DNA of 64,000 nt from Komagataeibacter xylinus NBRC 15237 (lineage in GTDB: Bacteria > Pseudomonadota > Alphaproteobacteria > Acetobacterales > Acetobacteraceae), in assembly GCF_001571345.1 (NCBI RefSeq), contig NZ_BCTP01000015.1, positions 1-64,000 on the forward strand. Reading direction: 5' to 3'. The notes below the pieces were generated by a model. That model saw only the letters and a list, made by a program, of their open reading frames with translations, was not told the DNA's origin and searched no databases. The position numbers and the translations under genes were made by a program. The stretch's first letter is position 1, and every line of letters starts with the position of its first letter. Shown piece by piece: positions 1 through 64,000 of this stretch.

Positions 1-26
1 TCCCAGTCCGGTAATGTGCGCCGGTA

Positions 27-2630
27 TCAGTCGGCCTCGACCTCGGTGCCATTGATGGTCAGGCGATCATCCTTCGCATCAACGGTCACGGTTTCACCGT
101 CATGGATGGTGCCTTCAAGCAGCAGGCCTGCCAGCGGGTTCTGCAGGGCGCGCTGGATCACGCGCTTGAGCGGACGCGCACCATAGACCGGGTCATAGCC
201 CTCATTCGCCAGCCAGATCTCGCCGCCCTTGTCCAGGCGGAGCGCGATGTTGCGCTCGGCAAGCAGCTTGCGCAGGCGACCGATCTGGATTTCCACGATC
301 TTGCCCATATCCGCTTTCTGCAGGCGGGAGAACAGGATGATCTCGTCCAGACGGTTGAGGAACTCGGGCCGGAAGTGGTTGCGCACCACCTGCATGACCT
401 CGGGCCGCACGCTATCAACCGATTCACCATCAGGCAGATGGGCCAGCACGTCGGAGCCGAGGTTACTGGTCAGCACGATCAGGGTGTTGCGGAAGTCAAC
501 CGTGCGTCCCTGCCCATCGGTCAGGCGGCCATCATCGAGCACCTGCAGCAGGATGTTGAACACATCCTCATGCGCCTTCTCGACCTCATCGAACAGGATG
601 ACCTGATAGGGCCTGCGGCGGACGGCCTCGGTCAGCACGCCGCCTTCCTCGTAGCCGACATAACCAGGAGGCGCACCGACGAGCCGCGAGACGGCATGCT
701 TCTCCATGAACTCGCTCATGTCGATGCGCAGCAGGGCCTTCTCGTCATCGAATAGGAAGCGGGCCAGCGCCTTGCACAGCTCGGTCTTGCCCACGCCCGT
801 CGGACCAAGGAACAGGAACGAGCCGATGGGGCGGTTGGGGTCCTGCAACCCGGCACGCGCACGGCGCACGGCGTTGGAGACGGCCTTGAGGGCTGGTTCC
901 TGCCCCACCACGCTCTTGCGCAGTTCATCTTCCATGCGCAACAGCTTGGCGCGCTCGCCTTCAAGCATGCGGTCCACCGGCACGCCGGTCCAGCGCGAGA
1001 CCACGGCGGCGATGCCCTGATCGGTCACGGTATCGCTGACCATGCCATCGCCCTTGCTGATCTGGTCAGCCTCTTCCTGCGCCTTGGCAATCTGAGCCTG
1101 AAGCTGCGGCAGGCGGCTGTACATCAGCTCCGATGCCCGGGCGAGGTCACCCTTGCGCTGGGCGATCTCGATATCCGAGCGGATCTGGTCCATTTCCTCC
1201 TGCAGCTTCTGCACCGCGTTCACGCGGTCCTTTTCAGCATGCCAGGCGGCGGTCAGCGCATCGGATTTTTCCTGCAGTTCCGACAGTTCGGCTTCCAGCT
1301 TGACCAGACGCTCCTTGCTCGCCGCGTCGTCTTCCTTGCGGATGGCTTCGCGCTCGATCTTGAGCTGGATCAGGCGGCGGTCGAGTTCATCGAGTTCCTC
1401 GGGCTTGCTGTCAATCTGCATGCGCAGGCGGCTTGCGGCCTCATCAACAAGGTCAATCGCCTTGTCCGGCAGGAAGCGATCGGTGATGTAGCGATTGGAC
1501 AGCGTTGCCGCCGCCACCAGCGCACCATCGGAAATACGGATACCGTGATGGAGTTCGTATTTCTCCTTGATGCCACGCAGGATGGAGATGGTGTCGGCCA
1601 CCGTCGGCTCGCCTACATAGACCGGCTGGAAGCGCCGGGCGAGGGCCGCGTCCTTCTCGATATACTTGCGGTATTCATCAAGCGTGGTGGCGCCGATGCA
1701 GTGCAGCACGCCACGGGCGAGTTCGGGCTTGATGAGGTTGGAGGCATCCATCGCGCCATCGCTGCGGCCTGCACCCACAAGGGTATGCATCTCATCGATG
1801 AACAGGATGACCTGGCCCTCGGCGGACTCGATCTCCTTGAGCACGGCTTTCAGGCGTTCCTCAAACTCGCCACGGAACTTGGCACCCGCGACCAGCGCGC
1901 CCATGTCGAGCGAGAGCAGCTTCTTGTTCTTGAGCGCCTCGGGCACGTCGCCATTGACAATACGCTGGGCCAGCCCTTCAACAATGGCGGTCTTGCCCAC
2001 GCCCGGCTCACCGATCAGGACCGGGTTGTTCTTGCTGCGGCGCGCCAGCACCTGAATGGCGCGGCGGATTTCCTCATCGCGGCCGATGACCGGGTCAAGC
2101 TTGCCCTGAAGGGCGACCTCGGTCACGTCGCGGGCATATTTCTTCAGCGCGTCAAAATTGGCTTCAGCGTTTTCGCTATCCACGGTGCGTCCCTTGCGGA
2201 TGGTGGCAATGGCTTTTTCCAGCGCCTGGGGCGTAGCACCACCCGCACGCAGGGCCTGACCGGCAGGCGTTTCGGATGCGGCGATGGCGGCCAGAAGCCG
2301 GTCCTGCGCTACAAAACCGTCACCCGCCTTCTGCGCGGCCTGCTCGGCGGCATCAAGCACGCGCACCAGTTCACCCGTGGCGCTGGGCTGGCCTGCGCCG
2401 CTGCCCTGCACCTTTGGCAGTTTGGCAAGAGCGGCCTCGTTGGCGCTGGTAATGGCGGGCACGTCACCGCCTGCGGCGCGGATCAGGGCAGAAGCGGCGC
2501 CCTGGTCATCATCAAGCAGGGCCTTGAGCAGGTGCTCGGGCGTAAGCTGCTGGTTGTAGTCGCGCATGGCGATGGTCTGGGCAGCCTGCAGGAAACCGCG
2601 CGAACGTTCCGTGAATTTTTCGATGTTCAT
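27..2630 (-). CDS. clpB: ATP-dependent disaggregase chaperone ClpB
   Basis: Hsp100 chaperone that extracts proteins from aggregates together with DnaK; cytosolic hexamer. The 867-residue product has the family's usual length and order: N-terminal Clp repeat domain, first AAA+ module with Walker A GEPGVGKT near residue 200, a coiled-coil middle domain rich in E/K/R around 400-520, and second AAA+ module with Walker A GPTGVGKT near 600. I chose the ATG at 2630 ([10 protein letters not shown]) over an in-frame TTG seven codons upstream, because AAAGGGA lies about 10 nt before the ATG and the family starts here. Single gene with its own promoter region (see 2719-2747 and 2827-2840). Confidence 0.97.
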
Positions 2631-2718
2631 ATGTTTCTTCGTCCCTTTCAATCAGGCGACAATGATGGTTCTGCCTTTGCGCCGTCCCTCAACAGGCAAC
2701 GGCAAGGCGCTGGATTCC

Positions 2719-2747
2719 AGATGGGATCCAGCCGATGTTATTACAAG
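2719..2747 (-). promoter_or_regulatory. Sigma-32 type heat-shock promoter of clpB
   Basis: Read leftward the sequence is CTTGTAA, a 14-nt spacer, then TCCCATCT. This matches the RpoH consensus (CTTGAAA, 13-15 nt, CCCCATNT) in all but two positions. It lies about 90-115 bp before the clpB ATG, the expected place for a heat-shock chaperone gene. Assignment is by motif only. Confidence 0.6.
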
Positions 2748-2826
2748 ATGCCGGTCGCCAGTTTCCTTGCTTCCCTGCCGTGTCTGATCATGGGGTTAGC
2801 TGACCATTGGCGCAGGGTCCGCAACC

Positions 2827-2840
2827 TTGATCCAGATCAA
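2827..2840. promoter_or_regulatory. FNR/CRP-family box TTGAT-N4-ATCAA
   Basis: Perfect dyad TTGAT CCAG ATCAA, the consensus for FNR-type regulators, in the region upstream of clpB about 200 bp from its ATG and about 85 bp beyond the sigma-32-like promoter. The only neighbouring gene reading away from it is clpB. A second perfect copy of this motif lies before ackA-xfp at 52848. Confidence 0.6.
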
Positions 2841-2963
2841 GCTTGCCGTGCCTTATCGGCGTAACGGCCATTCGCCCGGGACGTTATGAAGAGACCCTGC
2901 ACCGGTCATGGACGATTGATGCAGGATGCAAATCTGCCCCCGCAAAAAATTATCAATAACAAA

Positions 2964-3041
2964 GAAGTTTTTGGTGAAGCTTTTTTTAAAAGCTTCAGAA
3001 GAACGCCGCCTTTTTGAAAAATGGCGGCACCCGAAAACTTC
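2964..3041 (+). repeat. Three-way-junction intergenic repeat, copy 1
   Basis: Outer arms GAAGTTTTTGG and CCGAAAACTTC enclose hairpin 2 (GAAGC...GCTTC) and hairpin 3 (GCCGCC...GGCGGC). It begins seven bases after the aldo/keto reductase stop codon, where it would act as a terminator. Confidence 0.8.
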
Positions 3042-3047
3042 TGTTTA

Positions 3048-4121
3048 TTATTCTGGCTTACCAGCCTTGGCCGCCACCGCCGGACCAAGCAGCAGCAGGT
3101 CGGCGGCTGACAGCCGGTCGGACGCATTACTGGCCTGATGCCAGTAGGGATAGAGCAGCGGGGGCGCGCTTGCTGCATCAAGGCGGCTGATGTCTTCAGC
3201 ACTCAGCACAAGGTCGGCGGCCTTTAGGTTATCGACAAGCTGCGCCTCGGTGCGCGCGCCGATGACGATGGAGGTAATGGCCGGCCGCTGCGCCACCCAG
3301 GCCAGCGCCACCTGGGCTGCGGAAATGTTACGGGCCTCGGCAATGCTCACGAGCACTTCCACCACATCGTAGAGTTTTTCAATGTCATGAACCGGCGGCT
3401 CGCCCCATTTCTCGATCTGGCGCGTGCCTGCGGGCTGTGGCCTGCCGCGGCGGTACTTGCCCGAAAGCAGGCCACCAGCCATGGGGCTCCAGACCTGCAC
3501 GCCAATGCCCTGATCGAGCGAAAGCGGCAGCAGTTCATATTCCGCCTCGCGCGCTTGCAGGGAGTAGTAGATCTGCTGCGCCACGGGGGCGATCAGCCGG
3601 TCGCGCTCGGCCACCGACAGCGCCTTCATCAGGTGCCAGGCCGAGAAGTTGGACACCCCGGTATAACGGATCTTGCCCGCGCGGGTCAGGGTATCGAGCG
3701 CTTCCAGCGTTTCATCAAGCGGGGTCTGGCCATCCCATTCATGCAGGTAATACAGGTCGATATGGTCGCGCCCCAGCCGCCTGAGGCTGGCCTCGCACGC
3801 GCGGATGAGGTGATAGCGCGACAGCCCGGCATCATTGGCCCCCTTGCCCATGGTAAAACGGGCCTTGGTGGTGACCATGATGTCATCGCTGCGGCCTTTC
3901 AGCGCAGCACCCAGTATTTCCTCCGACACGCCCGCTGAATAGATATCCGCCGTATCGAACATGTTGATCCCGGCTTCGATGCACAGGTCAAGCTGGCGGC
4001 GAGCGCCTGCAAGATCGGTATCGCCGGTCTTGGCGAAATCACCCTTGCCGCCAAAGGTCATGGTGCCCAGCGTGAAGGCTGAAATTCTGAGGCCCGAACG
4101 GCCAAGCTTACGGTATTGCAT
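3048..4121 (-). CDS. Aldo/keto reductase
   Basis: NAD(P)H-dependent oxidoreductase of the AKR superfamily (TIM barrel), cytosolic, reducing aldehydes or ketones; the physiological substrate cannot be read from sequence. The 357-residue protein opens with MQYRKLGRSGLRIS, typical of the family, and shows the catalytic tetrad Asp56, Tyr61, Lys86 and His127 (contexts FDTADIY, TTKARF, YYLHEWDG). The start is the ATG at 4121, preceded by GGAAAAGAG; the 13 codons further upstream are not conserved. It stands alone between two copies of the structured intergenic repeat. Confidence 0.93.
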   Translation of the reverse strand: MQYRKLGRSGLRISAFTLGTMTFGGKGDFAKTGDTDLAGARRQLDLCIEAGINMFDTADIYSAGVSEEILGAALKGRSDDIMVTTKARFTMGKGANDAGLSRYHLIRACEASLRRLGRDHIDLYYLHEWDGQTPLDETLEALDTLTRAGKIRYTGVSNFSAWHLMKALSVAERDRLIAPVAQQIYYSLQAREAEYELLPLSLDQGIGVQVWSPMAGGLLSGKYRRGRPQPAGTRQIEKWGEPPVHDIEKLYDVVEVLVSIAEARNISAAQVALAWVAQRPAITSIVIGARTEAQLVDNLKAADLVLSAEDISRLDAASAPPLLYPYWHQASNASDRLSAADLLLLGPAVAAKAGKPE

Positions 4122-4179
4122 CTCTTTTCCTTCCCATAATGCCTGTAAAGCGCCTGTCACGTGGCATTACGCCAATAAT

Positions 4180-4262
4180 GAAAAGTTTTTGGTGAAGCGT
4201 TTTTCAAAAAGCTTTGAAAAGAACGCCGCCTTCCTGAAAAAAGGCGGCACCCGGAAACTTTC
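4180..4262 (+). repeat. Three-way-junction intergenic repeat, copy 2
   Basis: Full-length copy between the aldo/keto reductase start and the stop of the FAH-family gene. Hairpin 2 is imperfect (GAAGCG against GCTTT); hairpin 3 GCCGCC/GGCGGC is intact. Confidence 0.8.
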
Positions 4263-4291
4263 ATGATGACAGGCGCCACATACGGCAGGCT

Positions 4292-4984
4292 TCAGCCGGT
4301 ATAGGTCACGTTCAGTTCGCCCACCCCGGCACAGGTGGCATGCATCACATCGCCCCGCCTGACCGGCCCCACGCCCGAGGGCGTGCCGGTCATGATCAGG
4401 TCGCCCGGCGCAAGGGTGACGAAACGGCTGAGGCAGGCAATGATTTCGGGCACGGACCAGATCATCTCCATCAGGTCGCCTTTCTGGCGCTGCTCGCCAT
4501 TGACGCTCAGGGCAATGGCCCCGCTTTCGGGGTGGCCAATGCGCGCGGCGGGCACCATGGCGGAAATGGGACAGGACTGGTCAAACCCCTTGGCCAGCGC
4601 CCACGGGCGGCCTGCCTTCTTGGCGGCGGCCTGCAGGTCGCGCCGGGTCATGTCCAGCCCTACCGCGTAGCCATAGACGTGCGAGAGCGCCTTCTCCACC
4701 TCAATGTCAGCCCCCTCGCGCCCGATGGCGACGACAAGCTCCACCTCATGATGCAGGTCGGCCGTGCTGACGGGAAAAGGCAGCAGCCCCCCGCCGGGCA
4801 CCACCGCATCACCGGGCTTGGCAAAAAAGAAGGGTTCGGAGCGCTCGGGGTTGCTGCCCATCTCGCGCGCATGGGCGGCATAGTTCTGCCCCACGCACCA
4901 TATCCGCCTGACAGGAAAGACGCCCGCACTCCCCTCCACTGGCACGACAGGAAGGGTGTAGGGGGGAATTACGTACTCCGTCAC
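4292..4984 (-). CDS. Fumarylacetoacetate hydrolase family protein
   Basis: Small single-domain FAH-fold enzyme (230 residues), a family that includes fumarylpyruvate hydrolase, acylpyruvases and oxaloacetate decarboxylases acting in aromatic or 2-keto acid catabolism. Family marks are VGQNYAAHAREMG near the N-terminus, the metal-binding acidic residues in HHEVELVVAIG and GLDMTRRDLQ, and the C-terminal GDLIMTGTPSGVGPV. I chose a GTG start at 4984 (VTEYVIPP), 9 nt after AGGAG; the frame stays open 32 codons further upstream without family similarity. The exact substrate is unknown. Confidence 0.88.
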   Translation of the reverse strand: MTEYVIPPYTLPVVPVEGSAGVFPVRRIWCVGQNYAAHAREMGSNPERSEPFFFAKPGDAVVPGGGLLPFPVSTADLHHEVELVVAIGREGADIEVEKALSHVYGYAVGLDMTRRDLQAAAKKAGRPWALAKGFDQSCPISAMVPAARIGHPESGAIALSVNGEQRQKGDLMEMIWSVPEIIACLSRFVTLAPGDLIMTGTPSGVGPVRRGDVMHATCAGVGELNVTYTG

Positions 4985-5080
4985 GATACGGCGCTCCTGC
5001 TGTTCATACCGGCGCGCATGGTGGCACCCGTGCCCGGTCGTGTCACGGCAAATGCGGGGCAGCCCCATGAAAGCGGACAT

Positions 5081-5114
5081 AAAAAAAACGCCAGCCGGAA
5101 CACTCCGGCTGGCG
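5081..5114 (-). terminator. Rho-independent terminator of ilvC
   Basis: Perfect 11-bp stem (CGCCAGCCGGA/TCCGGCTGGCG) with a short loop, followed leftward by eight T residues. It lies 45 bp beyond the ilvC stop codon. Confidence 0.92.
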
Positions 5115-5158
5115 CTGAAAATACGGTGGCGACAGGTGCCGCCGTTATTTTACGCAGA

Positions 5159-6229
<1,071 letters not shown>

Positions 6230-6745
6230 TTACAGGATTGCCGCCCCACGGGCGATGGCGGCAATGCCCGTGCGCGAGACCTCGGCCAGGCCGAGGGGAC
6301 GCATGAGGTCGATGAAGGCATCAAGCTTGTCGGACGCGCCGGTCAGCTCAAAGACGAACGAGGTGGCCGAGGCATCAACCGGGTGGGCGCGAAAGGCCTG
6401 CGCAATGCGCAGCGCGTCGGCCCGGCGCTCGCCGCTGGCAATGACCTTGACGAGCGCCATCTCGCGCGCCACGTGCGGCTCGCGCCCGGTCATGACCGCC
6501 ACGCGGTACACCGGCACCAGCCGCTCCACCTGCGCGCGGATCTGGCCCAGCACATGCGGGGTCGCGGTGGTGACGATATTGATGCGCGACTGGCGGCGGG
6601 TTTCATCCACCGCGGCCACGGTCAGGCTCTCGATATTGTATCCACGACCTGAGAACAGGCCGATCACGCGGGCGAGCGCGCCGCTTTCGTTCTCGACCTG
6701 AATGGAAATGACCGCGGAGACCGGGCTCTCCTGCTGCGTGGTCAT
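6230..6745 (-). CDS. ilvN: Acetolactate synthase small (regulatory) subunit
   Basis: Regulatory partner of IlvB; the ACT domain binds valine for feedback inhibition. 171 residues, with the N-terminal ACT segment VENESGALARVIGLFSGRGYNIES at about residues 14-37 (only key residues: the GALARV and RGYNIESL motifs) and a second ACT-like half. I start at the ATG at 6745 (MTTQQES); upstream codons are not conserved. It lies 100 bp after ilvB; that gap contains an 8-bp perfect hairpin (6813-6834). Confidence 0.95.
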   Translation of the reverse strand: MTTQQESPVSAVISIQVENESGALARVIGLFSGRGYNIESLTVAAVDETRRQSRINIVTTATPHVLGQIRAQVERLVPVYRVAVMTGREPHVAREMALVKVIASGERRADALRIAQAFRAHPVDASATSFVFELTGASDKLDAFIDLMRPLGLAEVSRTGIAAIARGAAIL

Positions 6746-6812
6746 GATGTGTTTCCTGACTGCTTGGGGCGCCGCCCTGCAGGAGCAGGGGCGGCAGGAA
6801 AGGACAGAGAAA

Positions 6813-6834
6813 CCTGCGGCACAACCGCCGCAGG
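6813..6834. terminator. Hairpin between ilvB and ilvN
   Basis: CCTGCGGC, six-base loop, GCCGCAGG; leftward it is followed by TTTCTCT. It may lower read-through from ilvB to ilvN or stabilise the ilvB 3' end. The T tract is weak, so full termination is doubtful. Confidence 0.4.
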
Positions 6835-6845
6835 CAGGCGCAAGA

Positions 6846-8666
6846 TCAGACCAGCATGCGGCCTTCGGCGCTGATCTCGTCATCCTGATCGGGGCCGAGG
6901 AGCATCTGGTTATGCGCCGCCCCCGAGGGGATCATGGGATAGCAGTTTTCATCCTGCGCCACGCATATGTCCGCCACCACCGGACCGGGATGGGCCAGCA
7001 TCTCGGCAATCACGCCATCAAGCTCGCCCACGCAGGTCGCGCGCAGCCCCTTGCCATGAAAGCTTTCCGCAAGCTTCACGAAATCGGGCAGGGCCGCGCT
7101 GTAGCTCTCGGAATAGCGCGAGTCATGCAGCAGTTCCTGCCACTGGCGCACCATGCCCATATACTGGTTGTTCAGGATGAACACCTTAACCGGCAGACGG
7201 TACTGCGCGATGGTGGACAGTTCCTGGATGTTCATCAGCGTCGAGGCTTCGCCCGCGATGTCGATCACCAGCGCATCGGGGTGGGCGATCTGCGCGCCCA
7301 CGGCGGCGGGCAGCCCGTAGCCCATGGTGCCAAGCCCGCCCGATGTCAGCCAGCGATTGGGTCTGTCAAAGCCGAAATGCTGGGCCGCCCACATCTGGTG
7401 CTGCCCCACCTCGGTCGAGACATAGGTATCGCGCCCGGTGGCGGTGACGAGTTCATGCAGGCGGCGGATGGTGTATTGCGGGCGGATGATGGCCCCGGGC
7501 GCCCTGTCCTGCACGAAGCCGAGGCTGTCGGTCTTGCGCCATTCGTTGATCTGGTGCCACCACTGCGCCATGTCGATGGGCTGGCGGGTATTGGCGGGGG
7601 TGCACTCCCACTCTTCGAGCATCATCTCGATCACGCGCCGCGCATCACCCACGATGCCCACGTCAACCGGCACGATCTTGTTGATCTGGCTGGGGTCGAT
7701 ATCGGCATGGATCTTGAACGAGCCGGGCGAGAACGCATCGAGCCTGCCGGTCACGCGGTCATCAAAGCGCGAGCCAAGGGCGATCAGCACGTCGCAGCCA
7801 TGAGTGGCCATGTTGGCTTCGTACGTGCCATGCATGCCCAGCATGCCCAGGAAGCGCCGGTCGCCCGCGGGCATCGACCCCAGCCCCATCAGCGTGGAGG
7901 TGCACGGAAAGCCCGTCTTTTCCACCAGTTTGCGCAGGGCGGCTGATGCCTCCGGCCCGGCATTGATGATGCCGCCACCCGTATAGAACAGCGGGCGGCG
8001 CGCGCCCTTCATGGCGGCCACGGCGCGGGCAATCACCTCCCGGCCCGGCTCGGTCTGCGGGCGGTAGGAGGGATGCGGCACGCGCGGGGCCTCGCTATAG
8101 GGCGCGGGGCCGACCATCAGGTTCTTGGGCAGGTCAACGAGCACCGGGCCGGGGCGACCGCTGCGCGCGATATGAAAGGCCTCGTGCACGCAGGGCGCCA
8201 CATCTTCCGCGCGACGGATGAGGTAGTTGTATTTGGTGGCCGGGCGCGTGATGCCGGTCGTGTCCGCCTCCTGGAAGGCATCGGTGCCGATCAGCGGCAC
8301 GCCGACCTGACCCGAGAAGCAGACCACCGGAATCGAGTCCAGCATGGCATCAAGCAGGCCGGTCACGGTATTGGTGGCACCCGGCCCGCTGGTGACGAGC
8401 ACCACGCCCACCTTGCCGGTCGAGCGGGCATAGGCTTCCGCCGCATGCACGGCGGCCTGCTCGTGGCGGACCAGAACGTGGCGAATCGCATCCTGGCGGA
8501 AAATGGCATCATAAATCGGCAGGACCGCGCCACCGGGATAGCCGAAAATAACCTCGACCCCCTGCTCGGCCAGCACGCGCAGAAGCACTTCCGCGCCGCT
8601 GAGCACGGATGTATCCGTGCCCGCTGCGTGAGGCTTCAGGTCGGTCTGGTGCGATGCTGTGTTCAT
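6846..8666 (-). CDS. ilvB: Acetolactate synthase large (catalytic) subunit
   Basis: Thiamine diphosphate and FAD enzyme making acetolactate and acetohydroxybutyrate, the first committed step of branched-chain amino acid synthesis. 606 residues, normal length. Visible are FGYPGGAVLPIYDA near residue 42, the activating Glu in RHEQAAVHAAEAYARS, the FAD domain in the middle and the diphosphate site AGEASTLMNIQEL...FILNNQYMG. In this site GEA stands where most family members have GDG or GDA. ATG at 8666 is preceded by AGGAGCAGGACC. It follows miaA by 72 bp on the same strand, so the operon may begin further upstream. Confidence 0.97.
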   Translation of the reverse strand: MNTASHQTDLKPHAAGTDTSVLSGAEVLLRVLAEQGVEVIFGYPGGAVLPIYDAIFRQDAIRHVLVRHEQAAVHAAEAYARSTGKVGVVLVTSGPGATNTVTGLLDAMLDSIPVVCFSGQVGVPLIGTDAFQEADTTGITRPATKYNYLIRRAEDVAPCVHEAFHIARSGRPGPVLVDLPKNLMVGPAPYSEAPRVPHPSYRPQTEPGREVIARAVAAMKGARRPLFYTGGGIINAGPEASAALRKLVEKTGFPCTSTLMGLGSMPAGDRRFLGMLGMHGTYEANMATHGCDVLIALGSRFDDRVTGRLDAFSPGSFKIHADIDPSQINKIVPVDVGIVGDARRVIEMMLEEWECTPANTRQPIDMAQWWHQINEWRKTDSLGFVQDRAPGAIIRPQYTIRRLHELVTATGRDTYVSTEVGQHQMWAAQHFGFDRPNRWLTSGGLGTMGYGLPAAVGAQIAHPDALVIDIAGEASTLMNIQELSTIAQYRLPVKVFILNNQYMGMVRQWQELLHDSRYSESYSAALPDFVKLAESFHGKGLRATCVGELDGVIAEMLAHPGPVVADICVAQDENCYPMIPSGAAHNQMLLGPDQDDEISAEGRMLV

Positions 8667-8738
8667 GGTCCTGCTCCTTCGCCACTGGTGGCCAGAACAA
8701 TCCGGCCAGCCCTGATCAGGCGAAATCCCGGCCCGGGT

Positions 8739-9743
8739 TTACGGAAAGCCTTGGCCCGCGTCAATGCGTTTAATAACAAAAGAAATGATTTTATCGCCCA
8801 CCCTTTCCATTTGTTGCGCAGCTTCGTCTTTTTCGAATCGTTTTTCATATAAAAAGGTGTCCGCCGGGGCAGCACACGGGTGATGGGCAAACCATGTGGC
8901 CTGCCGCTTGGTGTATTGCCCGGTCAACTGAATGGCGCGCGCCGCCGCATCCGCCCGCGTCATCTCACCGCGCAGCACGGCGGCCAGTTCGGGCACGCCA
9001 TGGGCACGCATGGCGGGCAGGTCGGGCGGCAGGTTTTGTGCCAGCAGGGCTTCCACCTCCGCCATGGCGCCCTGCCCGAGCATGGCGTGGAAGCGCCGGG
9101 CAATGGCCGCGCGCAGCCCGTCACGCGCGGGGTGCAGCCTTATGGCGATGAAGCGGGCATCAAGCCCGGGCAGCACGGCCTCTCGCCGCCACCACGCCAT
9201 GCCATGGCCGGTGGCGGCATGCACCTCCCACGCGCGGGCCAGGCGCTGGCCATCATTGGGGCGCAGGGTGGCGGCGGTTTCGGGGTCAAGCTGCTGCAGG
9301 CGGGCATGCAGGGCGGGGGCGCCAAGTTCGGCCAGCAGGGCGCGCGCGCGTTCGCGGATGGCGGGTGGCGGCTGGGGAATATCAGCCAGCCCATCGGTCA
9401 GGGCGCGGAAATACATGCCCGTGCCACCACAGAATATCGGCACGCGCCCGGCATTCCACGCGCTCTGCGCCGCCACCAGCGCCTGCTCGCGCCACCACGC
9501 CACCGAGCCATTGCACGCAGCGGGCAGCACGCCGTACAGCGCATGGGGCACGCAGGCTTCCTCCGCCACGGTGGGGCGGGCGGTGAGAATGCGCAGGTCG
9601 CGGTAAACCTGCATCGAATCGGTGTTGATGATGGTGCCGCCCACATGCCGCGCCAGAGCCAGCGCGAGTGCGGACTTGCCCGAACAGGTCGGACCCGCCA
9701 CGATTAGCGCCACGCGCGCCTGCCCTGAAGGGGGGCGTGTCAT
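8739..9743 (-). CDS. miaA: tRNA dimethylallyltransferase
   Basis: Adds a dimethylallyl group to A37 of tRNAs reading UNN codons. The 334-residue product shows the P-loop GPTCSGKSALALALA at about residues 17-31, INTDSMQVYRDL, GGTGMYFRALTDGL and the QLTGQYTKRQATWF segment near the C-terminus. I start at the ATG at 9743 (MTRPPSGQ) with AAAGGAT 8 nt upstream; the frame remains open far upstream through serB antisense sequence and that part is not real. Its start lies only 31 bp from the divergent serB start, so each promoter must overlap the other gene. Confidence 0.95.
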   Translation of the reverse strand: MTRPPSGQARVALIVAGPTCSGKSALALALARHVGGTIINTDSMQVYRDLRILTARPTVAEEACVPHALYGVLPAACNGSVAWWREQALVAAQSAWNAGRVPIFCGGTGMYFRALTDGLADIPQPPPAIRERARALLAELGAPALHARLQQLDPETAATLRPNDGQRLARAWEVHAATGHGMAWWRREAVLPGLDARFIAIRLHPARDGLRAAIARRFHAMLGQGAMAEVEALLAQNLPPDLPAMRAHGVPELAAVLRGEMTRADAAARAIQLTGQYTKRQATWFAHHPCAAPADTFLYEKRFEKDEAAQQMERVGDKIISFVIKRIDAGQGFP

Positions 9744-9774
9744 TGTTTCATCCTTTTCACTGACCCCGGACCCC

Positions 9775-10665
9775 ATGGCTGATTCCCCTTCCCACGCCCA
9801 TACCCTTGTACTGGTGGCCAACCGTGACGCCACATCGCTCACGGCGATCGATATCGCGACCGCGCGCGACCTTGCCCGCGCTGCCGCCCCCGTGACCCTG
9901 TCGGAAGGGGAAGCGGTCGAGATGGCCTGCACCGCTCCCGATATCGCCGCCCTGCGCGCCGTTTTTGCCAAGGGCCATATCGACGTGCTGGTAACGCCCG
10001 CTGGCAACCGCCGCAAGCGCGTGCTGGTGGCCGACATGGACAGCACCATTGTCAGTTGCGAAACGCTGGACGACATCGCGGCCCATGCCGGCATTGGCGA
10101 GAAGATTGCCGAGATCACGCGCCGCTCCATGAATGGCGAGATCGAATTCGAGGCTGCCCTGCGCGAGCGCGTGGCCCTGCTGCGCGGCCTGCCCGTGACC
10201 TTGCTGGAAAAAGCGTGGAAGGACGTAAAGCTCAACACGGGGGCAATCGAACTGGTGCGCACCATGGGGGCGGGTGGCGCGCGCACGGCGCTGGTGTCTG
10301 GCGGGTTCACGTTCTTTACCAGCCGGGTGGCAAAACTGTGCGGCTTTGATGAAAACCATGCCAACACCCTGCTTGCCGCAGGCGAGAGCCTGACCGGCGC
10401 GGTGGGCCAGCCCATTTTAGGTCCGGATGCCAAGCTTGCGCACCTGCGGCGTCTTGTCGCGGCTCAGGGCGTGAGCGTGGCGGATGCGCTGGCCACCGGC
10501 GATGGCGCAAACGACCTGGCCATGCTGCGGGTTGCGGGGCTTGGCATCGCCTTCCACGCCAAGCCTGCCGTGCGGCGCGAGATCAGCAACCAGGTCAACG
10601 CCACCACGCTGCGCAGCCTGCTCTTCGCGCAGGGCTACCGGGCGGCGGAATTCGTCACGGCGTAA
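9775..10665 (+). CDS. serB: Phosphoserine phosphatase
   Basis: Last step of serine synthesis: phosphoserine to serine. HAD-superfamily enzyme, 296 residues, with an N-terminal ACT-like extension and the motifs DMDSTIVSCETLDD (catalytic Asp pair), SGGFTFFT and GDGANDLAML. ATG at 9775 was chosen because MADSPSH begins the family-like part; no strong ribosome site is visible. Its last 11 bases overlap the 3' end of the convergent cation efflux gene. Confidence 0.95.
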   Translation: MADSPSHAHTLVLVANRDATSLTAIDIATARDLARAAAPVTLSEGEAVEMACTAPDIAALRAVFAKGHIDVLVTPAGNRRKRVLVADMDSTIVSCETLDDIAAHAGIGEKIAEITRRSMNGEIEFEAALRERVALLRGLPVTLLEKAWKDVKLNTGAIELVRTMGAGGARTALVSGGFTFFTSRVAKLCGFDENHANTLLAAGESLTGAVGQPILGPDAKLAHLRRLVAAQGVSVADALATGDGANDLAMLRVAGLGIAFHAKPAVRREISNQVNATTLRSLLFAQGYRAAEFVTA

Positions 10666-11614
10666 CGACCGTGCCGCGGGCGGCGGTGGCGGCGGGCTGG
10701 CCACGGCTGTCCTGCGCCTCGATGAACACGCGCGTGACCTCGGGGTAGGCCTGCTTGATCTGGCGCTCGAGCGTGCTGACCACGATCTCGACCTGCCCTG
10801 CCGTCATGTCGTTGCGAAAATCGAGGCTGATCACCACCAGCACGTCGCGCGGGCCGAAATGCATGGAGCGGATCTCGTTCAGCCGCTCGACCCCGTCCGC
10901 CCCCAGCGCCATGGTGCGCAGGGCGCGCAGCACTTCCGGCGCAACCCCTTCGCCCGTCAGCAGCGACTGGGATTCGCGTGCGAGGAAGGCCGCCGTCACG
11001 GCCAGAATGAAGGCAATGAGGATGGAGGCCACGCCATCGAGCACCGGCATGTCCAGCCACTCGGCCAGGACATTGCCCAGCAGGGCCACGAACAGCCCGC
11101 TCAGCGCCGCCGTATCCTCGAACAGGACGGTAAACACGGTGGGGTCCTTGCTCATCTGCACGGCCTCGACCCAGCCGCGCCGGCCCTTGCCCTCCTTGCG
11201 GAAGGCCCGCAGCGCCATCAGCCACACCGAGCCTTCAAACACGATGCTCGCCACCAGCACGGCGTAATTGACCAGCACATGCGCCACCGGCTGCGGGTGG
11301 ATGATGTGGATGATCCCCTCATAGAGCGAGACCCCGGCGCCCAGGCCAAAGATGAGCAGCGCCACCACAAAGGTCCAGAAATACAGCTCCAGCCCGTAGC
11401 CGAACGGGTGCGTGGCCGTGGCCGGGCGGGTCGCGCGCTTCATGCCCACGAGCAGCAGGCCCTGGTTGCCGGTATCGATCAGGGAGTGGATGGCCTCGCT
11501 GAGCATGGAGGCGCTGCCGGTCAGGAAGGCCGCGCCAAATTTGGTGGCCGCCACCAGCAGGTTGCCGCCAAGGGCCGCGAAGATGACCGTTCGGGAAGAT
11601 GAGGAATGTGCCAT
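10655..11614 (-). CDS. Cation diffusion facilitator family transporter
   Basis: Inner-membrane divalent metal/proton antiporter of the CDF family (319 residues, about six membrane segments). The metal-site motifs are SEAIHSLIDTGNQ in the second membrane segment and FEDTAALSG in the fifth; a cytoplasmic C-terminal domain follows (VLVVISLDFRNDM). Which metal is carried cannot be told. The ATG at 11614 has no Shine-Dalgarno sequence and a perfect 12-bp palindrome ends seven bases upstream, suggesting a leaderless or tightly controlled transcript. Confidence 0.92.
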   Translation of the reverse strand: MAHSSSSRTVIFAALGGNLLVAATKFGAAFLTGSASMLSEAIHSLIDTGNQGLLLVGMKRATRPATATHPFGYGLELYFWTFVVALLIFGLGAGVSLYEGIIHIIHPQPVAHVLVNYAVLVASIVFEGSVWLMALRAFRKEGKGRRGWVEAVQMSKDPTVFTVLFEDTAALSGLFVALLGNVLAEWLDMPVLDGVASILIAFILAVTAAFLARESQSLLTGEGVAPEVLRALRTMALGADGVERLNEIRSMHFGPRDVLVVISLDFRNDMTAGQVEIVVSTLERQIKQAYPEVTRVFIEAQDSRGQPAATAARGTVVTP

Positions 11615-11620
11615 TGATTT

Positions 11621-11632
11621 TTCAATATTGAA
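11621..11632. promoter_or_regulatory. Palindrome TTCAATATTGAA before the cation efflux gene
   Basis: Perfect 12-bp palindrome seven bases upstream of the CDF transporter start codon. It would overlap the start of transcription or the ribosome site, so it is a possible operator. No known regulator is assigned. Confidence 0.3.
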
Positions 11633-11754
11633 CCAGAGGCCATCCTATCGCGCCACGCCCCCTTTTAACAGTGCGGCAGGCCTGCGTGCCGGTTGCTAGG
11701 GGCGTGCCGCCTGTCCTATGGTCACGCGGCACTGCCTACGGAGTACCAGCCCAG

Positions 11755-12606
11755 ATGCGCACCACCGTCATCCAGATGGCGCCTGGCGCCTCCGCGCCCG
11801 AGAATATCGATACCGCCCGCGCCCTCATCACCGCCGCCATCACCGCCGACAAGCCCGACCTCGTGGTGCTGCCCGAGATGTGGAGCTGCCTTGGCGGCAC
11901 GCGCGACATGAAATTCGCCGCAGCCGAAGTGCTGCCCGCCCCCGATGGCACGGGCGAGGCGGGGCCGCTGTACCGCTTCCTGTCCGGCATTGCGCGCGCG
12001 CATGGCGTGAGCGTGCATGGTGGCTCGATTGGCGAGCGACATGGGGAGAAGCTGTTCAACACCGCCCTTGTGTTCAACCCGCAGGGCCACGAGGTCGCGC
12101 GCTACCGCAAGATCCACCTGTTTGACGTCACCACCCCCGGCGGCGAGGGCTACCGCGAGAGCGATACCTACGGGCCCGGCTCCGACATCGTGACCGCCCC
12201 GCTTTCACCCGATCTCACCGCCGGGCTTGCCATCTGCTACGACATCCGCTTTCCCGCGCTGTTCCATGCGCTGCGCGCGCGCGGCGCCAACGTGCTGCTG
12301 GTGCCCGCCGCCTTTACCGTAGAGACCGGTCTGGCCCATTGGGAGACGCTGCTGCGCGCCCGCGCCATAGAGACCCAGTGCTGGATGGTGGCCTGCGGCA
12401 CCACCGGCACCCACACCGATGCCGCCGGCCAGCCGCGCCGCACCTATGGCCATTCCATGATCATCGACCCGTGGGGCACCATCGTGGCCCAGGTCTCGGA
12501 TGGGCCGGGATGGAGCACCGCGCGCATCGAACGTGGCGTGATTGACAGCACGCGCGCGCGCATGCCGGTCATGGCACATCACCGCCTGTCCATCCACACT
12601 CCATGA
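11755..12606 (+). CDS. Nitrilase-superfamily amidase (Nit/omega-amidase type)
   Basis: Carbon-nitrogen hydrolase of 283 residues. The Glu-Lys-Cys triad is visible in [15 protein letters not shown] and AICYDIRFP. Members of this branch act as omega-amidase or deaminated-glutathione amidase; which applies here is not certain. ATG at 11755 ([11 protein letters not shown]) has GGAG about 11 nt upstream. The stop overlaps the NAD kinase start (ATGA), so the two are translationally coupled. Confidence 0.92.
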
Positions 12607-13406
12607 CCGACATGTCGTACCCCGGCTGGGCCGATGGGTACATTCCCACAAAACTGTGCTTCGCCGCCGCCCCCAACGAGAGTGCCGGAATATGGCGCAA
12701 ACGGCTGGTGGACCAGTACGGCCAGTGCCCGCCCGAGGAGGCGGACGCCCTGATCTGCCTCGGTGGCGATGGCTTCATGCTGGAAACGCTGCACACCACC
12801 CTTGGGCGCACACTGCCGGTTTACGGCATCAACTGCGGCACGGTGGGCTTCCTGATGAACCCCGCCGTACCTGATGACCTGCCCGCCCGCCTTGCCGCAG
12901 CCCAGGTGGCCATCCTGCACCCGCTGCGCATGCAGGCCACCACCATGGATGGCCAGTGCGTGCATGCCCTTGCCCTCAATGATGTATTCCTGTTCCGCCA
13001 GACCCGGCAGGCCGCCAAGATCCGCATCGGGGTGGACGGGCGCGTGCGCCTGCCCGAACTGATCTGCGATGGCGTGCTGATCTCCACCCCCGCAGGCTCG
13101 ACCGCCTACAACCTCTCGGCCCACGGGCCGATCGTGCCGCTCTCGGCCAATCTGCTGCCGCTGACCCCCATCAGCGCCTTCCGCCCGCGCCGGTGGCGTG
13201 GCGCGCTGCTGCCCTCCACCGCGCGGGTGCGCTTTGACATTCTGGAAACCGACAAGCGCCCCGTCGCCGCCGTGGCGGATTTTACCGAAGTGCGCGATGT
13301 CATTTCCGTCGAGATCAGCGAGGCACGCGAGCTGCACACCACCGTGCTGTTCGACCCCGGGCAGAGCCTGTCGGAACGGATCATCGCCGAACAGTTTACG
13401 GCCTGA
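12603..13406 (+). CDS. nadK: NAD kinase
   Basis: Phosphorylates NAD to NADP with ATP; cytosolic. The 267-residue protein shows GGDGFML at residues 54-60, the nucleotide-site segment NDVFLFRQ and [16 protein letters not shown]. Length fits the short alphaproteobacterial form. It starts inside the stop codon of the amidase gene (ATGA overlap) and is followed by a structured intergenic repeat shared with the convergent neighbour. Confidence 0.96.
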
Positions 13407-13412
13407 ATGATA

Positions 13413-13491
13413 AAAGTTTTTGGCGAAGCTTTTTGCAAAAAGCTTCGAAAGAACGCCGCCTTTTTGAAAAAAGGCGGCGCCCAAAAACTTT
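13413..13491 (+). repeat. Three-way-junction intergenic repeat, copy 3
   Basis: Near-perfect copy between the convergent nadK and YgjP-like genes: outer stem AAAGTTTTTGG/CCAAAAACTTT, hairpin GAAGC/GCTTC and hairpin GCCGCC/GGCGGC. It starts seven bases after the nadK stop. Confidence 0.85.
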
Positions 13492-13504
13492 GATCCGTTC
13501 CCTT

Positions 13505-14224
13505 TTACCCAACCAGCCGGTGCAGGCTCGCCCCGTTGGCCCGCAGCCATTTCTCGGCCTGGCGGCGATGGGGGGTAAGCTGATCGACCAGCAGCCAGAA
13601 ATCCGGCCCGTGATTCATGTGCCGCAGATGGGCGAGTTCATGGGCGATGATGTAATGCTGCACCTCCTGCGGGGCCATGACCAGCCGCCAGCACAGCATG
13701 ATGCTGCCATCGGATGAGCAACTGCCCCAGCGGCTTTTCGTATCGCGCAGCCTGAGCTGGGTGGGGCGCAGGCCACTGGCTTCGGCCTGAAGGCGCAGCC
13801 GCGCGGGCAGCAGCACCTGCGCCTGCGCGCGCAGATAGGCCATGACGCGCCGGGAGATGAACTCGGCCGCACCGCTCACATGCAGGCGGCCTTCTTCCAG
13901 CCACGCACCCCGCCGGGCCTCGGGGCAGTGCACGATCTCGCGGCTCTGGCCATCAAGCAGCACATGCCCGCCATGGCGCAGCTCGGCGGCAGGCGGCAGG
14001 CGTGCAAGACCGGCCGCGACCCAGCCGGAATGGGCGCGCAGCAGGGCCAGCCCATCCGCCCTGCGGGCCGCGCGCGGCAGGGTCATGACCACATGCCCCG
14101 CCACGGGGTCGATGCGCATGGAAATCCGCCGCGCCCGCGCCGAGACACGCCAGCGCACCGGAACCGACCCCGATGCGATGGGCACGCTCTCCAGCCCGTT
14201 ATCCTGCCCCGCGCCCTGCGCCAT
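13505..14224 (-). CDS. YgjP-like metallopeptidase-fold protein (DUF45)
   Basis: 239-residue member of the YgjP/DUF45 family, a zinc-peptidase-like fold with the motif HELAHLRHMNHGPDFW near residues 190-205 (HExxH plus the third His ligand) and the conserved RDTKSRWGSCSS before it. The cellular role is poorly known. The start ATG overlaps the stop of the upstream ycgN-like gene (TGATG), so the two are coupled. It is the last gene of a leftward run that begins with ABC transporter genes at 17398. Confidence 0.88.
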   Translation of the reverse strand: MAQGAGQDNGLESVPIASGSVPVRWRVSARARRISMRIDPVAGHVVMTLPRAARRADGLALLRAHSGWVAAGLARLPPAAELRHGGHVLLDGQSREIVHCPEARRGAWLEEGRLHVSGAAEFISRRVMAYLRAQAQVLLPARLRLQAEASGLRPTQLRLRDTKSRWGSCSSDGSIMLCWRLVMAPQEVQHYIIAHELAHLRHMNHGPDFWLLVDQLTPHRRQAEKWLRANGASLHRLVG

Positions 14225-14712
14225 CAGCGCCCGCGCGGGCGGGTGCGGCAGAATGCATCCTTCGGGGCCTCGCCGGGCCAGTCGATGATGTGGTCTTCCA
14301 GCAGGCCCGCGCGGCGCTCGCTGATGGCCCGGCCACTGACCGATATGCCCGCCTCATGCACCGTCTCGTGCGTGCCGGACACCAGCGGGTGCCACCAGGG
14401 TAGCGGCTCGCCATCGCGCACCAGCACGTAACCGCAGGTAGGCGGCAGCCAGTCGATATCGGCCAGCATTTCCGCCGTCAGGCTGATGCAGTCCTGCACG
14501 CGGCGATGGCGGTGGGCGTAATCGGTGCACAGGCAGGTGGTGGTGTCGAGCAGGCGGCAGGCGACATCGGTAAACAGCACCTCGTCCGTCTCGTCCTCGC
14601 GCAACTTGTGCAGGCAGCACCGCCCGCAGCCATCGCACAGTGATTCCCACTGCGCGCGGGTCATCTGCGCCAGCGGCGTCGTCTCCCAGAAAGGAGGGGT
14701 CTCATCGGTCAT
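14224..14712 (-). CDS. YcgN-like cysteine cluster protein (UPF0260)
   Basis: 162 residues with the family's Cys-rich signature, CDGCGRCC near residue 27, then CRLLD, CLCTDY, VQDCISL and PPTCGY, which probably bind an Fe-S cluster or zinc. The fold is that of the YkgJ/YcgN group of unknown reaction. It begins 34 bp after the permease fragment gene and overlaps the YgjP-like gene downstream. Confidence 0.9.
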   Translation of the reverse strand: MTDETPPFWETTPLAQMTRAQWESLCDGCGRCCLHKLREDETDEVLFTDVACRLLDTTTCLCTDYAHRHRRVQDCISLTAEMLADIDWLPPTCGYVLVRDGEPLPWWHPLVSGTHETVHEAGISVSGRAISERRAGLLEDHIIDWPGEAPKDAFCRTRPRGR

Positions 14713-14745
14713 GATGTCGTCCTGCCATATCGCATCCGTATATTT

Positions 14746-15231
14746 TCATTGCAGTGCCGCCGCCGCCATGGCGCACAGCACGGTCATCACCGCGCAGAAC
14801 ACACCCACCCCCGCCACCGGGGCCGCCAGCAGGGGCAGCCACAGCAGGCGCAGCCGTGCCTGCGCCCCGGCGCCAAGTCCGCGCGCCGTGCGCGACAGGC
14901 CGGGCGGCACGGCATCAAGCACGCGCAGCAGCGGCCACAGGGCCGCGGGCGCCACAAACGCTCCCTGCGCCACGCTCCCCATGCCGCCACCCTGCCCCGC
15001 AAGGCCCGGCCACAGCAGCGCCAGCGCCAGCCCCGGCAGCATGAGGGCCAGCATGAGGCCACGCAGCACCACGCACCGCGCGGGCCAGGCCCGATGCATA
15101 ATGGCCTGCGCCCCCAGCACCAGCACGCAGGCCAGCCAAAGCCCCAGCGCGGTGCCGCACCCATCGGCCACCAGCGCGCCGAGCGGGTGGGTGGCAAGGC
15201 GGGGCAGCATCAACCCGCCTTGCGCAGCCAT
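14746..15231 (-). CDS. Half-length ABC transporter permease (PotB/PotC type)
   Basis: 161-residue hydrophobic protein with about four membrane segments. Near the C-terminus, TARGLGAGAQARLRLLWLPL resembles the EAA loop that contacts the ATPase in binding-protein-dependent permeases. Known PotB/PotC-type permeases have about 260-290 residues, so the N-terminal half is missing or highly diverged. It overlaps the end of the substrate-binding protein gene by 22 bp. Together with the motif-less ATPase upstream, a normal import function is doubtful. Confidence 0.6.
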   Translation of the reverse strand: MAAQGGLMLPRLATHPLGALVADGCGTALGLWLACVLVLGAQAIMHRAWPARCVVLRGLMLALMLPGLALALLWPGLAGQGGGMGSVAQGAFVAPAALWPLLRVLDAVPPGLSRTARGLGAGAQARLRLLWLPLLAAPVAGVGVFCAVMTVLCAMAAAALQ

Positions 15232-16241
15232 AACGCAAACCGCCGGGACAGGGGGGCGTAATTCACCTGCCAGAACTGCACATCAACGGGCAGTAGGGCC
15301 GCCGGATGGGCCGGGGTGGACGGCCCTGCGGGTGCTGCCCCCACGAAAGCGGCCTGCCGGTCTGGCTGGACAATGAAATGCAGCAGGTCGCGCGACCGGC
15401 CCAGCCGCTCGGCGGACTGTCCCGCTACTACCGCCCATGACAGGTCATAGGACAGCGCCATGTCGGCATTGATGCCAATCCGCCCCGGCTCCCCGCGCGT
15501 GGCGAGGCTGTCCACAGCCTCACGCGGCGCGCTGCCCATGAGCACCTGCTTGCGTGACAGGAGGCTTGCGGCCTCATTGGGGGTGGACCACCACGTTATA
15601 TAAGGACGCAACTGGCTGAGCTTGCGAAAGGCGCGGTCAACGCCCTGCGGCGTGGCGAGCTGGCCATAAACCTGGGCGGGCGGCACGCCATCAGCCAGCA
15701 GCGCGATCTCGAGCGTGGTGCGCGGGTCGCGCCGCAGGCCGCGCTTGCCCGGAAAGCGCACGATATCCCAGAAATCATTCCATCGCGGCGCGCTGTCACG
15801 CCATGTCTGGTCCCATGCCACCACGACCTGTGTTGCCAGCCCCGGCGCGCCGCAGCCATCGGGGTTGGTGGCGCTGCCTGCCAGATGCACCACAAGGCCC
15901 TGCATGCAGGCGGCGCGGATGGTCGTATCCTCGGCAAAAACCAGCGACCAGGCGCTGGCGCTCCCCCCGGCCTGCACCCCATGGGACTCGAGGTCCGGCA
16001 GGGCGCCCGTCCAGGCCCTGCGCGTAACGGACTGCCCCGTGGCCTGCCTGAAAGGCTGGAAAAACGCGACATCCTGCGCCGGAGCGAGCTGTGGCTCCGT
16101 GCTGGCCACCACCAGCGCGGGGCCGTGGTGGATGCGGGCGGCCGCCTGCACGCCAGCCACCGGCACGGGCAGGGCAGTCAGGGCCACGAGCAGGCCGGGC
16201 AGGATGGCGCTGAGGGAACGGCGGGACACAATCTGGAACAC
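15210..16241 (-). CDS. PotD-like periplasmic substrate-binding protein
   Basis: 343 residues with an N-terminal signal sequence (RRSLSAILPGLLVALTALPVPV, then AxA-type sites) followed by a two-lobe binding-protein domain. WDQTWRDSAPRWNDFWDI and FPGKRGLRRDPRTTLEIALLADG match the spermidine/putrescine-binding family, and the C-terminal IVQPDRQAAF region also fits. Start is a GTG at 16241 without a strong ribosome site. It lies 44 bp after the ATPase gene and overlaps the permease gene, forming an operon. Ligand unknown. Confidence 0.8.
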   Translation of the reverse strand: MFQIVSRRSLSAILPGLLVALTALPVPVAGVQAAARIHHGPALVVASTEPQLAPAQDVAFFQPFRQATGQSVTRRAWTGALPDLESHGVQAGGSASAWSLVFAEDTTIRAACMQGLVVHLAGSATNPDGCGAPGLATQVVVAWDQTWRDSAPRWNDFWDIVRFPGKRGLRRDPRTTLEIALLADGVPPAQVYGQLATPQGVDRAFRKLSQLRPYITWWSTPNEAASLLSRKQVLMGSAPREAVDSLATRGEPGRIGINADMALSYDLSWAVVAGQSAERLGRSRDLLHFIVQPDRQAAFVGAAPAGPSTPAHPAALLPVDVQFWQVNYAPLSRRFALWLRKAG

Positions 16242-16285
16242 GGGTGGGAAACAGCCTTTCGGGCGGGGGCGGAAGATGGCGGACG

Positions 16286-17398
16286 CTACTCCATTTCACC
16301 CCGGAACGGAAAGGCCATTGCCTGCGCGGGCTGCCACGCCAGCACCGCCGCCTGCCCCGGCGCCACGCGCTGCAGGGCGGCAGTGGGCGGGCGGCGCACG
16401 AGCAGTTCCGCCCCGTTTTCCAGCCGCAGGCGCAGCAGCACATGGTCGCCCATCTGGCGCAGGTCGGTCAGCGTGGCCGCGAGCAGGGGCGGCTCGTCAG
16501 GGTCGGCCCCCGTCATGCCGGGGCGGGAGGGAAACATCACGGCCACCCGGTCGGGGCGGATGCACAATGTGGCCAGGTGGTCCGCCGCGACACCGGGCAT
16601 GGCCATGGCCTCGACCGGCAGGCCGCCGGGCAGGTGGGCCAGCGCCACGTCATCCTCCACGCTGGCCACGCGCACGGTCAGGGCATTGACATCACCAAAT
16701 TCGGTGGCCACGCGGTCACAGGCGGGGCGCTCGAACAGGTCGCGCGCCGTGCCCACCTGCAACACGTCCATGCCGTGCATGCAGGCGATCGTATCGCCAA
16801 GCAGCAGGGCATCATCACGCGCGCGGGTCAGCAGCACCACGCACAGCCCGCGCGCGCGGACGAGACGGGCGACAAGGCGGCGCATGGCGCGGCGACTGGC
16901 AGCAGGCAGCGGCGCAAAGACATCTTCAAGCACCAGCACGGGCGGCTCGAACACAAGGGCGCGGCCCAGCATGACGCGCAGCGCCTGCTCGGGGGGCAGC
17001 ATTGCCGGGCGGGCCTGCTCCAGCCCGTCAAGCCCGAGCAGGGCCAGCACGCCGCGCACCCGCGCCATCGCCGCCTGCGACTCCATGCCCCGCGCCCGCA
17101 GCCCGAAGGCAAGATTGGCCTGCACGCTCATATGCGCGAACAGCGGGTCACGCCAGCCAACCAGCGTGCACGGACGGGCCTCGGGCGGGAAGGCCGTGAC
17201 ATCCACGCCATCGATCATGACCTGCCCGGCCCCTGCCGACACATGGCCCGCAAGCAGGTCGGCAACCGTGCTCAGGCACGCCGCCTGCTCATTGACAATG
17301 GCCAGGCACGCCCCGGCAGCAGCCGAAAAGGACAGGCCCGGCGCGCCGGGAGAGGCGGCCAGCGCGCTTGCAACCAGCCGTATGGAGAAAGGAGACAT
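16286..17398 (-). CDS. Degenerate PotA-like ABC ATPase
   Basis: 370-residue protein aligning along its whole length with PotA-type ATPases, including the C-terminal TOBE-like domain, but with every catalytic motif altered. The Walker A position reads NEQAACLST, the Q-loop position WRDPLFAHM, the signature LPPEQALRVML in place of LSGGQ, Walker B VLVLEDVFAPL, and the switch His region LTRARDDA. The frame is intact, so this is not simple decay. It may be a non-hydrolysing scaffold. ATG at 17398 lies about 100 bp from the divergent 17500 gene. Confidence 0.75.
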   Translation of the reverse strand: MSPFSIRLVASALAASPGAPGLSFSAAAGACLAIVNEQAACLSTVADLLAGHVSAGAGQVMIDGVDVTAFPPEARPCTLVGWRDPLFAHMSVQANLAFGLRARGMESQAAMARVRGVLALLGLDGLEQARPAMLPPEQALRVMLGRALVFEPPVLVLEDVFAPLPAASRRAMRRLVARLVRARGLCVVLLTRARDDALLLGDTIACMHGMDVLQVGTARDLFERPACDRVATEFGDVNALTVRVASVEDDVALAHLPGGLPVEAMAMPGVAADHLATLCIRPDRVAVMFPSRPGMTGADPDEPPLLAATLTDLRQMGDHVLLRLRLENGAELLVRRPPTAALQRVAPGQAAVLAWQPAQAMAFPFRGEME

Positions 17399-17499
17399 GC
17401 GATAACAGAAACCTGACTGGGGGGATAAAGCGTTATAAGCAATGGTTACCTCCTTGCCAGAGGATTATCCGCTTCACCCGCCCTAAAAAGGAAACGACA

Positions 17500-17760
17500 A
17501 TGAGCAAGACCACGGACACCATCAAGAACGTGACCCACGAAGACCTGCAGGCCCTGAAAAGCCACATCGAAACCCTGCTGCACACGCATGGCAAACAGGC
17601 GCTGCATGACGTGGCGGGCAAGGCCGAGAAGCTGGCGGGCCACGCCCGTGAAAGCCTGGAAGAGCATGCGCCCAAAAAAGGCGGCTCACGCGCTCGTTCG
17701 TTTGTGGCTATCGCCATTTTCTCGGTGATCGGCTATTTTCTTGGCCGCGCAACGAAATAA
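17500..17760 (+). CDS. ElaB/YqjD-like membrane-anchored protein (DUF883)
   Basis: 86 residues: a charged helical N-terminal part with KSHIETLLHTHGKQALHDVAGKAEKL, then a single C-terminal membrane segment (SFVAIAIFSVIGYFLGRA). This is the plan of ElaB/YqjD proteins, which are tail-anchored and linked to ribosomes or stress in enterobacteria. AAGGAA precedes the ATG at 17500; an upstream in-frame extension from 17368 overlaps the divergent ATPase gene and was rejected. It is followed 40 bp later by a second small membrane protein gene. Confidence 0.8.
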   Translation: MSKTTDTIKNVTHEDLQALKSHIETLLHTHGKQALHDVAGKAEKLAGHARESLEEHAPKKGGSRARSFVAIAIFSVIGYFLGRATK

Positions 17761-17800
17761 GGCATTCTAGCCTGCCGTAACCAGAGGACATGCGAGCATC

Positions 17801-18235
17801 ATGAGAATAGGCGAAATCGGTAAAACCATCATTGAAGGGGAACTGACCCTACGTAAACTGATGGCGATCCGTCTTGGTCGTCAGGCCGCATTCCTGGTTG
17901 TGGCAGCGATATTTGCCTTCTTTGCCGTCATTTCAGGCCATGGGCTGCTATGGGCCTTCTGTTACCAGACCCTGGGCTTCAGCGCCCTTGGCGCGGCGGC
18001 CACGGTCTTCGCGGCCGATGTGCTGGTGGTGCTCATGGGCCTGGTGATGGGCCGCCGCTCCTACATGACGCCAGAGGAAATCCGCGTACGATTCGCACGC
18101 GAACACGCCCTGAACGAACTGCGGCAGACCGTGGCGCTGTCCGCCGTGGCCACCACGGTGGCGGGTCCGCTCACGCGCCATACCTTCCGGGCGGTATGGG
18201 GGCTGCTGCGCAGCCTGTCCGGTCGCGGCAGATAA
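17801..18235 (+). CDS. Small two-segment membrane protein
   Basis: 144 residues with two hydrophobic segments at about 30-50 (AAFLVVAAIFAFFAVISG) and 60-85, and a charged C-terminal tail. Adjacent to the ElaB/YqjD-like gene on the same strand, recalling the yqjD-yqjE pair of enterobacteria, where YqjE is a similar two-segment protein. I cannot confirm family membership from sequence alone. A 14-bp inverted repeat lies just after its stop codon. Confidence 0.7.
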   Translation: MRIGEIGKTIIEGELTLRKLMAIRLGRQAAFLVVAAIFAFFAVISGHGLLWAFCYQTLGFSALGAAATVFAADVLVVLMGLVMGRRSYMTPEEIRVRFAREHALNELRQTVALSAVATTVAGPLTRHTFRAVWGLLRSLSGRGR

Positions 18236-18259
18236 CGCCAGCAGACCGCCGCACACGGA

Positions 18260-18293
18260 CTATCTGGCAATGATCCACGTCATTGCCAGATAG
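18260..18293. repeat. Perfect 14-bp inverted repeat
   Basis: CTATCTGGCAATGA, six-base spacer, TCATTGCCAGATAG. It lies 25 bp after the stop of the 17801 gene and 124 bp before the marR start. No T run follows it on either strand, so it is either a 3' end hairpin or an operator site. Confidence 0.6.
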
Positions 18294-18359
18294 TATCCAT
18301 GCTGAAATTGCATTGGCTCACATTCGCGTTTTCTGGAAACGTGCAGCTTCCGGACATAC

Positions 18360-18386
18360 TAAGCACGCAAATGGTTTGCATGCTTA
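18360..18386. promoter_or_regulatory. Candidate MarR operator
   Basis: Imperfect palindrome TAAGCACGCAAA-TGG-TTTGCATGCTTA with one mismatch between the 12-bp arms, about 30 bp before the marR start codon. MarR regulators usually bind such dyads in their own promoter. It probably controls marR and the efflux genes that follow. Confidence 0.55.
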
Positions 18387-18416
18387 ATATCTGTATGTTC
18401 CCGCTGGCGGAGCCCG

Positions 18417-18896
18417 ATGCCCGATCTGGAGCGCAACAAGAAGGAACTGTCGTTCGGTCGCCGCCTCGCCCGGCTTGGTGCTGCGTGGCGTCGGCAGGTC
18501 GATCACGACCTGCGCGAATATGGCCTGACCGAAGCGACATGGCGGCCTGTCCTGTATCTTGGCCTGCTGCCGCCCCCCGTGCGCCAGACAGACCTCGTGC
18601 GCGTGCTTGAAATCGAAGCCCCATCCGTCGCCCGCCTGCTTGATGTACTGGAACGCCGCGACCTCGTGTTCCGTTCCCCCGACCATGAGGATAAACGCTC
18701 GAAACTCGTCAGCCTGACGGAAAAGGGCGAACGCACGGCACGCCAGGTGCGCCACGCGGTGGAAGCCGTGTCGAGCCGCCTGCTGCATGGCATTTCCTCA
18801 CCGGAACTGCTGGCCTGCTATTCGGTTTTCGAGCGGATCGAAGCCAACCTGCATAAAAAACCCGCCCTCCCCCCCCAGACGGCGGCAATGCGGTGA
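18417..18896 (+). CDS. MarR family transcriptional regulator
   Basis: 159-residue winged-helix regulator. Recognisable are the helix-turn-helix region QTDLVRVLEIEAPSVARLLDVLERRDLV and the wing with the DxRSK-type DHEDKRSKLVSLT near residues 85-100, as in MarR/SlyA proteins that respond to phenolic compounds. It is the first gene of a run followed by DUF1656, HlyD and NodT-type genes, so it probably represses this efflux operon through the palindrome at 18360-18386. Confidence 0.9.
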   Translation: MPDLERNKKELSFGRRLARLGAAWRRQVDHDLREYGLTEATWRPVLYLGLLPPPVRQTDLVRVLEIEAPSVARLLDVLERRDLVFRSPDHEDKRSKLVSLTEKGERTARQVRHAVEAVSSRLLHGISSPELLACYSVFERIEANLHKKPALPPQTAAMR

Positions 18897-19083
18897 TGCC
18901 CCTGCCCTTTCCTCCCCTTTTTCCACCCCATGCCGGGGGCGTGTCCCTGCATTGTGGCACCATTGACGGTTTCTTCCCGCCGCCGTGTCGGCTACAGATA
19001 GCGGCACAGCGGCGCGGAGTCTGTCACCGGGTGTCGCTACCTGCTTCTCCTTCAACGGGACCGTTCGGAATGAGAACCGCCTG

Positions 19084-19278
19084 ATGCTGAGCGAATTCAA
19101 CCTCTTCGGTGTCTTCATGGCACCGATTGTCGTCTATGCCGTCGCTGCCCTGCCTGTCACCATGCTGTTGCGCTCGGTGCTGTGGTGGTGCGGCATAATG
19201 AAATGGTTCTGGCATCTCGCCCTGTTTGAGGTCGCGCTATACACTTGCGTCCTGTGCCTGATGATCCTGTACATCTGA
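19084..19278 (+). CDS. DUF1656 (AaeX-like) small membrane protein
   Basis: 64 residues with two membrane segments (IVVYAVAALPVTMLLRSVL and a second one ending CLMILYI). DUF1656/AaeX proteins are encoded between or beside the FUSC-type pump and HlyD-type adaptor of aromatic acid efflux systems. I start at the ATG at 19084 (MLSEFNLFGVF); an in-frame GTG upstream adds residues not seen in the family. It lies 27 bp before the adaptor gene. Its exact role is not known. Confidence 0.85.
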   Translation: MLSEFNLFGVFMAPIVVYAVAALPVTMLLRSVLWWCGIMKWFWHLALFEVALYTCVLCLMILYI

Positions 19279-19305
19279 CTGTCCCAAGAAGGTTCGAGAA
19301 TCCCC

Positions 19306-20217
19306 ATGCCTCTCCTGCGCACCCTGATCCGTGTGGTCCTGACCCTGGCGGTCGTGACGATGGCCGTCGTCATGGGCATCACTTTATGGGACACCTACAT
19401 GATTGCCCCCTGGACGCGTGACGGGCGTGTCCGCGTCTATGTCGTTGACGTGGCGCCGGAAGTATCGGGCACGGTGGTGCAACTGCCCGTGGTGGACAAC
19501 CAGTACGTCCATCGTGGCGACCCTCTGTTCGTGCTTGACCCCGTGCGCTTCCGCCTTGCCATCCGCGAGGCGCAGGCCCGGCTCGATGGCGCGCTGGAAG
19601 ACCTCAAGCTCAAGCAGAACGACGCCCGCCGCCGCATGGGCCTTGGCGGCATTGTCTCGGCGGAAGAGCAGGAAGTATTCAACTCGAACGTGGCAACCCA
19701 GATCGCCTCGGTCGATGCGGCGCGCGCGGCCCTTGACCTGGCCAAGCTGAACCTGCAGCGCTCCATCCTGTATTCGCCCGTCAACGGCAACATCACCAAC
19801 CTCAACCTGCGGATCGGTGATTACGTGACCGAGGGGCATGCCCGCCTGGCCGTGATCGACTCCGACTCCTACTGGGTCAACGGCTACTTTGAGGAAACCA
19901 AGATGTGGGGCGTGCATGTGGGCGACGAGGCGCGCGTCAAGCTCATGGGCTACAAGGACATCATTCCCGGCCACGTGGTCAGCATCGCGCGCGGTATCAA
20001 TGACCAGAACGGCCGCCCCGACGGGCTTGGCCTGCAGGATGTCAGCCCGATCTTCACATGGGTGCGGCTTGCACAGCGTATCCCGGTCCGTATCCACCTT
20101 GACCATGTGCCCGACAGCGTGACACTCGCCGCCGGCATGACGGCCACGATCAGCGTCGGCCCGCAGGCCCGCACGCAGCGCGGCCGCCTGACGACATGGC
20201 TGCAAGACCACCTGTAA
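19306..20217 (+). CDS. HlyD/AaeA-type efflux adaptor (membrane fusion protein)
   Basis: 303-residue periplasmic adaptor of the AaeA/EmrA group. One N-terminal membrane segment (about residues 8-28) is followed by the split biotinyl-lipoyl motif around VAPEVSGTVVQLPVVDNQYVHRGD (key: VSGxV, VxxGD), an alpha-helical hairpin at about 85-135, then SPVNGNITNLNLRIGDYV and a beta-barrel. It would link an inner-membrane pump to the outer-membrane factor encoded next, 15 bp downstream. Confidence 0.92.
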   Translation: MPLLRTLIRVVLTLAVVTMAVVMGITLWDTYMIAPWTRDGRVRVYVVDVAPEVSGTVVQLPVVDNQYVHRGDPLFVLDPVRFRLAIREAQARLDGALEDLKLKQNDARRRMGLGGIVSAEEQEVFNSNVATQIASVDAARAALDLAKLNLQRSILYSPVNGNITNLNLRIGDYVTEGHARLAVIDSDSYWVNGYFEETKMWGVHVGDEARVKLMGYKDIIPGHVVSIARGINDQNGRPDGLGLQDVSPIFTWVRLAQRIPVRIHLDHVPDSVTLAAGMTATISVGPQARTQRGRLTTWLQDHL

Positions 20218-20232
20218 GGCGCGGGCACAATC

Positions 20233-21759
20233 ATGAACATTACTTCAGTTACCCGCAGGACCGGCCTGTTCCTGACATCGGCCATCTTCCTGGCCGGTTG
20301 CACGGTGGGGCCGCGCTACCAGCCGGACCGGATGAAGCTTCCCGCCAAGTTCACCGAGGACGAGCATACCGCCACCCCCGAGGAGATCGAGGACACCAAC
20401 AAGGAACTCAAGGAGTGGTGGCACCTCTTCAAGGATCCTGAACTCGACAAGCTGGTCGACAAGGCCATTGCCGGCAATTACAACCTGCAGGTGGCGGGCC
20501 AGCGGATCATGGCCGAGCGCGCCATCCGCGATGTGCAGGCATCGCAGTGGTATCCGCAGGTTGATACGCAGGCATCGGCCGGTAATGTCCGCTATTCGGT
20601 CAATATCGATAACTGGCCGCTGCGCCCCGGCTCGGCTGCGGGCGCGGCCAACCAGCCCCAGGCCGCGTATCTGGGCTACGGGTTCAGCGCAAGCTGGCAG
20701 ATTGACGTGTTCGGCCGCATCCGCCGTGGGGTGGAAGCCGAGAACCGCGCGGTCGAGGAATCGATCGAGGACCGTCGTGGCGTCATGGTCATGATGCTGT
20801 CGGAGCTTGCGGGCGACTACATGATGCTGCGTGACCAGCAGTTGCGGCTGGAAATTGCCAACAACAACATCCATGTGGCGCAGGACGCCTATGACCTGAC
20901 CAACCGGCTGTATCTTGAAGGCGTGGGCAACACCATGCAGATCGCGCAGGCCAAGGCGGAACTGGATTCCCAGACCGCCGCGCGCGAACCGCTCAAGACC
21001 CATATCTCCCAGATCACCCATGCGATCGACGTGCTGATGGGCCAGATGCCGGGCACGTCGGAGCTGGAACTGAAAGTGGCCAAGCCGCTGCCGCCGGTGC
21101 CGGAGTTCCCCGCCACCCTGCCATCGATGGTCATTGCCAACCGCCCCGACATCCGCAAGGCCGAGCGCACCTATGCCGAGGCCACGGCGCGCATTGGCGT
21201 GGCGGTGGCCCAGCTTTACCCCAACTTCACCATTCCGCTGAACTTCAACCCCAATGCATCGGCGATGTACCAGGTGTTCCAGATGGGGGGCATGAGCTGG
21301 CAGTTCCTGATGATGGCCTCGCTGCCCCTGATGCATGGCGGCAAATACACCTCGCAGATCCGCATGGCGCAGGCTGCGGCCGAGGCAAGCCGCCTGGCCT
21401 ACCGGCAGTCCGTGCTGAACGGCTTCAAGGAAGTCGAAGATGCGATGGCCGCCTGGCATGATGATGAGGAACACACCGAACTGCTGGCCAAGGCTGCGGA
21501 AGACAGCTCACTGGCCAGCGAACGCGCCCGCAAGCTGTATGCGGCGGGTCTTGTGGGCTTCCTGGAAGTGCTGACGACCGAACGCACCACGCTGAACGCC
21601 CAGAATGCCGAAGCCATGGCCCGACTGGAGCGCCTGCAGGATGCGATCAACCTTTACACCGCACTCGGCGCGGGCTGGCAGGGCATTGCGCTGACCAATA
21701 CCACCCTGCCCGTGTCGCTTGAAAAGCAGAACATGCTGGCGCGCGCCTTCCAGCAGTAA
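20233..21759 (+). CDS. NodT-type outer membrane efflux lipoprotein
   Basis: 508-residue TolC-like outer-membrane channel of the RND/NodT group. A lipobox ends at Cys23 (IFLAGCTVGP), so the protein is lipid-anchored; two outer membrane efflux repeats follow, with the family segments YGFSASWQIDVFGRIRRG, LSELAGDYMMLRD and the C-terminal GLVGFLEVLTTERT. It is the last gene of the efflux run. Usual substrates of such systems are aromatic acids, drugs or solvents; none can be assigned here. Confidence 0.93.
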   Translation: MNITSVTRRTGLFLTSAIFLAGCTVGPRYQPDRMKLPAKFTEDEHTATPEEIEDTNKELKEWWHLFKDPELDKLVDKAIAGNYNLQVAGQRIMAERAIRDVQASQWYPQVDTQASAGNVRYSVNIDNWPLRPGSAAGAANQPQAAYLGYGFSASWQIDVFGRIRRGVEAENRAVEESIEDRRGVMVMMLSELAGDYMMLRDQQLRLEIANNNIHVAQDAYDLTNRLYLEGVGNTMQIAQAKAELDSQTAAREPLKTHISQITHAIDVLMGQMPGTSELELKVAKPLPPVPEFPATLPSMVIANRPDIRKAERTYAEATARIGVAVAQLYPNFTIPLNFNPNASAMYQVFQMGGMSWQFLMMASLPLMHGGKYTSQIRMAQAAAEASRLAYRQSVLNGFKEVEDAMAAWHDDEEHTELLAKAAEDSSLASERARKLYAAGLVGFLEVLTTERTTLNAQNAEAMARLERLQDAINLYTALGAGWQGIALTNTTLPVSLEKQNMLARAFQQ

Positions 21760-22077
21760 TGCGGTTTCGGCCTGCCCCGCCCTTATGGCGCGGCAGGTTG
21801 CGCACGCCAGGAGGGAACCGATAAAGACTGTCTGGAAAATTGGCCCGCCAAAAATCCAGAAATCATAGGGAAGTTTTTGGCGAAGCTTTTTTCAAAAAGC
21901 TTTGAAGGACGCATTACGCTTTTTGACCAGCCTGATGCCCTGCACATTACATGGGCTGGTCTTTATAAACTGATTCAGGCTGCTACGATTTATGAATAGA
22001 GCGGCAACAACTCAATTCAATAAAATCAGGACTGATGATTGTGCTACGCCCTGTATATGCTAAACAGGGCGGCATAA
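21760..22077. other. Intergenic region before tRNA-Leu
   Basis: About 320 bp holding a truncated copy of the structured repeat (21870-21925) and the tRNA-Leu promoter region. I see no coding sequence. Confidence 0.5.
21870..21925 (+). repeat. Intergenic repeat, copy 4 (truncated)
   Basis: Left arm AAGTTTTTGG and hairpin GAAGCTTTTTTCAAAAAGC are kept, but hairpin 3 is reduced to a short ACGCTTTTTGA remnant and the right arm is missing. It is about 110 bp after the NodT-type gene. Confidence 0.65.
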
Positions 22078-22165
22078 GCGAGCTTGGCGGAATGGTAGAC
22101 GCACGAGACTTAAAATCTTGCGCCTGTAACTGGGCGTGCGGGTTCGAGTCCCGCAGTTCGCACCA
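22078..22165 (+). tRNA. tRNA-Leu (anticodon TAA)
   Basis: Complete cloverleaf: acceptor arms GCGAGCT and AGTTCGC, D-arm with GGCGGAATGGTAGAC, anticodon stem CGAGA/TCTTG with loop CTTAAAA (anticodon at 22111-22113), long variable arm as in leucine tRNAs, T-arm GGTTCGAGTCC and an encoded CCA end. Its 3' 23 bp are the integration core of the island that follows. Confidence 0.95.
22143..22165 (+). repeat. attL core (23-bp direct repeat)
   Basis: Left copy of the 23-bp core, from TTCGAGTCCC to CGCACCA, which forms the T-arm and acceptor end of tRNA-Leu. It is identical to 36071-36093. Confidence 0.85.
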
Positions 22166-22224
22166 CTCATAACATATTGATTTAATTGACTTTTATGGTC
22201 TTTCCACAACCATAAAAGCCGAAC

Positions 22225-22246
22225 CTTCTACAATCGGCTTCTACAA
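22225..22246 (+). promoter_or_regulatory. Candidate integrase arm-binding repeats (left)
   Basis: CTTCTACAA occurs twice with 13-bp periodicity (22225 and 22238) just before the integrase gene. The right end of the element has a matching pair with the same spacing at 35978-35998, as expected for arm sites of a tyrosine integrase. Confidence 0.45.
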
Positions 22247-22260
22247 AATGAGCCGTCTGT

Positions 22261-23862
22261 ATGTTGATTCGTCTCCAATCCGGGTATCATTTCCGCAGGG
22301 CCGTGCCTTCACATATCCGTGATATTGTGGGCAAAAAGGAGCTATGGCTCTCCCTTGGCACTAACAAACGCGAGGTTGCCAAACCATATGCGTGTGCAGT
22401 TTTCGCAGAGACCGAAAGGCTGTTCCGTTCCGTAATGCACCTCAAGACAGAACTCAGCGAAGACGAAAATTTTATCAGGGATGAACTCCCTGAAGACGTG
22501 CAGGAACTCTTTGACCTGCTTATTCAGGACTATCAGCACAGGATTGCAGAACTCCAGACGCAATATGACCATCAGAAACTCAGGCATTCCATGGACAGTC
22601 TGGAACAGATGGAAAAGCTGGAGAAAGCCAGAACACTGACTGGTAAGAGTGTGAATCTGCTGGAGCGCACTGTCACAGACCTGAAAAAGACCAAAGCCAG
22701 CCTTCCAGCCCTGACAGATATCCAGAGCCAGATTAAGGACATGAAAGCCTTTCTGGCTCCGAAGGAAAAGCCTTCTCCCCTCTTTTCAGAAGCGATTAAA
22801 ATTTTCCTGGAAAGCAAGGACACCACAGTCAAATCCACTGTGGTCAAATCCTACGAACGCACCTTCAAACGCTTTCTGGAGGTCTGCGGGGATAAACCCA
22901 TGCGAGACTATACCGGGGCAGATGTTGGGCATTTCAAAGCCCTGATGGAACAGCTACCGGAAAGTTATGGCAAACAGCGCAATGACACCCGGACAGTTCA
23001 GGAATTTGTGGCTGATGCGAAGAAACGCAAGCTGGCCCGTATCTCCGGGAAATCAGTCAAAAACCATTTCACCAAACTTTCCGGGCTTTGGAAACATTTC
23101 CTTCTGCGTGACCTTGTGGACCGTAACGTGTTCACTGGTGGCTGGCAGTTTGACACAAAGTCCAAAACCAATCGTGTGCGCTGGAGTGATAACGACTTAA
23201 AGGCCATTGCAGGTCAGCCCTGGCAGTTTGGCACCATCAGCCACAAGACAGCGTCCATGATTGTGGGGATTGCGTCTTACACAGGGATGCGACTGGAAGA
23301 AATCTGCCGTTTAAGACCGCAGGACATTCAGGAGATTCAAGGTATTCCGTGCATTCTGGTGCAGGACCACCCTGCCCTTAAAGGCAAACCCTGGACTGAA
23401 TGGAGTGCGAAGACCGAAGCCGGAAGACGTGTCGTTCCCATCTGCACAGCCTTGCAGGAAGCCGGATTGCTAGACCTTGCACAAAGAGCGACAAACCAGA
23501 AACGTCACTACCTGTTCCATGACCTTGATTTTAAGGGGCAAGACAATAAACGCTCTGCTCACTTCCAGAGAGACTTCAGCAAGTTCAAATCACGTCTGGG
23601 CATTGGCAAGAGCGTGGTGTTCCATTCATTCCGGCATAACGTCTCGACCAAACTCAGGAACATTCATGAGCATGGCGTGGGTGGCTTACGTGAATCCTGG
23701 ATTGATGACTTTCTTGGGCATGAAAGCCACGACAAGTCAGTCGGAAGCACTGTCTATTTCGATGATGTGGATATTGTGAACCTCAAAAGAGTTGCGGAAA
23801 GCGTGAAATATCCTGAGTATTGGGATATAAAGTCTCTCTTTACATCTAAAGTGAAATGCTAA
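22261..23862 (+). CDS. Tyrosine-type site-specific integrase
   Basis: 533-residue phage-type integrase that inserts and excises the element at tRNA-Leu. It opens with a DUF6538-like arm domain (YHFRRAVPSHIRDIVGKKEL), has a coiled-coil-rich middle, a core-binding domain at about 175-290, and the catalytic domain with Arg in YTGMRLEEICRL, HSFRH, the second His in LGHES and the nucleophile in STVYFDD. It starts 95 bp inside attL and reads away from it, the normal arrangement. Start ATG at 22261; no strong ribosome site is visible. Confidence 0.95.
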   Translation: MLIRLQSGYHFRRAVPSHIRDIVGKKELWLSLGTNKREVAKPYACAVFAETERLFRSVMHLKTELSEDENFIRDELPEDVQELFDLLIQDYQHRIAELQTQYDHQKLRHSMDSLEQMEKLEKARTLTGKSVNLLERTVTDLKKTKASLPALTDIQSQIKDMKAFLAPKEKPSPLFSEAIKIFLESKDTTVKSTVVKSYERTFKRFLEVCGDKPMRDYTGADVGHFKALMEQLPESYGKQRNDTRTVQEFVADAKKRKLARISGKSVKNHFTKLSGLWKHFLLRDLVDRNVFTGGWQFDTKSKTNRVRWSDNDLKAIAGQPWQFGTISHKTASMIVGIASYTGMRLEEICRLRPQDIQEIQGIPCILVQDHPALKGKPWTEWSAKTEAGRRVVPICTALQEAGLLDLAQRATNQKRHYLFHDLDFKGQDNKRSAHFQRDFSKFKSRLGIGKSVVFHSFRHNVSTKLRNIHEHGVGGLRESWIDDFLGHESHDKSVGSTVYFDDVDIVNLKRVAESVKYPEYWDIKSLFTSKVKC

Positions 23863-23906
23863 ATTTTTTGTTTTTCATTGAATCTTAAATATTTTCGGAG
23901 GATCAA

Positions 23907-25067
23907 ATGCGTGGAAAAACTGGAGGTTCTCTAACACCGGAAGAAAAGCGAATAGTTAAAGCTTTATTAAATCGGGGCATAACGGGGCAAGATATTCAGA
24001 ATACCATCAACATAGGCCGAAAAGCACCCGTTAATAGTGGTCGTATTTCAGCCGTTAAGACATCGACTATCACACCAGCCAGTGATGCAGAAGTTGAAGC
24101 TTACCTTTACAAAAAAAACTCATATGACCTGCAAACTGGTCTGAACATTGTGGATGATGAAAGGATTATAAAATCTCGTGAAGCAATGTTTCTCGCTGTT
24201 AATCTCTTCAACACTCCCCATCTAAAATTTAAAGCAGAAGGATTTTCAGTTTATGCAACCATCGCATGGACGTATCTAGTTCATGAATATTGTTCTCGCA
24301 ATAACGTACCCTTTGAAGATAAACACGGTCGCACTGCTACTCTTTGTGTATTAATTAAAAAACAAGAATTAAAACTATCTACCGGAATCATAAAAAATTT
24401 AGAAGCTCTCAAAGAAATCCGAGACGCTGTTGAACATCGTATCACGGGGAATAGTGACGCCAATTGGTATTCTATTTTCCAAGCTTGCTGCCTGAATTAT
24501 GACGCAACATTAGTTTCATGGTTTGGAATAAAAGTATCCCTTCAGAAGAATCTTTCTTTCGCATTGCAGTTTGCGAAACTATCAATTCCACAGATTGCAT
24601 CAATACAAAACTTCAATGTTCCACCACGTATTCTAGCTTTAGATGCTCGCTTAAACAAAGACGTACCTATTGATAAGGAAGACATCGAATATCGCTTGAA
24701 GGTTATTTACACCTTAGACAAGGTTTCCAAAAGTGAAGCTAATGTACATTTTGTGAACCCCTCATCTTCCGCAGGACAAGAAATCCATAATATTTTATTG
24801 CACGAACGTCTTGCAGATGACTTATACCCATTCAAAGCCAAGCCAGTCCAAGAAGCTGTTCAAAAGTCTGTAAAAATTATATTCAATATGAACTCTCATA
24901 CACGTGCTTGGAAAAAATATAAAATAAGACCCTCATCAAAAGATAAAAATCCCGAAAAAACAAATAAAAAATACTGCGTTTACAATAAAGCCCACAAAGA
25001 CTACACATACAATCAAAGCTGGATAAATTTTTTAATATCTGAAATAAATAAAGGAGATTTTTTTTAG
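23907..25067 (+). CDS. DUF3644-domain protein, probable defence factor
   Basis: 386 residues. Residues about 85-190 match the DUF3644 pattern: SREAMFLAVNLFNTPHLKFKAEGF, WTYLVHEYC, then LKEIRDAVEH, an Abi/HEPN-like helical arrangement with an R-x4-H site. The N-terminal 50 residues look like a DNA-binding helix-turn-helix (TPEEKRIVKALLNRGITGQDI). DUF3644 genes are commonly seen near restriction-modification genes; the function is not established. It is strongly AT-rich and lies 115 bp before the cytosine methyltransferase gene. Confidence 0.75.
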   Translation: MRGKTGGSLTPEEKRIVKALLNRGITGQDIQNTINIGRKAPVNSGRISAVKTSTITPASDAEVEAYLYKKNSYDLQTGLNIVDDERIIKSREAMFLAVNLFNTPHLKFKAEGFSVYATIAWTYLVHEYCSRNNVPFEDKHGRTATLCVLIKKQELKLSTGIIKNLEALKEIRDAVEHRITGNSDANWYSIFQACCLNYDATLVSWFGIKVSLQKNLSFALQFAKLSIPQIASIQNFNVPPRILALDARLNKDVPIDKEDIEYRLKVIYTLDKVSKSEANVHFVNPSSSAGQEIHNILLHERLADDLYPFKAKPVQEAVQKSVKIIFNMNSHTRAWKKYKIRPSSKDKNPEKTNKKYCVYNKAHKDYTYNQSWINFLISEINKGDFF

Positions 25068-25181
25068 ATTTTCCCCAGATATACAAATCTAAATTATCAA
25101 AAATTTCCTATATTTTTCACTCGCCACCAGCACTTAATTTAGTTAAAATGGAACCAGAACAAAAAGTGTACGAGGATTTCC

Positions 25182-26162
25182 ATGGCTATCACATCGCTTG
25201 AACTCTGCGCTGGAGCCGGAGGACAAGCCCTTGGTTTAGAAAGGGCTGGCATTGAGCACTCTGGTCTTATGGAAATTGATGCAGATGCATGTGCTACTCT
25301 TCGCTTGAATCGTCCTAAATGGACCATCCATAATGCTGACCTTACCACTTTCTCTGGCACTCCATGGAAAGGAGTAGATTTGGTAACGGGAGGATTACCT
25401 TGCCCCCCATACTCTATTGCAGGGAAACAACTAGGTCCTCAAGATGAACGAGACCTTTTTGGCCATGGCCTACGTGTCATTGATGAAACTCGCCCAAGAG
25501 GCGTAATGATAGAAAACGTAAAAGGTATTCTATCTCCTCGTTTCGAAGAAGTTAGGACCGACCTCAGAAAGAAACTACGAAAACTCGGTTATGATGTGCA
25601 ATGGCGTCTCTTGAATGCATGTGACTTTGGAGTTCCTCAACTGCGCCCAAGAGTGATTTTTGTAGCTCTTCCAACTCAAACAATGGACTTCTTTGAGTGG
25701 CCGACCCCCAACCCATCCTCTGCCTCTACAGTTGGTGATAGCTTATTAGACTTAATGAGTGCAAATGGGTGGGAACTCGCAGAACAATGGGCCCAACAAT
25801 GTGACGATATTGCTCCAACATTGGTAGGAGGCTCTAAAAAGCATGGGGGTCCTGACCTTGGGCCAACACGCGCAAAACGAGCATGGGAAGCTTTAGGAGT
25901 GAATGCAAAATCTATTGCTGAAACTGCTCCAGAACCTGGGTTTGTTGGTCATCCAAGATTAACTGTTCGTATGGCGGCTCGTTTGCAGGGCTTCCCTGAT
26001 ACGTGGCAGATTTATGGACGCAAAACAACTTCATATCGACAGGTAGCAAATGCTTTCCCTCCCCCTGTAGCCTGTGCGGTTGCATCACAGATAAAAAAAG
26101 CGATCGAGGAAACTGCAAAAATATCATTGCCAAAAAAACGCTATAACAAAACAACTGTTTAA
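25182..26162 (+). CDS. C5 cytosine-specific DNA methyltransferase
   Basis: 326-residue type II-like modification enzyme. Ordered motifs: I LELCAGAGGQALGL, IV GGLPCPPYS with the catalytic Cys, VI ENVKG, VIII QLRPRVIFVAL and X RQVANAFPPPVA. The target-recognition region between VIII and X is short. GAGGAT lies before the ATG at 25182. Its 3' end is convergent with an HNH endonuclease gene, so the pair is probably a restriction-modification system. Target site unknown. Confidence 0.93.
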   Translation: MAITSLELCAGAGGQALGLERAGIEHSGLMEIDADACATLRLNRPKWTIHNADLTTFSGTPWKGVDLVTGGLPCPPYSIAGKQLGPQDERDLFGHGLRVIDETRPRGVMIENVKGILSPRFEEVRTDLRKKLRKLGYDVQWRLLNACDFGVPQLRPRVIFVALPTQTMDFFEWPTPNPSSASTVGDSLLDLMSANGWELAEQWAQQCDDIAPTLVGGSKKHGGPDLGPTRAKRAWEALGVNAKSIAETAPEPGFVGHPRLTVRMAARLQGFPDTWQIYGRKTTSYRQVANAFPPPVACAVASQIKKAIEETAKISLPKKRYNKTTV

Positions 26163-26171
26163 AAAGCATTA

Positions 26172-26200
26172 AGTGCATTGGCCTAAAAAACCAATGCACT
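26172..26200. terminator. Two-way terminator between methyltransferase and HNH genes
   Basis: Perfect 10-bp stem AGTGCATTGG/CCAATGCACT with a nine-base A-rich loop. It is placed between the two convergent stop codons, with A/T runs on both sides. Confidence 0.7.
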
Positions 26201-26210
26201 GTAAAAGAAT

Positions 26211-26864
26211 TTATTTTTTACCATATCCGTGAATATATCTTTTTAAAATATTTTCTATTTTATCCCCAGTTTCTCTTTCTATGATTTCCACTCTATCGGC
26301 ATCATCATCATCCAAGAAAACCATAATCTTATTGTTTGTTTTTTCTGGAAAAGCCCAATAGCAAGAAAGACAATCATCTGAACAGTTCATACACTGTCTA
26401 CGTTTAACAACATTACAGTTATGACAAAGAGCCTGCCAATTACCAAGGTCATTGGTCCCTCCCCGTATAAGGGGAATTTTATGGTCGGCCTGAAGTCCTC
26501 TTGTCCCTGGCAGAACATGTTTTTTACATATAGCACAACCATAATTTGCTTTAGTAAAAATATCTATTTTTTCTTTTTCTGATAAATAAGTTCTGACATT
26601 TCCTTCCTTAATTATATCTGAAATCAGCCTCCAAACAGGGAACCCCTCCTTCATAGAAGCTTCTAAATCACAACCTTTTTCATCACGTAACTCTCTCAAA
26701 CGTCTGTCAAAATATTTTTGTCCTGTAACATCTAACAAATGTTTGGATTTTACCCAAGCTTTCGGGAAATTATTATCCAAGGGTTCTCCCCATAACTCTC
26801 TAAGCAAAATATTTTTAACTTTGCTTTTTTCTCCAACTTTTTTTAAATATTCTTCAATATCCAT
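26211..26864 (-). CDS. HNH endonuclease, probable restriction enzyme
   Basis: 217 residues. The C-terminal half carries an HNH nuclease: CAICKKHVLPGTRG, then ADHKIPLIRGGTNDLGNW and LCHNCN, with four structural Cys. Another Cys cluster follows (RRQCMNCSDDCLSC), which may bind a second zinc. The N-terminal 100 residues are unassigned and may recognise DNA. GGGAG lies 10 nt before the ATG at 26864. Being convergent with the C5 methyltransferase, it is a likely cognate restriction nuclease; it could also be a stand-alone HNH nuclease. Confidence 0.85.
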   Translation of the reverse strand: MDIEEYLKKVGEKSKVKNILLRELWGEPLDNNFPKAWVKSKHLLDVTGQKYFDRRLRELRDEKGCDLEASMKEGFPVWRLISDIIKEGNVRTYLSEKEKIDIFTKANYGCAICKKHVLPGTRGLQADHKIPLIRGGTNDLGNWQALCHNCNVVKRRQCMNCSDDCLSCYWAFPEKTNNKIMVFLDDDDADRVEIIERETGDKIENILKRYIHGYGKK

Positions 26865-26880
26865 TATTGAAAAACTCCCA

Positions 26881-26900
26881 GATACAATGAAAACTGTATC
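26881..26900. promoter_or_regulatory. Dyad GATACA-N8-TGTATC before the HNH gene
   Basis: Six-bp inverted arms 17 bp upstream of the HNH endonuclease start codon, where an operator or promoter element would lie. No controller protein gene is present, so its use is unclear. Confidence 0.3.
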
Positions 26901-27013
26901 AATGATATCAGGAAGTTATTCCGCTAACTAGGACCTATCATTAAACTAGATTCAATATCTTCATCATAAAAATGGCTTATCAAAACACCATGTTTCTGGT
27001 ATGCGCCATTACA

Positions 27014-27334
27014 TCACGCCTTCGTGAGCATCATGCACCTTCTGACAAGAGTGAGGACTTTCTTCTTCATTCTGTCAGGAGGTTCAATTCCCATACCCTG
27101 AAGACGTTCCAGCAAAGCCAGAACAGCAGAGGCATCCTCTGCACTGACAGCAGGTTTCCCGTTGGTAGCCACCAGGGCTTTCCCTACGTTTCTGTCCTGT
27201 CTGATTTTTTCCAGAATAGCCACTGTCAGCCATTCTCCGGCTTTCATGCCCTGCTTCTGGCTCTGGGTAATCACAGCTTGCCGGACATCAGCAGAAATCC
27301 CCCTGATACCCCATGTTTTCGTGTTGTCTTCCAT
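27014..27334 (-). CDS. Small plasmid-type protein, ribbon-helix-helix-like N-terminus
   Basis: 106 residues. The N-terminal part (WGIRGISADVRQAVITQSQKQ, then GEWLTVAILEKI) resembles short DNA-binding RHH modules found in plasmid and mobilization proteins; the rest is helical without recognisable motifs. AAGGAA precedes the ATG at 27334. It reads leftward, away from the primase gene, and a leftward terminator-like hairpin lies upstream of it at 27449-27475. Function not recognised. Confidence 0.6.
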   Translation of the reverse strand: MEDNTKTWGIRGISADVRQAVITQSQKQGMKAGEWLTVAILEKIRQDRNVGKALVATNGKPAVSAEDASAVLALLERLQGMGIEPPDRMKKKVLTLVRRCMMLTKA

Positions 27335-27448
27335 ATGTTTCCTTCCCTGTTAAACAGCCCTGTCCAACCAGTATGACAGGAACACAGGCAAGGAATACTG
27401 GATGTTGCAAGGAATGGCTCAACAAGCAGTTTGACAGGAAACCCCGAC

Positions 27449-27526
27449 AAAAAAACCAGATACGTGAATATCTGGCTCCTGTAAGCCCAATGGTGAATAC
27501 TCCATCAGGATTACCACTTTCGCGAT
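27449..27526 (-). ncRNA. Candidate small RNA A
   Basis: A leftward promoter TTGATA, 17-bp spacer, CATAAT (27533-27561) predicts a start near 27526. About 50 nt later a hairpin CCAGATA-N6-TATCTGG is followed by seven T residues (27475 to 27449). Predicted length is about 78 nt. Alternatively this is the attenuated leader of the small gene at 27014-27334. No expression evidence is available. Confidence 0.4.
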
Positions 27527-27532
27527 AATTTT

Positions 27533-27561
27533 ATTATGTGCATTATTGAGTATAATATCAA
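27533..27561 (-). promoter_or_regulatory. Promoter of candidate small RNA A
   Basis: Leftward TTGATA (27561-27556), exactly 17 bp, CATAAT (27538-27533); five of six matches to the consensus in each box. Confidence 0.5.
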
Positions 27562-27641
27562 GTAAAACAGGGATATGCATTCAAAAAATAACTACAGATT
27601 ATATTTTACTTGAATAAATCCATTTTCAATGCTTTAATAAG

Positions 27642-27721
27642 AAAAAAGCCAGATGCAATAACATCTGACTTTCATAACCACGATGGAGGAAGCCCCCCAA
27701 AAACACTTACTACGTTTTATT
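27642..27721 (-). ncRNA. Candidate small RNA B
   Basis: A leftward promoter TTGACT-N17-CATAAT (27728-27756) predicts a start near 27721. A hairpin CAGATG-N6-CATCTG followed by six T residues ends the unit near 27642. The transcript contains UCCUCC (27690-27685), able to pair with a Shine-Dalgarno sequence. It lies upstream of, and antisense to, the likely leader of the primase gene, so it could be a replication-control antisense RNA. Confidence 0.42.
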
Positions 27722-27727
27722 AAGTTG

Positions 27728-27756
27728 ATTATGTAATATTTAAATGAATTAGTCAA
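27728..27756 (-). promoter_or_regulatory. Promoter of candidate small RNA B
   Basis: Leftward TTGACT (27756-27751), 17-bp spacer, CATAAT (27733-27728); same design as the promoter of RNA A 195 bp away. Confidence 0.52.
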
Positions 27757-27812
27757 GTAAAAAATGTTGTTTTTGGTAATTTTTCTCCATCATAATTAAG
27801 GAGAAAAATTTT

Positions 27813-29204
27813 ATGGGCGCAATTTTAAAGAAAGACATTTATACAGACCCAAGTGAAGACAGAATATTACCCTATAACGGGCAAGCCTTCTTTACTCTCA
27901 ATCGTATCAATAATGGGCATATGACCCAGAAAGCCTACAAGCTGGATCAGCTTGAGTTTGTCCTGTCCAATATTGCCAATAACAGAGATACCTACATGGC
28001 TCAGGGCTTCTTTTCCAGACCATGCAGACGTGCCCTGTTCATAGAAACCATGACACACGCCTATGTGGATATCGACTGCTACAAGACAGAATTCTTTCCC
28101 GACTGGATGACCAGACAGCAGAAGGTGCAAAGCATCCTCTCCTATTGTGATGACAATCTTATTCCTGTTCCTTCAGCCATTATCTCATCCGGGCGTGGCA
28201 TTTATCTGAAATGGTATTGGGCCTCACCTATCCCAAGAGAGGCTGTAGGACGTGCTGTAGCCCTCAACAAACAGCTTGTGTCCCTGTTTGCCCCACTTGG
28301 TGCTGACCCGGCCTGTGTGGACGTATCCAGAATCCTGCGTGTTGTGGGAACCCTGAACAGCAAGAACAACCAGCCTGTAGAACTGTTGCACCAGACTGAC
28401 AGGGATGGTCATGCCATCACCTATGTCTTTGATGATTTTGCAGACGAGGTTCTGCCCTATTCCCTTGAGCAGATACGCGAATGGAGAGAAGCCCAGAAGG
28501 AACGCTATGAAGCCAAGGGACAGGTCATCCATCTGGCACGTGAGAAAGCCAGGGAAAGGCTCAAGGCTGGCAACCGCAAGGCATTCAACAGGTTTGACTG
28601 GTGCTGGCGTGTTGTTGAGGACATCAGAACCATTGCTGACAAAAAATATGGGGACGTCATTCCCTATTGTGAGGAATCCGGGCATGTGGCTGGCCCTGAC
28701 ATGTATGCCCATATCGGGGCGTCCATGCTTGGTAATATCATCCCATCCCAACAGCTATGGCCGGAAATCAAAACATGGGCTGGTCTTATCCTTCCTGCTT
28801 CCTATGTGAATGACAAAAGGAACCTGCTGGCTCATTCTTCCTCTCTGCTCAAGAAAGCGAAGCAGGTTGCCAATATGACGGAAGAAGAACGTAAAAGGAA
28901 CGAGGAAGCCGGACTTCATCGTAAAGGAGCTTATCGCTACAAAACACAGACTATCATCGACAGGCTTGGCATCACGTCTGATGACATGCGAAATTTCAAT
29001 CTCAAGGTGTTAATCGACAAGGACGAGAAACGCAGGAGAGACAGGGAAAACACCATGCAAAAGAGACGCGAAGCCGGAACTGTGGAACGTGTCGAATGGC
29101 TCGCAGAAACAAAAGCAAACAGCCAGGAAGGGCAAAAGCCCTGGGAAGCCATGGGAATAAGCCGTGCAACTTATTTTAATAGAAAAAAGAACGGGTTAAT
29201 TTAA
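27813..29204 (+). CDS. Plasmid-type replication protein with primase-like domain
   Basis: 463 residues. Residues about 60-190 resemble the archaeo-eukaryotic/RepB-type primase fold: AYVDIDCYK supplies the DxD metal pair, IISSGRGIYLKWYW follows, and CVDVSRILRVVGTLNSKN fits the conserved region with the catalytic core end. The C-terminus ends in a helix-turn-helix-like WEAMGISRATYFNRKK. Such proteins start replication of mobilizable plasmids. Strong ribosome site AAGGAG before the ATG at 27813. It supports a plasmid origin for the element. Confidence 0.75.
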   Translation: MGAILKKDIYTDPSEDRILPYNGQAFFTLNRINNGHMTQKAYKLDQLEFVLSNIANNRDTYMAQGFFSRPCRRALFIETMTHAYVDIDCYKTEFFPDWMTRQQKVQSILSYCDDNLIPVPSAIISSGRGIYLKWYWASPIPREAVGRAVALNKQLVSLFAPLGADPACVDVSRILRVVGTLNSKNNQPVELLHQTDRDGHAITYVFDDFADEVLPYSLEQIREWREAQKERYEAKGQVIHLAREKARERLKAGNRKAFNRFDWCWRVVEDIRTIADKKYGDVIPYCEESGHVAGPDMYAHIGASMLGNIIPSQQLWPEIKTWAGLILPASYVNDKRNLLAHSSSLLKKAKQVANMTEEERKRNEEAGLHRKGAYRYKTQTIIDRLGITSDDMRNFNLKVLIDKDEKRRRDRENTMQKRREAGTVERVEWLAETKANSQEGQKPWEAMGISRATYFNRKKNGLI

Positions 29205-29234
29205 ACCCGATTTATTTCGTAATAAATTAGACTG

Positions 29235-29255
29235 GGTCTGTCCCTACATATAATC
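29235..29255 (+). repeat. 21-bp direct repeat, copy 1 (contains TATAAT)
   Basis: Sequence GGTCTGTCCCT, A, CATATAATC. It is identical to 29551-29571 except for one base. The shared end carries a perfect -10 box, so both copies could be rightward promoters or initiator sites. Confidence 0.6.
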
Positions 29256-29470
29256 TGCGTAGCCCTGAGATTAATTAAATCTTAAAAATAGGGTTTAATA
29301 TTACAGGAGACTACCAGAAAAATACTGAAAGAAACCAATAAATCGAAAGCGTAGCATTGCGGAGCGACAAAATGGAACAGACAACAAAAAACAGTCTCAC
29401 GCTTGAAAAGAAGAAATAGGGCAATGAACGAAGTGAAGCCCTTGGCGGTAGCAGAGTAAGTATAATCTTG

Positions 29471-29485
29471 GGTCACTATGTGACC
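29471..29485. repeat. Palindrome GGTCAC-TAT-GTGACC
   Basis: Perfect 15-bp palindrome followed directly by GGGGGG-TCT-GGGGGG and a T-rich tract, lying between the two 21-bp repeats. Possibly part of an origin or nick region. Confidence 0.5.
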
Positions 29486-29550
29486 GGGGGGTCTGGGGGG
29501 ATTTTTTCGATTTTTTGACCAAAGTATCGATTTGGCTTTTTTGTGATACT

Positions 29551-29571
29551 GGTCTGTCCCTCCATATAATC
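29551..29571 (+). repeat. 21-bp direct repeat, copy 2 (contains TATAAT)
   Basis: Second copy, one mismatch. TTGTGA lies 18 bp before its TATAAT, making a plausible rightward promoter. A third partial match (ACATATAATCC) is at 29628-29638. Confidence 0.6.
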
Positions 29572-29824
29572 GCACATTCAATGGTAAACGCGCAGAATTG
29601 CCACGTTATGACCGTTTGACCCATCAGACATATAATCCTACCCCTTAAAGGTTTTTCGTTGCTCCATGTGTCTTATTCCATGTTTTTCATACTATCCCGC
29701 GTGATGGATATACCGGGATTATACCAGAACCTTGGTTTTCTCTGGTTTTTGGGATGTTTTTCCTTTTTCTACCCATTCATCAACAGTATTTTATGTTGAA
29801 TGACACACTGTTTTTTCCTTTCAT

Positions 29825-29848
29825 AGTCAACACAAAATCCTGTTGACC
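29825..29848. promoter_or_regulatory. Dyad GTCAACA-N8-TGTTGAC, copy 1
   Basis: AGTCAACA, eight bases, TGTTGACC. The same arms and spacing recur at 30942-30965. The two sites flank the pair of small genes 29991-30916, suggesting binding sites for one dimeric regulator encoded on the element. Confidence 0.5.
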
Positions 29849-29990
29849 ATTCCATAAAAAACATAACAACCATTCAACATTAATAATAAAATACGATATT
29901 TATAAATATAGATTAAATTATACTTGTATTTATGTTTAATATTATGTTAATATTTAAAAATACAGCAACATAATTTAAAGGAGGACTATT

Positions 29991-30422
29991 ATGGCAAAAG
30001 CCAAAAAAGCATTATTCACATCATTTGGTCTGCTTAATTTTCAGGAACGAAAGGTGCTGAATGAAGGTAATGCGTTTTTTGAAGCAACACCAGAGGGAGG
30101 CAAGTCTGACAAGACCTTTTGCGTCACGTTGGATGATGGGAAGCAGATGTATTGCTATGTAGGCAATGACAAACTGACTTTTTACAAAGCCAATCTGGAT
30201 GGCACGGACAAGCAATGGCTGTTCAATATTTTCCCGGATGGGGGCATATTTTCTGCTCAGTCCATGGAAAACAAAAAGCGCAGAAAAGAGAAAGCCAAGG
30301 CTCAGGAGCAGAAAACACAGCAGACTGATGCTCAGAAACCGGAACGCAGGACTTTGACACTCCCCAAGGCTCCACACAGGAAAGCCCCTGTTGTCGTGGA
30401 AATCAAGAAAAAGAAACGCTAA
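29991..30422 (+). CDS. Hypothetical basic protein of the mobilizable element
   Basis: 143 residues. The first 85 residues are a compact mixed domain (KTFCVTLDDGKQMYCYVGNDKLTFYK suggests beta-strands); the last 55 are Lys/Gln/Arg-rich and probably disordered or nucleic-acid binding. A perfect AAAGGAGGACTATT ribosome site before the ATG indicates strong translation. It is followed 74 bp later by another small gene. No family recognised. Confidence 0.72.
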   Translation: MAKAKKALFTSFGLLNFQERKVLNEGNAFFEATPEGGKSDKTFCVTLDDGKQMYCYVGNDKLTFYKANLDGTDKQWLFNIFPDGGIFSAQSMENKKRRKEKAKAQEQKTQQTDAQKPERRTLTLPKAPHRKAPVVVEIKKKKR

Positions 30423-30496
30423 TTTTCTTACCCCCAACCATTCAAACAGACAAAATTCACAAGGAGTTTTCAGACATTTTATAAGGAGATTTAAAT

Positions 30497-30916
30497 ATGC
30501 AATTTCGATTATTAGACAACAAAGGCACACCCAAATGGGAAATCAGTCGTTGGACTTACAGCACTGAAAAGAAGCGAGCCATCAAGGAAACCCTTGGCTC
30601 TTTTCCCTGCTATTTTTCCATGGTTTCCGGTGACATTCTGGATAAATGCACCAAACAGGAAAAGGCTGAGGTTCTGGAATGGTGGCGTGTCACCAGTGAA
30701 GCCGTGAACAGGGAACGTCTCAGAAGACAGATAACGACTCTTCCCGCTATCTTTAAAGACCTTGAAACCCTGCTGGATGTTATCCAGGACAATCCTGAAG
30801 ACCTCGCGGAACTTAAAAAACACGCCTATGCGTTCAAGGAGGCTGTCAGCAAGGTTGTTCGCAGGAAGTCACGCCAACAGAAAAATCAGGAAACAGTCAA
30901 CAGCGTTCCCGCTTGA
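30497..30916 (+). CDS. Hypothetical protein of the mobilizable element
   Basis: 139 residues, charged and mostly helical, with a Trp-rich start (KWEISRWTYSTEKKRAIKE) and a basic C-terminus (KVVRRKSRQQKN). ATAAGGAG precedes the ATG at 30497. It lies between the two GTCAACA-N8-TGTTGAC dyads together with the preceding gene; either protein might be their regulator. No family recognised. Confidence 0.7.
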   Translation: MQFRLLDNKGTPKWEISRWTYSTEKKRAIKETLGSFPCYFSMVSGDILDKCTKQEKAEVLEWWRVTSEAVNRERLRRQITTLPAIFKDLETLLDVIQDNPEDLAELKKHAYAFKEAVSKVVRRKSRQQKNQETVNSVPA

Positions 30917-30941
30917 CCATTCCTTATGTTTTCCCCTTCAT

Positions 30942-30965
30942 AGTCAACAGGGTTTTATGTTGACT
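30942..30965. promoter_or_regulatory. Dyad GTCAACA-N8-TGTTGAC, copy 2
   Basis: Perfect inverted arms AGTCAACA/TGTTGACT eight bases apart, 26 bp after the stop of the 30497 gene and about 290 bp before mobC. It matches the dyad at 29825-29848. Confidence 0.5.
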
Positions 30966-31132
30966 ACTGACCTATTTTTATAAAATCACATCAACATAGA
31001 TTTATGTTTAAGCGTTCGCGCTTGTAACACATTTTATGTAAAGCACCTGCATTATACCCGTAAAATACCTTTTTATCCCTGCTTACGTTTTCTCATCTTG
31101 TTTGCCATCCTTTTTGTTATCTTTTGATTATA

Positions 31133-31200
31133 GCCAGGCATACCGAGTATCCGCGTTGCTCCACTCGGTAATCTGGCAAGGGGGAAAATGCTTTTCCCCC
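31133..31200 (+). other. Candidate origin of transfer (oriT)
   Basis: Long imperfect inverted repeat: GCCAG...TACCGAGT (31133-31148) pairs with ACTCGGTA...CTGGC (31163-31177). A perfect second hairpin GGGGGAAAA-TGC-TTTTCCCCC follows (31180-31200). It ends 33 bp before mobC. An inverted repeat directly before mobC/mobA is the usual place for an oriT, with the nick expected just 3' of the repeat near CTGGC. No nick site is proven. Confidence 0.5.
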
Positions 31201-31232
31201 GTTGACCCCCATTTAAGCAGGAGACCCATTTC

Positions 31233-31616
31233 ATGAGTGAAAAAAGAAAACTGAACCATTCCCTTTTAGTCCGTTTGGATGATGACCTGTATGGCAGGAT
31301 AACAGAACAGGCCAGACAGCAGGATGTGACTGCAAACAGTCTTGTTCGTCGCACGATGGCTGACACATTATCCTACCCATTGCCTCCAAAGCAGAGCGTT
31401 AAAGCCTTTGCTCCCCCCAAGCCGGAATACATCAAGGAGCTTTACAGGCTCAGGGAAAGCACGGCTGAACTATGTGGAGCATTGGTGCAATATGCCATCA
31501 AATCCCGTCAGGAGGGTCATGTCATGGCTCATGCTGAAGCAGAATCCCTTATCCCGGATGTGCGTGATGCTGTGCGTAATCTGGACAAGCTCCGCAAAAA
31601 GCTTGAAGGAAAATAA
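31233..31616 (+). CDS. mobC: MobC-like relaxosome accessory protein
   Basis: 127 residues with an N-terminal ribbon-helix-helix (LNHSLLVRLDDDLYGRITEQARQQ, then NSLVRRTMAD) that would bind oriT, and a helical C-terminal part. MobC proteins help the relaxase open oriT DNA. The stop codon overlaps the relaxase start (TAATG), so the two are coupled. The candidate oriT lies immediately upstream. Confidence 0.75.
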   Translation: MSEKRKLNHSLLVRLDDDLYGRITEQARQQDVTANSLVRRTMADTLSYPLPPKQSVKAFAPPKPEYIKELYRLRESTAELCGALVQYAIKSRQEGHVMAHAEAESLIPDVRDAVRNLDKLRKKLEGK

Positions 31617-33385
31617 TGATTAGCGGGGCTACACGTGGCAAGGGTGGCTCAGGACTATGGCGTCACCTTCTGGACTATAAGCGTCAGAATGATGCTGTCA
31701 TGGTTGGTGCATCACGTGGGTTGATTGAAACCGGCACGAAAGACCAGATTAAGGAACTGACCCACATTGGCCGTTATGCCAGCCATTCCAAACCTCTCCA
31801 CCATGTTCATGCAGACCCCGCGAAAGACTGGACACCAGACCAATGGGCTGATTTCTGGAAGTCCTATGAAAATGAATTTTCTCTCCAGAAACAGTCCTTC
31901 ACTGAAGTTGTGCATGTCAAGCATGGCCGGGAACACAAGCACAGGGTGTATTCCCTTCTGTTGCCATCGGGTTCCTGTATCCGAATGGATAATGATTTCA
32001 TCAGACGTGAGAAGCTGAACCGACTGGCAGAAATACGCACAGGAGAACCTATCCTGTCCGGCAGACATAATGATGCTGTTATCAAGGCTCTGGAAGCCGA
32101 AGGGAAAACAGCCCAAGCCCAGATACTCAGGGATGCAGGACTGGAAGGAACACGCACCAGAGGGAAACTGAAGCCCCAGGAACGTGCCCAACAGGAACGC
32201 ACCCATATTGATAAGGCTGGTCTGGCTGTAATCGTTCTCAAGGGATGGAAGGGCTATAACCCGGATGTTCTCAAGGAGCAGTTAAAGGCTCATGGTTGTC
32301 ATCTGGCTATGGGGGATAAGGGGCCGGTTGTCATAGACCAGACGGGCAATGTTCATGCTTTGAACAGGCTGGTCAACATGGCCTCCAAAGCAGAGGGGAA
32401 ACCTCTGAAAATCACAGCAAAACAGGCTGTGGACTACGTCAGGGGGTATGACCTCCCATTTTATGCAGACATTCAAAAGAAAGGAAAAATTAATGAAAGA
32501 ACACTTCCAGAACTCGGAACAGTCCAAGAGAATTTCTTTATACCGGCAGACCTACCAGGAAGCCTATGGAGCGAACAAGAACACACAGAACATTCTCGAC
32601 CTGATGAGCAACCAGACAGGAGACAAACCCTCACCCATCGACCAGATACAGCAGTTACTCGAAACCATCGCACAGCAACAGGTTCAAATCCTGTCAGCAC
32701 AAAGCCAGATATTAAAAAGATTGTCTGCACTGGAACACTGAACAGACACATCACCCATGTTGTCAGTCTGTCCCATATTGTTCTGATAACCCCGGATTAT
32801 ATCAGGGACATCAAAACCCGATTGAAAGACGCCAAAAAAGCAGACTGGTATTTTTATCGCAGAGCCTATCAGAACCTTAAAGACCAGGAATACTGGCTTG
32901 ACCAATGGAACAACAGCATTGACAGCAATATTCTGCTTTTGCTGGTGGAACTGTTCCTGAGCCTGTTTTTTGGTGGTTCTGTGACCATCAGAGAGAAGGT
33001 TTATCCTGTTGCCATTAATTTTGGGCTTCCTGCTCCTATCAGTGATAGCACATGGAACATGATGAGCGATGACCAGCAGGAAGATATCCTGTTTCAGAGC
33101 TACCTTTTATACAAATCGTCCTACAAAAATTATCAGAAGCTTCATGCCGAACAGAACGGGAATTCTGTCACGTTTGAGGATTTCCTGAACCTGCATGGCA
33201 AGGATATTCTGACACAGATGATTTCCCAAAATATGGATTATCTGGAAGACAAATTAACAGACTGGAAGAACAGGAAGATAGACGCGGAAAATGCGAAAAT
33301 TCTTCAGAATACAAATGAAGCCATGACATGGATGAAACAGACTAATTCAGACGTTGCAAACCATGGAAGCACATTAAAAATGTAA
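31616..33385 (+). CDS. mobA: MobA/VirD2-like relaxase
   Basis: 589 residues. The relaxase domain occupies about the first 200: candidate nucleophile Tyr21 (LWRHLLDYKRQN), the HHVHADP metal-binding His motif at residues 62-68, and VVHVKHGREHKHRVYSLL. It would nick oriT and pilot the strand into a helper conjugation channel. The C-terminal half has a hydrophobic stretch near residues 445-460 (ILLLLVELFLSLFFGG) and no primase motifs. A second gene is nested within it in another frame (32493-32741). Confidence 0.82.
   Translation: MISGATRGKGGSGLWRHLLDYKRQNDAVMVGASRGLIETGTKDQIKELTHIGRYASHSKPLHHVHADPAKDWTPDQWADFWKSYENEFSLQKQSFTEVVHVKHGREHKHRVYSLLLPSGSCIRMDNDFIRREKLNRLAEIRTGEPILSGRHNDAVIKALEAEGKTAQAQILRDAGLEGTRTRGKLKPQERAQQERTHIDKAGLAVIVLKGWKGYNPDVLKEQLKAHGCHLAMGDKGPVVIDQTGNVHALNRLVNMASKAEGKPLKITAKQAVDYVRGYDLPFYADIQKKGKINERTLPELGTVQENFFIPADLPGSLWSEQEHTEHSRPDEQPDRRQTLTHRPDTAVTRNHRTATGSNPVSTKPDIKKIVCTGTLNRHITHVVSLSHIVLITPDYIRDIKTRLKDAKKADWYFYRRAYQNLKDQEYWLDQWNNSIDSNILLLLVELFLSLFFGGSVTIREKVYPVAINFGLPAPISDSTWNMMSDDQQEDILFQSYLLYKSSYKNYQKLHAEQNGNSVTFEDFLNLHGKDILTQMISQNMDYLEDKLTDWKNRKIDAENAKILQNTNEAMTWMKQTNSDVANHGSTLKM
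32493..32741 (+). CDS. Nested mobB-like gene inside mobA
   Basis: 82 residues starting at ATG 32493 with a good ribosome site (AAAGGA nine bases upstream), read in a different frame within mobA. The product is charged at the N-terminus with a Gln-rich helical C-terminus (PIDQIQQLLETIAQQQVQIL) that looks like a coiled coil. RSF1010-type plasmids also encode MobB inside mobA in another frame, so this may be an analogous accessory protein. Sequence similarity to MobB cannot be judged here. Confidence 0.5.
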   Translation: MKEHFQNSEQSKRISLYRQTYQEAYGANKNTQNILDLMSNQTGDKPSPIDQIQQLLETIAQQQVQILSAQSQILKRLSALEH

Positions 33386-33395
33386 AGAGATACGC

Positions 33396-33422
33396 ATAAA
33401 AAAAGGAACCCCGAAAGGTTCC
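33396..33422 (-). terminator. Terminator of the first Flp pilin gene
   Basis: Leftward GGAACC-N6-GGTTCC followed by a run of seven or more T residues. It lies 32 bp after the stop of the pilin gene and just beyond the convergent mobA stop. Confidence 0.8.
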
Positions 33423-33453
33423 TCCCTGAAAGTCTTGTGATTGATTCTGTGGA

Positions 33454-33642
33454 TTAATTAGTTGGTGTAGAAGTTGCTACTTTACCTATAGCAGTACTAA
33501 CATTATTGAACACATCAGTTAAATTGCCACCAAGTGTAGTGACAGCAGTGATAATTGCAACAGAAATTAAGGCAGCAATCAAACCATATTCGATAGCGGT
33601 TGCCCCAATTTCATTTTTGCGAGTTTTAAGTAAAGTTTTCAT
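33454..33642 (-). CDS. Flp/Fap-type pilin
   Basis: 62-residue type IVb pilin precursor: basic leader MKTLLKTRKNEIG, prepilin peptidase site after Gly13, then ATAIEYGLIAALISVAII with the conserved Glu and Tyr at +5/+6. Flp pilins form adhesive Tad pili. No tad/cpa assembly genes are within the window, so it would depend on host machinery. Its start region shares strong similarity with the longer pilin at 33849-34577. Confidence 0.9.
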   Translation of the reverse strand: MKTLLKTRKNEIGATAIEYGLIAALISVAIITAVTTLGGNLTDVFNNVSTAIGKVATSTPTN

Positions 33643-33756
33643 ATGAAATCCTCCAAATATTAATATTGAACACCTTATTATTATGATGCCTTAAATATAT
33701 AATAATAAATGTATTTGCTAATATGCAAGAAAATCGAACTTTTTTAAATTATTTTC

Positions 33757-33785
33757 TTGACATTATCATTTATATATAAAATAAT
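33757..33785 (+). promoter_or_regulatory. Promoter of candidate small RNA C
   Basis: Perfect -35 box TTGACA at 33757-33762, 17-bp AT-rich spacer, AATAAT at 33780-33785, reading rightward. No rightward gene follows within 1 kb, but a terminator ends the unit 65 bp later. Confidence 0.5.
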
Positions 33786-33791
33786 AATTTT

Positions 33792-33850
33792 ATGTTGTAG
33801 CGACATAAGTGACCATCAGACCCCCTCCTAAAACGGTCTGGTGGTTTTTT
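33792..33850 (+). ncRNA. Candidate small RNA C with anti-Shine-Dalgarno loop
   Basis: Downstream of the promoter at 33757-33785. A short 5' hairpin (TATGT...ACATA) is followed by an 11-bp stem ACCATCAGACC/GGTCTGGTGGT and six T residues (33845-33850), a strong rho-independent terminator. The 12-nt loop begins CCCTCCT, complementary to ribosome-binding sites. This resembles alphaproteobacterial small RNAs that expose CCUCC loops. It overlaps the stop codon of the leftward pilin gene. Expression is unproven. Confidence 0.5.
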
Positions 33851-34577
33851 ATTGCCCGGTTTGAAGTTGTTCTGTCATTGTACCCAATAAACCATCGATA
33901 GTAAACACACGGCCCTTCTGTGTCGTAAATTCAAATTCTCGACCATTATTTCCTCCTGTATGAATATTATTTTCTACATAGCCAGCATTATTGATAGCAT
34001 CATTTAGAACTTGAGAAGCTTCTGACCAAGAAGTGATAGGATGTTGAGTTAATCCATCATAAAGGCCAAATACGTTTTTAATTTGATCATCAGGATGTAA
34101 CTGATTGTAACCTGTCATCTGGGTCAATAAATTCATTGAGATACTAGGAATTAAGGGTTGTGCTGAAAAACCATTAGTTCCTCCCAAACTTTGATCTAAA
34201 TAAATAGGATTGAATTCATCTTTCAAAGAACTGTCCAGAGCATTTAAGTATGCGCTTCCTGTTAGACTATCTAAGTCTGCGCTTTCTGTCGTTCCACCAG
34301 CTCCACTATTATTTACACTTGAGCTACCACCAGTTACGCTAGTGCTACCACCACCACCACCACCACCACCACCACCATTAGCATTACCCGTAGATGCACC
34401 TGAACAGGTTCCAGACCCACCAAGATGTTTGGATATTGTGCAATAGGTGTTTGATAAATTCCCGCCAACTGCGGACATGCCAGTAACAGCAACAACAGCC
34501 ACTAACGATGCAATAAGCCCATATTCTATGGCTGTTGCTCCAACATCCTGCTGTGCTTTCTTTTTATAATAAATCAT
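33849..34577 (-). CDS. Flp-type pilin fused to a long C-terminal domain
   Basis: 242 residues. The first 50 residues are a type IVb pilin start (processing after Gly13, ATAIEYGLIASLVAVVAV), almost the same as the 62-residue pilin nearby. Then come Cys46 and Cys58, a ten-Gly run at residues 68-77 coded by ten GGT codons, Ser/Gly linkers, and an unassigned 150-residue domain (about 95-242). The domain may be displayed on a pilus as a tip or minor pilin. No assembly genes are nearby. Confidence 0.8.
   Translation of the reverse strand: MIYYKKKAQQDVGATAIEYGLIASLVAVVAVTGMSAVGGNLSNTYCTISKHLGGSGTCSGASTGNANGGGGGGGGGGSTSVTGGSSSVNNSGAGGTTESADLDSLTGSAYLNALDSSLKDEFNPIYLDQSLGGTNGFSAQPLIPSISMNLLTQMTGYNQLHPDDQIKNVFGLYDGLTQHPITSWSEASQVLNDAINNAGYVENNIHTGGNNGREFEFTTQKGRVFTIDGLLGTMTEQLQTGQ
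34348..34377. repeat. (CCA)10 trinucleotide repeat in the pilin gene
   Basis: Ten tandem CCA units (GGT on the coding strand) encode the Gly10 hinge. Changes in copy number would alter linker length without shifting the frame. Confidence 0.9.
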
Positions 34578-34792
34578 GATTTAAAATCCTCCAATGTGTA
34601 TATACGTAAATCATTATAGTATACATTGATGAATATATTCAATAATACTTAAATATAGACTGTTTCAAAAACTTGACTTTTTGAATACGTAACCCTTATT
34701 ATATAAATACAAAGGGAAAATCGTATTCAATATTGTATATTCAAAAGTATTTTAGAAAATAATCCCTGATTAACAATTTAAGGAGACATTTT

Positions 34793-35338
34793 ATGAGTGA
34801 AATTACATTCCGCACTAAAAACCTGACCGTCCATCATATTTTTTCACCTGTTGAGGGGTTTGATGACATCGCACCAGGATATGTGAAAGACTTCAGGACA
34901 TTCCTGCAATCATCTAAAATTACAAAGACAATGCAGGAAGCCTATATTTCCGCATTGCGTGAATTCCCGACATATCCCAAAAGCACCACACTTGATGGCA
35001 CGATAGAAGAACAAGCCTATAAATTATTAGATTTATATCATTCTGATGCCATCCAGAATATTCTGGACGTGCTCGCTCCTCAGATTATTGAAAAATATGG
35101 CGAAGACCAGTTATCCGTTTTCATAGTGGCTTTTCTGGAAGGTGTTTTAAGGGACATTGAAATCATAAAGGGAGATGGCAAAAATCACCTGTCCTATTTC
35201 AATCGTGACCTTGATTGTAGCTGTGCTTCTATCCTGAAGAGCTACTTGCCTGATGATTATGCATTGGGAGATTATCTGGCCCGCTATTTCCTTGCGGACA
35301 GAGTGACAGCCCTGCACGTCTTTGGAGGTGTGCAATGA
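34793..35338 (+). CDS. Hypothetical protein coupled to resolvase
   Basis: 181 residues, acidic and mostly helical, no membrane segment, no recognised motif; a DxDCSC stretch (RDLDCSCASILKSY) near residue 140 is the only notable feature. AAGGAG precedes the ATG. Its stop overlaps the resolvase start (ATGA), so the two proteins are probably made together and may act together in recombination or its control. Confidence 0.7.
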   Translation: MSEITFRTKNLTVHHIFSPVEGFDDIAPGYVKDFRTFLQSSKITKTMQEAYISALREFPTYPKSTTLDGTIEEQAYKLLDLYHSDAIQNILDVLAPQIIEKYGEDQLSVFIVAFLEGVLRDIEIIKGDGKNHLSYFNRDLDCSCASILKSYLPDDYALGDYLARYFLADRVTALHVFGGVQ

Positions 35339-35961
35339 TTTATGGCTATGCACGTGTCAGCACCAGAGACCAGTCGACTGATATGCAGGTCAGTCGATTG
35401 CTGGAAGCCGGGATTCCAAAAGAAAGAATTTTTATGGATGTCATTTCCGGTGCAACAGAAGACAGGCCACAGTTAAACAGTTTGCTGTCTCTGTTAAACA
35501 AGGGGGATGTTCTGACAGTCTGGAAGGTGGACAGGCTTGGAAGAAGGACAGCCCATCTCGCACGATTGCTGGAAGAATTTGACCAGAAAGGAATAACAGT
35601 AAGAAGTCTGACAGAGGGGGTTGATACGTCAGACAGGTCAAGCCGTGTCAGTTATCTGCTGATGTCTGTCATTGCTCAAAATGAACGTGAGACGATTAAT
35701 GAACGCATCAGAAGTGGCATAGACCATGCCCAGAAATATGGAACGAAAACAGGTCGTCCCATAGGAAGACCCAAAGCCAGTTCTGCAAAGGTGCAACATG
35801 CTCTGGACCTTTTAGCATCAGGGAAAAGCTACAGACATGCCTCTTCCATTGCGGGTGTCTCTTTAGCCACATTGGTCAGACGTGTTCAGGCTATGCAACA
35901 GAAAAACCAGTTCACACGCCAGACCAGTATTTTTGAGACACTGAAGCAGAAAGCCTCCTGA
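35335..35961 (+). CDS. Serine recombinase (resolvase/invertase family)
   Basis: 208 residues. The catalytic domain shows IYGYARVSTRDQSTDMQ with the nucleophilic Ser, DRPQLNSLLSLLNKGDVLTVWKVDRLGRRT, and the long E-helix region; a C-terminal helix-turn-helix (GKSYRHASSIAGVSLATLVRRV) binds DNA. Such enzymes resolve plasmid dimers or invert segments. Position near the right end of the element, coupled to the preceding gene. It probably served multimer resolution in the circular form. Confidence 0.93.
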   Translation: MIYGYARVSTRDQSTDMQVSRLLEAGIPKERIFMDVISGATEDRPQLNSLLSLLNKGDVLTVWKVDRLGRRTAHLARLLEEFDQKGITVRSLTEGVDTSDRSSRVSYLLMSVIAQNERETINERIRSGIDHAQKYGTKTGRPIGRPKASSAKVQHALDLLASGKSYRHASSIAGVSLATLVRRVQAMQQKNQFTRQTSIFETLKQKAS

Positions 35962-35977
35962 CAGAAAGGTCTTGATT

Positions 35978-35998
35978 TTCTACGAAGGTCTTCTACAA
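35978..35998 (+). promoter_or_regulatory. Candidate integrase arm-binding repeats (right)
   Basis: TTCTACGAA at 35978 and TTCTACAAT at 35991, again 13 bp apart, as in the left pair at 22225-22246. It lies about 75 bp inside attR. Confidence 0.45.
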
Positions 35999-36053
35999 TT
36001 TCCTTCACGTCAGGATTATAAAAGTCTTTAATATCAGCATGTTATTTAGGCGA

Positions 36054-36084
36054 CTGCGGGATTCTTGACTTTCGAGTCCCGCAG
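36054..36084. repeat. Inverted repeat across attR
   Basis: CTGCGGGA (36054-36061) and TCCCGCAG (36077-36084) form a perfect 8-bp inverted pair spanning the left edge of the attR core; typical of paired core-type integrase sites. Confidence 0.5.
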
Positions 36085-36093
36085 TTCGCACCA
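36071..36093 (+). repeat. attR core (23-bp direct repeat)
   Basis: Identical to 22143-22165. Beyond the core, the next 60 bp on each side still resemble each other (TGATTTAAT, ATGGTCTT, AACCATA, AAGCCGAA), though with many differences. Confidence 0.85.
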
Positions 36094-36682
36094 ATATAAT
36101 GCATTGATTTAATAAAATTTCATGGTCTTACCGTAACCATATAAAGCCGAAGCCGGTAAATGTATAATTTCTGTCTGCACGACTTTATAGAAATACTTAT
36201 TACTTGAATTTAGATACTGTTTAAAAAAATAATTTATAAAAAAATAATAAAAGTTTTTAAGTTCTTTTGTTTTTCAAAAATTCAGCACACTTCAAAGCTT
36301 TTTGAAAAAAGCTTCACCAAAAACTTTCTTATGATTGCTGAATGTTTTCTGAGCTAACTTTTGAAACAGTCTTTCAGATATATGGGCGTATCGCTTCCTC
36401 ATAACACCTTACGTTTCCGAGGCTCCAGACTCATAATCAGAACATGACCGTAGTTTCAACACAGATGGCGGCGCAGAAAGCAGTCAAGCATCTGTCATAC
36501 CGGGTTGTAACACGTCCCTGTCCTTCTGCCTGGCAAACCGAATTTCAATGCGATTTCAGCATCTGCAAGACAGGTTGCATTCGTGAGAACCCGCCTCGAA
36601 AACACGGCGTGGTGTGCTACCTCCATAACATGAAAAAGACCCTACTGGCTGGGACGGGCGGCGGCGGGAAGGCGTTTGCCTG
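36094..36682. other. Non-coding region between attR and pglX
   Basis: About 590 bp. The first half is AT-rich and contains an attR-flank similar to the left end and a repeat copy (36249-36328). The second half returns to host-like GC. A 79-codon frame ending at 36683 has no ribosome site or recognisable feature. It may be scar sequence of lost genes. Confidence 0.45.
36249..36328 (-). repeat. Intergenic repeat, copy 5 (degenerate)
   Basis: Reverse orientation. Right hairpin AAGCTTTTTGAAAAAAGCTT and outer arms AAAGTTTTT/AAAAACTTT are intact; the GCCGCC hairpin is replaced by an AT-rich remnant. Confidence 0.65.
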
Positions 36683-39600
36683 ATGGATGTCAACGCGCTC
36701 AGACGCTTCGCCCGGACCTCACGCCTGTGGATGATCGATCAGGTCACGACCCAACTCGACAGGGTGCTTGCCGATGAAACCGGCGCGCACGCCGGTGCGA
36801 TCACAGCGCTGAAGGCCGCCACTGAACGCAACCGCGAGGCGGTTATTGAACAGGCAGCCTGCACCTGGTTCAACCGCTTCACGGCGCTGCGCTTCATGGA
36901 TGTGACGGGCCTGACCACCCTGCATGTCATGCACGAAGCCGCCCATGACGGGCAGGAGGAAGCCTGCCGGCAGCGCATACTCCAGACCTGCCATGACTGG
37001 CACGGCCGCATGCCCTTCCTGTTTGCAAAGACCGGGGATGACACCGATCTCCTCATGCCTGCTGACCTGCTCGCGCCCGATGGCTTTCTTGCCCGCCTGC
37101 GCACGGTACTGACCGAGGCGGCCTGCCAGCATGTCGAGGTCATCGGGTGGCTGTACCAGTTCTATATCTCGGCAAAAAAAGATGCGGTCTTTGCCGGGCT
37201 GAAACAAAACATCCGGATCGCGCCCGAGCATATTCCCGCGGCAACGCAGCTTTTCACCCCGCACTGGATCGTGCGTTACCTCGTGGAAAATTCGCTGGGG
37301 CGGCTATGGCTGCGCAATCATCCGCAGTCGAAACTGGCGGCGAAGATGGCGTATTACATTGCGCCTACCACACCTGAAGCGGACTTCGCGCAAGTGGACC
37401 GCCCCGAGGATCTGCGCCTGTGCGATCCCGCCTGTGGCGCAGGCCATATGCTGACTTACAGCTTTGACCTGCTGTATGAAATCTATGCCGAGGCAGGCTA
37501 CGCCCCGCAGCATATCCCCGGCCTGATCCTGACGCATAACCTGACCGGACTCGAGATCGACGCGCAGGCGGCAGCCCTCGCGGCCTTCGCCGTGTTGATG
37601 AAGGCGGCGGCACGTCTGGGGCGGCAGTTGTTCCTGCGCCTGCAGGCACGGCCTGATATCGTCGTGCTGCGCAATGTCGCCTTTACGGCCGCCGAGATGA
37701 CGGAAATCGCTGCCGTGGCCGGGCATGATCTGTTCACGCCCGGCCTGCGCACACTGCTGGGGCAGTTCGAACAGGCACGCAACCTGGGTGCGCTGATCGT
37801 GCCCGCGCAATGCGACATGCCCGGCGCACGCCGCCGCCTTGCGGCATATAAGGGCGGTGCTGAGCCGCGCGTGGCGGATGTACTGGCCCGTGCCCTGTCC
37901 GCGCTGCGCATGGCCGAAGTACTTGCCCCCCGCTACCACATCGCGGTGGCCAATCCGCCCTATATGGGGGCGAAAGGCATGAACGCGGCACTGGCCGCCT
38001 TCATCAAGGCCAACCATCCCCATAGCCGGTCCGATCTTTTTGCCGTGTTCATGGAGCGCGCGCTGGGCCTGACCGTGCGGCACGGGCTGATGGCCATGAT
38101 TACCATGCAGTCATGGATGTTCCTCACCTCCTATGAAAAACTGCGCGCCCGGCTGCTGGCCGAAACCACGATCCTGTCCATGGCGCATCTGGGCGAGCGG
38201 GCATTTGACAGCATCGCCGGTGCCGTGGTTTCCACCACGGCATTCGTGATCGGGAATACCCGTGATGCGCAGCACGAAGGCACGTTCATCCGCCTTGTCG
38301 AGGGCGCATCGGAGGCTGAAAAGAACGCCCGGTTGCGCGAGGCCATCCATCACCCGGAATGCGGGTGGCGCCATCAGGCTTCAGCGAAAGATTTCAGACA
38401 TGTGCCGGGCCAGCCGATTGCGTACTGGCTATCGGACTCCCTAAGGCAGTGCTTTGTCCGCTTTCCATTGGTCGGGGCATCGGCCGCCGCCGTATGCGGC
38501 ATGACCACGGGCGAGAATGCACGCTTTGTCCGGGCATAGCATGAAGTGGACCGCAGCCGGCTCAGAACGGATGCGGCCTCCCCTGCCGCAGCCCGGCAGT
38601 CGGGCTGCACATGGTTCCCCTATGCCAAGGGCGGCGAATTCCGCAAATGGTACGGCAATGCGGATTACGTGGTGAACTGGCACGATGATGGCCGCGACAT
38701 CGTAGCCTCGGGCCGGGCCTATCCGCGCGCAAGGCAACGGTATTTCCGCCCCTCGGTCAGTTGGTCTTTCCTGTCATCAGCCTATTTTGGCGTGCGCCAG
38801 CAACCGCCGGGTTTCATCTTTGACATGGCAGGCTGCTCCCTGTTCCCTGACGCACCTGACCAGATCAGCCTCTATACGGGTGCCCTATGCGCAAAAACGG
38901 CCAGCCTGTTTCTTCAGGTCCTGAATCCGACCCTGAATTTTCAGGTCAATAACGTCGCCTCCATCCCGCTGCCCGCACAGATCGACGTCAAGGCCATACA
39001 GGCCATCGTGCAGGCCGCCGTGCAGATTGGCAAATGCGACTGGGACGGGCACGAAACATCATGGGACTTCACCACCCTGCCGCTGCTTTCAGCCGCCTGC
39101 CCGGGCGATACCCTCGCCCGCGCCTATACCCGCCTGCGCGCGCGCTGGCAGGGCATGACGGACACCATGCAGCGCCTGGAGGAAGACAATAACCGCCTCT
39201 TCATCAACGCCTATGGATTGCATAATGAACTGACACCCGATGTGCCGGTCAGGGAGATCACGCTCACCTGCAATCCTGCCTATCGCTACGGCCCCCGGGC
39301 GCATGATGGCGAAGCCCGCCTGCGCGCGGATACGGTGGCCGAATTGCTGCACTACGCCGTGGGCTGCCTGTTCGGGCGCTACAGCCTTGATGCCCCCGGC
39401 CTCATCCTTGCCCGGCAGGGCGCGGGGCCTGAGGCGTATTTCGCCCGCGTGCCCCACCCCCGCCTTGCCCCCGTGCGTGACAACGTCATTCCCGTGCTGG
39501 AGGAAGACGGGTTAGGCGATGATATCGTAACCGCCGTTTGCCAATTCCTGCGCGTGAGCTTTGGCGCGGCGCAGTTTGAGGAAAACCTTGCCTTCATTGA

Positions 39601-40048
39601 ACGCGTGCTCGGCAAGGACCTGCGCCGATGGTTCAGCAGGGATTTCTTTGATGACCATGTGAAACGCTACAGGAAGCGCCCTGTTTACTGGATGTTTTCC
39701 AGCCCCGATGGGCACTTCAACGCACTGGTCTACATGCACCGCTACCACCAGGACACCGTCTCCACCGTGCTGGCGTCGCTGCGCAAGTTCATTGCACGGC
39801 TGGAGCACGAACAGGCCCGGCTGCGCAAACAGGCCAATGATGCAGGCACGCCGCCCGGTCAGCGCATCAGGGCGCAAAAGGAAAGCCGGGCGGTAGCAGC
39901 GCGGATCGAAGCCCTGCGCGCATGGGCGGATGGCGTGCTCCATCCGCTGGCGCAGCAGGGGATCGCCCTTGACCTGGATGAGGGCGTCAGGCGCAATTAC
40001 CGGCTTTTTGCCGGGGCGCTGAAACCGATCAGGGGCGTGCCTGACTGA
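36683..40048 (+). pseudogene. pglX: BREX-type adenine methyltransferase pglX, broken by amber codon
   Basis: One continuous frame of 1122 codons interrupted by a single TAG at 38537-38539. The 618-residue upper part has the PglX start (MDVNALRRFARTSRLW), motif I DPACGAGHMLTYSFDLLYEIY and catalytic NPPYMG. The 500-residue lower part (from a GTG at 38546 in the same frame) holds the target-recognition and C-terminal regions. The residues around the stop read FVRA-stop-HEVDRS, where a Trp codon (TGG) fits. PglX methylates host DNA in BREX phage defence. No other brx/pgl genes are in the window, so it is an orphan. Confidence 0.85.
38537..38539 (+). other. In-frame amber stop within pglX
   Basis: TAG in the place of a probable TGG (Trp) codon. 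Frame and similarity continue unchanged on both sides, so this is a point nonsense change, not a frameshift. It would stop translation after about 55 percent of the protein, beyond the catalytic motifs but before target recognition. Confidence 0.8.
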
Positions 40049-40063
40049 CTTCACCCAGAACTT

Positions 40064-42607
40064 TTACAGGCGTGAATCCACCGGCTCACTCTCCATGGCC
40101 TGCACGCCAAACACGCACTGGTGCACCTGCGACAGGGGCGCATGCGCCACGAACCGGCGCAGGGCCTCCAGCCCCAGCGCGAATTCGCGAATGGCCATGG
40201 AGCGTTTCTGGCCCAGGTTGCGCTTTTTCAGCCGCACGAGATGCTCGGGGCGGTCATAATCAGGGCCATAGATAATACGCAGGTAATCGCGCCCCCGGCA
40301 CTTGATGGCGGGCTGGATCAGGCCACGCCTGCCCCGTGCCAGGAAATCCAGCGGCTTGACCACCATCCCTTCGCCGCCCGCTTCAGTCAGGTCCTCCCAC
40401 CACGCAATGGCGGCGGCGCACTGTTCGGGGTCGTTAAGGTCAACAAGCCGGTGGCGCGTGGCCATGACCAGCGGGCCGCCTGCTTCGGCCAGCCTGTGGG
40501 CGCGCTGCATGTGCCATGCATGGTCACGGTCGGCATGCACATGCCCCTCCGATGCCAGCAGGTGGAACGGCGCGATCCTGACGCTGGCCAGCCCCTCAAA
40601 CGGGGTGACGTAGCGGTTATAGGCATCGCGGTAGCGAAAGGCATCCTCCAGCCGCACGGCAGTCGTGGCCTGCAGGTCATCCACCGCCACGCCGCGCGCG
40701 CGTGCTGCCGCCAGCGCCTGTTCCGCGGCGGACAGGCTGGCAATGGCGGCAGCCCCCACCGGGGCGAACTGCGCATGCACCAGCCCTGCTGCCTTCATGT
40801 TCCACGGCATGGCCTCGACATCCCACAGCACCCAGTCGGTTGCCAGATCATCCCACAGGCCGGCGGTGGTCATGGCGGCATCCATCTGGTGCAGCACGGC
40901 GGCCTCGATGGCTGGGTCATCAAACAGGCGGCGGCCGGTGCGGGTGACCACGATGCCGCGCGCGCCGTCGCTTACGCCAAAACGGCGGGCCGCAACATCA
41001 GGGTTGCGCGCCAGCACCACCAGCGCGCGCGAGCCCATGTGTTTTTCCTCCACCATCACCGAGCCCACACCGTTCTTGCGGTAATAGGCCAGCGCCTCCT
41101 CCGGGCGTTCCAGCCAGCCTTCCATGGCGCTGGTCTCGGGGGGCGACATGGTGGGCGGCAGGTGAATGAGCCAGCGCGGATCAACCGCAAAGCGGCTCAT
41201 GACCTCCAGCGCGGCGGCGGCGTTGTCGGGCGCGATGACGATGGTGCCGAGATCATGCGTTTTGACCGCCTGCCGGCCCAGCACATCGGCCACGTCGGGC
41301 ATGGTGGCAGGGGGCTGGGCCTCGGGCGTGGCGGGGCCGCCAAGCGGGCGCAGCGGCTCGGCATAGGTCTCGCGCGCCTGCACGGCCACGAGTTCCATCT
41401 CCGGGTAGCGCAGGGCGGTCAGCCTGCCGCCAAAGCAGCAGCCGGTATCGATGCACAGCGTGCCGTTATGCCACTGCGCTTCCATAACCGGGGTGTGGCC
41501 ATACACCACCTTGGCCTGCCCCCTGTAGTCGGCTGCCCAGTCATAGCGCACGGGCAGGCCGAAACTGTCGATCTCGCCCGTGGTCTCGCCATACATGCAA
41601 AAGGCCCGCACAGCACCCGAGGCGCGGCCCTGCATGTCCTCCCTGATGCCCGCATGGGCCACGACCAGCCGGCCTTCATCAAGCACGTAATGGCTGATCA
41701 GCCCATCAAGCCACGGGCGCAGACTGGCCACGAAGGCGGGCGGTTCGGCCTCGAGCTGTTCTATGGTCTCGGCCAGGCCATGGGTGCGCTTGACCGCCTT
41801 GCCCGACAGGTAGCGCTTGAGCTTGTCATCATGGTTGCCCACCACCGCCAGCGCGTGGCCCGCCTCGACCATGGCGCGCACGATGCGCAGCACATCGGGC
41901 GTGTTGGGACCACGATCGACCAGATCGCCCACAAAAACCGCGCGGCGGCCCGCAGGCGGCGTGACCTGCACCGCCTTGTCCTGCCAGGTTATGGTGTAGC
42001 CGAGCTTTTGCAGCAGGTCCTGCAGTTCATCAGCACAGCCATGCACGTCACCGATGATGTCAAACGGGCCTCTGTCCTCACGCCGGTCGGTCCACAGGCG
42101 GGTGCGGGTGAGGGTTACGGCATCGACCTCCGCCGCCGTGTGCAGCACATGGGTGTAGCGTATGCCCTCGCTGCGCATGCCACGCAGGCCGCGATGGAGG
42201 TCGCGCATCTGGCGGCTCACCACGCCTGCGTTGATGGCCCGGTCCGCGCGGCCTGCGTTACGCGCCACGGCCACGGCCTCGGGCAGGTCGAACACGATCG
42301 CCACCACCAGCGCATGCGCCTCACGCGCCAGGGCCACCAGGCTCTTGCGCGCGGCAGGCTGCACGTTGGTGGCGTCAATGACCGTAAGGCGGCGGTTCCT
42401 GAGCCGGGTGCGCGCAAGCGCATGCAGCATGGCGAAGGCATCGGGCGTTGCGGCCTGATCGCTTTCATCATCACAGACCCAGCCCCGCATCGCATCCGAT
42501 GAAATGACTTCCGTGGGCCTGAAATGGCGCGCGGCAAAACTCGACTTGCCCGTGCCCGAGGCGCCGACCAGCAGGACCAGCGCGAATTCCGGTATATCGA
42601 TCTTCAT
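40064..42607 (-). CDS. pnkp: Polynucleotide kinase-phosphatase-ligase (bacterial Pnkp)
   Basis: 847-residue three-domain RNA repair enzyme. The N-terminal kinase has a P-loop GASGTGKSSFA at 15-25. The central binuclear metallophosphoesterase has GDVHGC, GDLVDRGP and GNHD at about 190-260 (2',3'-phosphatase). The C-terminal adenylyltransferase/ligase domain has EEKHMGSRA (Lys nucleophile), EGMVVKP and QPAIKCRGRDYLRI. With Hen1 it repairs tRNAs cut by ribotoxins, sealing and 2'-O-methylating the ends. Start overlaps the hen1 stop (ATGA), so both are made together. Confidence 0.94.
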   Translation of the reverse strand: MKIDIPEFALVLLVGASGTGKSSFAARHFRPTEVISSDAMRGWVCDDESDQAATPDAFAMLHALARTRLRNRRLTVIDATNVQPAARKSLVALAREAHALVVAIVFDLPEAVAVARNAGRADRAINAGVVSRQMRDLHRGLRGMRSEGIRYTHVLHTAAEVDAVTLTRTRLWTDRREDRGPFDIIGDVHGCADELQDLLQKLGYTITWQDKAVQVTPPAGRRAVFVGDLVDRGPNTPDVLRIVRAMVEAGHALAVVGNHDDKLKRYLSGKAVKRTHGLAETIEQLEAEPPAFVASLRPWLDGLISHYVLDEGRLVVAHAGIREDMQGRASGAVRAFCMYGETTGEIDSFGLPVRYDWAADYRGQAKVVYGHTPVMEAQWHNGTLCIDTGCCFGGRLTALRYPEMELVAVQARETYAEPLRPLGGPATPEAQPPATMPDVADVLGRQAVKTHDLGTIVIAPDNAAAALEVMSRFAVDPRWLIHLPPTMSPPETSAMEGWLERPEEALAYYRKNGVGSVMVEEKHMGSRALVVLARNPDVAARRFGVSDGARGIVVTRTGRRLFDDPAIEAAVLHQMDAAMTTAGLWDDLATDWVLWDVEAMPWNMKAAGLVHAQFAPVGAAAIASLSAAEQALAAARARGVAVDDLQATTAVRLEDAFRYRDAYNRYVTPFEGLASVRIAPFHLLASEGHVHADRDHAWHMQRAHRLAEAGGPLVMATRHRLVDLNDPEQCAAAIAWWEDLTEAGGEGMVVKPLDFLARGRRGLIQPAIKCRGRDYLRIIYGPDYDRPEHLVRLKKRNLGQKRSMAIREFALGLEALRRFVAHAPLSQVHQCVFGVQAMESEPVDSRL

Positions 42608-44007
42608 GACTCGTGTCCTGCCTGCGTAAAGAGCGCCATCTGCGTGGGCGTGCCGTGGGTGGGGTCAACCGGGCCAATGCCCTCGAACGCCACGGTGTAG
42701 CCATAAGCCTGCGCCACATCGCGCGCCCAGCGGCTGAAGGTGGCGCGGTCCCATTCAAAACGGTGGTCGGCATGGCGCATGGCGTGGGCGGGCAGGTTGG
42801 GGAACAGGGCGTTATAGTCCCTGTTCGGCGTGGTCACGATGACAATGCCGGGGCGGGCCTGGCCAAACAGCACCTGCTCGAAGGCGGGCAGGCGCTCGGC
42901 ATCCATATGCTCGATCACTTCAACCACGCAGGCGGCATCAAATCCCTGCATGCGTCTGTCGCGATAGGTCAGCGCGCCCTGCATGACGGTGATGCGCCTG
43001 CGCCTGAGTTCAGGCATGTCATCAAGCCGCAGCCGCTGCGCCGCGCGGGCCAGCACATGCGGGGCGACATCCATGCCCACGATGCGGCTGAACGCGGGCA
43101 CGGCAAGCAGGGCCTGCAAGAGATCGCCCTCGCCACAACCGCAATCGAGCACGCTCTGCGCGTGCAGGCGGCGCAGGGTCTCGACCACGTGGGCGATGCG
43201 GGCATCCTGCAGGCGAAGAGGCGCCTCGATCTGTTTTTCTGGCGTGTCCGGCGCATCGGCATCGGCCGGAGCGGACGCATCGGGCGCGTTCAGTTCCGCC
43301 TGCGCACGCGCCACGAGCGGGCGGAACCCCTTGAGGGCACGGCGGATGATGAGGTTGCGCTCGGGGTGGGCATCAAGCCAGCCAGCCCCCTCACGCAGGA
43401 GCTTTTCCACCTCGTCCTCGCCCACGTAATAATGCTTGCTGTTATCAAGCACCGGCACCAGCAGGAAAAGCTGCCGCAGCAGGGTGGACAGCCGCACCCT
43501 GCCCCTGAGCGTAAAGGCGACATAGGGGCTGTCACCCCATTCCGGGTGGGTGGGGTCGAGTACGATGGGCGTGGTCTCGACCTGATAGCCCAGCGGCGTG
43601 AACAGGCGGGCGGCAAGGTCCGGCGGCCCACGCACCGGCAGCGGGGTGATGGTGACCTCAAGCGGAATATCGCTGTCAGCCAGGTCTTGGCGCATGCGCG
43701 AACGACCGGACAGGGCGGTGCCGAGCAGGCGGCGCATGGCGGTCATCAGCAGCGACGAGGCGGCATAGGGCCGGTCATTGACGTAACTGTCCTGCTGGCC
43801 TGTGGCGTGGCCGCGCCCGCGCACAAGGTCGATGGGGTCAACCTCGACCATGATGGCCGCCGTGCAGCGCGCTTCATCCGCCTGCGGATAGAAAAGCGAT
43901 GCCCGCCCCATGGAAAGTTGGAGTTGATGCACGTTATCGGGATGCTTCATGAGGAGAAAACCCAGATCCGTCGCGGGCACATGGGTGGTGGAAAGACTCA
44001 GAAGCAT
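42604..44007 (-). CDS. hen1: 3'-terminal RNA ribose 2'-O-methyltransferase Hen1
   Basis: 467 residues. The N-terminal 250 form the Pnkp-interacting/ligase-activating domain (starting with LSTTHVPATDLGFLLMKHPDNVHQL). The C-terminal methyltransferase has the SAM motif VLDCGCGEGDLLQALL near 290 and the metal-dependent EVIEHMD motif (ExxEH) typical of Hen1. It methylates the 3' end of damaged RNA before sealing, so that the repaired site resists recutting. Start ATG at 44007 has GGAG six bases upstream; a GTG lies one codon earlier. Confidence 0.93.
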   Translation of the reverse strand: MLLSLSTTHVPATDLGFLLMKHPDNVHQLQLSMGRASLFYPQADEARCTAAIMVEVDPIDLVRGRGHATGQQDSYVNDRPYAASSLLMTAMRRLLGTALSGRSRMRQDLADSDIPLEVTITPLPVRGPPDLAARLFTPLGYQVETTPIVLDPTHPEWGDSPYVAFTLRGRVRLSTLLRQLFLLVPVLDNSKHYYVGEDEVEKLLREGAGWLDAHPERNLIIRRALKGFRPLVARAQAELNAPDASAPADADAPDTPEKQIEAPLRLQDARIAHVVETLRRLHAQSVLDCGCGEGDLLQALLAVPAFSRIVGMDVAPHVLARAAQRLRLDDMPELRRRRITVMQGALTYRDRRMQGFDAACVVEVIEHMDAERLPAFEQVLFGQARPGIVIVTTPNRDYNALFPNLPAHAMRHADHRFEWDRATFSRWARDVAQAYGYTVAFEGIGPVDPTHGTPTQMALFTQAGHES

Positions 44008-44114
44008 CACGAACTCCAGTTACGGGCGCGCGCATGCGCAGGAGGACATGATGCCTTTAGCCCCACCGCACGGGCACGATGGGGCCATACTTAATGCAAC
44101 ATTTCATTTCAGGA

Positions 44115-44158
44115 CAGGGGTTTCAGGTATTTACCAGCCATATACCTGATGAAACCTG
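44115..44158. repeat. Imperfect hairpin upstream of hen1
   Basis: CAGGGGTTTCAGGTAT pairs with ATACCTGATGAAACCTG across an 11-base loop. It is about 110 bp upstream of the hen1 start in the promoter region; it may be a regulatory hairpin or an operator. Confidence 0.4.
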
Positions 44159-44227
44159 CCCATTATAAGTATTAAAAACGCATCTTTCCCAAAGCCATTT
44201 CGCACGGCATCAGGCAAAACATACAGA

Positions 44228-44275
44228 CGTTTTTGGTGATGCTTTTTTCCAAAAAGCTTCAGGTAAACGCCACCC
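44228..44275 (+). repeat. Intergenic repeat, copy 6 (truncated)
   Basis: Left arm GTTTTTGG and hairpin 2 with an AAAAAGCTTC arm are present, then ACGCCACCCC where hairpin 3 should begin; the right half is missing. It starts 21 bp beyond the stop of the class II aldolase gene. Confidence 0.55.
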
Positions 44276-44296
44276 CATGCCAGCCCTTTACCGGGT

Positions 44297-45055
44297 TCAG
44301 TCCCGGTAATCGGGCTGTTCGCGGTCAAGCTTGCGCCGCAGCGCCTGCCAGATCAGGCGGCCTTCGTCGGGGTCATCCTCAAACTGCCCCCGCGCGCGCA
44401 GGATCTGCGCCTCGGAGGGGATATGCAGCTTCACGCCCGTGGACTGCGCCGCAATCTGGATGCGGCAGGACTGCTCAAGGTAGTACATGCGGTAGAACGC
44501 CTGCGCGATGGTGCCGCCCACCGTCAGTAATCCATGGTTTTGCAGGATCAGCGCATTGCGCGTGCCAAGATCGCGCACGAGGCGCTCGCGTTCGCTCAGA
44601 TTGTCATCGGCGGCAATCCCCTCATAGGAGTGGAAGCCAACGCGGCCATAGAACTCCATGTTGATCTGGTTCAGCGGCAGGATGTTCTGCTCCTGCGCCG
44701 CCACCACCATGCCCGCAAGCGTGTGCGTGTGCATGACGCAGGCGGCATCGGGCCTGCTGCGGTGGATGGCAGAATGAATGACAAACCCCGCCGGGTTGAT
44801 CGGCCATGACGTGTCCTGCCGGGGCAGGCCATCGGCATCGACCACCACCAGGGAACTTGCGGTAATCTCCTCGAACAGAAAACCGTAGGGATTGACCAGA
44901 TAGGCATGCGCGCGACCCGACAGCCGGACCGAAAGATGGGTATAGACAAGGTCGGTCATGCCAAACAGCGCCATGAGCCGGTACGCGGCGGCAAGATCCT
45001 CACGCAGGGTCTTTTCGGTCGGGGCCGTTGCGGGCGCGGGCGAAAGGGAAGACAT
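44297..45055 (-). CDS. Class II aldolase/adducin family protein
   Basis: 252-residue zinc-dependent fold of the fuculose-phosphate aldolase family, which includes many decarboxylases and epimerases of unknown substrate. Zinc ligands are the HTH pair in CVMHTHTLAG and the His in LQNHGLLTVGG; SVRLSGRAHAYLVNPYGFLFEEIT is the typical N-terminal segment. I start at the ATG at 45055 (MSSLSPAP). It is divergent from a LysR regulator gene 600 bp away, which may control it. Confidence 0.88.
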   Translation of the reverse strand: MSSLSPAPATAPTEKTLREDLAAAYRLMALFGMTDLVYTHLSVRLSGRAHAYLVNPYGFLFEEITASSLVVVDADGLPRQDTSWPINPAGFVIHSAIHRSRPDAACVMHTHTLAGMVVAAQEQNILPLNQINMEFYGRVGFHSYEGIAADDNLSERERLVRDLGTRNALILQNHGLLTVGGTIAQAFYRMYYLEQSCRIQIAAQSTGVKLHIPSEAQILRARGQFEDDPDEGRLIWQALRRKLDREQPDYRD

Positions 45056-45655
45056 GATTGCTGAATATTCCTTCCTGTGGCGGGCATGCCGCCCCTTATG
45101 GGGCATGGAATGCCGCAGCCTGCCCCATACGATACGACATGGCGCGACGATTACCTACTGCCTGCCGCGCGTAAACATGAATTCCTTAAAGTAAGCTTCA
45201 GCCAGAATTTCAGGGCGTGCCTGGAAAACGCCGTTGATGAAAGCGAAAGGTTTTTCGGGGTGTCTTCTGAAGGCTGTTTGAAAAAATCTTCACCGAAAAA
45301 CTTCATCATTGCAATGGGTTAATGTTTTATATTTTGCAAAAACTTTTTGTGAACATGTTTTGAAATAACACAGTGGCAGGAAAACAGACCGTTCTCAACA
45401 GCCATTTTTCCTAAAAACCTGTCATTTTTATAAATAATTTTGGAAATATTTATCAATAAATTTATTATTATTTAAATATTTTTATGAATATACTCTCTTA
45501 TAACTGCCAGTTCATGACCGGCGGAAACGCTTTCCTCTTCCATCATTACGGTTTATGTATAATGACGATAACAGACAAGACAGCCCCCGCAGCGCAGTAA
45601 CGCCCCTGCGGGAAAGCAGTGCCTTCATGCCTTATATTTGGTGGATCGGTTTTGC
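45056..45655. other. Divergent intergenic region, aldolase-LysR
   Basis: About 600 bp with repeat copy 7 (45245-45304) and a strongly AT-rich half (45310-45560) that must hold the promoters of both divergent genes. A TATAAT box lies near 45556. No gene is supported. Confidence 0.5.
45245..45304 (-). repeat. Intergenic repeat, copy 7 (degenerate)
   Basis: Reverse orientation. Outer arms GAAAGGTTTTTCGG/CCGAAAAACTTC are kept; inner hairpins are eroded (GAAGGCTG...ATCTTC). Shorter than the full form. Confidence 0.55.
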
Positions 45656-46636
45656 ATGACACGACACCCTGCCCCCATACCCCCCAAGGCCGCCGCCCCG
45701 CGCGCTCCAGCCACGCGCCGCAAGGCGGATGGCTTTCATGGGCAGGTAGCCGAGGTGGATTTGCGGCAGTTGCGCGTATTCCGCACCGTGGCCGAGCATG
45801 GTGGTTTTGCCGCAGCCGAAGTGGCGTTGGGCAAGAGCAAGTCCTCCATCAGCATCGACATCGCAGCCCTTGAAAACCGGCTTGGCCTGCGGCTGTGCAC
45901 GCGCGGGCGCAGCGGTTTTGCCCTGACGGCGGAAGGCCGCCTGGTGCTGGAGGCAACCGAGACCCTGTTTTCGGATATCATGCACTTCCAGCAACGCATA
46001 AACGAGGCCAGCCGCACATTGACGGGGCGCTTTTGCCTGTACGTGCCCGACAATATCCAGATTCATGGTGAAACGGCGCTGGTGCGCGCCATTGAAACCT
46101 TTACCACCCGCTACCCTGCGGTGTTCATGGATATCCGCTCCACCTCCACGCGGGAGGTTGAGTTTGCCGTGCTGAACGGGCAGGCCTGCGCCGGCATTAC
46201 CCTGAACCCGCGCCACACGCCCGATGTGCAGACCACCGCCCTGTTTCATGAGGAACTGCACCTGTTCTGCGGCAGGCGCCACCCCCTGTTCAACCTGCCC
46301 GAAAGCGAGATCACGCCCGCCATTCTCGCCGAGCAGCGCATGATTACGGTGTCAGGTGCCGCCACCTCGCCCATGTGGGACAGGCTGCGCCCGCACCTGA
46401 ACTTCGCGGCGGCGGCGGAAAATGTTGATTCACGCGCCCTGCTGATCCTGTCAGGCAATTACCTTGGTTTCCTGCCTGAACCCTTTGCCCTGCCCCTGGT
46501 GCATGACGGGCTGCTGCGCCGCATCGTGCTTGACGGCCTGCAACTTGAAACCAGTTTCTATTTCCTGGCCCGCCCCAACCCAGAAACGGACCTCATGCAC
46601 GAGACGTTTCGCGCCATCCTGGAGGCGGCCTGCTGA
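45656..46636 (+). CDS. LysR family transcriptional regulator
   Basis: 326 residues: N-terminal winged helix-turn-helix (DLRQLRVFRTVAEHGGFAAAEVALGKSKSSISIDIAALENRLGLRLCTR at about 35-82; key residues A-E-V-A-L and S-x-x-S) followed by a LysR effector domain (GITLNPRHTPDVQTTALFHEELHLFC). A basic 30-residue tail precedes the DNA-binding domain. ATG at 45656 is chosen over a TTG 18 bp upstream. It is divergent from the class II aldolase gene and followed by an amino-acid ABC transporter; either may be its target. Confidence 0.9.
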   Translation: MTRHPAPIPPKAAAPRAPATRRKADGFHGQVAEVDLRQLRVFRTVAEHGGFAAAEVALGKSKSSISIDIAALENRLGLRLCTRGRSGFALTAEGRLVLEATETLFSDIMHFQQRINEASRTLTGRFCLYVPDNIQIHGETALVRAIETFTTRYPAVFMDIRSTSTREVEFAVLNGQACAGITLNPRHTPDVQTTALFHEELHLFCGRRHPLFNLPESEITPAILAEQRMITVSGAATSPMWDRLRPHLNFAAAAENVDSRALLILSGNYLGFLPEPFALPLVHDGLLRRIVLDGLQLETSFYFLARPNPETDLMHETFRAILEAAC

Positions 46637-46683
46637 AGCCAGCCCCCATTCCCCCCCCCAGCCGCGCGCGAGGAGCACACCGC

Positions 46684-48252
46684 ATGACCTCTCTGATGGC
46701 ACGGTTCAGACGCCTGTGCGCCGCCCGCGTTGCCGTGGCGGCCCTTGCCTGCGTGCTGGCGGGCGGCAGCATGGCGCGGGCCGATACGTCGCCCCTGCCC
46801 GGCTTCATCCATGATGGTACGCTGACGGTCTGCACCAACCCCACCCTCCCCCCAATGACATTCGTAAACGGCACCGACATGAAGGCGGTGGACGGCATCG
46901 ACATGGATATCGCTCACGCCCTGGCGGCCTACTGGCATGTGACGCTGGCCGTCACGACCATGGATTTTACAGGCCTGTTCCCCAGCCTTGCGGCAGGACG
47001 CTGCGGGCTGGTGGCGAGTGGCATCATCAAACTGCCGCAACGTGAACGCAACTTTGATGCCGTGGCCTATCAGGATACGGCGCTGGTCATCGTGGCACGC
47101 GCGGGCACCCGCCCGCTGGGCGGCATGGCGGAGCTGTCGGGCCGGAAAGTCGCCGTGCAGGCTGGCACCAGCTACAGCGCGCGCCTAACACAGGAAAACG
47201 CGGCGCTGGTGGCGGCAGGCCACGCACCGATGATCATACAGCAATACCCCACCGAGGAAGAGGTGGTGCAGCAGGTGCTGATCGGGCGCGCCTTCGCACT
47301 CGCCAGCCAGGATGTGGAACTGGCCTACCGGCGCGAACAGTTGCATGGCAGGGTGGGCGTGATTTTTACGCCCCCTTACCCCGAATACAGGCATTTCGCG
47401 CTTTACATCCGCAAGGATGCCCATGACAGGGCGTTGCTCGAACACGCCATTGCCACCCTGAGCAATAACGGGCAGATGACCGCGATTGCGCGGAAATGGG
47501 CCATAACGCCCGATGCCACGCAGGCGCTGGGCGGCAGCGCGCCCGCTCCGGCCTTTCGCTGGGGCACTTTTTTTGATGCCCTGACTTCAGCCGCCTTCAT
47601 GCGCGGGGCCTTCATCACGCTGGCCGTGGCCGTGCTGTCGCATCTGACCGCCATCCTCATCTCGATCCCCATGGCGCTGGTGCTGAACGGGCGGGACTCC
47701 GTGCTCAGAACAGGGATCAAGGCGTATGTCGCCCTCTTCCGCGGCGCGCCAACCCTGCTGCAACTGCTGTTCATCTGGAATGCACTGCCGCAGTTCCTGC
47801 CGTTCTTCCGCGAGGCATGGTTCACGCCCTTCCTGGCCACATGGCTGGCGCTTTCGATCAATGAATCCGCCTATCAGGTTGAAATCAACCGCGCGGCACT
47901 CACGGCAATCGATCCCGCCCAGGCGCTGGCAGGCGATGCGCTGGGCCTGTCACGCGGGCAGGTCTACCGCCATGTCATCTTTCCGCAGGCGCTGCGCATC
48001 GCCCTGCCGCCCACCATCAACGCGTTCATCAGCCTGCTCAAGACCACCTCGCTGGCCTCCGTCATTTCCGTGCAGGAACTGCTGGCGGTTACCCAGATTC
48101 AGGTTGCGCGCACGTTTGAATTTACCGAATATTATGCTGCGGCGCTGGTTTACTATCTGGCCATGGTCTTCTTTTTCCTGCTGGTGCAAAAACGCGTCGA
48201 GCGCCGTTTTGCATGGGCTGACCAGTACAGGGCAGGCACGCATGCATCCTGA
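46684..48252 (+). CDS. Amino-acid ABC transporter, fused binding protein and permease
   Basis: 522-residue fusion. A signal sequence (residues 1-33) precedes a polar-amino-acid binding domain at about 40-280 (TLTVCTNPTLPPMTF, GIDMDIAHAL, VAVQAGTSYSARL). The C-terminal 230 residues form a HisM/GlnP-type permease with several membrane segments, FRGAPTLLQLLFIW and the EAA loop ALAGDALGLSRGQVYRHVIFPQALR. Most proteobacteria encode these as separate genes. GAGGAG precedes the ATG. It overlaps the ATPase gene by 11 bp. Confidence 0.92.
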   Translation: MTSLMARFRRLCAARVAVAALACVLAGGSMARADTSPLPGFIHDGTLTVCTNPTLPPMTFVNGTDMKAVDGIDMDIAHALAAYWHVTLAVTTMDFTGLFPSLAAGRCGLVASGIIKLPQRERNFDAVAYQDTALVIVARAGTRPLGGMAELSGRKVAVQAGTSYSARLTQENAALVAAGHAPMIIQQYPTEEEVVQQVLIGRAFALASQDVELAYRREQLHGRVGVIFTPPYPEYRHFALYIRKDAHDRALLEHAIATLSNNGQMTAIARKWAITPDATQALGGSAPAPAFRWGTFFDALTSAAFMRGAFITLAVAVLSHLTAILISIPMALVLNGRDSVLRTGIKAYVALFRGAPTLLQLLFIWNALPQFLPFFREAWFTPFLATWLALSINESAYQVEINRAALTAIDPAQALAGDALGLSRGQVYRHVIFPQALRIALPPTINAFISLLKTTSLASVISVQELLAVTQIQVARTFEFTEYYAAALVYYLAMVFFFLLVQKRVERRFAWADQYRAGTHAS

Positions 48253-48985
48253 ACCAGACACCGTGCTGTCGATCCGCAACCTGAGCAGGCTCTACAAGGA
48301 TTTCATCGCCCTTGACCGCATCAGCCTTGACGTGAAGCGCGGCGAGAAGGTGGTGGTGCTCGGGCCATCGGGCTCGGGCAAGTCAACGCTGATCCGCTGC
48401 CTCAACCGCATCGAACCCCATGACAGCGGCTCGCTGCACATCAATGGCCAGCCCATTACCGCCAAAACCAACCTGATCGGGCTGCGCGCCCTCGTGGGGC
48501 TGGTGTTTCAGAACTATAACCTGTTCCCGCATCTCAGCGTGCTCGACAACTGCACGCTGGCCCCGCGCCAGGTGCGCAAAATGCCGCGCGCCCAGGCGGA
48601 AGCGCTGGCCATGCGCTTTTTGCAGCAGGTCAATATTGCCGGGCAGGCGGGCAAATACCCCATCCAGCTTTCTGGTGGGCAACAGCAACGGGTGGCCATT
48701 GCGCGCGCGCTGTGCATGCAGCCCGAGATCATGCTGTTTGACGAACCGACCGCCGCCCTCGACCCCGAAGCCGTGTCCGGCGTGGCCACGATCATGAACG
48801 ACCTTGCGACGCAGGGCATCACCACGCTGTGCGTCACGCATGAAATGCGCTTTGCGCGCCATGTTGCTGATCGGATCGTATTCATGGATCAGGGCCAGAT
48901 CATGGAAATCACGCCACCCGAACAGTTTTTCACCGACCCGCAGACCCAGCGGGCGCGGGATTTCCTGAACCAGATGATTGGCTGA
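48242..48985 (+). CDS. Amino-acid ABC transporter ATP-binding protein
   Basis: 247-residue GlnQ/HisP-type ATPase with all motifs intact: Walker [11 protein letters not shown]-loop [13 protein letters not shown], signature [15 protein letters not shown], Walker [15 protein letters not shown] and switch His VTHEM. It pairs with the fused binding protein-permease encoded just upstream; the start ATG at 48242 lies inside the end of that gene. Longer upstream frames are shadows. Confidence 0.94.
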
Positions 48986-48990
48986 AATAT

Positions 48991-49070
48991 AAAAGTCTTA
49001 GGGTGCCGCCTTTTTTCTAAAAGGCGGCGTTCCTTGAAGCTTTTTGAAAAAAGCTTCACCAGAAACTTTT
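48991..49070 (-). repeat. Three-way-junction intergenic repeat, copy 8
   Basis: Reverse orientation, full length: outer arms AAAAGTCTTAGGG/CCAGAAACTTTT, hairpin GCCGCC/GGCGGC and hairpin GAAGC/GCTTC. It begins six bases after the ATPase stop codon, in the convergent region before xfp. Confidence 0.8.
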
Positions 49071-49113
49071 ATTATCAAAGGGTTTTTTCAGGACTGGTTT
49101 TTAAACCCTCCAT

Positions 49114-49138
49114 GAAAAAAGGAGCCTTGCGGCTCCCT
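49114..49138 (-). terminator. Rho-independent terminator of ackA-xfp
   Basis: Leftward GGAGCC-GCAA-GGCTCC followed by six T residues, 24 bp beyond the xfp stop codon. Confidence 0.88.
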
Positions 49139-49161
49139 TTCCCATAACGATCGGACCGGTC

Positions 49162-51531
49162 TTATGACCAGCGCCAGTTCCTGATTTCAGGCAGGTCCTG
49201 CCCGTACTGCGCCACGTAGCGCGTGTGCTCGACCAGCTTGTCGCTGATCGCCTCATTGGCATAGGCCGCCTTTTCGGCCAGGCCCGGCACGCGACGGATC
49301 ACGTTCTGCACCAGGTGGAAGCGGTCGAGGTTGTTGCGCACCGTCATGTCGAACGGCGTGGTGGTGGACCCTTCCTCGCGGTAGCCATGCACATGGAAGT
49401 TGCGGCAGTTGGTGCGCTTGTAGATCAGCTTGTGGATCAGCGCCGGATAACCGTGGAAGGCGAAGATGACCGGCTTGTCGGTGGTGAACAGGCTGTCGAA
49501 CACGTAGTCCTCCAGCCCGTCAGGGTGCTGGCTGCGTGATTCCAGCGTGAGCAGGTCCACCACGTTGATGACGCGTATCTTGAGGTCCGGCAGGTGCTTG
49601 TTGAGCAACTGCACGGCCGCCAGCGTCTCGATGGTGGGCACGTCGCCCGCACAGGCCATGACCACATCGGGCTCGCCGCCCTTGTCGTTGCTGGCCCATT
49701 CCCAGATGCCGATGCCCTTGGCGCAGTGCGCGATGGCGGAGTCCATGTCCAGCCATTGCGGCTCGGGCTGCTTGCCCGCCACAATTACGTTCACCCGGTC
49801 GCGGCTTTCAAGGCAGGTCTTGGCCGCGCACAGCAGGGTATTGGCATCGGGCGGCAGGAACACCCGCACCGTCTTGGCCTTCTTGTTCAGCACATGGTCA
49901 ATGAAGCCGGGGTCCTGGTGGCTGAAGCCGTTATGGTCCTGCCGCCACACATGCGAGGTAAGCAGATAGTTCAGCGATGCGATCGGCGCGCGCCACGACA
50001 CCTCATCCGCCTGCTTGATCCACTTGGCATGCTGGTTGACCATCGAGTCCACAATGTGGATGAACGCTTCATAACACGACAGGAAGCCGTGCCGCCCGGT
50101 CAGCAGGTAGCCTTCCAGCCAGCCCTGGCAGGTGTGCTCGCTCAGGATCTCCATCACATGGCCATCAACGGCCAGATGGTCATCGTAATCGAAGGTCTCG
50201 GCATTCCAGGCGCGGTTGGTCACGTCCAGCACCGCGTTGAGGCGGTTGGAGTTGTTTTCATCGGGCGCCAGCACGCGGAAGTTACGCGCGGGCAGGTTTT
50301 CCTTCATCACATCGCGCAGCCACGTGCCCAGCACGCGCGTGCCCTCGCCCAGCGCATGACCCGGCGATTCCACGCTCACGGCATATTCGGTCACATCCGG
50401 CAGGCGCAGGTCGCGGCGCAGCAGGCCGCCATTGGCATGCGGGTTCGCACTCATGCGCAGGTCGCCCCTGGGGGCAAGGGCCGCGATTTCGGGCATCAGG
50501 GTGCCGTTTTCGTCAAACAGCTCTTCGGGCCTGTAGCTATGCAGCCATTCATCAAGCAGCTTGAGGTGGGCGGGGTTGGTCATGTCGGTAATAGGCACCT
50601 GATGGGCGCGCCAGTAACCTTCCGTGCGCAGGCCGTCCACCGTCTTGGGGCAGGTCCAGCCCTTGGGGGTGCGCATGATGATCATGGGCCAGGCCGGGCG
50701 CGTGGTGTCGTTCTTCTCACGCGCGGCTTTCTGGATCTGGGCAATCTTGGCAAAGGCCGTGTCCATCGCCACGGCCATCTTCTGGTGCATGATGTCCGGG
50801 TCATGGCCTTCCACCACGATCGGCTCATAGCCGTAGCCCTTGAACAGGCTCACCAGTTCATCGGGCGAGATGCGGGCCAGCACCGTGGGGTTGGCGATCT
50901 TGTAGCCATTGAGGTGCAGGATCGGCAGCACCGCGCCATCGGTTTTGGGGTCGAGGAACTTGTTGCTGTGCCATGACGTGGCCATCGGCCCGGTCTCGGC
51001 CTCGCCATCGCCCACAACGCAGGCCACGACCAGGTCGGGGTTGTCGAACGCCGCGCCATAGGCGTGCGAGAGCGAGTAGCCCAGTTCACCGCCTTCGTTG
51101 ATCGAACCCGGCGTGGTGGGGGCTGCGTGGCTGGGAATGCCACCGGGGAAGGAAAACTGCTTGACCAGCCGCTCCAGCCCGTCCGCATCCTGCGTTACTT
51201 CGGGGAAGTATTCGCTATACGTGCCTTCAAGGTAGGTGCTGGCCACCACGCCCGGCGCCCCGTGGCCGGGGCCTGCCACGAACAGGATGCTACGATCCTG
51301 TTCGCGGATGATGCGGTTGAGGTGCAGGTACAGGAAGTTCAGCCCCGGCGTGGTGCCCCAGTGCCCCAGCAGGCGCGGCTTGGTGTGCTCTAGCTTGAGC
51401 GGCTCGCGCAGCAGCGGATTGGCCAGCAGGTAGATCTGGGCAATCGACAGGTAATTGGCTGCGTGCCACCATTTGTTGAACAGCGCGACATCCGCTGTGG
51501 AAAGCGGGGTTGCGGATGGGGTTTCACTCAT
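49162..51531 (-). CDS. xfp: Xylulose-5-phosphate/fructose-6-phosphate phosphoketolase
   Basis: Thiamine diphosphate enzyme splitting xylulose-5-P or fructose-6-P with phosphate into acetyl phosphate and a shorter sugar phosphate. 789 residues. Signatures: [41 protein letters not shown], and [19 protein letters not shown] for the cofactor. I start at the ATG at 51531 ([10 protein letters not shown]) with AAGGAACGG upstream. The gene follows ackA by 38 bp on the same strand; acetyl phosphate made here feeds acetate kinase. Confidence 0.97.
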
Positions 51532-51569
51532 TTCCGTTCCTTCCGAGATAGTCCATTCCTGCCCGGCGC

Positions 51570-52784
51570 TCAGCCCAGACATATCAGCACGTGGCGGCGG
51601 ATTGTCGTTTCCTCGTCGGTGGGGATCACCCGCACCTCCACGGCGCTATCGGCCGTGCTGATGATTTCGTGGTGCGCGGCATTCGCCGCCGCATCGAGGC
51701 GGATGCCCGCCCAGCCCATCCGCGCGCACACGGCGGCGCGGATGATGGCGTCATGCTCGCCAATGCCCGCGGTGAATACCAGCCCGTCCAGCCCCTGCAG
51801 CGCCGCCATCATGCCCCCAGCCTGCTGGGCAAGGCGGTAGACAAACAGGTCCAGCGCCTGTGTCACCTCGGCGCTGACGCCTGCCTTGGCGTGCAGGTCG
51901 CGCATATCGGCCGAAACCCCGGACACGCCCAGCAGGCCGGAGCGGTGATAGAGGATGTTCTCGATCTCGGCCGCACCCAACCCCTCTTCCTTGAGCATGT
52001 ACAGGATCACGCCGGGGTCGAGATGCCCGCACCTTGTGCCCATGACCAGCCCGTCCAGCACCGAAAAGCCCATGGTGGTGTCAATGCTGCGCCCGGCCTG
52101 GAGCGCGCACAGGCTGCCACCGCTGCCGATATGGGCGACAAGCGTGCGCCCGTTGGCCAGGTGCGGCGCGCGCTCGCGCAGGGCGGAGGCGATGTATTCA
52201 TATGACAGGCCATGAAACCCGTAGCGCCGCACGCCGCGCGCCGCATAGTCACGCGGCAGGGCCTGCGCCTGCGCCACGGCAGGCAGGGTGTGGTGAAAGC
52301 CGGTATCGAAACACGCCACCTGCGGCAGGTCGGGATATTGTGCCAGCAGCGCACGGATGGGGGCGAGGCTGCCGGGCTGGTGCAGGGGGGCGAACGGCGT
52401 CAGCGCCGCAAGCCGCGCCAGCACATCGGGCGTAATCCGCACGGGGGCGATGAACTCAGGCCCGCCATGCACCACGCGGTGCCCCACGGCCATGAGGTCC
52501 ACGCCACCAAGCTGTTTGCCCACCCATTCCATGAGGGTGGCCATGGGGCCGAGATGGGCCTTGTCGAGATTCGCGCCATCGTTGGTGGGGGCCCATGTTT
52601 CATCCACCAGCACGCGGCCACCCGCGTCATGGGCGACAAAATGGGGGTGGCTGCCGATTCCCTCAAGCTCGCCCGAGGCGATGCGATGGCTTGGTGAGGC
52701 CGCCGTCTCGCCTTTTTCAATGGCGAAGAGGGCAAATTTCAGGCTGGATGAACCTGCGTTGAGTGCGAGCACCGCCCGTGTCAT
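51570..52784 (-). CDS. ackA: Acetate kinase
   Basis: Acetyl phosphate plus ADP to acetate plus ATP. 404 residues, of the ASKHA fold, with [12 protein letters not shown] at residues 8-19, [32 protein letters not shown] and FTAGIGEHD. The true start is the ATG at 52784 ([11 protein letters not shown]) preceded by GGAGAGAGG; 44 upstream in-frame codons are not conserved. First gene of the ackA-xfp operon, with a perfect FNR-type box 64-77 bp upstream of the start codon. Confidence 0.96.
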
Positions 52785-52847
52785 GCCTCTCTCCGTGCTG
52801 TTTGCCAAGAACCGGCAGCATGTCACGCCCATCTGCCGGGCCTGACA

Positions 52848-52861
52848 TTGATGCGAATCAA
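52848..52861. promoter_or_regulatory. FNR/CRP-family box TTGAT-N4-ATCAA before ackA-xfp
   Basis: Perfect dyad TTGAT GCGA ATCAA centred about 70 bp before the ackA ATG. If its centre lies at -41.5 (class II activation), the start of transcription would fall near 52813, leaving a leader of about 29 nt. Low-oxygen activation of an acetate/ATP yielding pathway is the natural reading. Confidence 0.65.
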
Positions 52862-53014
52862 TTGGCCGCACCCAGCCTAGCCCAAAGCAGGCAGGAGAAC
52901 AGCTATTGCGCCACATGGCGCCTGCGCGCCACGCAGGAGGCCCAATGGCCGGGGAGGGTAAAAGTTTTTCCTGACCGAAGCAGAATCAGGGAAAGGCGCC
53001 AGATAAAAGGCCAT

Positions 53015-53094
53015 AAAAGTTTCCGGGTGCAGCCTGTTTTCAAAAAGGCTGCATTCTTCAAAGCTTTTTGAAAAAAGCTTTACCAAAAACTTTT
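53015..53094 (-). repeat. Three-way-junction intergenic repeat, copy 9
   Basis: Reverse orientation, full length. Hairpin 3 reads GCAGCC/GGCTGC instead of GCCGCC/GGCGGC: both sides changed together, which keeps the pairing. It ends 16 bp beyond the hpnG stop codon. Confidence 0.82.
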
Positions 53095-53109
53095 CCCTGG
53101 CAGGCCATG

Positions 53110-53790
53110 TCAGCCAAAACGTCGCGCCAGAACCGCCTTGGCCGCTGTCCGCGCCAGCCCGGCATCACGCCCCACCTTGATCAGGGCCGGAATCTGGAAC
53201 GGATTGCACATGATGCTGCGGGCCAGTGCGCCCACCGCAAGGCTGCCATCAGGCCGCAGCGCCACCACGGCGGCAGGCGGCAGGGTGCGGTCCGCAGGGT
53301 CGCACACCACGCGCAGCACGGCGAAGGGCACCTTGCGGGCCGCGGCCATTTCCGCCACCACACCGCTTTCCATGTCCAGCGCCACGCAGCCCGTCTCGCG
53401 GTACAGCGCCATCTTGCGGGCAGCAGCGGTCACGATCACATCGCTATGCAGCAGGTCGCCGCCCACCACATCCGCCCGTTCGGCCCCCAGCCATGCCAGC
53501 AGCGCGGGGGCAACGGGCAGGCGCTCGCCATTGACCAGCACATTATGCGGCACGACCACGGCACCGGGCTGAAGCGCCGGGTCAAGCCCCGCCGCCAGCC
53601 CGAAGGAGAGCAGCGCGTCCACGCCGCCCTCAAGCAGGTCAAGCACCGCCTGCCGCGCGCCAGACAGGGTCGCGCCACTCAGGCCAAAACGGGCATGGGG
53701 CAGGAAGGGACGGATGAGGGCGGCTTCCGCCTCCATGCCCACCACGATGCCCAACCGGGAAAACGGAGAGACTGCTGTGCTACCGGACAT
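53110..53790 (-). CDS. hpnG: Hopanoid-associated phosphorylase HpnG
   Basis: 226 residues of the nucleoside phosphorylase/MTA nucleosidase fold. HpnG removes adenine from adenosylhopane on the way to bacteriohopanetetrol. Visible are GIVVGMEAEAALI at the N-terminus, SFGLAAGLDPALQPGAVVVP and VALDMESGVVAEMA with the ligand-binding Glu pair. I start at the ATG at 53790 (MSGSTAV) with GGGAGAT 8 nt upstream. It lies 308 bp after hpnE, with a strong inverted repeat between, so it may have its own promoter. Confidence 0.88.
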   Translation of the reverse strand: MSGSTAVSPFSRLGIVVGMEAEAALIRPFLPHARFGLSGATLSGARQAVLDLLEGGVDALLSFGLAAGLDPALQPGAVVVPHNVLVNGERLPVAPALLAWLGAERADVVGGDLLHSDVIVTAAARKMALYRETGCVALDMESGVVAEMAAARKVPFAVLRVVCDPADRTLPPAAVVALRPDGSLAVGALARSIMCNPFQIPALIKVGRDAGLARTAAKAVLARRFG

Positions 53791-54098
53791 ATTGATGGAT
53801 CTCCCTGCCATTATCACAAGCCATGGCCGGTCCAGCCGGCCTGCACGCGACGCGCATATGCCAGCCCCGGCGCCGCGCAGCACGGCCATAAGCCCTGATC
53901 GCACCGCCCCGACACCCGGCTGAAGCCAATCGTGCCGTAAGGTGGCCACCCCTTTTTCCCGCGCTCCGTGTGGGAAAAAGGGACAATGCCGCCCTGCTGG
54001 CCTGACGAAAACGCCATGCGGTGCCCGCCACGATCGTCATGGCCATTATGTGCCATTGCCCGCCTGCGGGCGCAGGCCGGTTGCCCGTCTACCATGCA
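53791..54098. other. Gap between hpnE and hpnG
   Basis: About 308 bp without a supported gene. It holds the 11-bp perfect inverted repeat at 53950-53982. In other hopanoid loci the squalene-hopene cyclase gene stands at this point. Confidence 0.5.
53950..53982. repeat. Perfect 11-bp inverted repeat between hpnE and hpnG
   Basis: CCCTTTTTCCC, 11-base spacer, GGGAAAAAGGG. No T run follows, so it is a possible 3' hairpin of hpnE or an operator for hpnG. Confidence 0.6.
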
Positions 54099-55412
54099 TC
54101 ATCCCGGTCGGCCCGGCGTGCCCTTGCGGGCATGCACCGCGCGCGCCGCCGCAGCCCCCGAGCGGATCGCGCCCTCGATGGTGGCGGGCAGGCCCGTGGC
54201 CGTCCAGTCCCCTGCCAGCAACAGGTTGGGCACCATGGTGTGCGTGCCGGGGCGCAGGCGGTCCTGCGCGGGCGTTGCGGCAAAGGTGGCCCGCTTTTCG
54301 CGCACGATGCGCAGCGGCGGCATGGCCACCGGCAGCGGCGCCGTGGCCGCCGGGTCGATGGCGGCGCGCACCTCGTTCCAGATCAGCGGGGCCAGTTCAT
54401 CCAGATCACGGTCGGCATAGCGGTTGGCGGCGCTGACCGTGACCGACAGGATGCGGTCCTTGGCGAACACCCACTCACTGATGCCCCCAACAACCCCGAT
54501 AAAATGCGCCTGCGCCAGCCCGCCGGTCAGCACCGGGGCGGAGGGCAGCAGGAAATGCACGTTCAGGATCGCCTCGAACGCATCGGGCGCGCCAAACCCG
54601 GGCAGGTCCGCCAGCAGGCCGGAGGCCACCGGGGCGGGCACGGCCATGATGACCGTATCATCGGGGCTGATTTCAATGCGTTCCGCGCCCAGTTGCAGCG
54701 CCGTGACCGGGCCGCCGCGGGTGAATTCAACCGCGCTGACCCGGCTGCCCGTGCGCACCTGCGCCCCGAGCACGGCCAGATGGGCAAGGGCGGGGTCCAC
54801 AAAACTTTCCGAAAGGCCAATGGCGGGGAAGCGCGGCAGGCAGTTGCGCCCGCCACGGGCCAGGCTTTCCTTCACGACGGCGCCAAGCAGGGCGGCGCTG
54901 CCGGTATCGGGCATGGTGTTGAGCACCGATATGGCAAATGGCGCGAGCAGGCGGCGCGAGAGGCTGCCCGCAGGCAGGCAGTCCGCCACCACCATGTCGG
55001 GCGTGGCCTCCATCAGCGCCAGCAGGCCACGCAGTTCGGCCAGTCGCATGCCCGGCACGCGCCTGCGCTTTGACAGCACCCATAGCGGCACCCGCCCGCG
55101 CGAGAGGTCAAGCGTCCAGCGCAGCCGGTCGGTCAGGTCGATGAATGGAAAAACCGGGCGCTTCGGCCCCACCAGCGTATCCTGCGCCCCGATCAGGCCC
55201 AGATAGCGGTACACTGCCGGGTTGCCCGACAGCAGCAGGTGGTTGCCATTGTCGATGCGGCAGTCAAGGTGCCGGTCATGATACGAGCGCGCCCGGCCGC
55301 CACAGGCAGGCCCGGCCTCGTAAACCGTAACCTGCTCGCTGCCACCCGCCAGTTCAACTGCGGCGGACAGGCCAGCAAGGCCCCCGCCAATGATATGGAC
55401 ATGCCCCGCCAT
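54099..55412 (-). CDS. hpnE: Hydroxysqualene oxidoreductase HpnE
   Basis: FAD-dependent desaturase-like enzyme (437 residues) that reduces hydroxysqualene to squalene, last step of the HpnCDE route. N-terminal dinucleotide-binding motif IIGGGLAGLSAAVELA with Glu in VYEAG, GGRARS, and the C-terminal FAD segment NLLLAGDWTATGLPATIEGAIRSG. It begins four bases after hpnD on the same strand. Confidence 0.94.
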   Translation of the reverse strand: MAGHVHIIGGGLAGLSAAVELAGGSEQVTVYEAGPACGGRARSYHDRHLDCRIDNGNHLLLSGNPAVYRYLGLIGAQDTLVGPKRPVFPFIDLTDRLRWTLDLSRGRVPLWVLSKRRRVPGMRLAELRGLLALMEATPDMVVADCLPAGSLSRRLLAPFAISVLNTMPDTGSAALLGAVVKESLARGGRNCLPRFPAIGLSESFVDPALAHLAVLGAQVRTGSRVSAVEFTRGGPVTALQLGAERIEISPDDTVIMAVPAPVASGLLADLPGFGAPDAFEAILNVHFLLPSAPVLTGGLAQAHFIGVVGGISEWVFAKDRILSVTVSAANRYADRDLDELAPLIWNEVRAAIDPAATAPLPVAMPPLRIVREKRATFAATPAQDRLRPGTHTMVPNLLLAGDWTATGLPATIEGAIRSGAAAARAVHARKGTPGRPG

Positions 55413-55416
55413 GGCC

Positions 55417-56298
55417 TCAGCCCGCCAGCGCGCGCAGCGCGATCAGCACCTTGCGCGGGCGTGAGAGCGACACGCGCTTTTCTGGCGTGCCCCAGCCCTG
55501 CCGCTCCTGCGCGCCGAGAATGGCGGCATAGGTCGCCCCCATCAGCCGCGCGGGCCGCATGGCCGTGCGGTCGCACTGCGCCATGGCGGCTGCCGCCGCG
55601 CGGAAATGGTCATGCGCGCGCGCCGCCAGAATGCGCCCCACCTGCTCGAGCCGGGAGGCATGCACCACCGCCGATGGCTTTGGCGTGATGTCAAAACGCT
55701 CAAGCAGGTCGCGTGGCAGGTAGAGGCGGCCAAGGCGGGCATCCTCGGCCACGTCGCGCAGGATGTTGGTGATCTGCAATGCGCGGCCCAGATGGTAGGC
55801 CACCTGGTCGGCCGCGGGCGAGCAATCGCCAAACACCCGCACCGAAAGCCGCCCCACGGCGGAGGCCACGCGGTCGCAATACAGGTCGAATGTCGCCTCA
55901 TCGGGGGCGACGATGGGGCCGCGCGCATCCATCTCCATGCCGTCGATCACGTCATTGAAGTCCTGCTGGCGCAGGTCGAAGCGGCGGATGGTGGCCATGA
56001 GCACGCGGTCGATGCCATCACGCGCCTCACCGCCGTAGAGCCGGGCAATGCGGGCGCGCCATTCCTCGAGCCTGCGGCTCTTGTCCTCCGCCTCGCCCTC
56101 GTCATCGGCCACGTCATCGACAAGGCGGCAGAAGGCATAGACGGCATACATGCCATATCGCCGGTCGGGCGGCAGGATACGCATGCCCTTGCCAAAGGAC
56201 GTGCCCGACCGCACCACGACCTGCTCGACCTCGGCGAGGTCGGCAGCATCACAGCCCAGTACAGGCGCCTCATCATGCCGCGCGCGCAAAAAACCCAT
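55417..56298 (-). CDS. hpnD: Presqualene diphosphate synthase HpnD
   Basis: 293-residue squalene/phytoene synthase family enzyme joining two farnesyl diphosphates to presqualene diphosphate. The two Asp-rich metal sites are CRLVDDVADDEG near residue 60 and NILRDVAEDARLGRLYLP near 180. ATG at 56298 (MGFLRARHDE). It lies 85 bp after hpnC and four bases before hpnE. Confidence 0.94.
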   Translation of the reverse strand: MGFLRARHDEAPVLGCDAADLAEVEQVVVRSGTSFGKGMRILPPDRRYGMYAVYAFCRLVDDVADDEGEAEDKSRRLEEWRARIARLYGGEARDGIDRVLMATIRRFDLRQQDFNDVIDGMEMDARGPIVAPDEATFDLYCDRVASAVGRLSVRVFGDCSPAADQVAYHLGRALQITNILRDVAEDARLGRLYLPRDLLERFDITPKPSAVVHASRLEQVGRILAARAHDHFRAAAAAMAQCDRTAMRPARLMGATYAAILGAQERQGWGTPEKRVSLSRPRKVLIALRALAG

Positions 56299-56383
56299 TC
56301 CCGCGTGTTCCGTTCACTTTTACGAATTAACAGTTGCGCCTGTTCTTAGCGGCAATCACCCCCAAGGACAAAATCACGCCTGA

Positions 56384-57247
56384 TCAGACCAGCGTTCGCA
56401 CCGCCCCCGCAAGGGCTGCGAGCACATCCCCGCGTGACAGCTTGACCCGGCCCGCCACCGGGTCTTCCCCGCGCAGCCGCGTGGCCAGCCGCTTTGACAG
56501 CCCCACGATCACGGCCGCCTCCATGCGCATGCGCCTGTCACGGATCAGGCCGGGCAGCAGCGACGCGCGGCGGTTGAGTTCATCCACCCGGTCAAGCAAC
56601 TGGTTGAACACCCGGCGCAGGCCGGGGCTGGCATGGCGGCCACGCAGGTCATCAATGCTGGCCCCCGCCTGCGCAAGCCACGGGCGCGGCAGGTAGCAGC
56701 GGTCAAGATTGCGCAGGTCATCGGCGCAGTCCTGCAGGTGGTTGAGTACCTGCAATGCCGTGCACAGCGCATCCGACGGGCCGAACGTGCCCGGGTTCTC
56801 GCCATGCAGCTCAAGCAGGAAACGGCCCACGGGGTTGGCTGAATAGCGGCAGTATTCCTCCAGTTCCTCCCACGAATCGTAGCGGTTCTTCACCGCATCC
56901 TGCCGGAAGGCCACGATCAGGTCGGTCGCCGTGGTGGCGGGCACGCCTGTCTCGCGCAGCGTCTGGCCCACGCGCACCGCCGTCTGGGCATCGGCGCGAT
57001 GCGGGGCGAGGCGCTTGCCGAGCACCACCTCCTCCATCGCGTCAAGGCGGGCGATCTTGGCAGGCGCATCAAGCTGGTCGGTATCGACGATATCATCGAT
57101 CACGCGGGCAAAATCATAATAGGCATGCACATGCGGGCGCAGCCTGCGGCTGATCAGCAGGGAGCCTACGGGAAAGTTTTCATCCCCGGCATCCTTGCCC
57201 GACGAGACATCCGCGCTGCCCCATACATCCTGCTCATCCGTGTTCAC
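56384..57247 (-). CDS. hpnC: Hydroxysqualene synthase HpnC
   Basis: 287 residues, squalene/phytoene synthase fold, converting presqualene diphosphate to hydroxysqualene. Family marks are ENFPVGSLLISRRLRPHVHAYYDFAR, the first metal site DDIVDTD and the second DCADDLRNLDRCYLPR. GTG start at 57247 overlaps the hpnB stop by four bases (GTGA), giving translational coupling. Confidence 0.94.
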   Translation of the reverse strand: MNTDEQDVWGSADVSSGKDAGDENFPVGSLLISRRLRPHVHAYYDFARVIDDIVDTDQLDAPAKIARLDAMEEVVLGKRLAPHRADAQTAVRVGQTLRETGVPATTATDLIVAFRQDAVKNRYDSWEELEEYCRYSANPVGRFLLELHGENPGTFGPSDALCTALQVLNHLQDCADDLRNLDRCYLPRPWLAQAGASIDDLRGRHASPGLRRVFNQLLDRVDELNRRASLLPGLIRDRRMRMEAAVIVGLSKRLATRLRGEDPVAGRVKLSRGDVLAALAGAVRTLV

Positions 57248-58476
57248 CCTACGTCATCCCCCATGGTGCGGTTCATTACCGTAGCAGTACCCTCGCCACG
57301 CATATGTGTCGAGATCGCACCATCGGGTTCGGTATAGGCGCGACTTTTCCAGACCACGCCCCGCCCCCGATGGTGATCGAGCGCCGAGCCGATGGTGGCC
57401 AGCGTATAGAACCCCGCAATGACCGGCAGCAGCACCGCCCAGGCAGGCGACTGGCCAAACCGCCGCAACGTGGGCGTGTAGGACGCCATGGACAGCACCC
57501 ATGCGCCCGCGCCAAGCCCGCAGGGCAGCCCGTGGGTGAACAGCGCAAGCTGGAGCGGCAGCATCCATACCAGCACCATGCCGATCACCGTGCCCGCGAG
57601 CAGGAGCGGTGAATAGCCAAGCTGCACATAGGCCGTGCGCGCCACCATGCGCCAGATGTCGGACGGATGCGGATAGGGCCGGATGGACCGGGCCAGACAG
57701 CTATGACCCAGATAGATCCGCCCCCCGCTATGCTTGACGTGGGCGGCCAGCGTGCAGTCATCGATCAGCGCGCCGCGCAGGCTCTCGATGCCGCCGATGC
57801 GCGCAAGCGCGCTCCAGCGCACCAGCACCGTGCCGCCTGCCGCCCCCGCCACCCTGCTGCGCGGATTGTTCACGCTGGCGAACGGATAGAGCAGGGCAAA
57901 AAAGAAAACGAAAGCCGGCACCAGCATGCGCTCGGCGGGGCTGGCGCAGTTGAGCTCCACCATCTCCGAGACCTGATCGAGCCCTTCTGCCTGCGCCTTG
58001 GCCACCAGGGTCGAAACATGGCGCGGGTCATGGGTGATGTCGGCATCGGTCAGCAGCACGAAACCGCTGGAATCCGGTGCAAGTTCACGCGCACGCGCCA
58101 CGCCCTGGGCCACGGCCCACAGCTTGCCGCTCCACCCCGCAGGCCGCGCCTTGCCGGTCACCACGCTCAGCCGCCGGTGCGGGTCGGGCACCGCGCGCGC
58201 CAGCCGCCCGGTGCCATCGGTGCTGTTGTCATCAACCAGCACGACATGCAGCGTGCCGGGATAATCCTGTGCCAGCAGCGAGCCGATGCATGCCGCGACC
58301 GATGGCGCCTCGTCACGCGCGGGCACCACCACGCACACATCGGGGCAGGTGGCTGCGTCAAGCTGCTGGCCTGAAACAGGGGCGAGAACCGGCCCCGCCT
58401 GCCAGAAGCGGCCATGACAGAAAATAAGCCCGAGCCAGATGACAAGTGTCAGAATGGAAAGGGGAAGCAGGAGCAT
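57244..58476 (-). CDS. hpnB: Hopanoid-associated glycosyltransferase HpnB
   Basis: 410-residue membrane-bound family 2 glycosyltransferase. An N-terminal membrane segment (LLLPLSILTLVIWLGLIF) is followed by the GT2 domain: VVPARDEAPSVAACI, VLVDDNSTDGT, the DxD-type LLTDADITHDP; several membrane segments lie near the C-terminus. It probably adds a sugar to the hopanoid side chain or acts on an intermediate. It lies ten bases after hpnA. Confidence 0.92.
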   Translation of the reverse strand: MLLLPLSILTLVIWLGLIFCHGRFWQAGPVLAPVSGQQLDAATCPDVCVVVPARDEAPSVAACIGSLLAQDYPGTLHVVLVDDNSTDGTGRLARAVPDPHRRLSVVTGKARPAGWSGKLWAVAQGVARARELAPDSSGFVLLTDADITHDPRHVSTLVAKAQAEGLDQVSEMVELNCASPAERMLVPAFVFFFALLYPFASVNNPRSRVAGAAGGTVLVRWSALARIGGIESLRGALIDDCTLAAHVKHSGGRIYLGHSCLARSIRPYPHPSDIWRMVARTAYVQLGYSPLLLAGTVIGMVLVWMLPLQLALFTHGLPCGLGAGAWVLSMASYTPTLRRFGQSPAWAVLLPVIAGFYTLATIGSALDHHRGRGVVWKSRAYTEPDGAISTHMRGEGTATVMNRTMGDDVG

Positions 58477-58486
58477 GGCAGGCGGC

Positions 58487-59482
58487 TCAATCCAGCATGC
58501 CGTGCTGGCGGAACCAGTCGATCGCGTCCGTCACCGCCTCACGCGCGGGGCGCGGGGCGTAGCCGAGTTCACGGATCGCCTTGTCCGACGAGAAGAACAT
58601 CTTCTTGTGCGACATGGCCAGCATCTCGCGCGTGACGCGGGGCGCAATGCCAAAAGCACGCGACAGCCATTCACTCGCCACCGCCACCGGCCAGATCACC
58701 GCCTGCGGCAGGCTGATGCGCGGCGGCGCCACCCCCGCGATCTCGGCGGTCATGGCGAACAGGTCGCGCAGCAGGTAATTCTGGCCGCCCAGAATGTATT
58801 TCTCGCCAATGCGCCCGCGCTCCAGCGCCAGGGCATGGCCCTCGGCCACGTCATCGACATGCACGATGTTCACGCCGGTATCGACATAGGCCGGCATGCG
58901 GCCTGCGGCGCAGTCCAGGATCATCTGCCCCGTGGGCGTGGGCTTGATGTCACGCGGGCCGACGGGGGTGGAGGGATTCACGATCACGGCAGGCAGCGCG
59001 CGCTCATGCACCAGGCGCAGCACTTCCTGCTCGGCGCGGTATTTGGAGCGCTTGTAGATGCCGATCACGCCATGTTCATGCACCGGCGTTTCCTCATCGG
59101 AGATGGTGCCATCGCCAATCAGCCCCAGCGCCGCAACCGAGGAGCAGTACACGATCCGCTCGACCCCCGCCTTCTGCGCCGCCAGCATCAGGCCACGCGT
59201 GCCCTCCACGTTGGCCACCATCATCGGCACCGGGTCGGGCACCCACAGCCGGTAATCCGCCGCGACATGGAACACGTAGCGGCAGCCTTTCACGGCGGCA
59301 TCAAAGCTTTCGGGGGTGGAGAGATCGCCTTCCACCAGCTCGGCGGGCAGATCGCGCAGGTTGGTCAGGTCGCTGCCTTTGCGCACCATGAGCCTGAGCG
59401 TGTGGCCACGCTCCACCAGATTGCGGGCAACGGCCGAGCCGACAAAACCGGTCGCACCGGTTACAAGGGTTGGGGCAGTCAT
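58487..59482 (-). CDS. hpnA: Hopanoid-associated sugar epimerase HpnA
   Basis: 331-residue extended SDR protein. NAD-binding TGATGFVGSAVARNL at 8-22, YxxxK in IYKRSKYRAE, and NPSTPVGPRD as in other HpnA proteins. The start is the ATG at 59482 (MTAPTLVTG); 19 further codons upstream are not conserved. First gene of the leftward hopanoid operon hpnA-B-C-D-E, divergent from hpnL. Confidence 0.93.
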   Translation of the reverse strand: MTAPTLVTGATGFVGSAVARNLVERGHTLRLMVRKGSDLTNLRDLPAELVEGDLSTPESFDAAVKGCRYVFHVAADYRLWVPDPVPMMVANVEGTRGLMLAAQKAGVERIVYCSSVAALGLIGDGTISDEETPVHEHGVIGIYKRSKYRAEQEVLRLVHERALPAVIVNPSTPVGPRDIKPTPTGQMILDCAAGRMPAYVDTGVNIVHVDDVAEGHALALERGRIGEKYILGGQNYLLRDLFAMTAEIAGVAPPRISLPQAVIWPVAVASEWLSRAFGIAPRVTREMLAMSHKKMFFSSDKAIRELGYAPRPAREAVTDAIDWFRQHGMLD

Positions 59483-59520
59483 GGTCTGAACGATCACTCC
59501 GTCAGGGACAGAATTCACGA

Positions 59521-59539
59521 TTGCGATACGGACTCGCAA
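59521..59539. promoter_or_regulatory. Dyad TTGCGA-N7-TCGCAA between hpnA and hpnL
   Basis: Perfect 6-bp inverted arms seven bases apart in the 192-bp divergent promoter region, about 40 bp before the hpnA start. Possible operator. Confidence 0.3.
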
Positions 59540-59674
59540 CCGGCGGGCGTTCCATTTATCCCGACACCTCCCGGTGGCGCCAGACCCTGCTGTAGTGTAA
59601 GTCAGGCAAAACCAGCCACGGCGGCATCAATTTTCCCCGGTGTCCTGACGCCAACAGACCAAGACGGATCTTTT

Positions 59675-60742
59675 TTGAGAAAGCTCACAATCCTGCTGGC
59701 CCTCCTCGGCCTGGCCCTGCTGACTGGCTGCACCGCCTGGTTCGGAGCCGGATCGGTGATGAAGGCCATCGTCTCCATCGGGGTGGTCGGGTTCATGGCG
59801 ACCGTGGTGGCGCAACTTGCAGTCGATGCAATACTGGGTCTTGCCTGGCACGCGGCTTGCCGCGACATTCCCTTCGTGCAACTGGTGGTGTCGCGCATGA
59901 TCCGTGATGCCGCCGCGTCGTGCCTGCCGTTTTCGCAGCTTGGCGGCATGGTGCTGGGCATCCGCGCCACCTGCTCGAGCGACCTGTTCGCGCCGCGTGG
60001 CAAGGGCCGCGCGATTGATGGCAGCGAGGCGGCCTGCGCCAACCTTGTCGATATCACCACCGAGGTGATGGGCCAGATCCTGTTCATCCTGACCGCCGTG
60101 CTGTGCCTCGTGGCCCACCAGCAGTCCAGCCCGTTCGCGCGCCCGGTCATCATCGGGCTCGTGCTGCTGACCCTGGGCATTGCGGGCTTCGTCTACACCC
60201 AGCGCCGGGGTGGCGACCTGCTCAAGCGCGCGGGCAGAATGCTCGGCCACAACATGGCCGCCCAGTGGCAGGATGCGATGCTGAGCAGCGCTGACACCAT
60301 ACAGGAACGTTTTGATGCCATCTGGTCGCATCCGCGCCGTATCATGGAGGGGGCGCTGCTGCATTACGTGGGCTGGCTGGGCAGCGCCGCCACGATCTGG
60401 GTGGCCTACTACTTCCTCGGCGCGCATCTGAGCTTTGGCGGCGCGGTTGCGATCGAGGGTGTTGCGTGCGGCATCATGTCCGTCTCGTTCCTCGTGCCCG
60501 CGGGCCTTGGCGTGCAGGAGGCGGCCTACATCACCCTTGGCTCGGCCTTTGGCATAGCACCTTCCATCTCGCTCGGCCTGTCGCTGCTGCGGCGCGGGCG
60601 GGAACTGGTCATCGGCATTCCCATGCTGCTTTTGTGGCAGGCCATGGAAATGCGGGCCCTGCGCCACAAGGCCCCCGCGCAGCCGCAAGAAGCCCCCGCC
60701 ACCGTGCCCGCAGGCGAGCCTGCCAAGCCCCCGCAGGACTGA
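59675..60742 (+). CDS. hpnL: Hopanoid-associated membrane protein HpnL
   Basis: 355-residue multi-span inner membrane protein of the UPF0104/LPG-synthase-type transmembrane family, hopanoid-associated branch. Several hydrophobic segments run through the protein; VSFLVPAGLGVQEAAYITLGSAF near the C-terminus is the family hallmark. HpnL is linked to hopanoid transport or remodelling. No ATG fits the N-terminus; I propose a TTG start at 59675 (LRKLTILLALLG) with ACGGAT upstream. The next possible ATG would cut into the first membrane helix. Confidence 0.82.
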   Translation: MRKLTILLALLGLALLTGCTAWFGAGSVMKAIVSIGVVGFMATVVAQLAVDAILGLAWHAACRDIPFVQLVVSRMIRDAAASCLPFSQLGGMVLGIRATCSSDLFAPRGKGRAIDGSEAACANLVDITTEVMGQILFILTAVLCLVAHQQSSPFARPVIIGLVLLTLGIAGFVYTQRRGGDLLKRAGRMLGHNMAAQWQDAMLSSADTIQERFDAIWSHPRRIMEGALLHYVGWLGSAATIWVAYYFLGAHLSFGGAVAIEGVACGIMSVSFLVPAGLGVQEAAYITLGSAFGIAPSISLGLSLLRRGRELVIGIPMLLLWQAMEMRALRHKAPAQPQEAPATVPAGEPAKPPQD

Positions 60743-60788
60743 CCGCGCCGCCCCTTTTGTCACACCCCATAGCCAGACAGACCGCCCC

Positions 60789-61691
60789 ATGACGGACAAG
60801 CCCGCCCCCCTGTTCGATACGCTGGTCATTATCGGCCCCGGCCTGATCGGCTCCTCCATCCTGCGCCGCGCGCATGCCGACCGGCGCATCGCGCGCAGGC
60901 TGGTCGCGTGCGACATCAGCCCCGCCGTGCGCGCCCGCGTGGCGGAACTCGGCATTGCCGATGCAGTCGAGGCCGACCCGGTGGCAGCCGTGCGCGATGC
61001 AGACTGCGTCATCATCTGCGTGCCGGTGGGCGCGATCGCCATGGTTGCGGCCCAGGTGCTGCCCGCCATGAAAAAAGGCGCGATCCTGAGCGAAGTCGGC
61101 TCGGTCAAGGTCACGGTGATGGAGGCCATGGCCCCGCTGCTGAGCGCCTACCCCGATATTGCCTTCGTGCCCGCGCACCCGATGGCGGGCACGGAGTTCT
61201 CCGGCCCCGATGCCGGTTTCGCCACGCTGTTCGAGGACCGGTGGTGCCTGCTGACCCCGCCCGTGGGCACGCCCGCCCCGGCCCTCGCCTGCGTCACGAC
61301 CCTGTGGGAGATGATGGGTGCCCGCGTGCGCGACATGACGGTGGAGCACCATGACCGGGTCTGCGCCATTGTCAGCCACCTGCCGCACCTGCTGGCCTTT
61401 ACCATTTGCGGCACGGCGGATGACCTGGCCGATGAAACGCGCTCGGAAGTGCTGGATTTCGCCGCCTCGGGCTTCCGTGACTTCACGCGCATCGCGGCAT
61501 CGGACCCCACGATGTGGCGCGACATCTTTCTGAACAATCGCGAGGCGCTGCTCGACATGCTCGACCGCTTCATTGCCGATGCGCAGGCCATGGGCCAGGC
61601 CATCCGCACCGGCAATGAGGATGTGATTGTCAGCCGCATCCAGCGCGGGCGCGCCATACGGCGCAGCCTGATCGAGAACCGACAGGCCTGA
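60789..61691 (+). CDS. tyrA: Prephenate/arogenate dehydrogenase
   Basis: 300 residues; oxidative decarboxylation of prephenate or arogenate in tyrosine synthesis. N-terminal Rossmann motif VIIGPGLIGSSILRRA, catalytic His region PAHPMAGTEFSGP, and SHLPHLLAFTI in the dimer domain. No C-terminal ACT domain is present, so it is the short form. It follows hpnL by 46 bp on the same strand. Whether prephenate or arogenate is used cannot be told. Confidence 0.94.
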   Translation: MTDKPAPLFDTLVIIGPGLIGSSILRRAHADRRIARRLVACDISPAVRARVAELGIADAVEADPVAAVRDADCVIICVPVGAIAMVAAQVLPAMKKGAILSEVGSVKVTVMEAMAPLLSAYPDIAFVPAHPMAGTEFSGPDAGFATLFEDRWCLLTPPVGTPAPALACVTTLWEMMGARVRDMTVEHHDRVCAIVSHLPHLLAFTICGTADDLADETRSEVLDFAASGFRDFTRIAASDPTMWRDIFLNNREALLDMLDRFIADAQAMGQAIRTGNEDVIVSRIQRGRAIRRSLIENRQA

Positions 61692-61714
61692 AAAACCATT
61701 TGATAATAAAAGCT

Positions 61715-61763
61715 AAAAGTTTCTTCTGAAGCTTTTTTCAAAAAGGCGGCACCCAAAAACTTT
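61715..61763 (+). repeat. Intergenic repeat, copy 10 (internal deletion)
   Basis: Left arm AAAAGTTTC and first half of hairpin 2 run directly into the right half of hairpin 3 (AAAAAGGCGGC) and right arm CCCAAAAACTTT. The middle of the element was lost by a deletion between its two A/T runs. Between convergent tyrA and pyk. Confidence 0.7.
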
Positions 61764-61776
61764 CATCATTTTTCTT

Positions 61777-63216
61777 TCAGGTCAGCGTGGCGACGCGCAG
61801 CGTATTGGTGCTGCCCGCAACCCCAAACGGCAGCCCTGCCACGATCACCACCGCATCGCCCACAATACCGTAGCCATCGCCCTTTGCCACGGCCAGCGCC
61901 TGGTCCACCACGCTCTCGACGGTATGGACCGGGGTTTCCTGCCCGACCGAGATCGCCTGCACGCCCCACGCCACCGCCAGCCTGCGGGCAATCTCGTCAT
62001 TGGGGGCCAGGCCAAGAATGGGGCAGGAAGGCCGCTCGCGCGCAATGCGCAGCGCCGTCCGACCCGACAGGGTAAAGGCCACGATGGCGGCGGCATCGAC
62101 CGTGGCCGCCACCTGCCGGGTGGCCGCGGCAATCGCGCCCGCAACAGAGTGGTCCGGCTCGGGGCTGGAGGTTTCCATCTGGCGGCGCCAGACTTCATCC
62201 TCCTCAACACGGCGCACGATGCGGTCCATGATCGCCACCGCCTCGCGCGGGTAGGAGCCTACCGCCGTCTCGGCCGAGAGCATGACCGCATCGGCACCAT
62301 CAAACACCGCCGTCGCCACGTCGGAGGCCTCGGCGCGGGTGGGGGTGGGCGCGTGGACCATGCTCTCGAGCATCTGGGTCGCCACCACCACGGGGCGGCC
62401 AAGCTGGCGGGCCATGCGGATGATGCGCTTTTGCGCCAGCGGCACCTGCTCGGGCGGCAGTTCCACGCCAAGATCGCCACGCGCCACCATGACCGCATCC
62501 GACAGGGTGATGATCTCGTGCAGGTTGTCCATCGCCTGCGGCTTCTCGAGCTTGGTCATGATCCAGGCCCGGCCACACGCCAGCGCACGGGCCTCGCGCA
62601 CATCCTCTGGCCGCTGCACGAACGACAGGCCGACATATTCAATGCCCAGATCAAGCGCGAACGCCATGTCCACCCGGTCCTTGTCGGTCAGGGCGGGAAT
62701 GAGCAGCACCACATCGGGCACGTTCACGCCCTTGTGATCGGATAGCGGGCCGCCCACCACCACCTCGGTCAGCAGGAAGTCGGGGCCGCGCTCGCACACG
62801 CGCAGGGCCAGCCTGCCATCATCAAGCAGCAGCGTGCTGCCCACCTGCGCCGCCGCAATGATTTCGGGGTGGGGCAGGCTCACGCGCGTTTCGTTGCCGG
62901 GTGCCCCGTCAAGGTCGAGCCGGAAGGGCGCGCCCGGTGTCAGTTGCACCCTTCCATTGGCGAAAGTGCCCACCCGCAGCTTGGGGCCCTGCACATCGGC
63001 CAGGATGCCGATGGGGCGGCCAAGCTCGGCCTCCACATCCCGAATGACCGCGTGGCGGGCGGCGTGATCCTCATGCGTGCCGTGGGAGAAATTGAGCCGG
63101 AAGACATCCACCCCCGCCACGGCCAGCGCGCGGATGGTGGCATGGTCGGTCGTGGCCGGGCCGAGGGTCGAGACGATCTTGGTCCGGCGCATGGCACGGT
63201 AGGGTGTATCCGGCAT
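61777..63216 (-). CDS. pyk: Pyruvate kinase
   Basis: 479 residues; phosphoenolpyruvate plus ADP to pyruvate plus ATP. RRTKIVSTLGPAT at the start, RLNFSHGTHEDH, the catalytic Lys in the MTKLEKPQAMDNL region, MVARGDLGVELP, and GADAVMLSAETAVGSYP are the standard signature. ATG at 63216 has GGAG 8 nt upstream. It follows the SH3-domain protein gene by 27 bp and probably shares its transcript. Confidence 0.97.
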   Translation of the reverse strand: MPDTPYRAMRRTKIVSTLGPATTDHATIRALAVAGVDVFRLNFSHGTHEDHAARHAVIRDVEAELGRPIGILADVQGPKLRVGTFANGRVQLTPGAPFRLDLDGAPGNETRVSLPHPEIIAAAQVGSTLLLDDGRLALRVCERGPDFLLTEVVVGGPLSDHKGVNVPDVVLLIPALTDKDRVDMAFALDLGIEYVGLSFVQRPEDVREARALACGRAWIMTKLEKPQAMDNLHEIITLSDAVMVARGDLGVELPPEQVPLAQKRIIRMARQLGRPVVVATQMLESMVHAPTPTRAEASDVATAVFDGADAVMLSAETAVGSYPREAVAIMDRIVRRVEEDEVWRRQMETSSPEPDHSVAGAIAAATRQVAATVDAAAIVAFTLSGRTALRIARERPSCPILGLAPNDEIARRLAVAWGVQAISVGQETPVHTVESVVDQALAVAKGDGYGIVGDAVVIVAGLPFGVAGSTNTLRVATLT

Positions 63217-63243
63217 TTCTTTCTCCGCCTGTTCACGTCATTC

Positions 63244-64000
63244 TCAGGAAGGCGCTACGACCTCCTGCGGCAACAGCCCCCACATGGCGCTGCGCTCGAT
63301 CCAGCCACTGTACTGCTTGACCGAGACCTTGCACCACGGCGTGCCCGCCTGGCACTGGCGCAGCGTGCCCACCACGCCGGGGCGCAGCACGGCCACCACG
63401 GCGGATGAGGTGTTGGCATCCGCATGCAGCATGACCGCGCCCTTGATGTCCGCTGCATCGGCCACATCCGCCACATGGCCCACGATGCGGGTATCGGCCC
63501 GGCCAATCACGTCGGTTTCCTTGGCGGTGGGCTGGCCCGCCTGCTGGACATCACCCTGGGGGGGCAGTCCCGGTATGACAAACGTGCGGCTTCCCACCAG
63601 GGTTGCCTGATGGACCCATCCCTTCTGCCCGTCCGAATCCTCGACAAGGCGCCACACATCAAACTCGCGCTCGATTTTTACCGGCAGGCCCCGGCGGTGG
63701 TACACCCAGTCAATGGGGTAGCGCTGGCCCGGCCCGGTGCGCAGGTTGACCTCATCGGCGCGGAAGGCGGCAAAGCGCGGCAGGGGCAGGCCGGTCACGC
63801 TGCCCTTGGTGTTGTCAACGGGCGCAAGTGCCGCGGCGTCGGGCTGGGCCGCGGGCGGCGTGGCGGGGGCCGGATGGGCGGCGCTGGCCGCAACGCCCGC
63901 ACCCGCCACGGCGCCTGCCCCCACGCCGGCGGCCACCGCTGCCGCATGGTGGTGGCCTGCCGCATGCGCGGTTTTCCCGGCTTTTTTTTCCGCCGTTTTT
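63244..64000 (-). CDS. SH3-domain protein (partial, start beyond window)
   Basis: The frame stays open to the window edge, so the N-terminus is missing. The visible part begins with a Lys/Ala/His-rich stretch (near 63940-64000), then an Ala/Pro-rich linker and two bacterial SH3-like domains: DEVNLRTGPGQRYPIDWVYHR...GQKGWVHQATL, and a second ending KQYSGWIERSAMWG. Such proteins are usually exported and bind cell wall. Same strand as pyk, 27 bp upstream of it. Confidence 0.82.
   Translation of the reverse strand, partial: KTAEKKAGKTAHAAGHHHAAAVAAGVGAGAVAGAGVAASAAHPAPATPPAAQPDAAALAPVDNTKGSVTGLPLPRFAAFRADEVNLRTGPGQRYPIDWVYHRRGLPVKIEREFDVWRLVEDSDGQKGWVHQATLVGSRTFVIPGLPPQGDVQQAGQPTAKETDVIGRADTRIVGHVADVADAADIKGAVMLHADANTSSAVVAVLRPGVVGTLRQCQAGTPWCKVSVKQYSGWIERSAMWGLLPQEVVAPS

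Follow-up and report, generated by a model that had tools for sequence, protein, structure and literature searches.

Ten copies of an intergenic repeat, previously counted in the initial annotation and all present at their positions, are distributed over the window, by which we mean the whole 64,000-nucleotide stretch of Komagataeibacter xylinus NBRC 15237 DNA analysed here. The three-way junction reported earlier, about 82 bp in length, makes up the core of a longer element, whose flanking transposon arms, seen at window copies 4 and 5, had been overlooked, and copies 5, 7, 8 and 9 carry this element in the opposite orientation. Copies 1, 2, 3, 8 and 9 are full, copies 5 and 7 diverged, copies 4 and 6 halves, and copy 10 carries an internal deletion that runs from the middle of hairpin 1 to the middle of hairpin 2 and joins the two outer halves. 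The features are listed below with the evidence for each, R2 being the covariance model and G-numbers denoting other genomes.

2962..3043, + strand: copy 1, full core (sequence, RNAfold, R2); site and orientation common to G116, G115 and G112
4180..4262, + strand: copy 2, full core (sequence, RNAfold, R2); site common to G116, G115 and G112
13412..13492, + strand: copy 3, full core between convergent genes (sequence, RNAfold, R2); internal deletions at the site in G115 and G112
21824..21869, + strand: left MITE arm of copy 4, AAGACTGTCTGGAAAATTGG...CAGAAATCATAGG (sequence, motif)
21870..21905, + strand: copy 4, only head and hairpin 1 (sequence, R2, nhmmer)
36213..36373, - strand: whole MITE (161 bp) enclosing copy 5 (92 bits); flanks TTA and TCA
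36248..36329, - strand: copy 5, diverged core within the MITE (sequence, RNAfold, R2)
44226..44272, + strand: copy 6, half core (sequence, nhmmer); mostly missing in G116
45245..45305, - strand: copy 7, diverged and shortened, between divergent genes (sequence, R2 at E 2.8e-4)
48990..49071, - strand: copy 8, full core between convergent genes (sequence, RNAfold, R2); reversed in G116, G112 and G105, same orientation in G115 and G114
53014..53094, - strand: copy 9, full core with GCAGCC/GGCTGC (sequence, RNAfold, R2)
61715..61764, + strand: copy 10, internally deleted core between convergent genes (sequence, nhmmer); full-length in G116, G115, G114, G112 and G106, reversed in G105

R2 recovered eight of the ten window copies, missing copies 6 and 10, while nhmmer found nine at E 0.001 and copy 7, the one remaining, at E 0.01. 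The three-way junction was predicted by RNAfold for copies 1, 3, 8 and 9 (z -6.3, -6.4, -5.7 and -4.5); copy 2 kept the outer stem and hairpin 2 with hairpin 1 misfolded (z -3.2), and copies 4, 5, 6, 7 and 10 gave no significant fold (z -0.65 to -1.43). The decay that had been suggested, with its halves and internal deletions, is borne out. Genome-wide, AAAGTTTTTGG occurs 157 times in NBRC 15237, against 5 for a reversed control, and R2 matches at least 150 full-length places. Rfam gave no match to the repeat at the gathering score, the sole match in the window being a tRNA; a search of phage records with the repeat gave no match, and no earlier description of the element was found in those portions of the published texts that our literature search reached.

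The repeat is apparently what endures of a very small transposon, namely the core of a MITE of about 160 bp without a transposase gene of its own. Full copies have inverted ends GAGACTGTTTGAAAA, and a 162-bp profile includes both arms; with at most one mismatch, GAGACTGTTTGAAAA is found at 64 places in the NBRC 15237 genome and its control at none. Exact 3-bp duplications, 19 of them TNA, flank 20 of 39 end-to-end copies, many of which were fetched for matching the end motif, and a TNA adjoins the left end in 32 copies and the right end in 31. IS5-group elements duplicate TNA. The duplication became visible only once the MITE ends were known; at the ends of the core itself, no length from 2 to 9 bp stands out among 42 G116 copies. 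One copy, on contig C35, has TCA on both sides and lies inside an older copy, where G116 has a single TCA, that is, a clean empty site. An aim of insertion at stop codons, conceivable as TNA includes TAA and TGA, was not supported by a crude test, in which 9 of the 39 copies abut the stop of a long frame, against 31 % of random TNA sites.

A likely partner resides in the same genome. The 3,338-bp transposon C62:8862-12199 has a TTA duplication, ends that resemble those of the MITE at 14/16 and 15/16 positions, and an IS4/5-type transposase with the domains PF13340 and PF01609. G060 and G111 contain related elements whose 16-nt ends are perfect and whose duplications are TGA and TTA, and the genomes richest in MITE ends, G113 (70) and NBRC 15237 (42), both carry the closest transposases. 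The 844-bp IS5-family elements of a K. nataicola plasmid were discarded as candidates, their ends differing from those of the MITE. Together, the terminal repeats, TNA duplications, empty site and likely transposase partner uphold the earlier suggestion of a mobile or copied element.

The arms appear less well kept than the core. Copy 4 retains one, a recognisable arm accompanies 26 of 219 cores, and identity to the consensus is 0.89-0.91 for cores and 0.54-0.61 for arms, a difference that is partly built in because cores were chosen by core score. No arms were found in relatives from other genera; given these armless relatives and the 26 of 219, many cores may therefore never have belonged to this MITE.

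We consider it probable that the whole is explained by a MITE of about 160 bp of IS4/5 type with a folded core, an inferred partner transposase, arm loss, replacement, and a possible two-way role at 3' ends. In this account, a transposase of the C62 type would move the MITE in trans, and selection would remove insertions in genes and promoters. The arms would then erode and the core remain, and new insertions into or beside old copies, together with recombination, would replace the residents, sometimes in reverse. With less certainty, the core would be retained as a two-way barrier at transcript ends or mRNA 3' ends, a role proposed because both strands of the core fold alike. Against this account stand the unequal flanks of window copy 5 (TTA versus TCA) and the exact duplications in only 7 of 21 end-to-end copies in NBRC 15237 (10 of 13 in G113). 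Furthermore, G110 has 26 MITE ends and distant transposases only, and no transposase match at E 1e-30 was obtained in G116, G108 or G102. In being short, geneless, intergenic and numerous, with a 3-bp target duplication and inverted ends that match a transposon of the same genome, the element is like MITEs of IS4/5-type transposons; unlike them, its symmetric three-way junction fills most of its length, also occurs armless, and is concentrated directly after genes.

Inverted palindromic units able to take a clover fold, present in many extragenic copies after genes and between convergent or tandem ones, are likewise habits of REPs, BIMEs and REPINs (PMC3733652, PMC3116915), and our element does consist of inverted doublets of short palindromic head-plus-hairpin units in extragenic DNA. 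Nevertheless, the reading as a REPIN/BIME family with a RAYT (REP-associated tyrosine transposase) as its mover is very improbable. In searches where control genomes gave matches, none of the 19 genus genomes matched PF01797; of eight genomes from other genera in which the relatives occur, one matched and seven did not. On this basis a RAYT-driven REPIN was rejected. The heads, read directly, showed no GTAG or CGTC tag, which next to the palindrome is a described feature of REPs and REPINs (PMC3733652, PMC2817692); the head is instead AAAAGTTTTTGG, or AAAAGTTTTTTG in other genera, and MITE arms and TNA duplications are present. Nor does the head seem to be a free-standing 11-nt signal: detected elements account for 80 of the 81 exact heads counted in G116 and G115.

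The core was present in 19 of 19 genomes of the genus, which plasmid matches suggest to be Komagataeibacter together with Novacetimonas, with 72 cores in 468 kb of G116, in stretches chosen by synteny, and 77 in 423 kb of NBRC 15237, a biased count from stretches partly chosen for holding elements. Relatives with other paired stems occur throughout the family, in a broader sample of 200 genomes all belonging to it. Across 137 copies from two species, with genes called by a purpose-made ORF-scoring script whose starts are possibly short, none lies inside a called gene, in agreement with the earlier claim, three lie between divergent genes, and the median distance to a stop is about 10 bp; 61 of 70 and 58 of 64 copies are within 40 bp of one, against null means of 11.0 and 10.5. 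In the window, the described position after a stop applies to copies 1, 2, 3, 6, 8, 9 and 10 (4 to about 35 nt), but not to copies 4 (110 bp), 5 (about 290 bp) and 7, and the position between convergent genes applies to copies 3, 8 and 10, but not to copy 7, which separates divergent genes. A gene common to facing heads was sought in 17 pairs and rejected, the one recurring set being a single orthologous site.

Most sites persist between species. With 67 of the 72 G116 copies paired with G115 and 55 of the 77 NBRC 15237 copies paired with G116, 60/67 and 52/55 paired sites are occupied, and 11/67 and 9/55, about 15 %, hold reversed copies, apparently by replacement. A simple inversion of the stretch between the outer arms, with no replacement involved, would account for the identical outer junctions at the clearest reversed sites and for the 4 of 9 private variants shared by two reversed NBRC 15237-G115 pairs. 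However, in eight reversed NBRC 15237-G116 pairs (length-filtered, and including one nested MITE insertion counted as reversed) only 5 of 32 private variants are shared, whereas the 24 unreversed pairs have 56 of 114 in common (Fisher 0.0005); the interior alone gives 3 of 21 against 26 of 65 (0.025). Six reversed G116-G115 pairs, some of which also occur in the former comparison, share 0.67 private variants per pair, where random pairs share 0.48 and unreversed ones 2.0. Inversion thus seems unlikely, and we continue to read the reversals as replacement.

The paired change of copy 9, GCAGCC/GGCTGC, had been taken as a sign of selection on structure. The change exists, and is present in G116 and G114 with one side broken in G115, but as a single inherited event it is a weak sign. 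Between genera entire stems differ yet pair (these stems coming partly from loci fetched by a pattern that fixes the inner stem bases and leaves the outer pair free), whereas in 44 full copies of G116 paired cells are just as frequent as in shuffles.

As to function, the core may serve as a two-way 3'-end signal, which fits its placement in the sequence. Like bidirectional intrinsic terminators, it is symmetric, lies between convergent genes and bears an A-tract and a T-tract at the base of its fold; unlike them, its T-tract (CTTTTA, at the outer stem base) has at most four T and is split from the strong hairpins by ACCCAAAAAC or ACCAAAAAC, so that no U-tract directly follows a strong hairpin, and canonical terminators stand beside some copies. 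That the core is a selected module, which transcripts arriving from either direction would fold and at which they would end or be protected from 3' exonucleases, and that copies after genes would persist for that reason, is a reading that we place just short of an even chance. It is favoured by the presence of cores in 40/63 (G116) and 39/60 (G115) convergent regions, about two thirds, by the 35 of 66 G116 convergent regions where a scan found the core as the sole 3' structure, and by tandem copies, which shun close pairs (0/18 no farther apart than 20 bp in relatives free of the element, against 63/158); the consensus identity of cores over arms, to the extent that it is not an artefact of their selection, and the stems that vary among genera and still pair, point the same way. 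On the other side are the G116 shuffles and a short U-tract with neither side preferred (T fraction 0.44 on the far and 0.47 on the near side in 40 tandem copies of G116 and NBRC 15237; p 0.43). A canonical terminator is also present in 7 of 42 occupied convergent regions, and since several convergent pairs contain both, the element was rejected as a substitute for canonical terminators. G060 and G109, mostly without copies, have the core in 1/13 and 0/20 of the convergent pairs that they share with G116, which itself has it in 7 and 12. The earlier proposal of a two-way terminator or RNA 3'-end signal is thus in keeping with the placement and weakened by these features.

Alternatively, the copies could be neutral relics of a selfish MITE, purged from genes and promoters and left functionless after genes, to which we give appreciable though somewhat less than even credence. 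The lack of exact pairing constraint within a genome, the decay into halves and internal deletions, and the near absence from two related species all agree with this, and random insertion would likewise yield the preference for long regions in tandem pairs; however, the closeness to stops is far above random intergenic placement, and most sites persist between species, as described above. Returning to the 3'-end module, we regard as doubtful its most far-reaching form, in which an IS4/5-type MITE spreads a two-way three-way-junction 3'-end signal through the genus, sheds its arms, gives most convergent pairs their common 3' end, and is kept fresh as insertion and replacement recur at these sites.

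If the core is a 3'-end signal, transcript ends throughout a genus would have been remodelled by a transposon family. Orthologous sites with and without the element, copies in either orientation, half copies and internally deleted ones would then form a natural experiment open to direct comparison. If it has no such role, the repeat is nonetheless a dense MITE family, not described before, whose likely partner is found in the same genome. The case also shows that a RAYT need not drive every REP-like repeat downstream of genes, and in acetic acid bacteria the element offers a clear target for the mapping of 3' ends, for expression parts and for the typing of strains.

All ten copies of the intergenic repeat that the initial annotation had listed for the window are present where it placed them. 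After orientation correction, copies 1, 2, 3, 8 and 9 are full-length cores of ~82 nt with outer arms AAAAGTTTTTGG / CCAAAAACTTTT, a first hairpin GAAGCTTTTTTCAAAAAGCTTC and a second hairpin GCCGCCTTTTTGAAAAAAGGCGGC, while copies 5 and 7 have diverged and lie in reverse orientation, copies 4 and 6 are half cores, and copy 10 carries an internal deletion. A three-way junction is predicted for copies 1, 3, 8 and 9 (at 4.5-6.4 sd below shuffled sequences); copy 2 reaches -3.2, its hairpin 1 being misfolded, and the folds of the other five (4, 5, 6, 7, 10) did not differ significantly from shuffles. No family matching the repeat was returned by an Rfam search of the window. Unrelated to this element, a perfect 15-nt inverted repeat (ACTATCTGGCAATGA, 6-nt loop) lies at 18259-18294, after an ORF ending at 18235.

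The flanks of reversed copies revealed recurring outer arms, and the repeat forms the core of a MITE of IS4/5 type, found mainly at the 3' ends of genes and identified by its own termini, both GAGACTGTTTGAAAA. Its 162-bp profile comprises a ~45-bp left arm, the core and a ~36-bp right arm. We found 39 distinct end-to-end copies: 21 in the K. xylinus genome including the window, 13 in the comparison genome G113, and one each in G108, G110, G116, a Novacetimonas hansenii plasmid and a Komagataeibacter nataicola plasmid. Exact 3-bp flanking duplications occur in 20 of the 39 (7/21 in K. xylinus versus 10/13 in G113), 19 of these being TNA, and TNA stands on the left side of 32 copies and on the right side of 31. 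The earlier proposal of a mobile or copied element holds and becomes more precise: the repeat is not free-standing, it is the core of a MITE with inverted ends and TNA duplications. In plasmid records the best core place was unannotated in 6/6 and the best MITE place in 6/7, the seventh being a hypothetical protein. The window copies with MITE arms, the candidate mobilising transposon and its relatives are:

Window 36213-36373: copy 5, a whole MITE flanked by TTA and TCA, so the duplication is not exact
Window copy 4: left MITE arm plus half core
K. xylinus contig C62, 8862-12199 (= locus L329, 1363-4700): 3,338-bp transposon, ends GAGACTGTTTCAGAAG and GAGACTGTTTCAAAAG, TTA on both sides
Genome G060: 2,704-bp element, perfect 16-nt ends GTGACTGTTTGAAAAG, TGA duplication, similar transposase
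Genome G111: 3,627-bp element, perfect 16-nt ends GTGACTGTTTGAAAAG, TTA duplication, similar transposase

The C62 transposon encodes a transposase with PF13340 and PF01609, to which that of G060 is 65% identical. MITE ends number 70 in G113, 42 in K. xylinus and 1-26 in the other 17 genomes, and the closest transposases occur in K. xylinus (100%) and G113 (92% over 71 residues, two contig ends). We infer that a C62-type transposase moves the MITE. However, G110 has 26 MITE ends yet only distant transposases, and G116, G108 and G102 gave no match to the transposase at E 1e-30. Large IS4/5-type transposons (C62 and loci L324 and L325; 2.7-3.6 kb) contain passenger DNA; that of G060 includes a gene encoding a bacterial PH domain, and that of G111 a second, perhaps nested, transposase. 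G111 has 41 matches to the IS4/5-type transposase, far above its relatives, and only 3 MITE ends. Between 26 and 36 kb the window resembles a mobile region; within it, 28561-29656 matches part of an Acetobacter pasteurianus plasmid for which IS1380-like and IS110 transposases are annotated.

The core is abundant throughout the genus. Its head, AAAGTTTTTGG, was counted 157 times across the K. xylinus genome (3.62 Mb) versus 5 for the reversed control, and a covariance model built from six window copies scored at least 150 full-length places there. All 19 genus genomes examined contain it (32 to at least 150 matches each); G116 has 72 copies in 468 kb and G115 65 in 470 kb, densities that would correspond to about 500 copies in a genome. 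By our own gene calls, the G116 copies divide into 41 convergent, 29 tandem and 2 divergent, and those of G115 into 43, 21 and 1, none inside genes, against random intergenic means of 13/38/21 and 12/37/17, respectively. The nearest stop lies within 40 bp of 61/70 and 58/64 copies (in 1000 null draws the means were 11.0 and 10.5 and the maxima 21 and 20), and 40/63 and 39/60 convergent regions contain a core. The K. xylinus contigs and window together gave 34 convergent, 24 tandem and 2 divergent copies above 40 bits. In element-free relatives the gene gap was ≤20 bp at 0/18 tandem-copy sites versus 63/158 pairs without a copy, a pattern also expected if insertion into long gaps were random.

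Sites are largely retained between genomes. Between G116 and G115, 67/72 sites were paired (49 agree in orientation, 11 are reversed and 7 are either empty or too degraded), and between K. xylinus and G116, 55/77 (43, 9 and 3 empty), one of the nine reversed sites being a nested insertion. Of the window copies, copy 8 has the opposite orientation in G116, G112 and G105, and copy 10 in G105. The outer junctions are identical at the clearest reversed sites. In favour of simple inversion, two reversed K. xylinus-G115 pairs have 4/9 private variants in common. However, among pairs passing the full-length filter, the eight reversed K. xylinus-G116 pairs have 5/32 in common versus 56/114 in 24 unreversed pairs (Fisher 0.0005), or 3/21 versus 26/65 for interior variants only (0.025), and six reversed G116-G115 pairs average 0.67 common variants, against 0.48 for random and 2.0 for unreversed pairs. 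Although numbers are small, the data favour replacement by a different copy rather than simple inversion. MITEs inserted into or directly beside older cores (L298, L316, L327 and K. xylinus contig C35) are possible intermediates of such replacement; in C35 the MITE interrupts an older copy and is bracketed by two TCA triplets, of which G116 has one at this site, and one G113 copy abuts an older core with TTA duplicated.

In core-selected copies, identity to the MITE consensus is 0.89-0.91 for the core and 0.54-0.61 for the arms, against arm baselines of 0.50 and 0.45 from the flanks of all called stops. Conversely, 14/16 left-arm and 19/22 right-arm hits, selected by arm, have a core, whereas 26/219 cores have an arm hit, the arms being shorter and harder to detect; for most cores a stop lies nearer than an arm's length. 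Two histories would fit: loss of the arms from elements whose core persists, or an origin of many cores without these arms. Outside the genus, the covariance model matched 17/100 genomes of a family sample (K. xylinus and G060 included), distant matches having the head in common and different stems. A head-plus-hairpin pattern occurred in 40/200 genomes and 19/51 genera (control 0), the 200 genomes all belonging to one family. Among the matches listed from another scan are Roseomonas, Acidiphilium, Asaia, Pseudoroseomonas, Gluconacetobacter liquefaciens and several MAGs that carry the labels of other phyla. In the other-genus carrier G020, 9/10 copies are no more than 32 bp from a stop; of the 13 in G055, 2 are divergent and 3 lie in called genes, with halves in reversed order. 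The reversed half units of these two genomes (L135-L144 and L145-L154; hairpin-tail, 40-150 bp, head-hairpin) make up larger inverted repeats bordered by GGAAGG and CTTCC. With such relatives beyond the genus, the core looks older than the arms.

A paired change had been taken as an argument for selection on structure. Between lineages, stems changed in step: with stem bases left free, 192/208 units were fully paired, mostly GTTC/GAAC (123) and CTTC/GAAG (62), with zero mixtures of the two. Across the 44 full copies of G116, 91.2% of pairs are retained, exactly as many as the shuffles average, and resident copies thus show little selection on pairing; pair-type counts were mildly raised (8 versus 5.3, 37/500 shuffles; 30 versus 26.4, 19/500).

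In anatomy and placement the core resembles REPs (PMC3733652, PMC3116915), but the REP tag is missing, as is RAYT (REP-associated tyrosine transposase) in the 19 genus genomes and in 7/8 genomes of other genera with relatives of the core; CGTC repeats are absent from Acetobacteraceae according to PMC3733652. Searching by sequence and topic, we found no earlier description of the element in the open literature. At convergent pairs common to both genomes, a core is present in 7/13 in G116 versus 1/13 in G060, and in 12/20 versus 0/20 in G109; two G060 sites resemble core remnants. A canonical terminator (GGAGCC GCAA GGCTCC TTTTTT, minus strand, 49072-49161), kept in relatives, stands between copy 8 and the phosphoketolase gene, giving that gene both a terminator and a core. 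Among 66 convergent regions of G116, 35 contain just the element and 3 just a canonical terminator, while 7 have both and 21 neither. The T-tract of the core is short, and tandem copies are equally T-rich on both sides. Judged from sequence, a two-way function of the core at transcript 3' ends is plausible.
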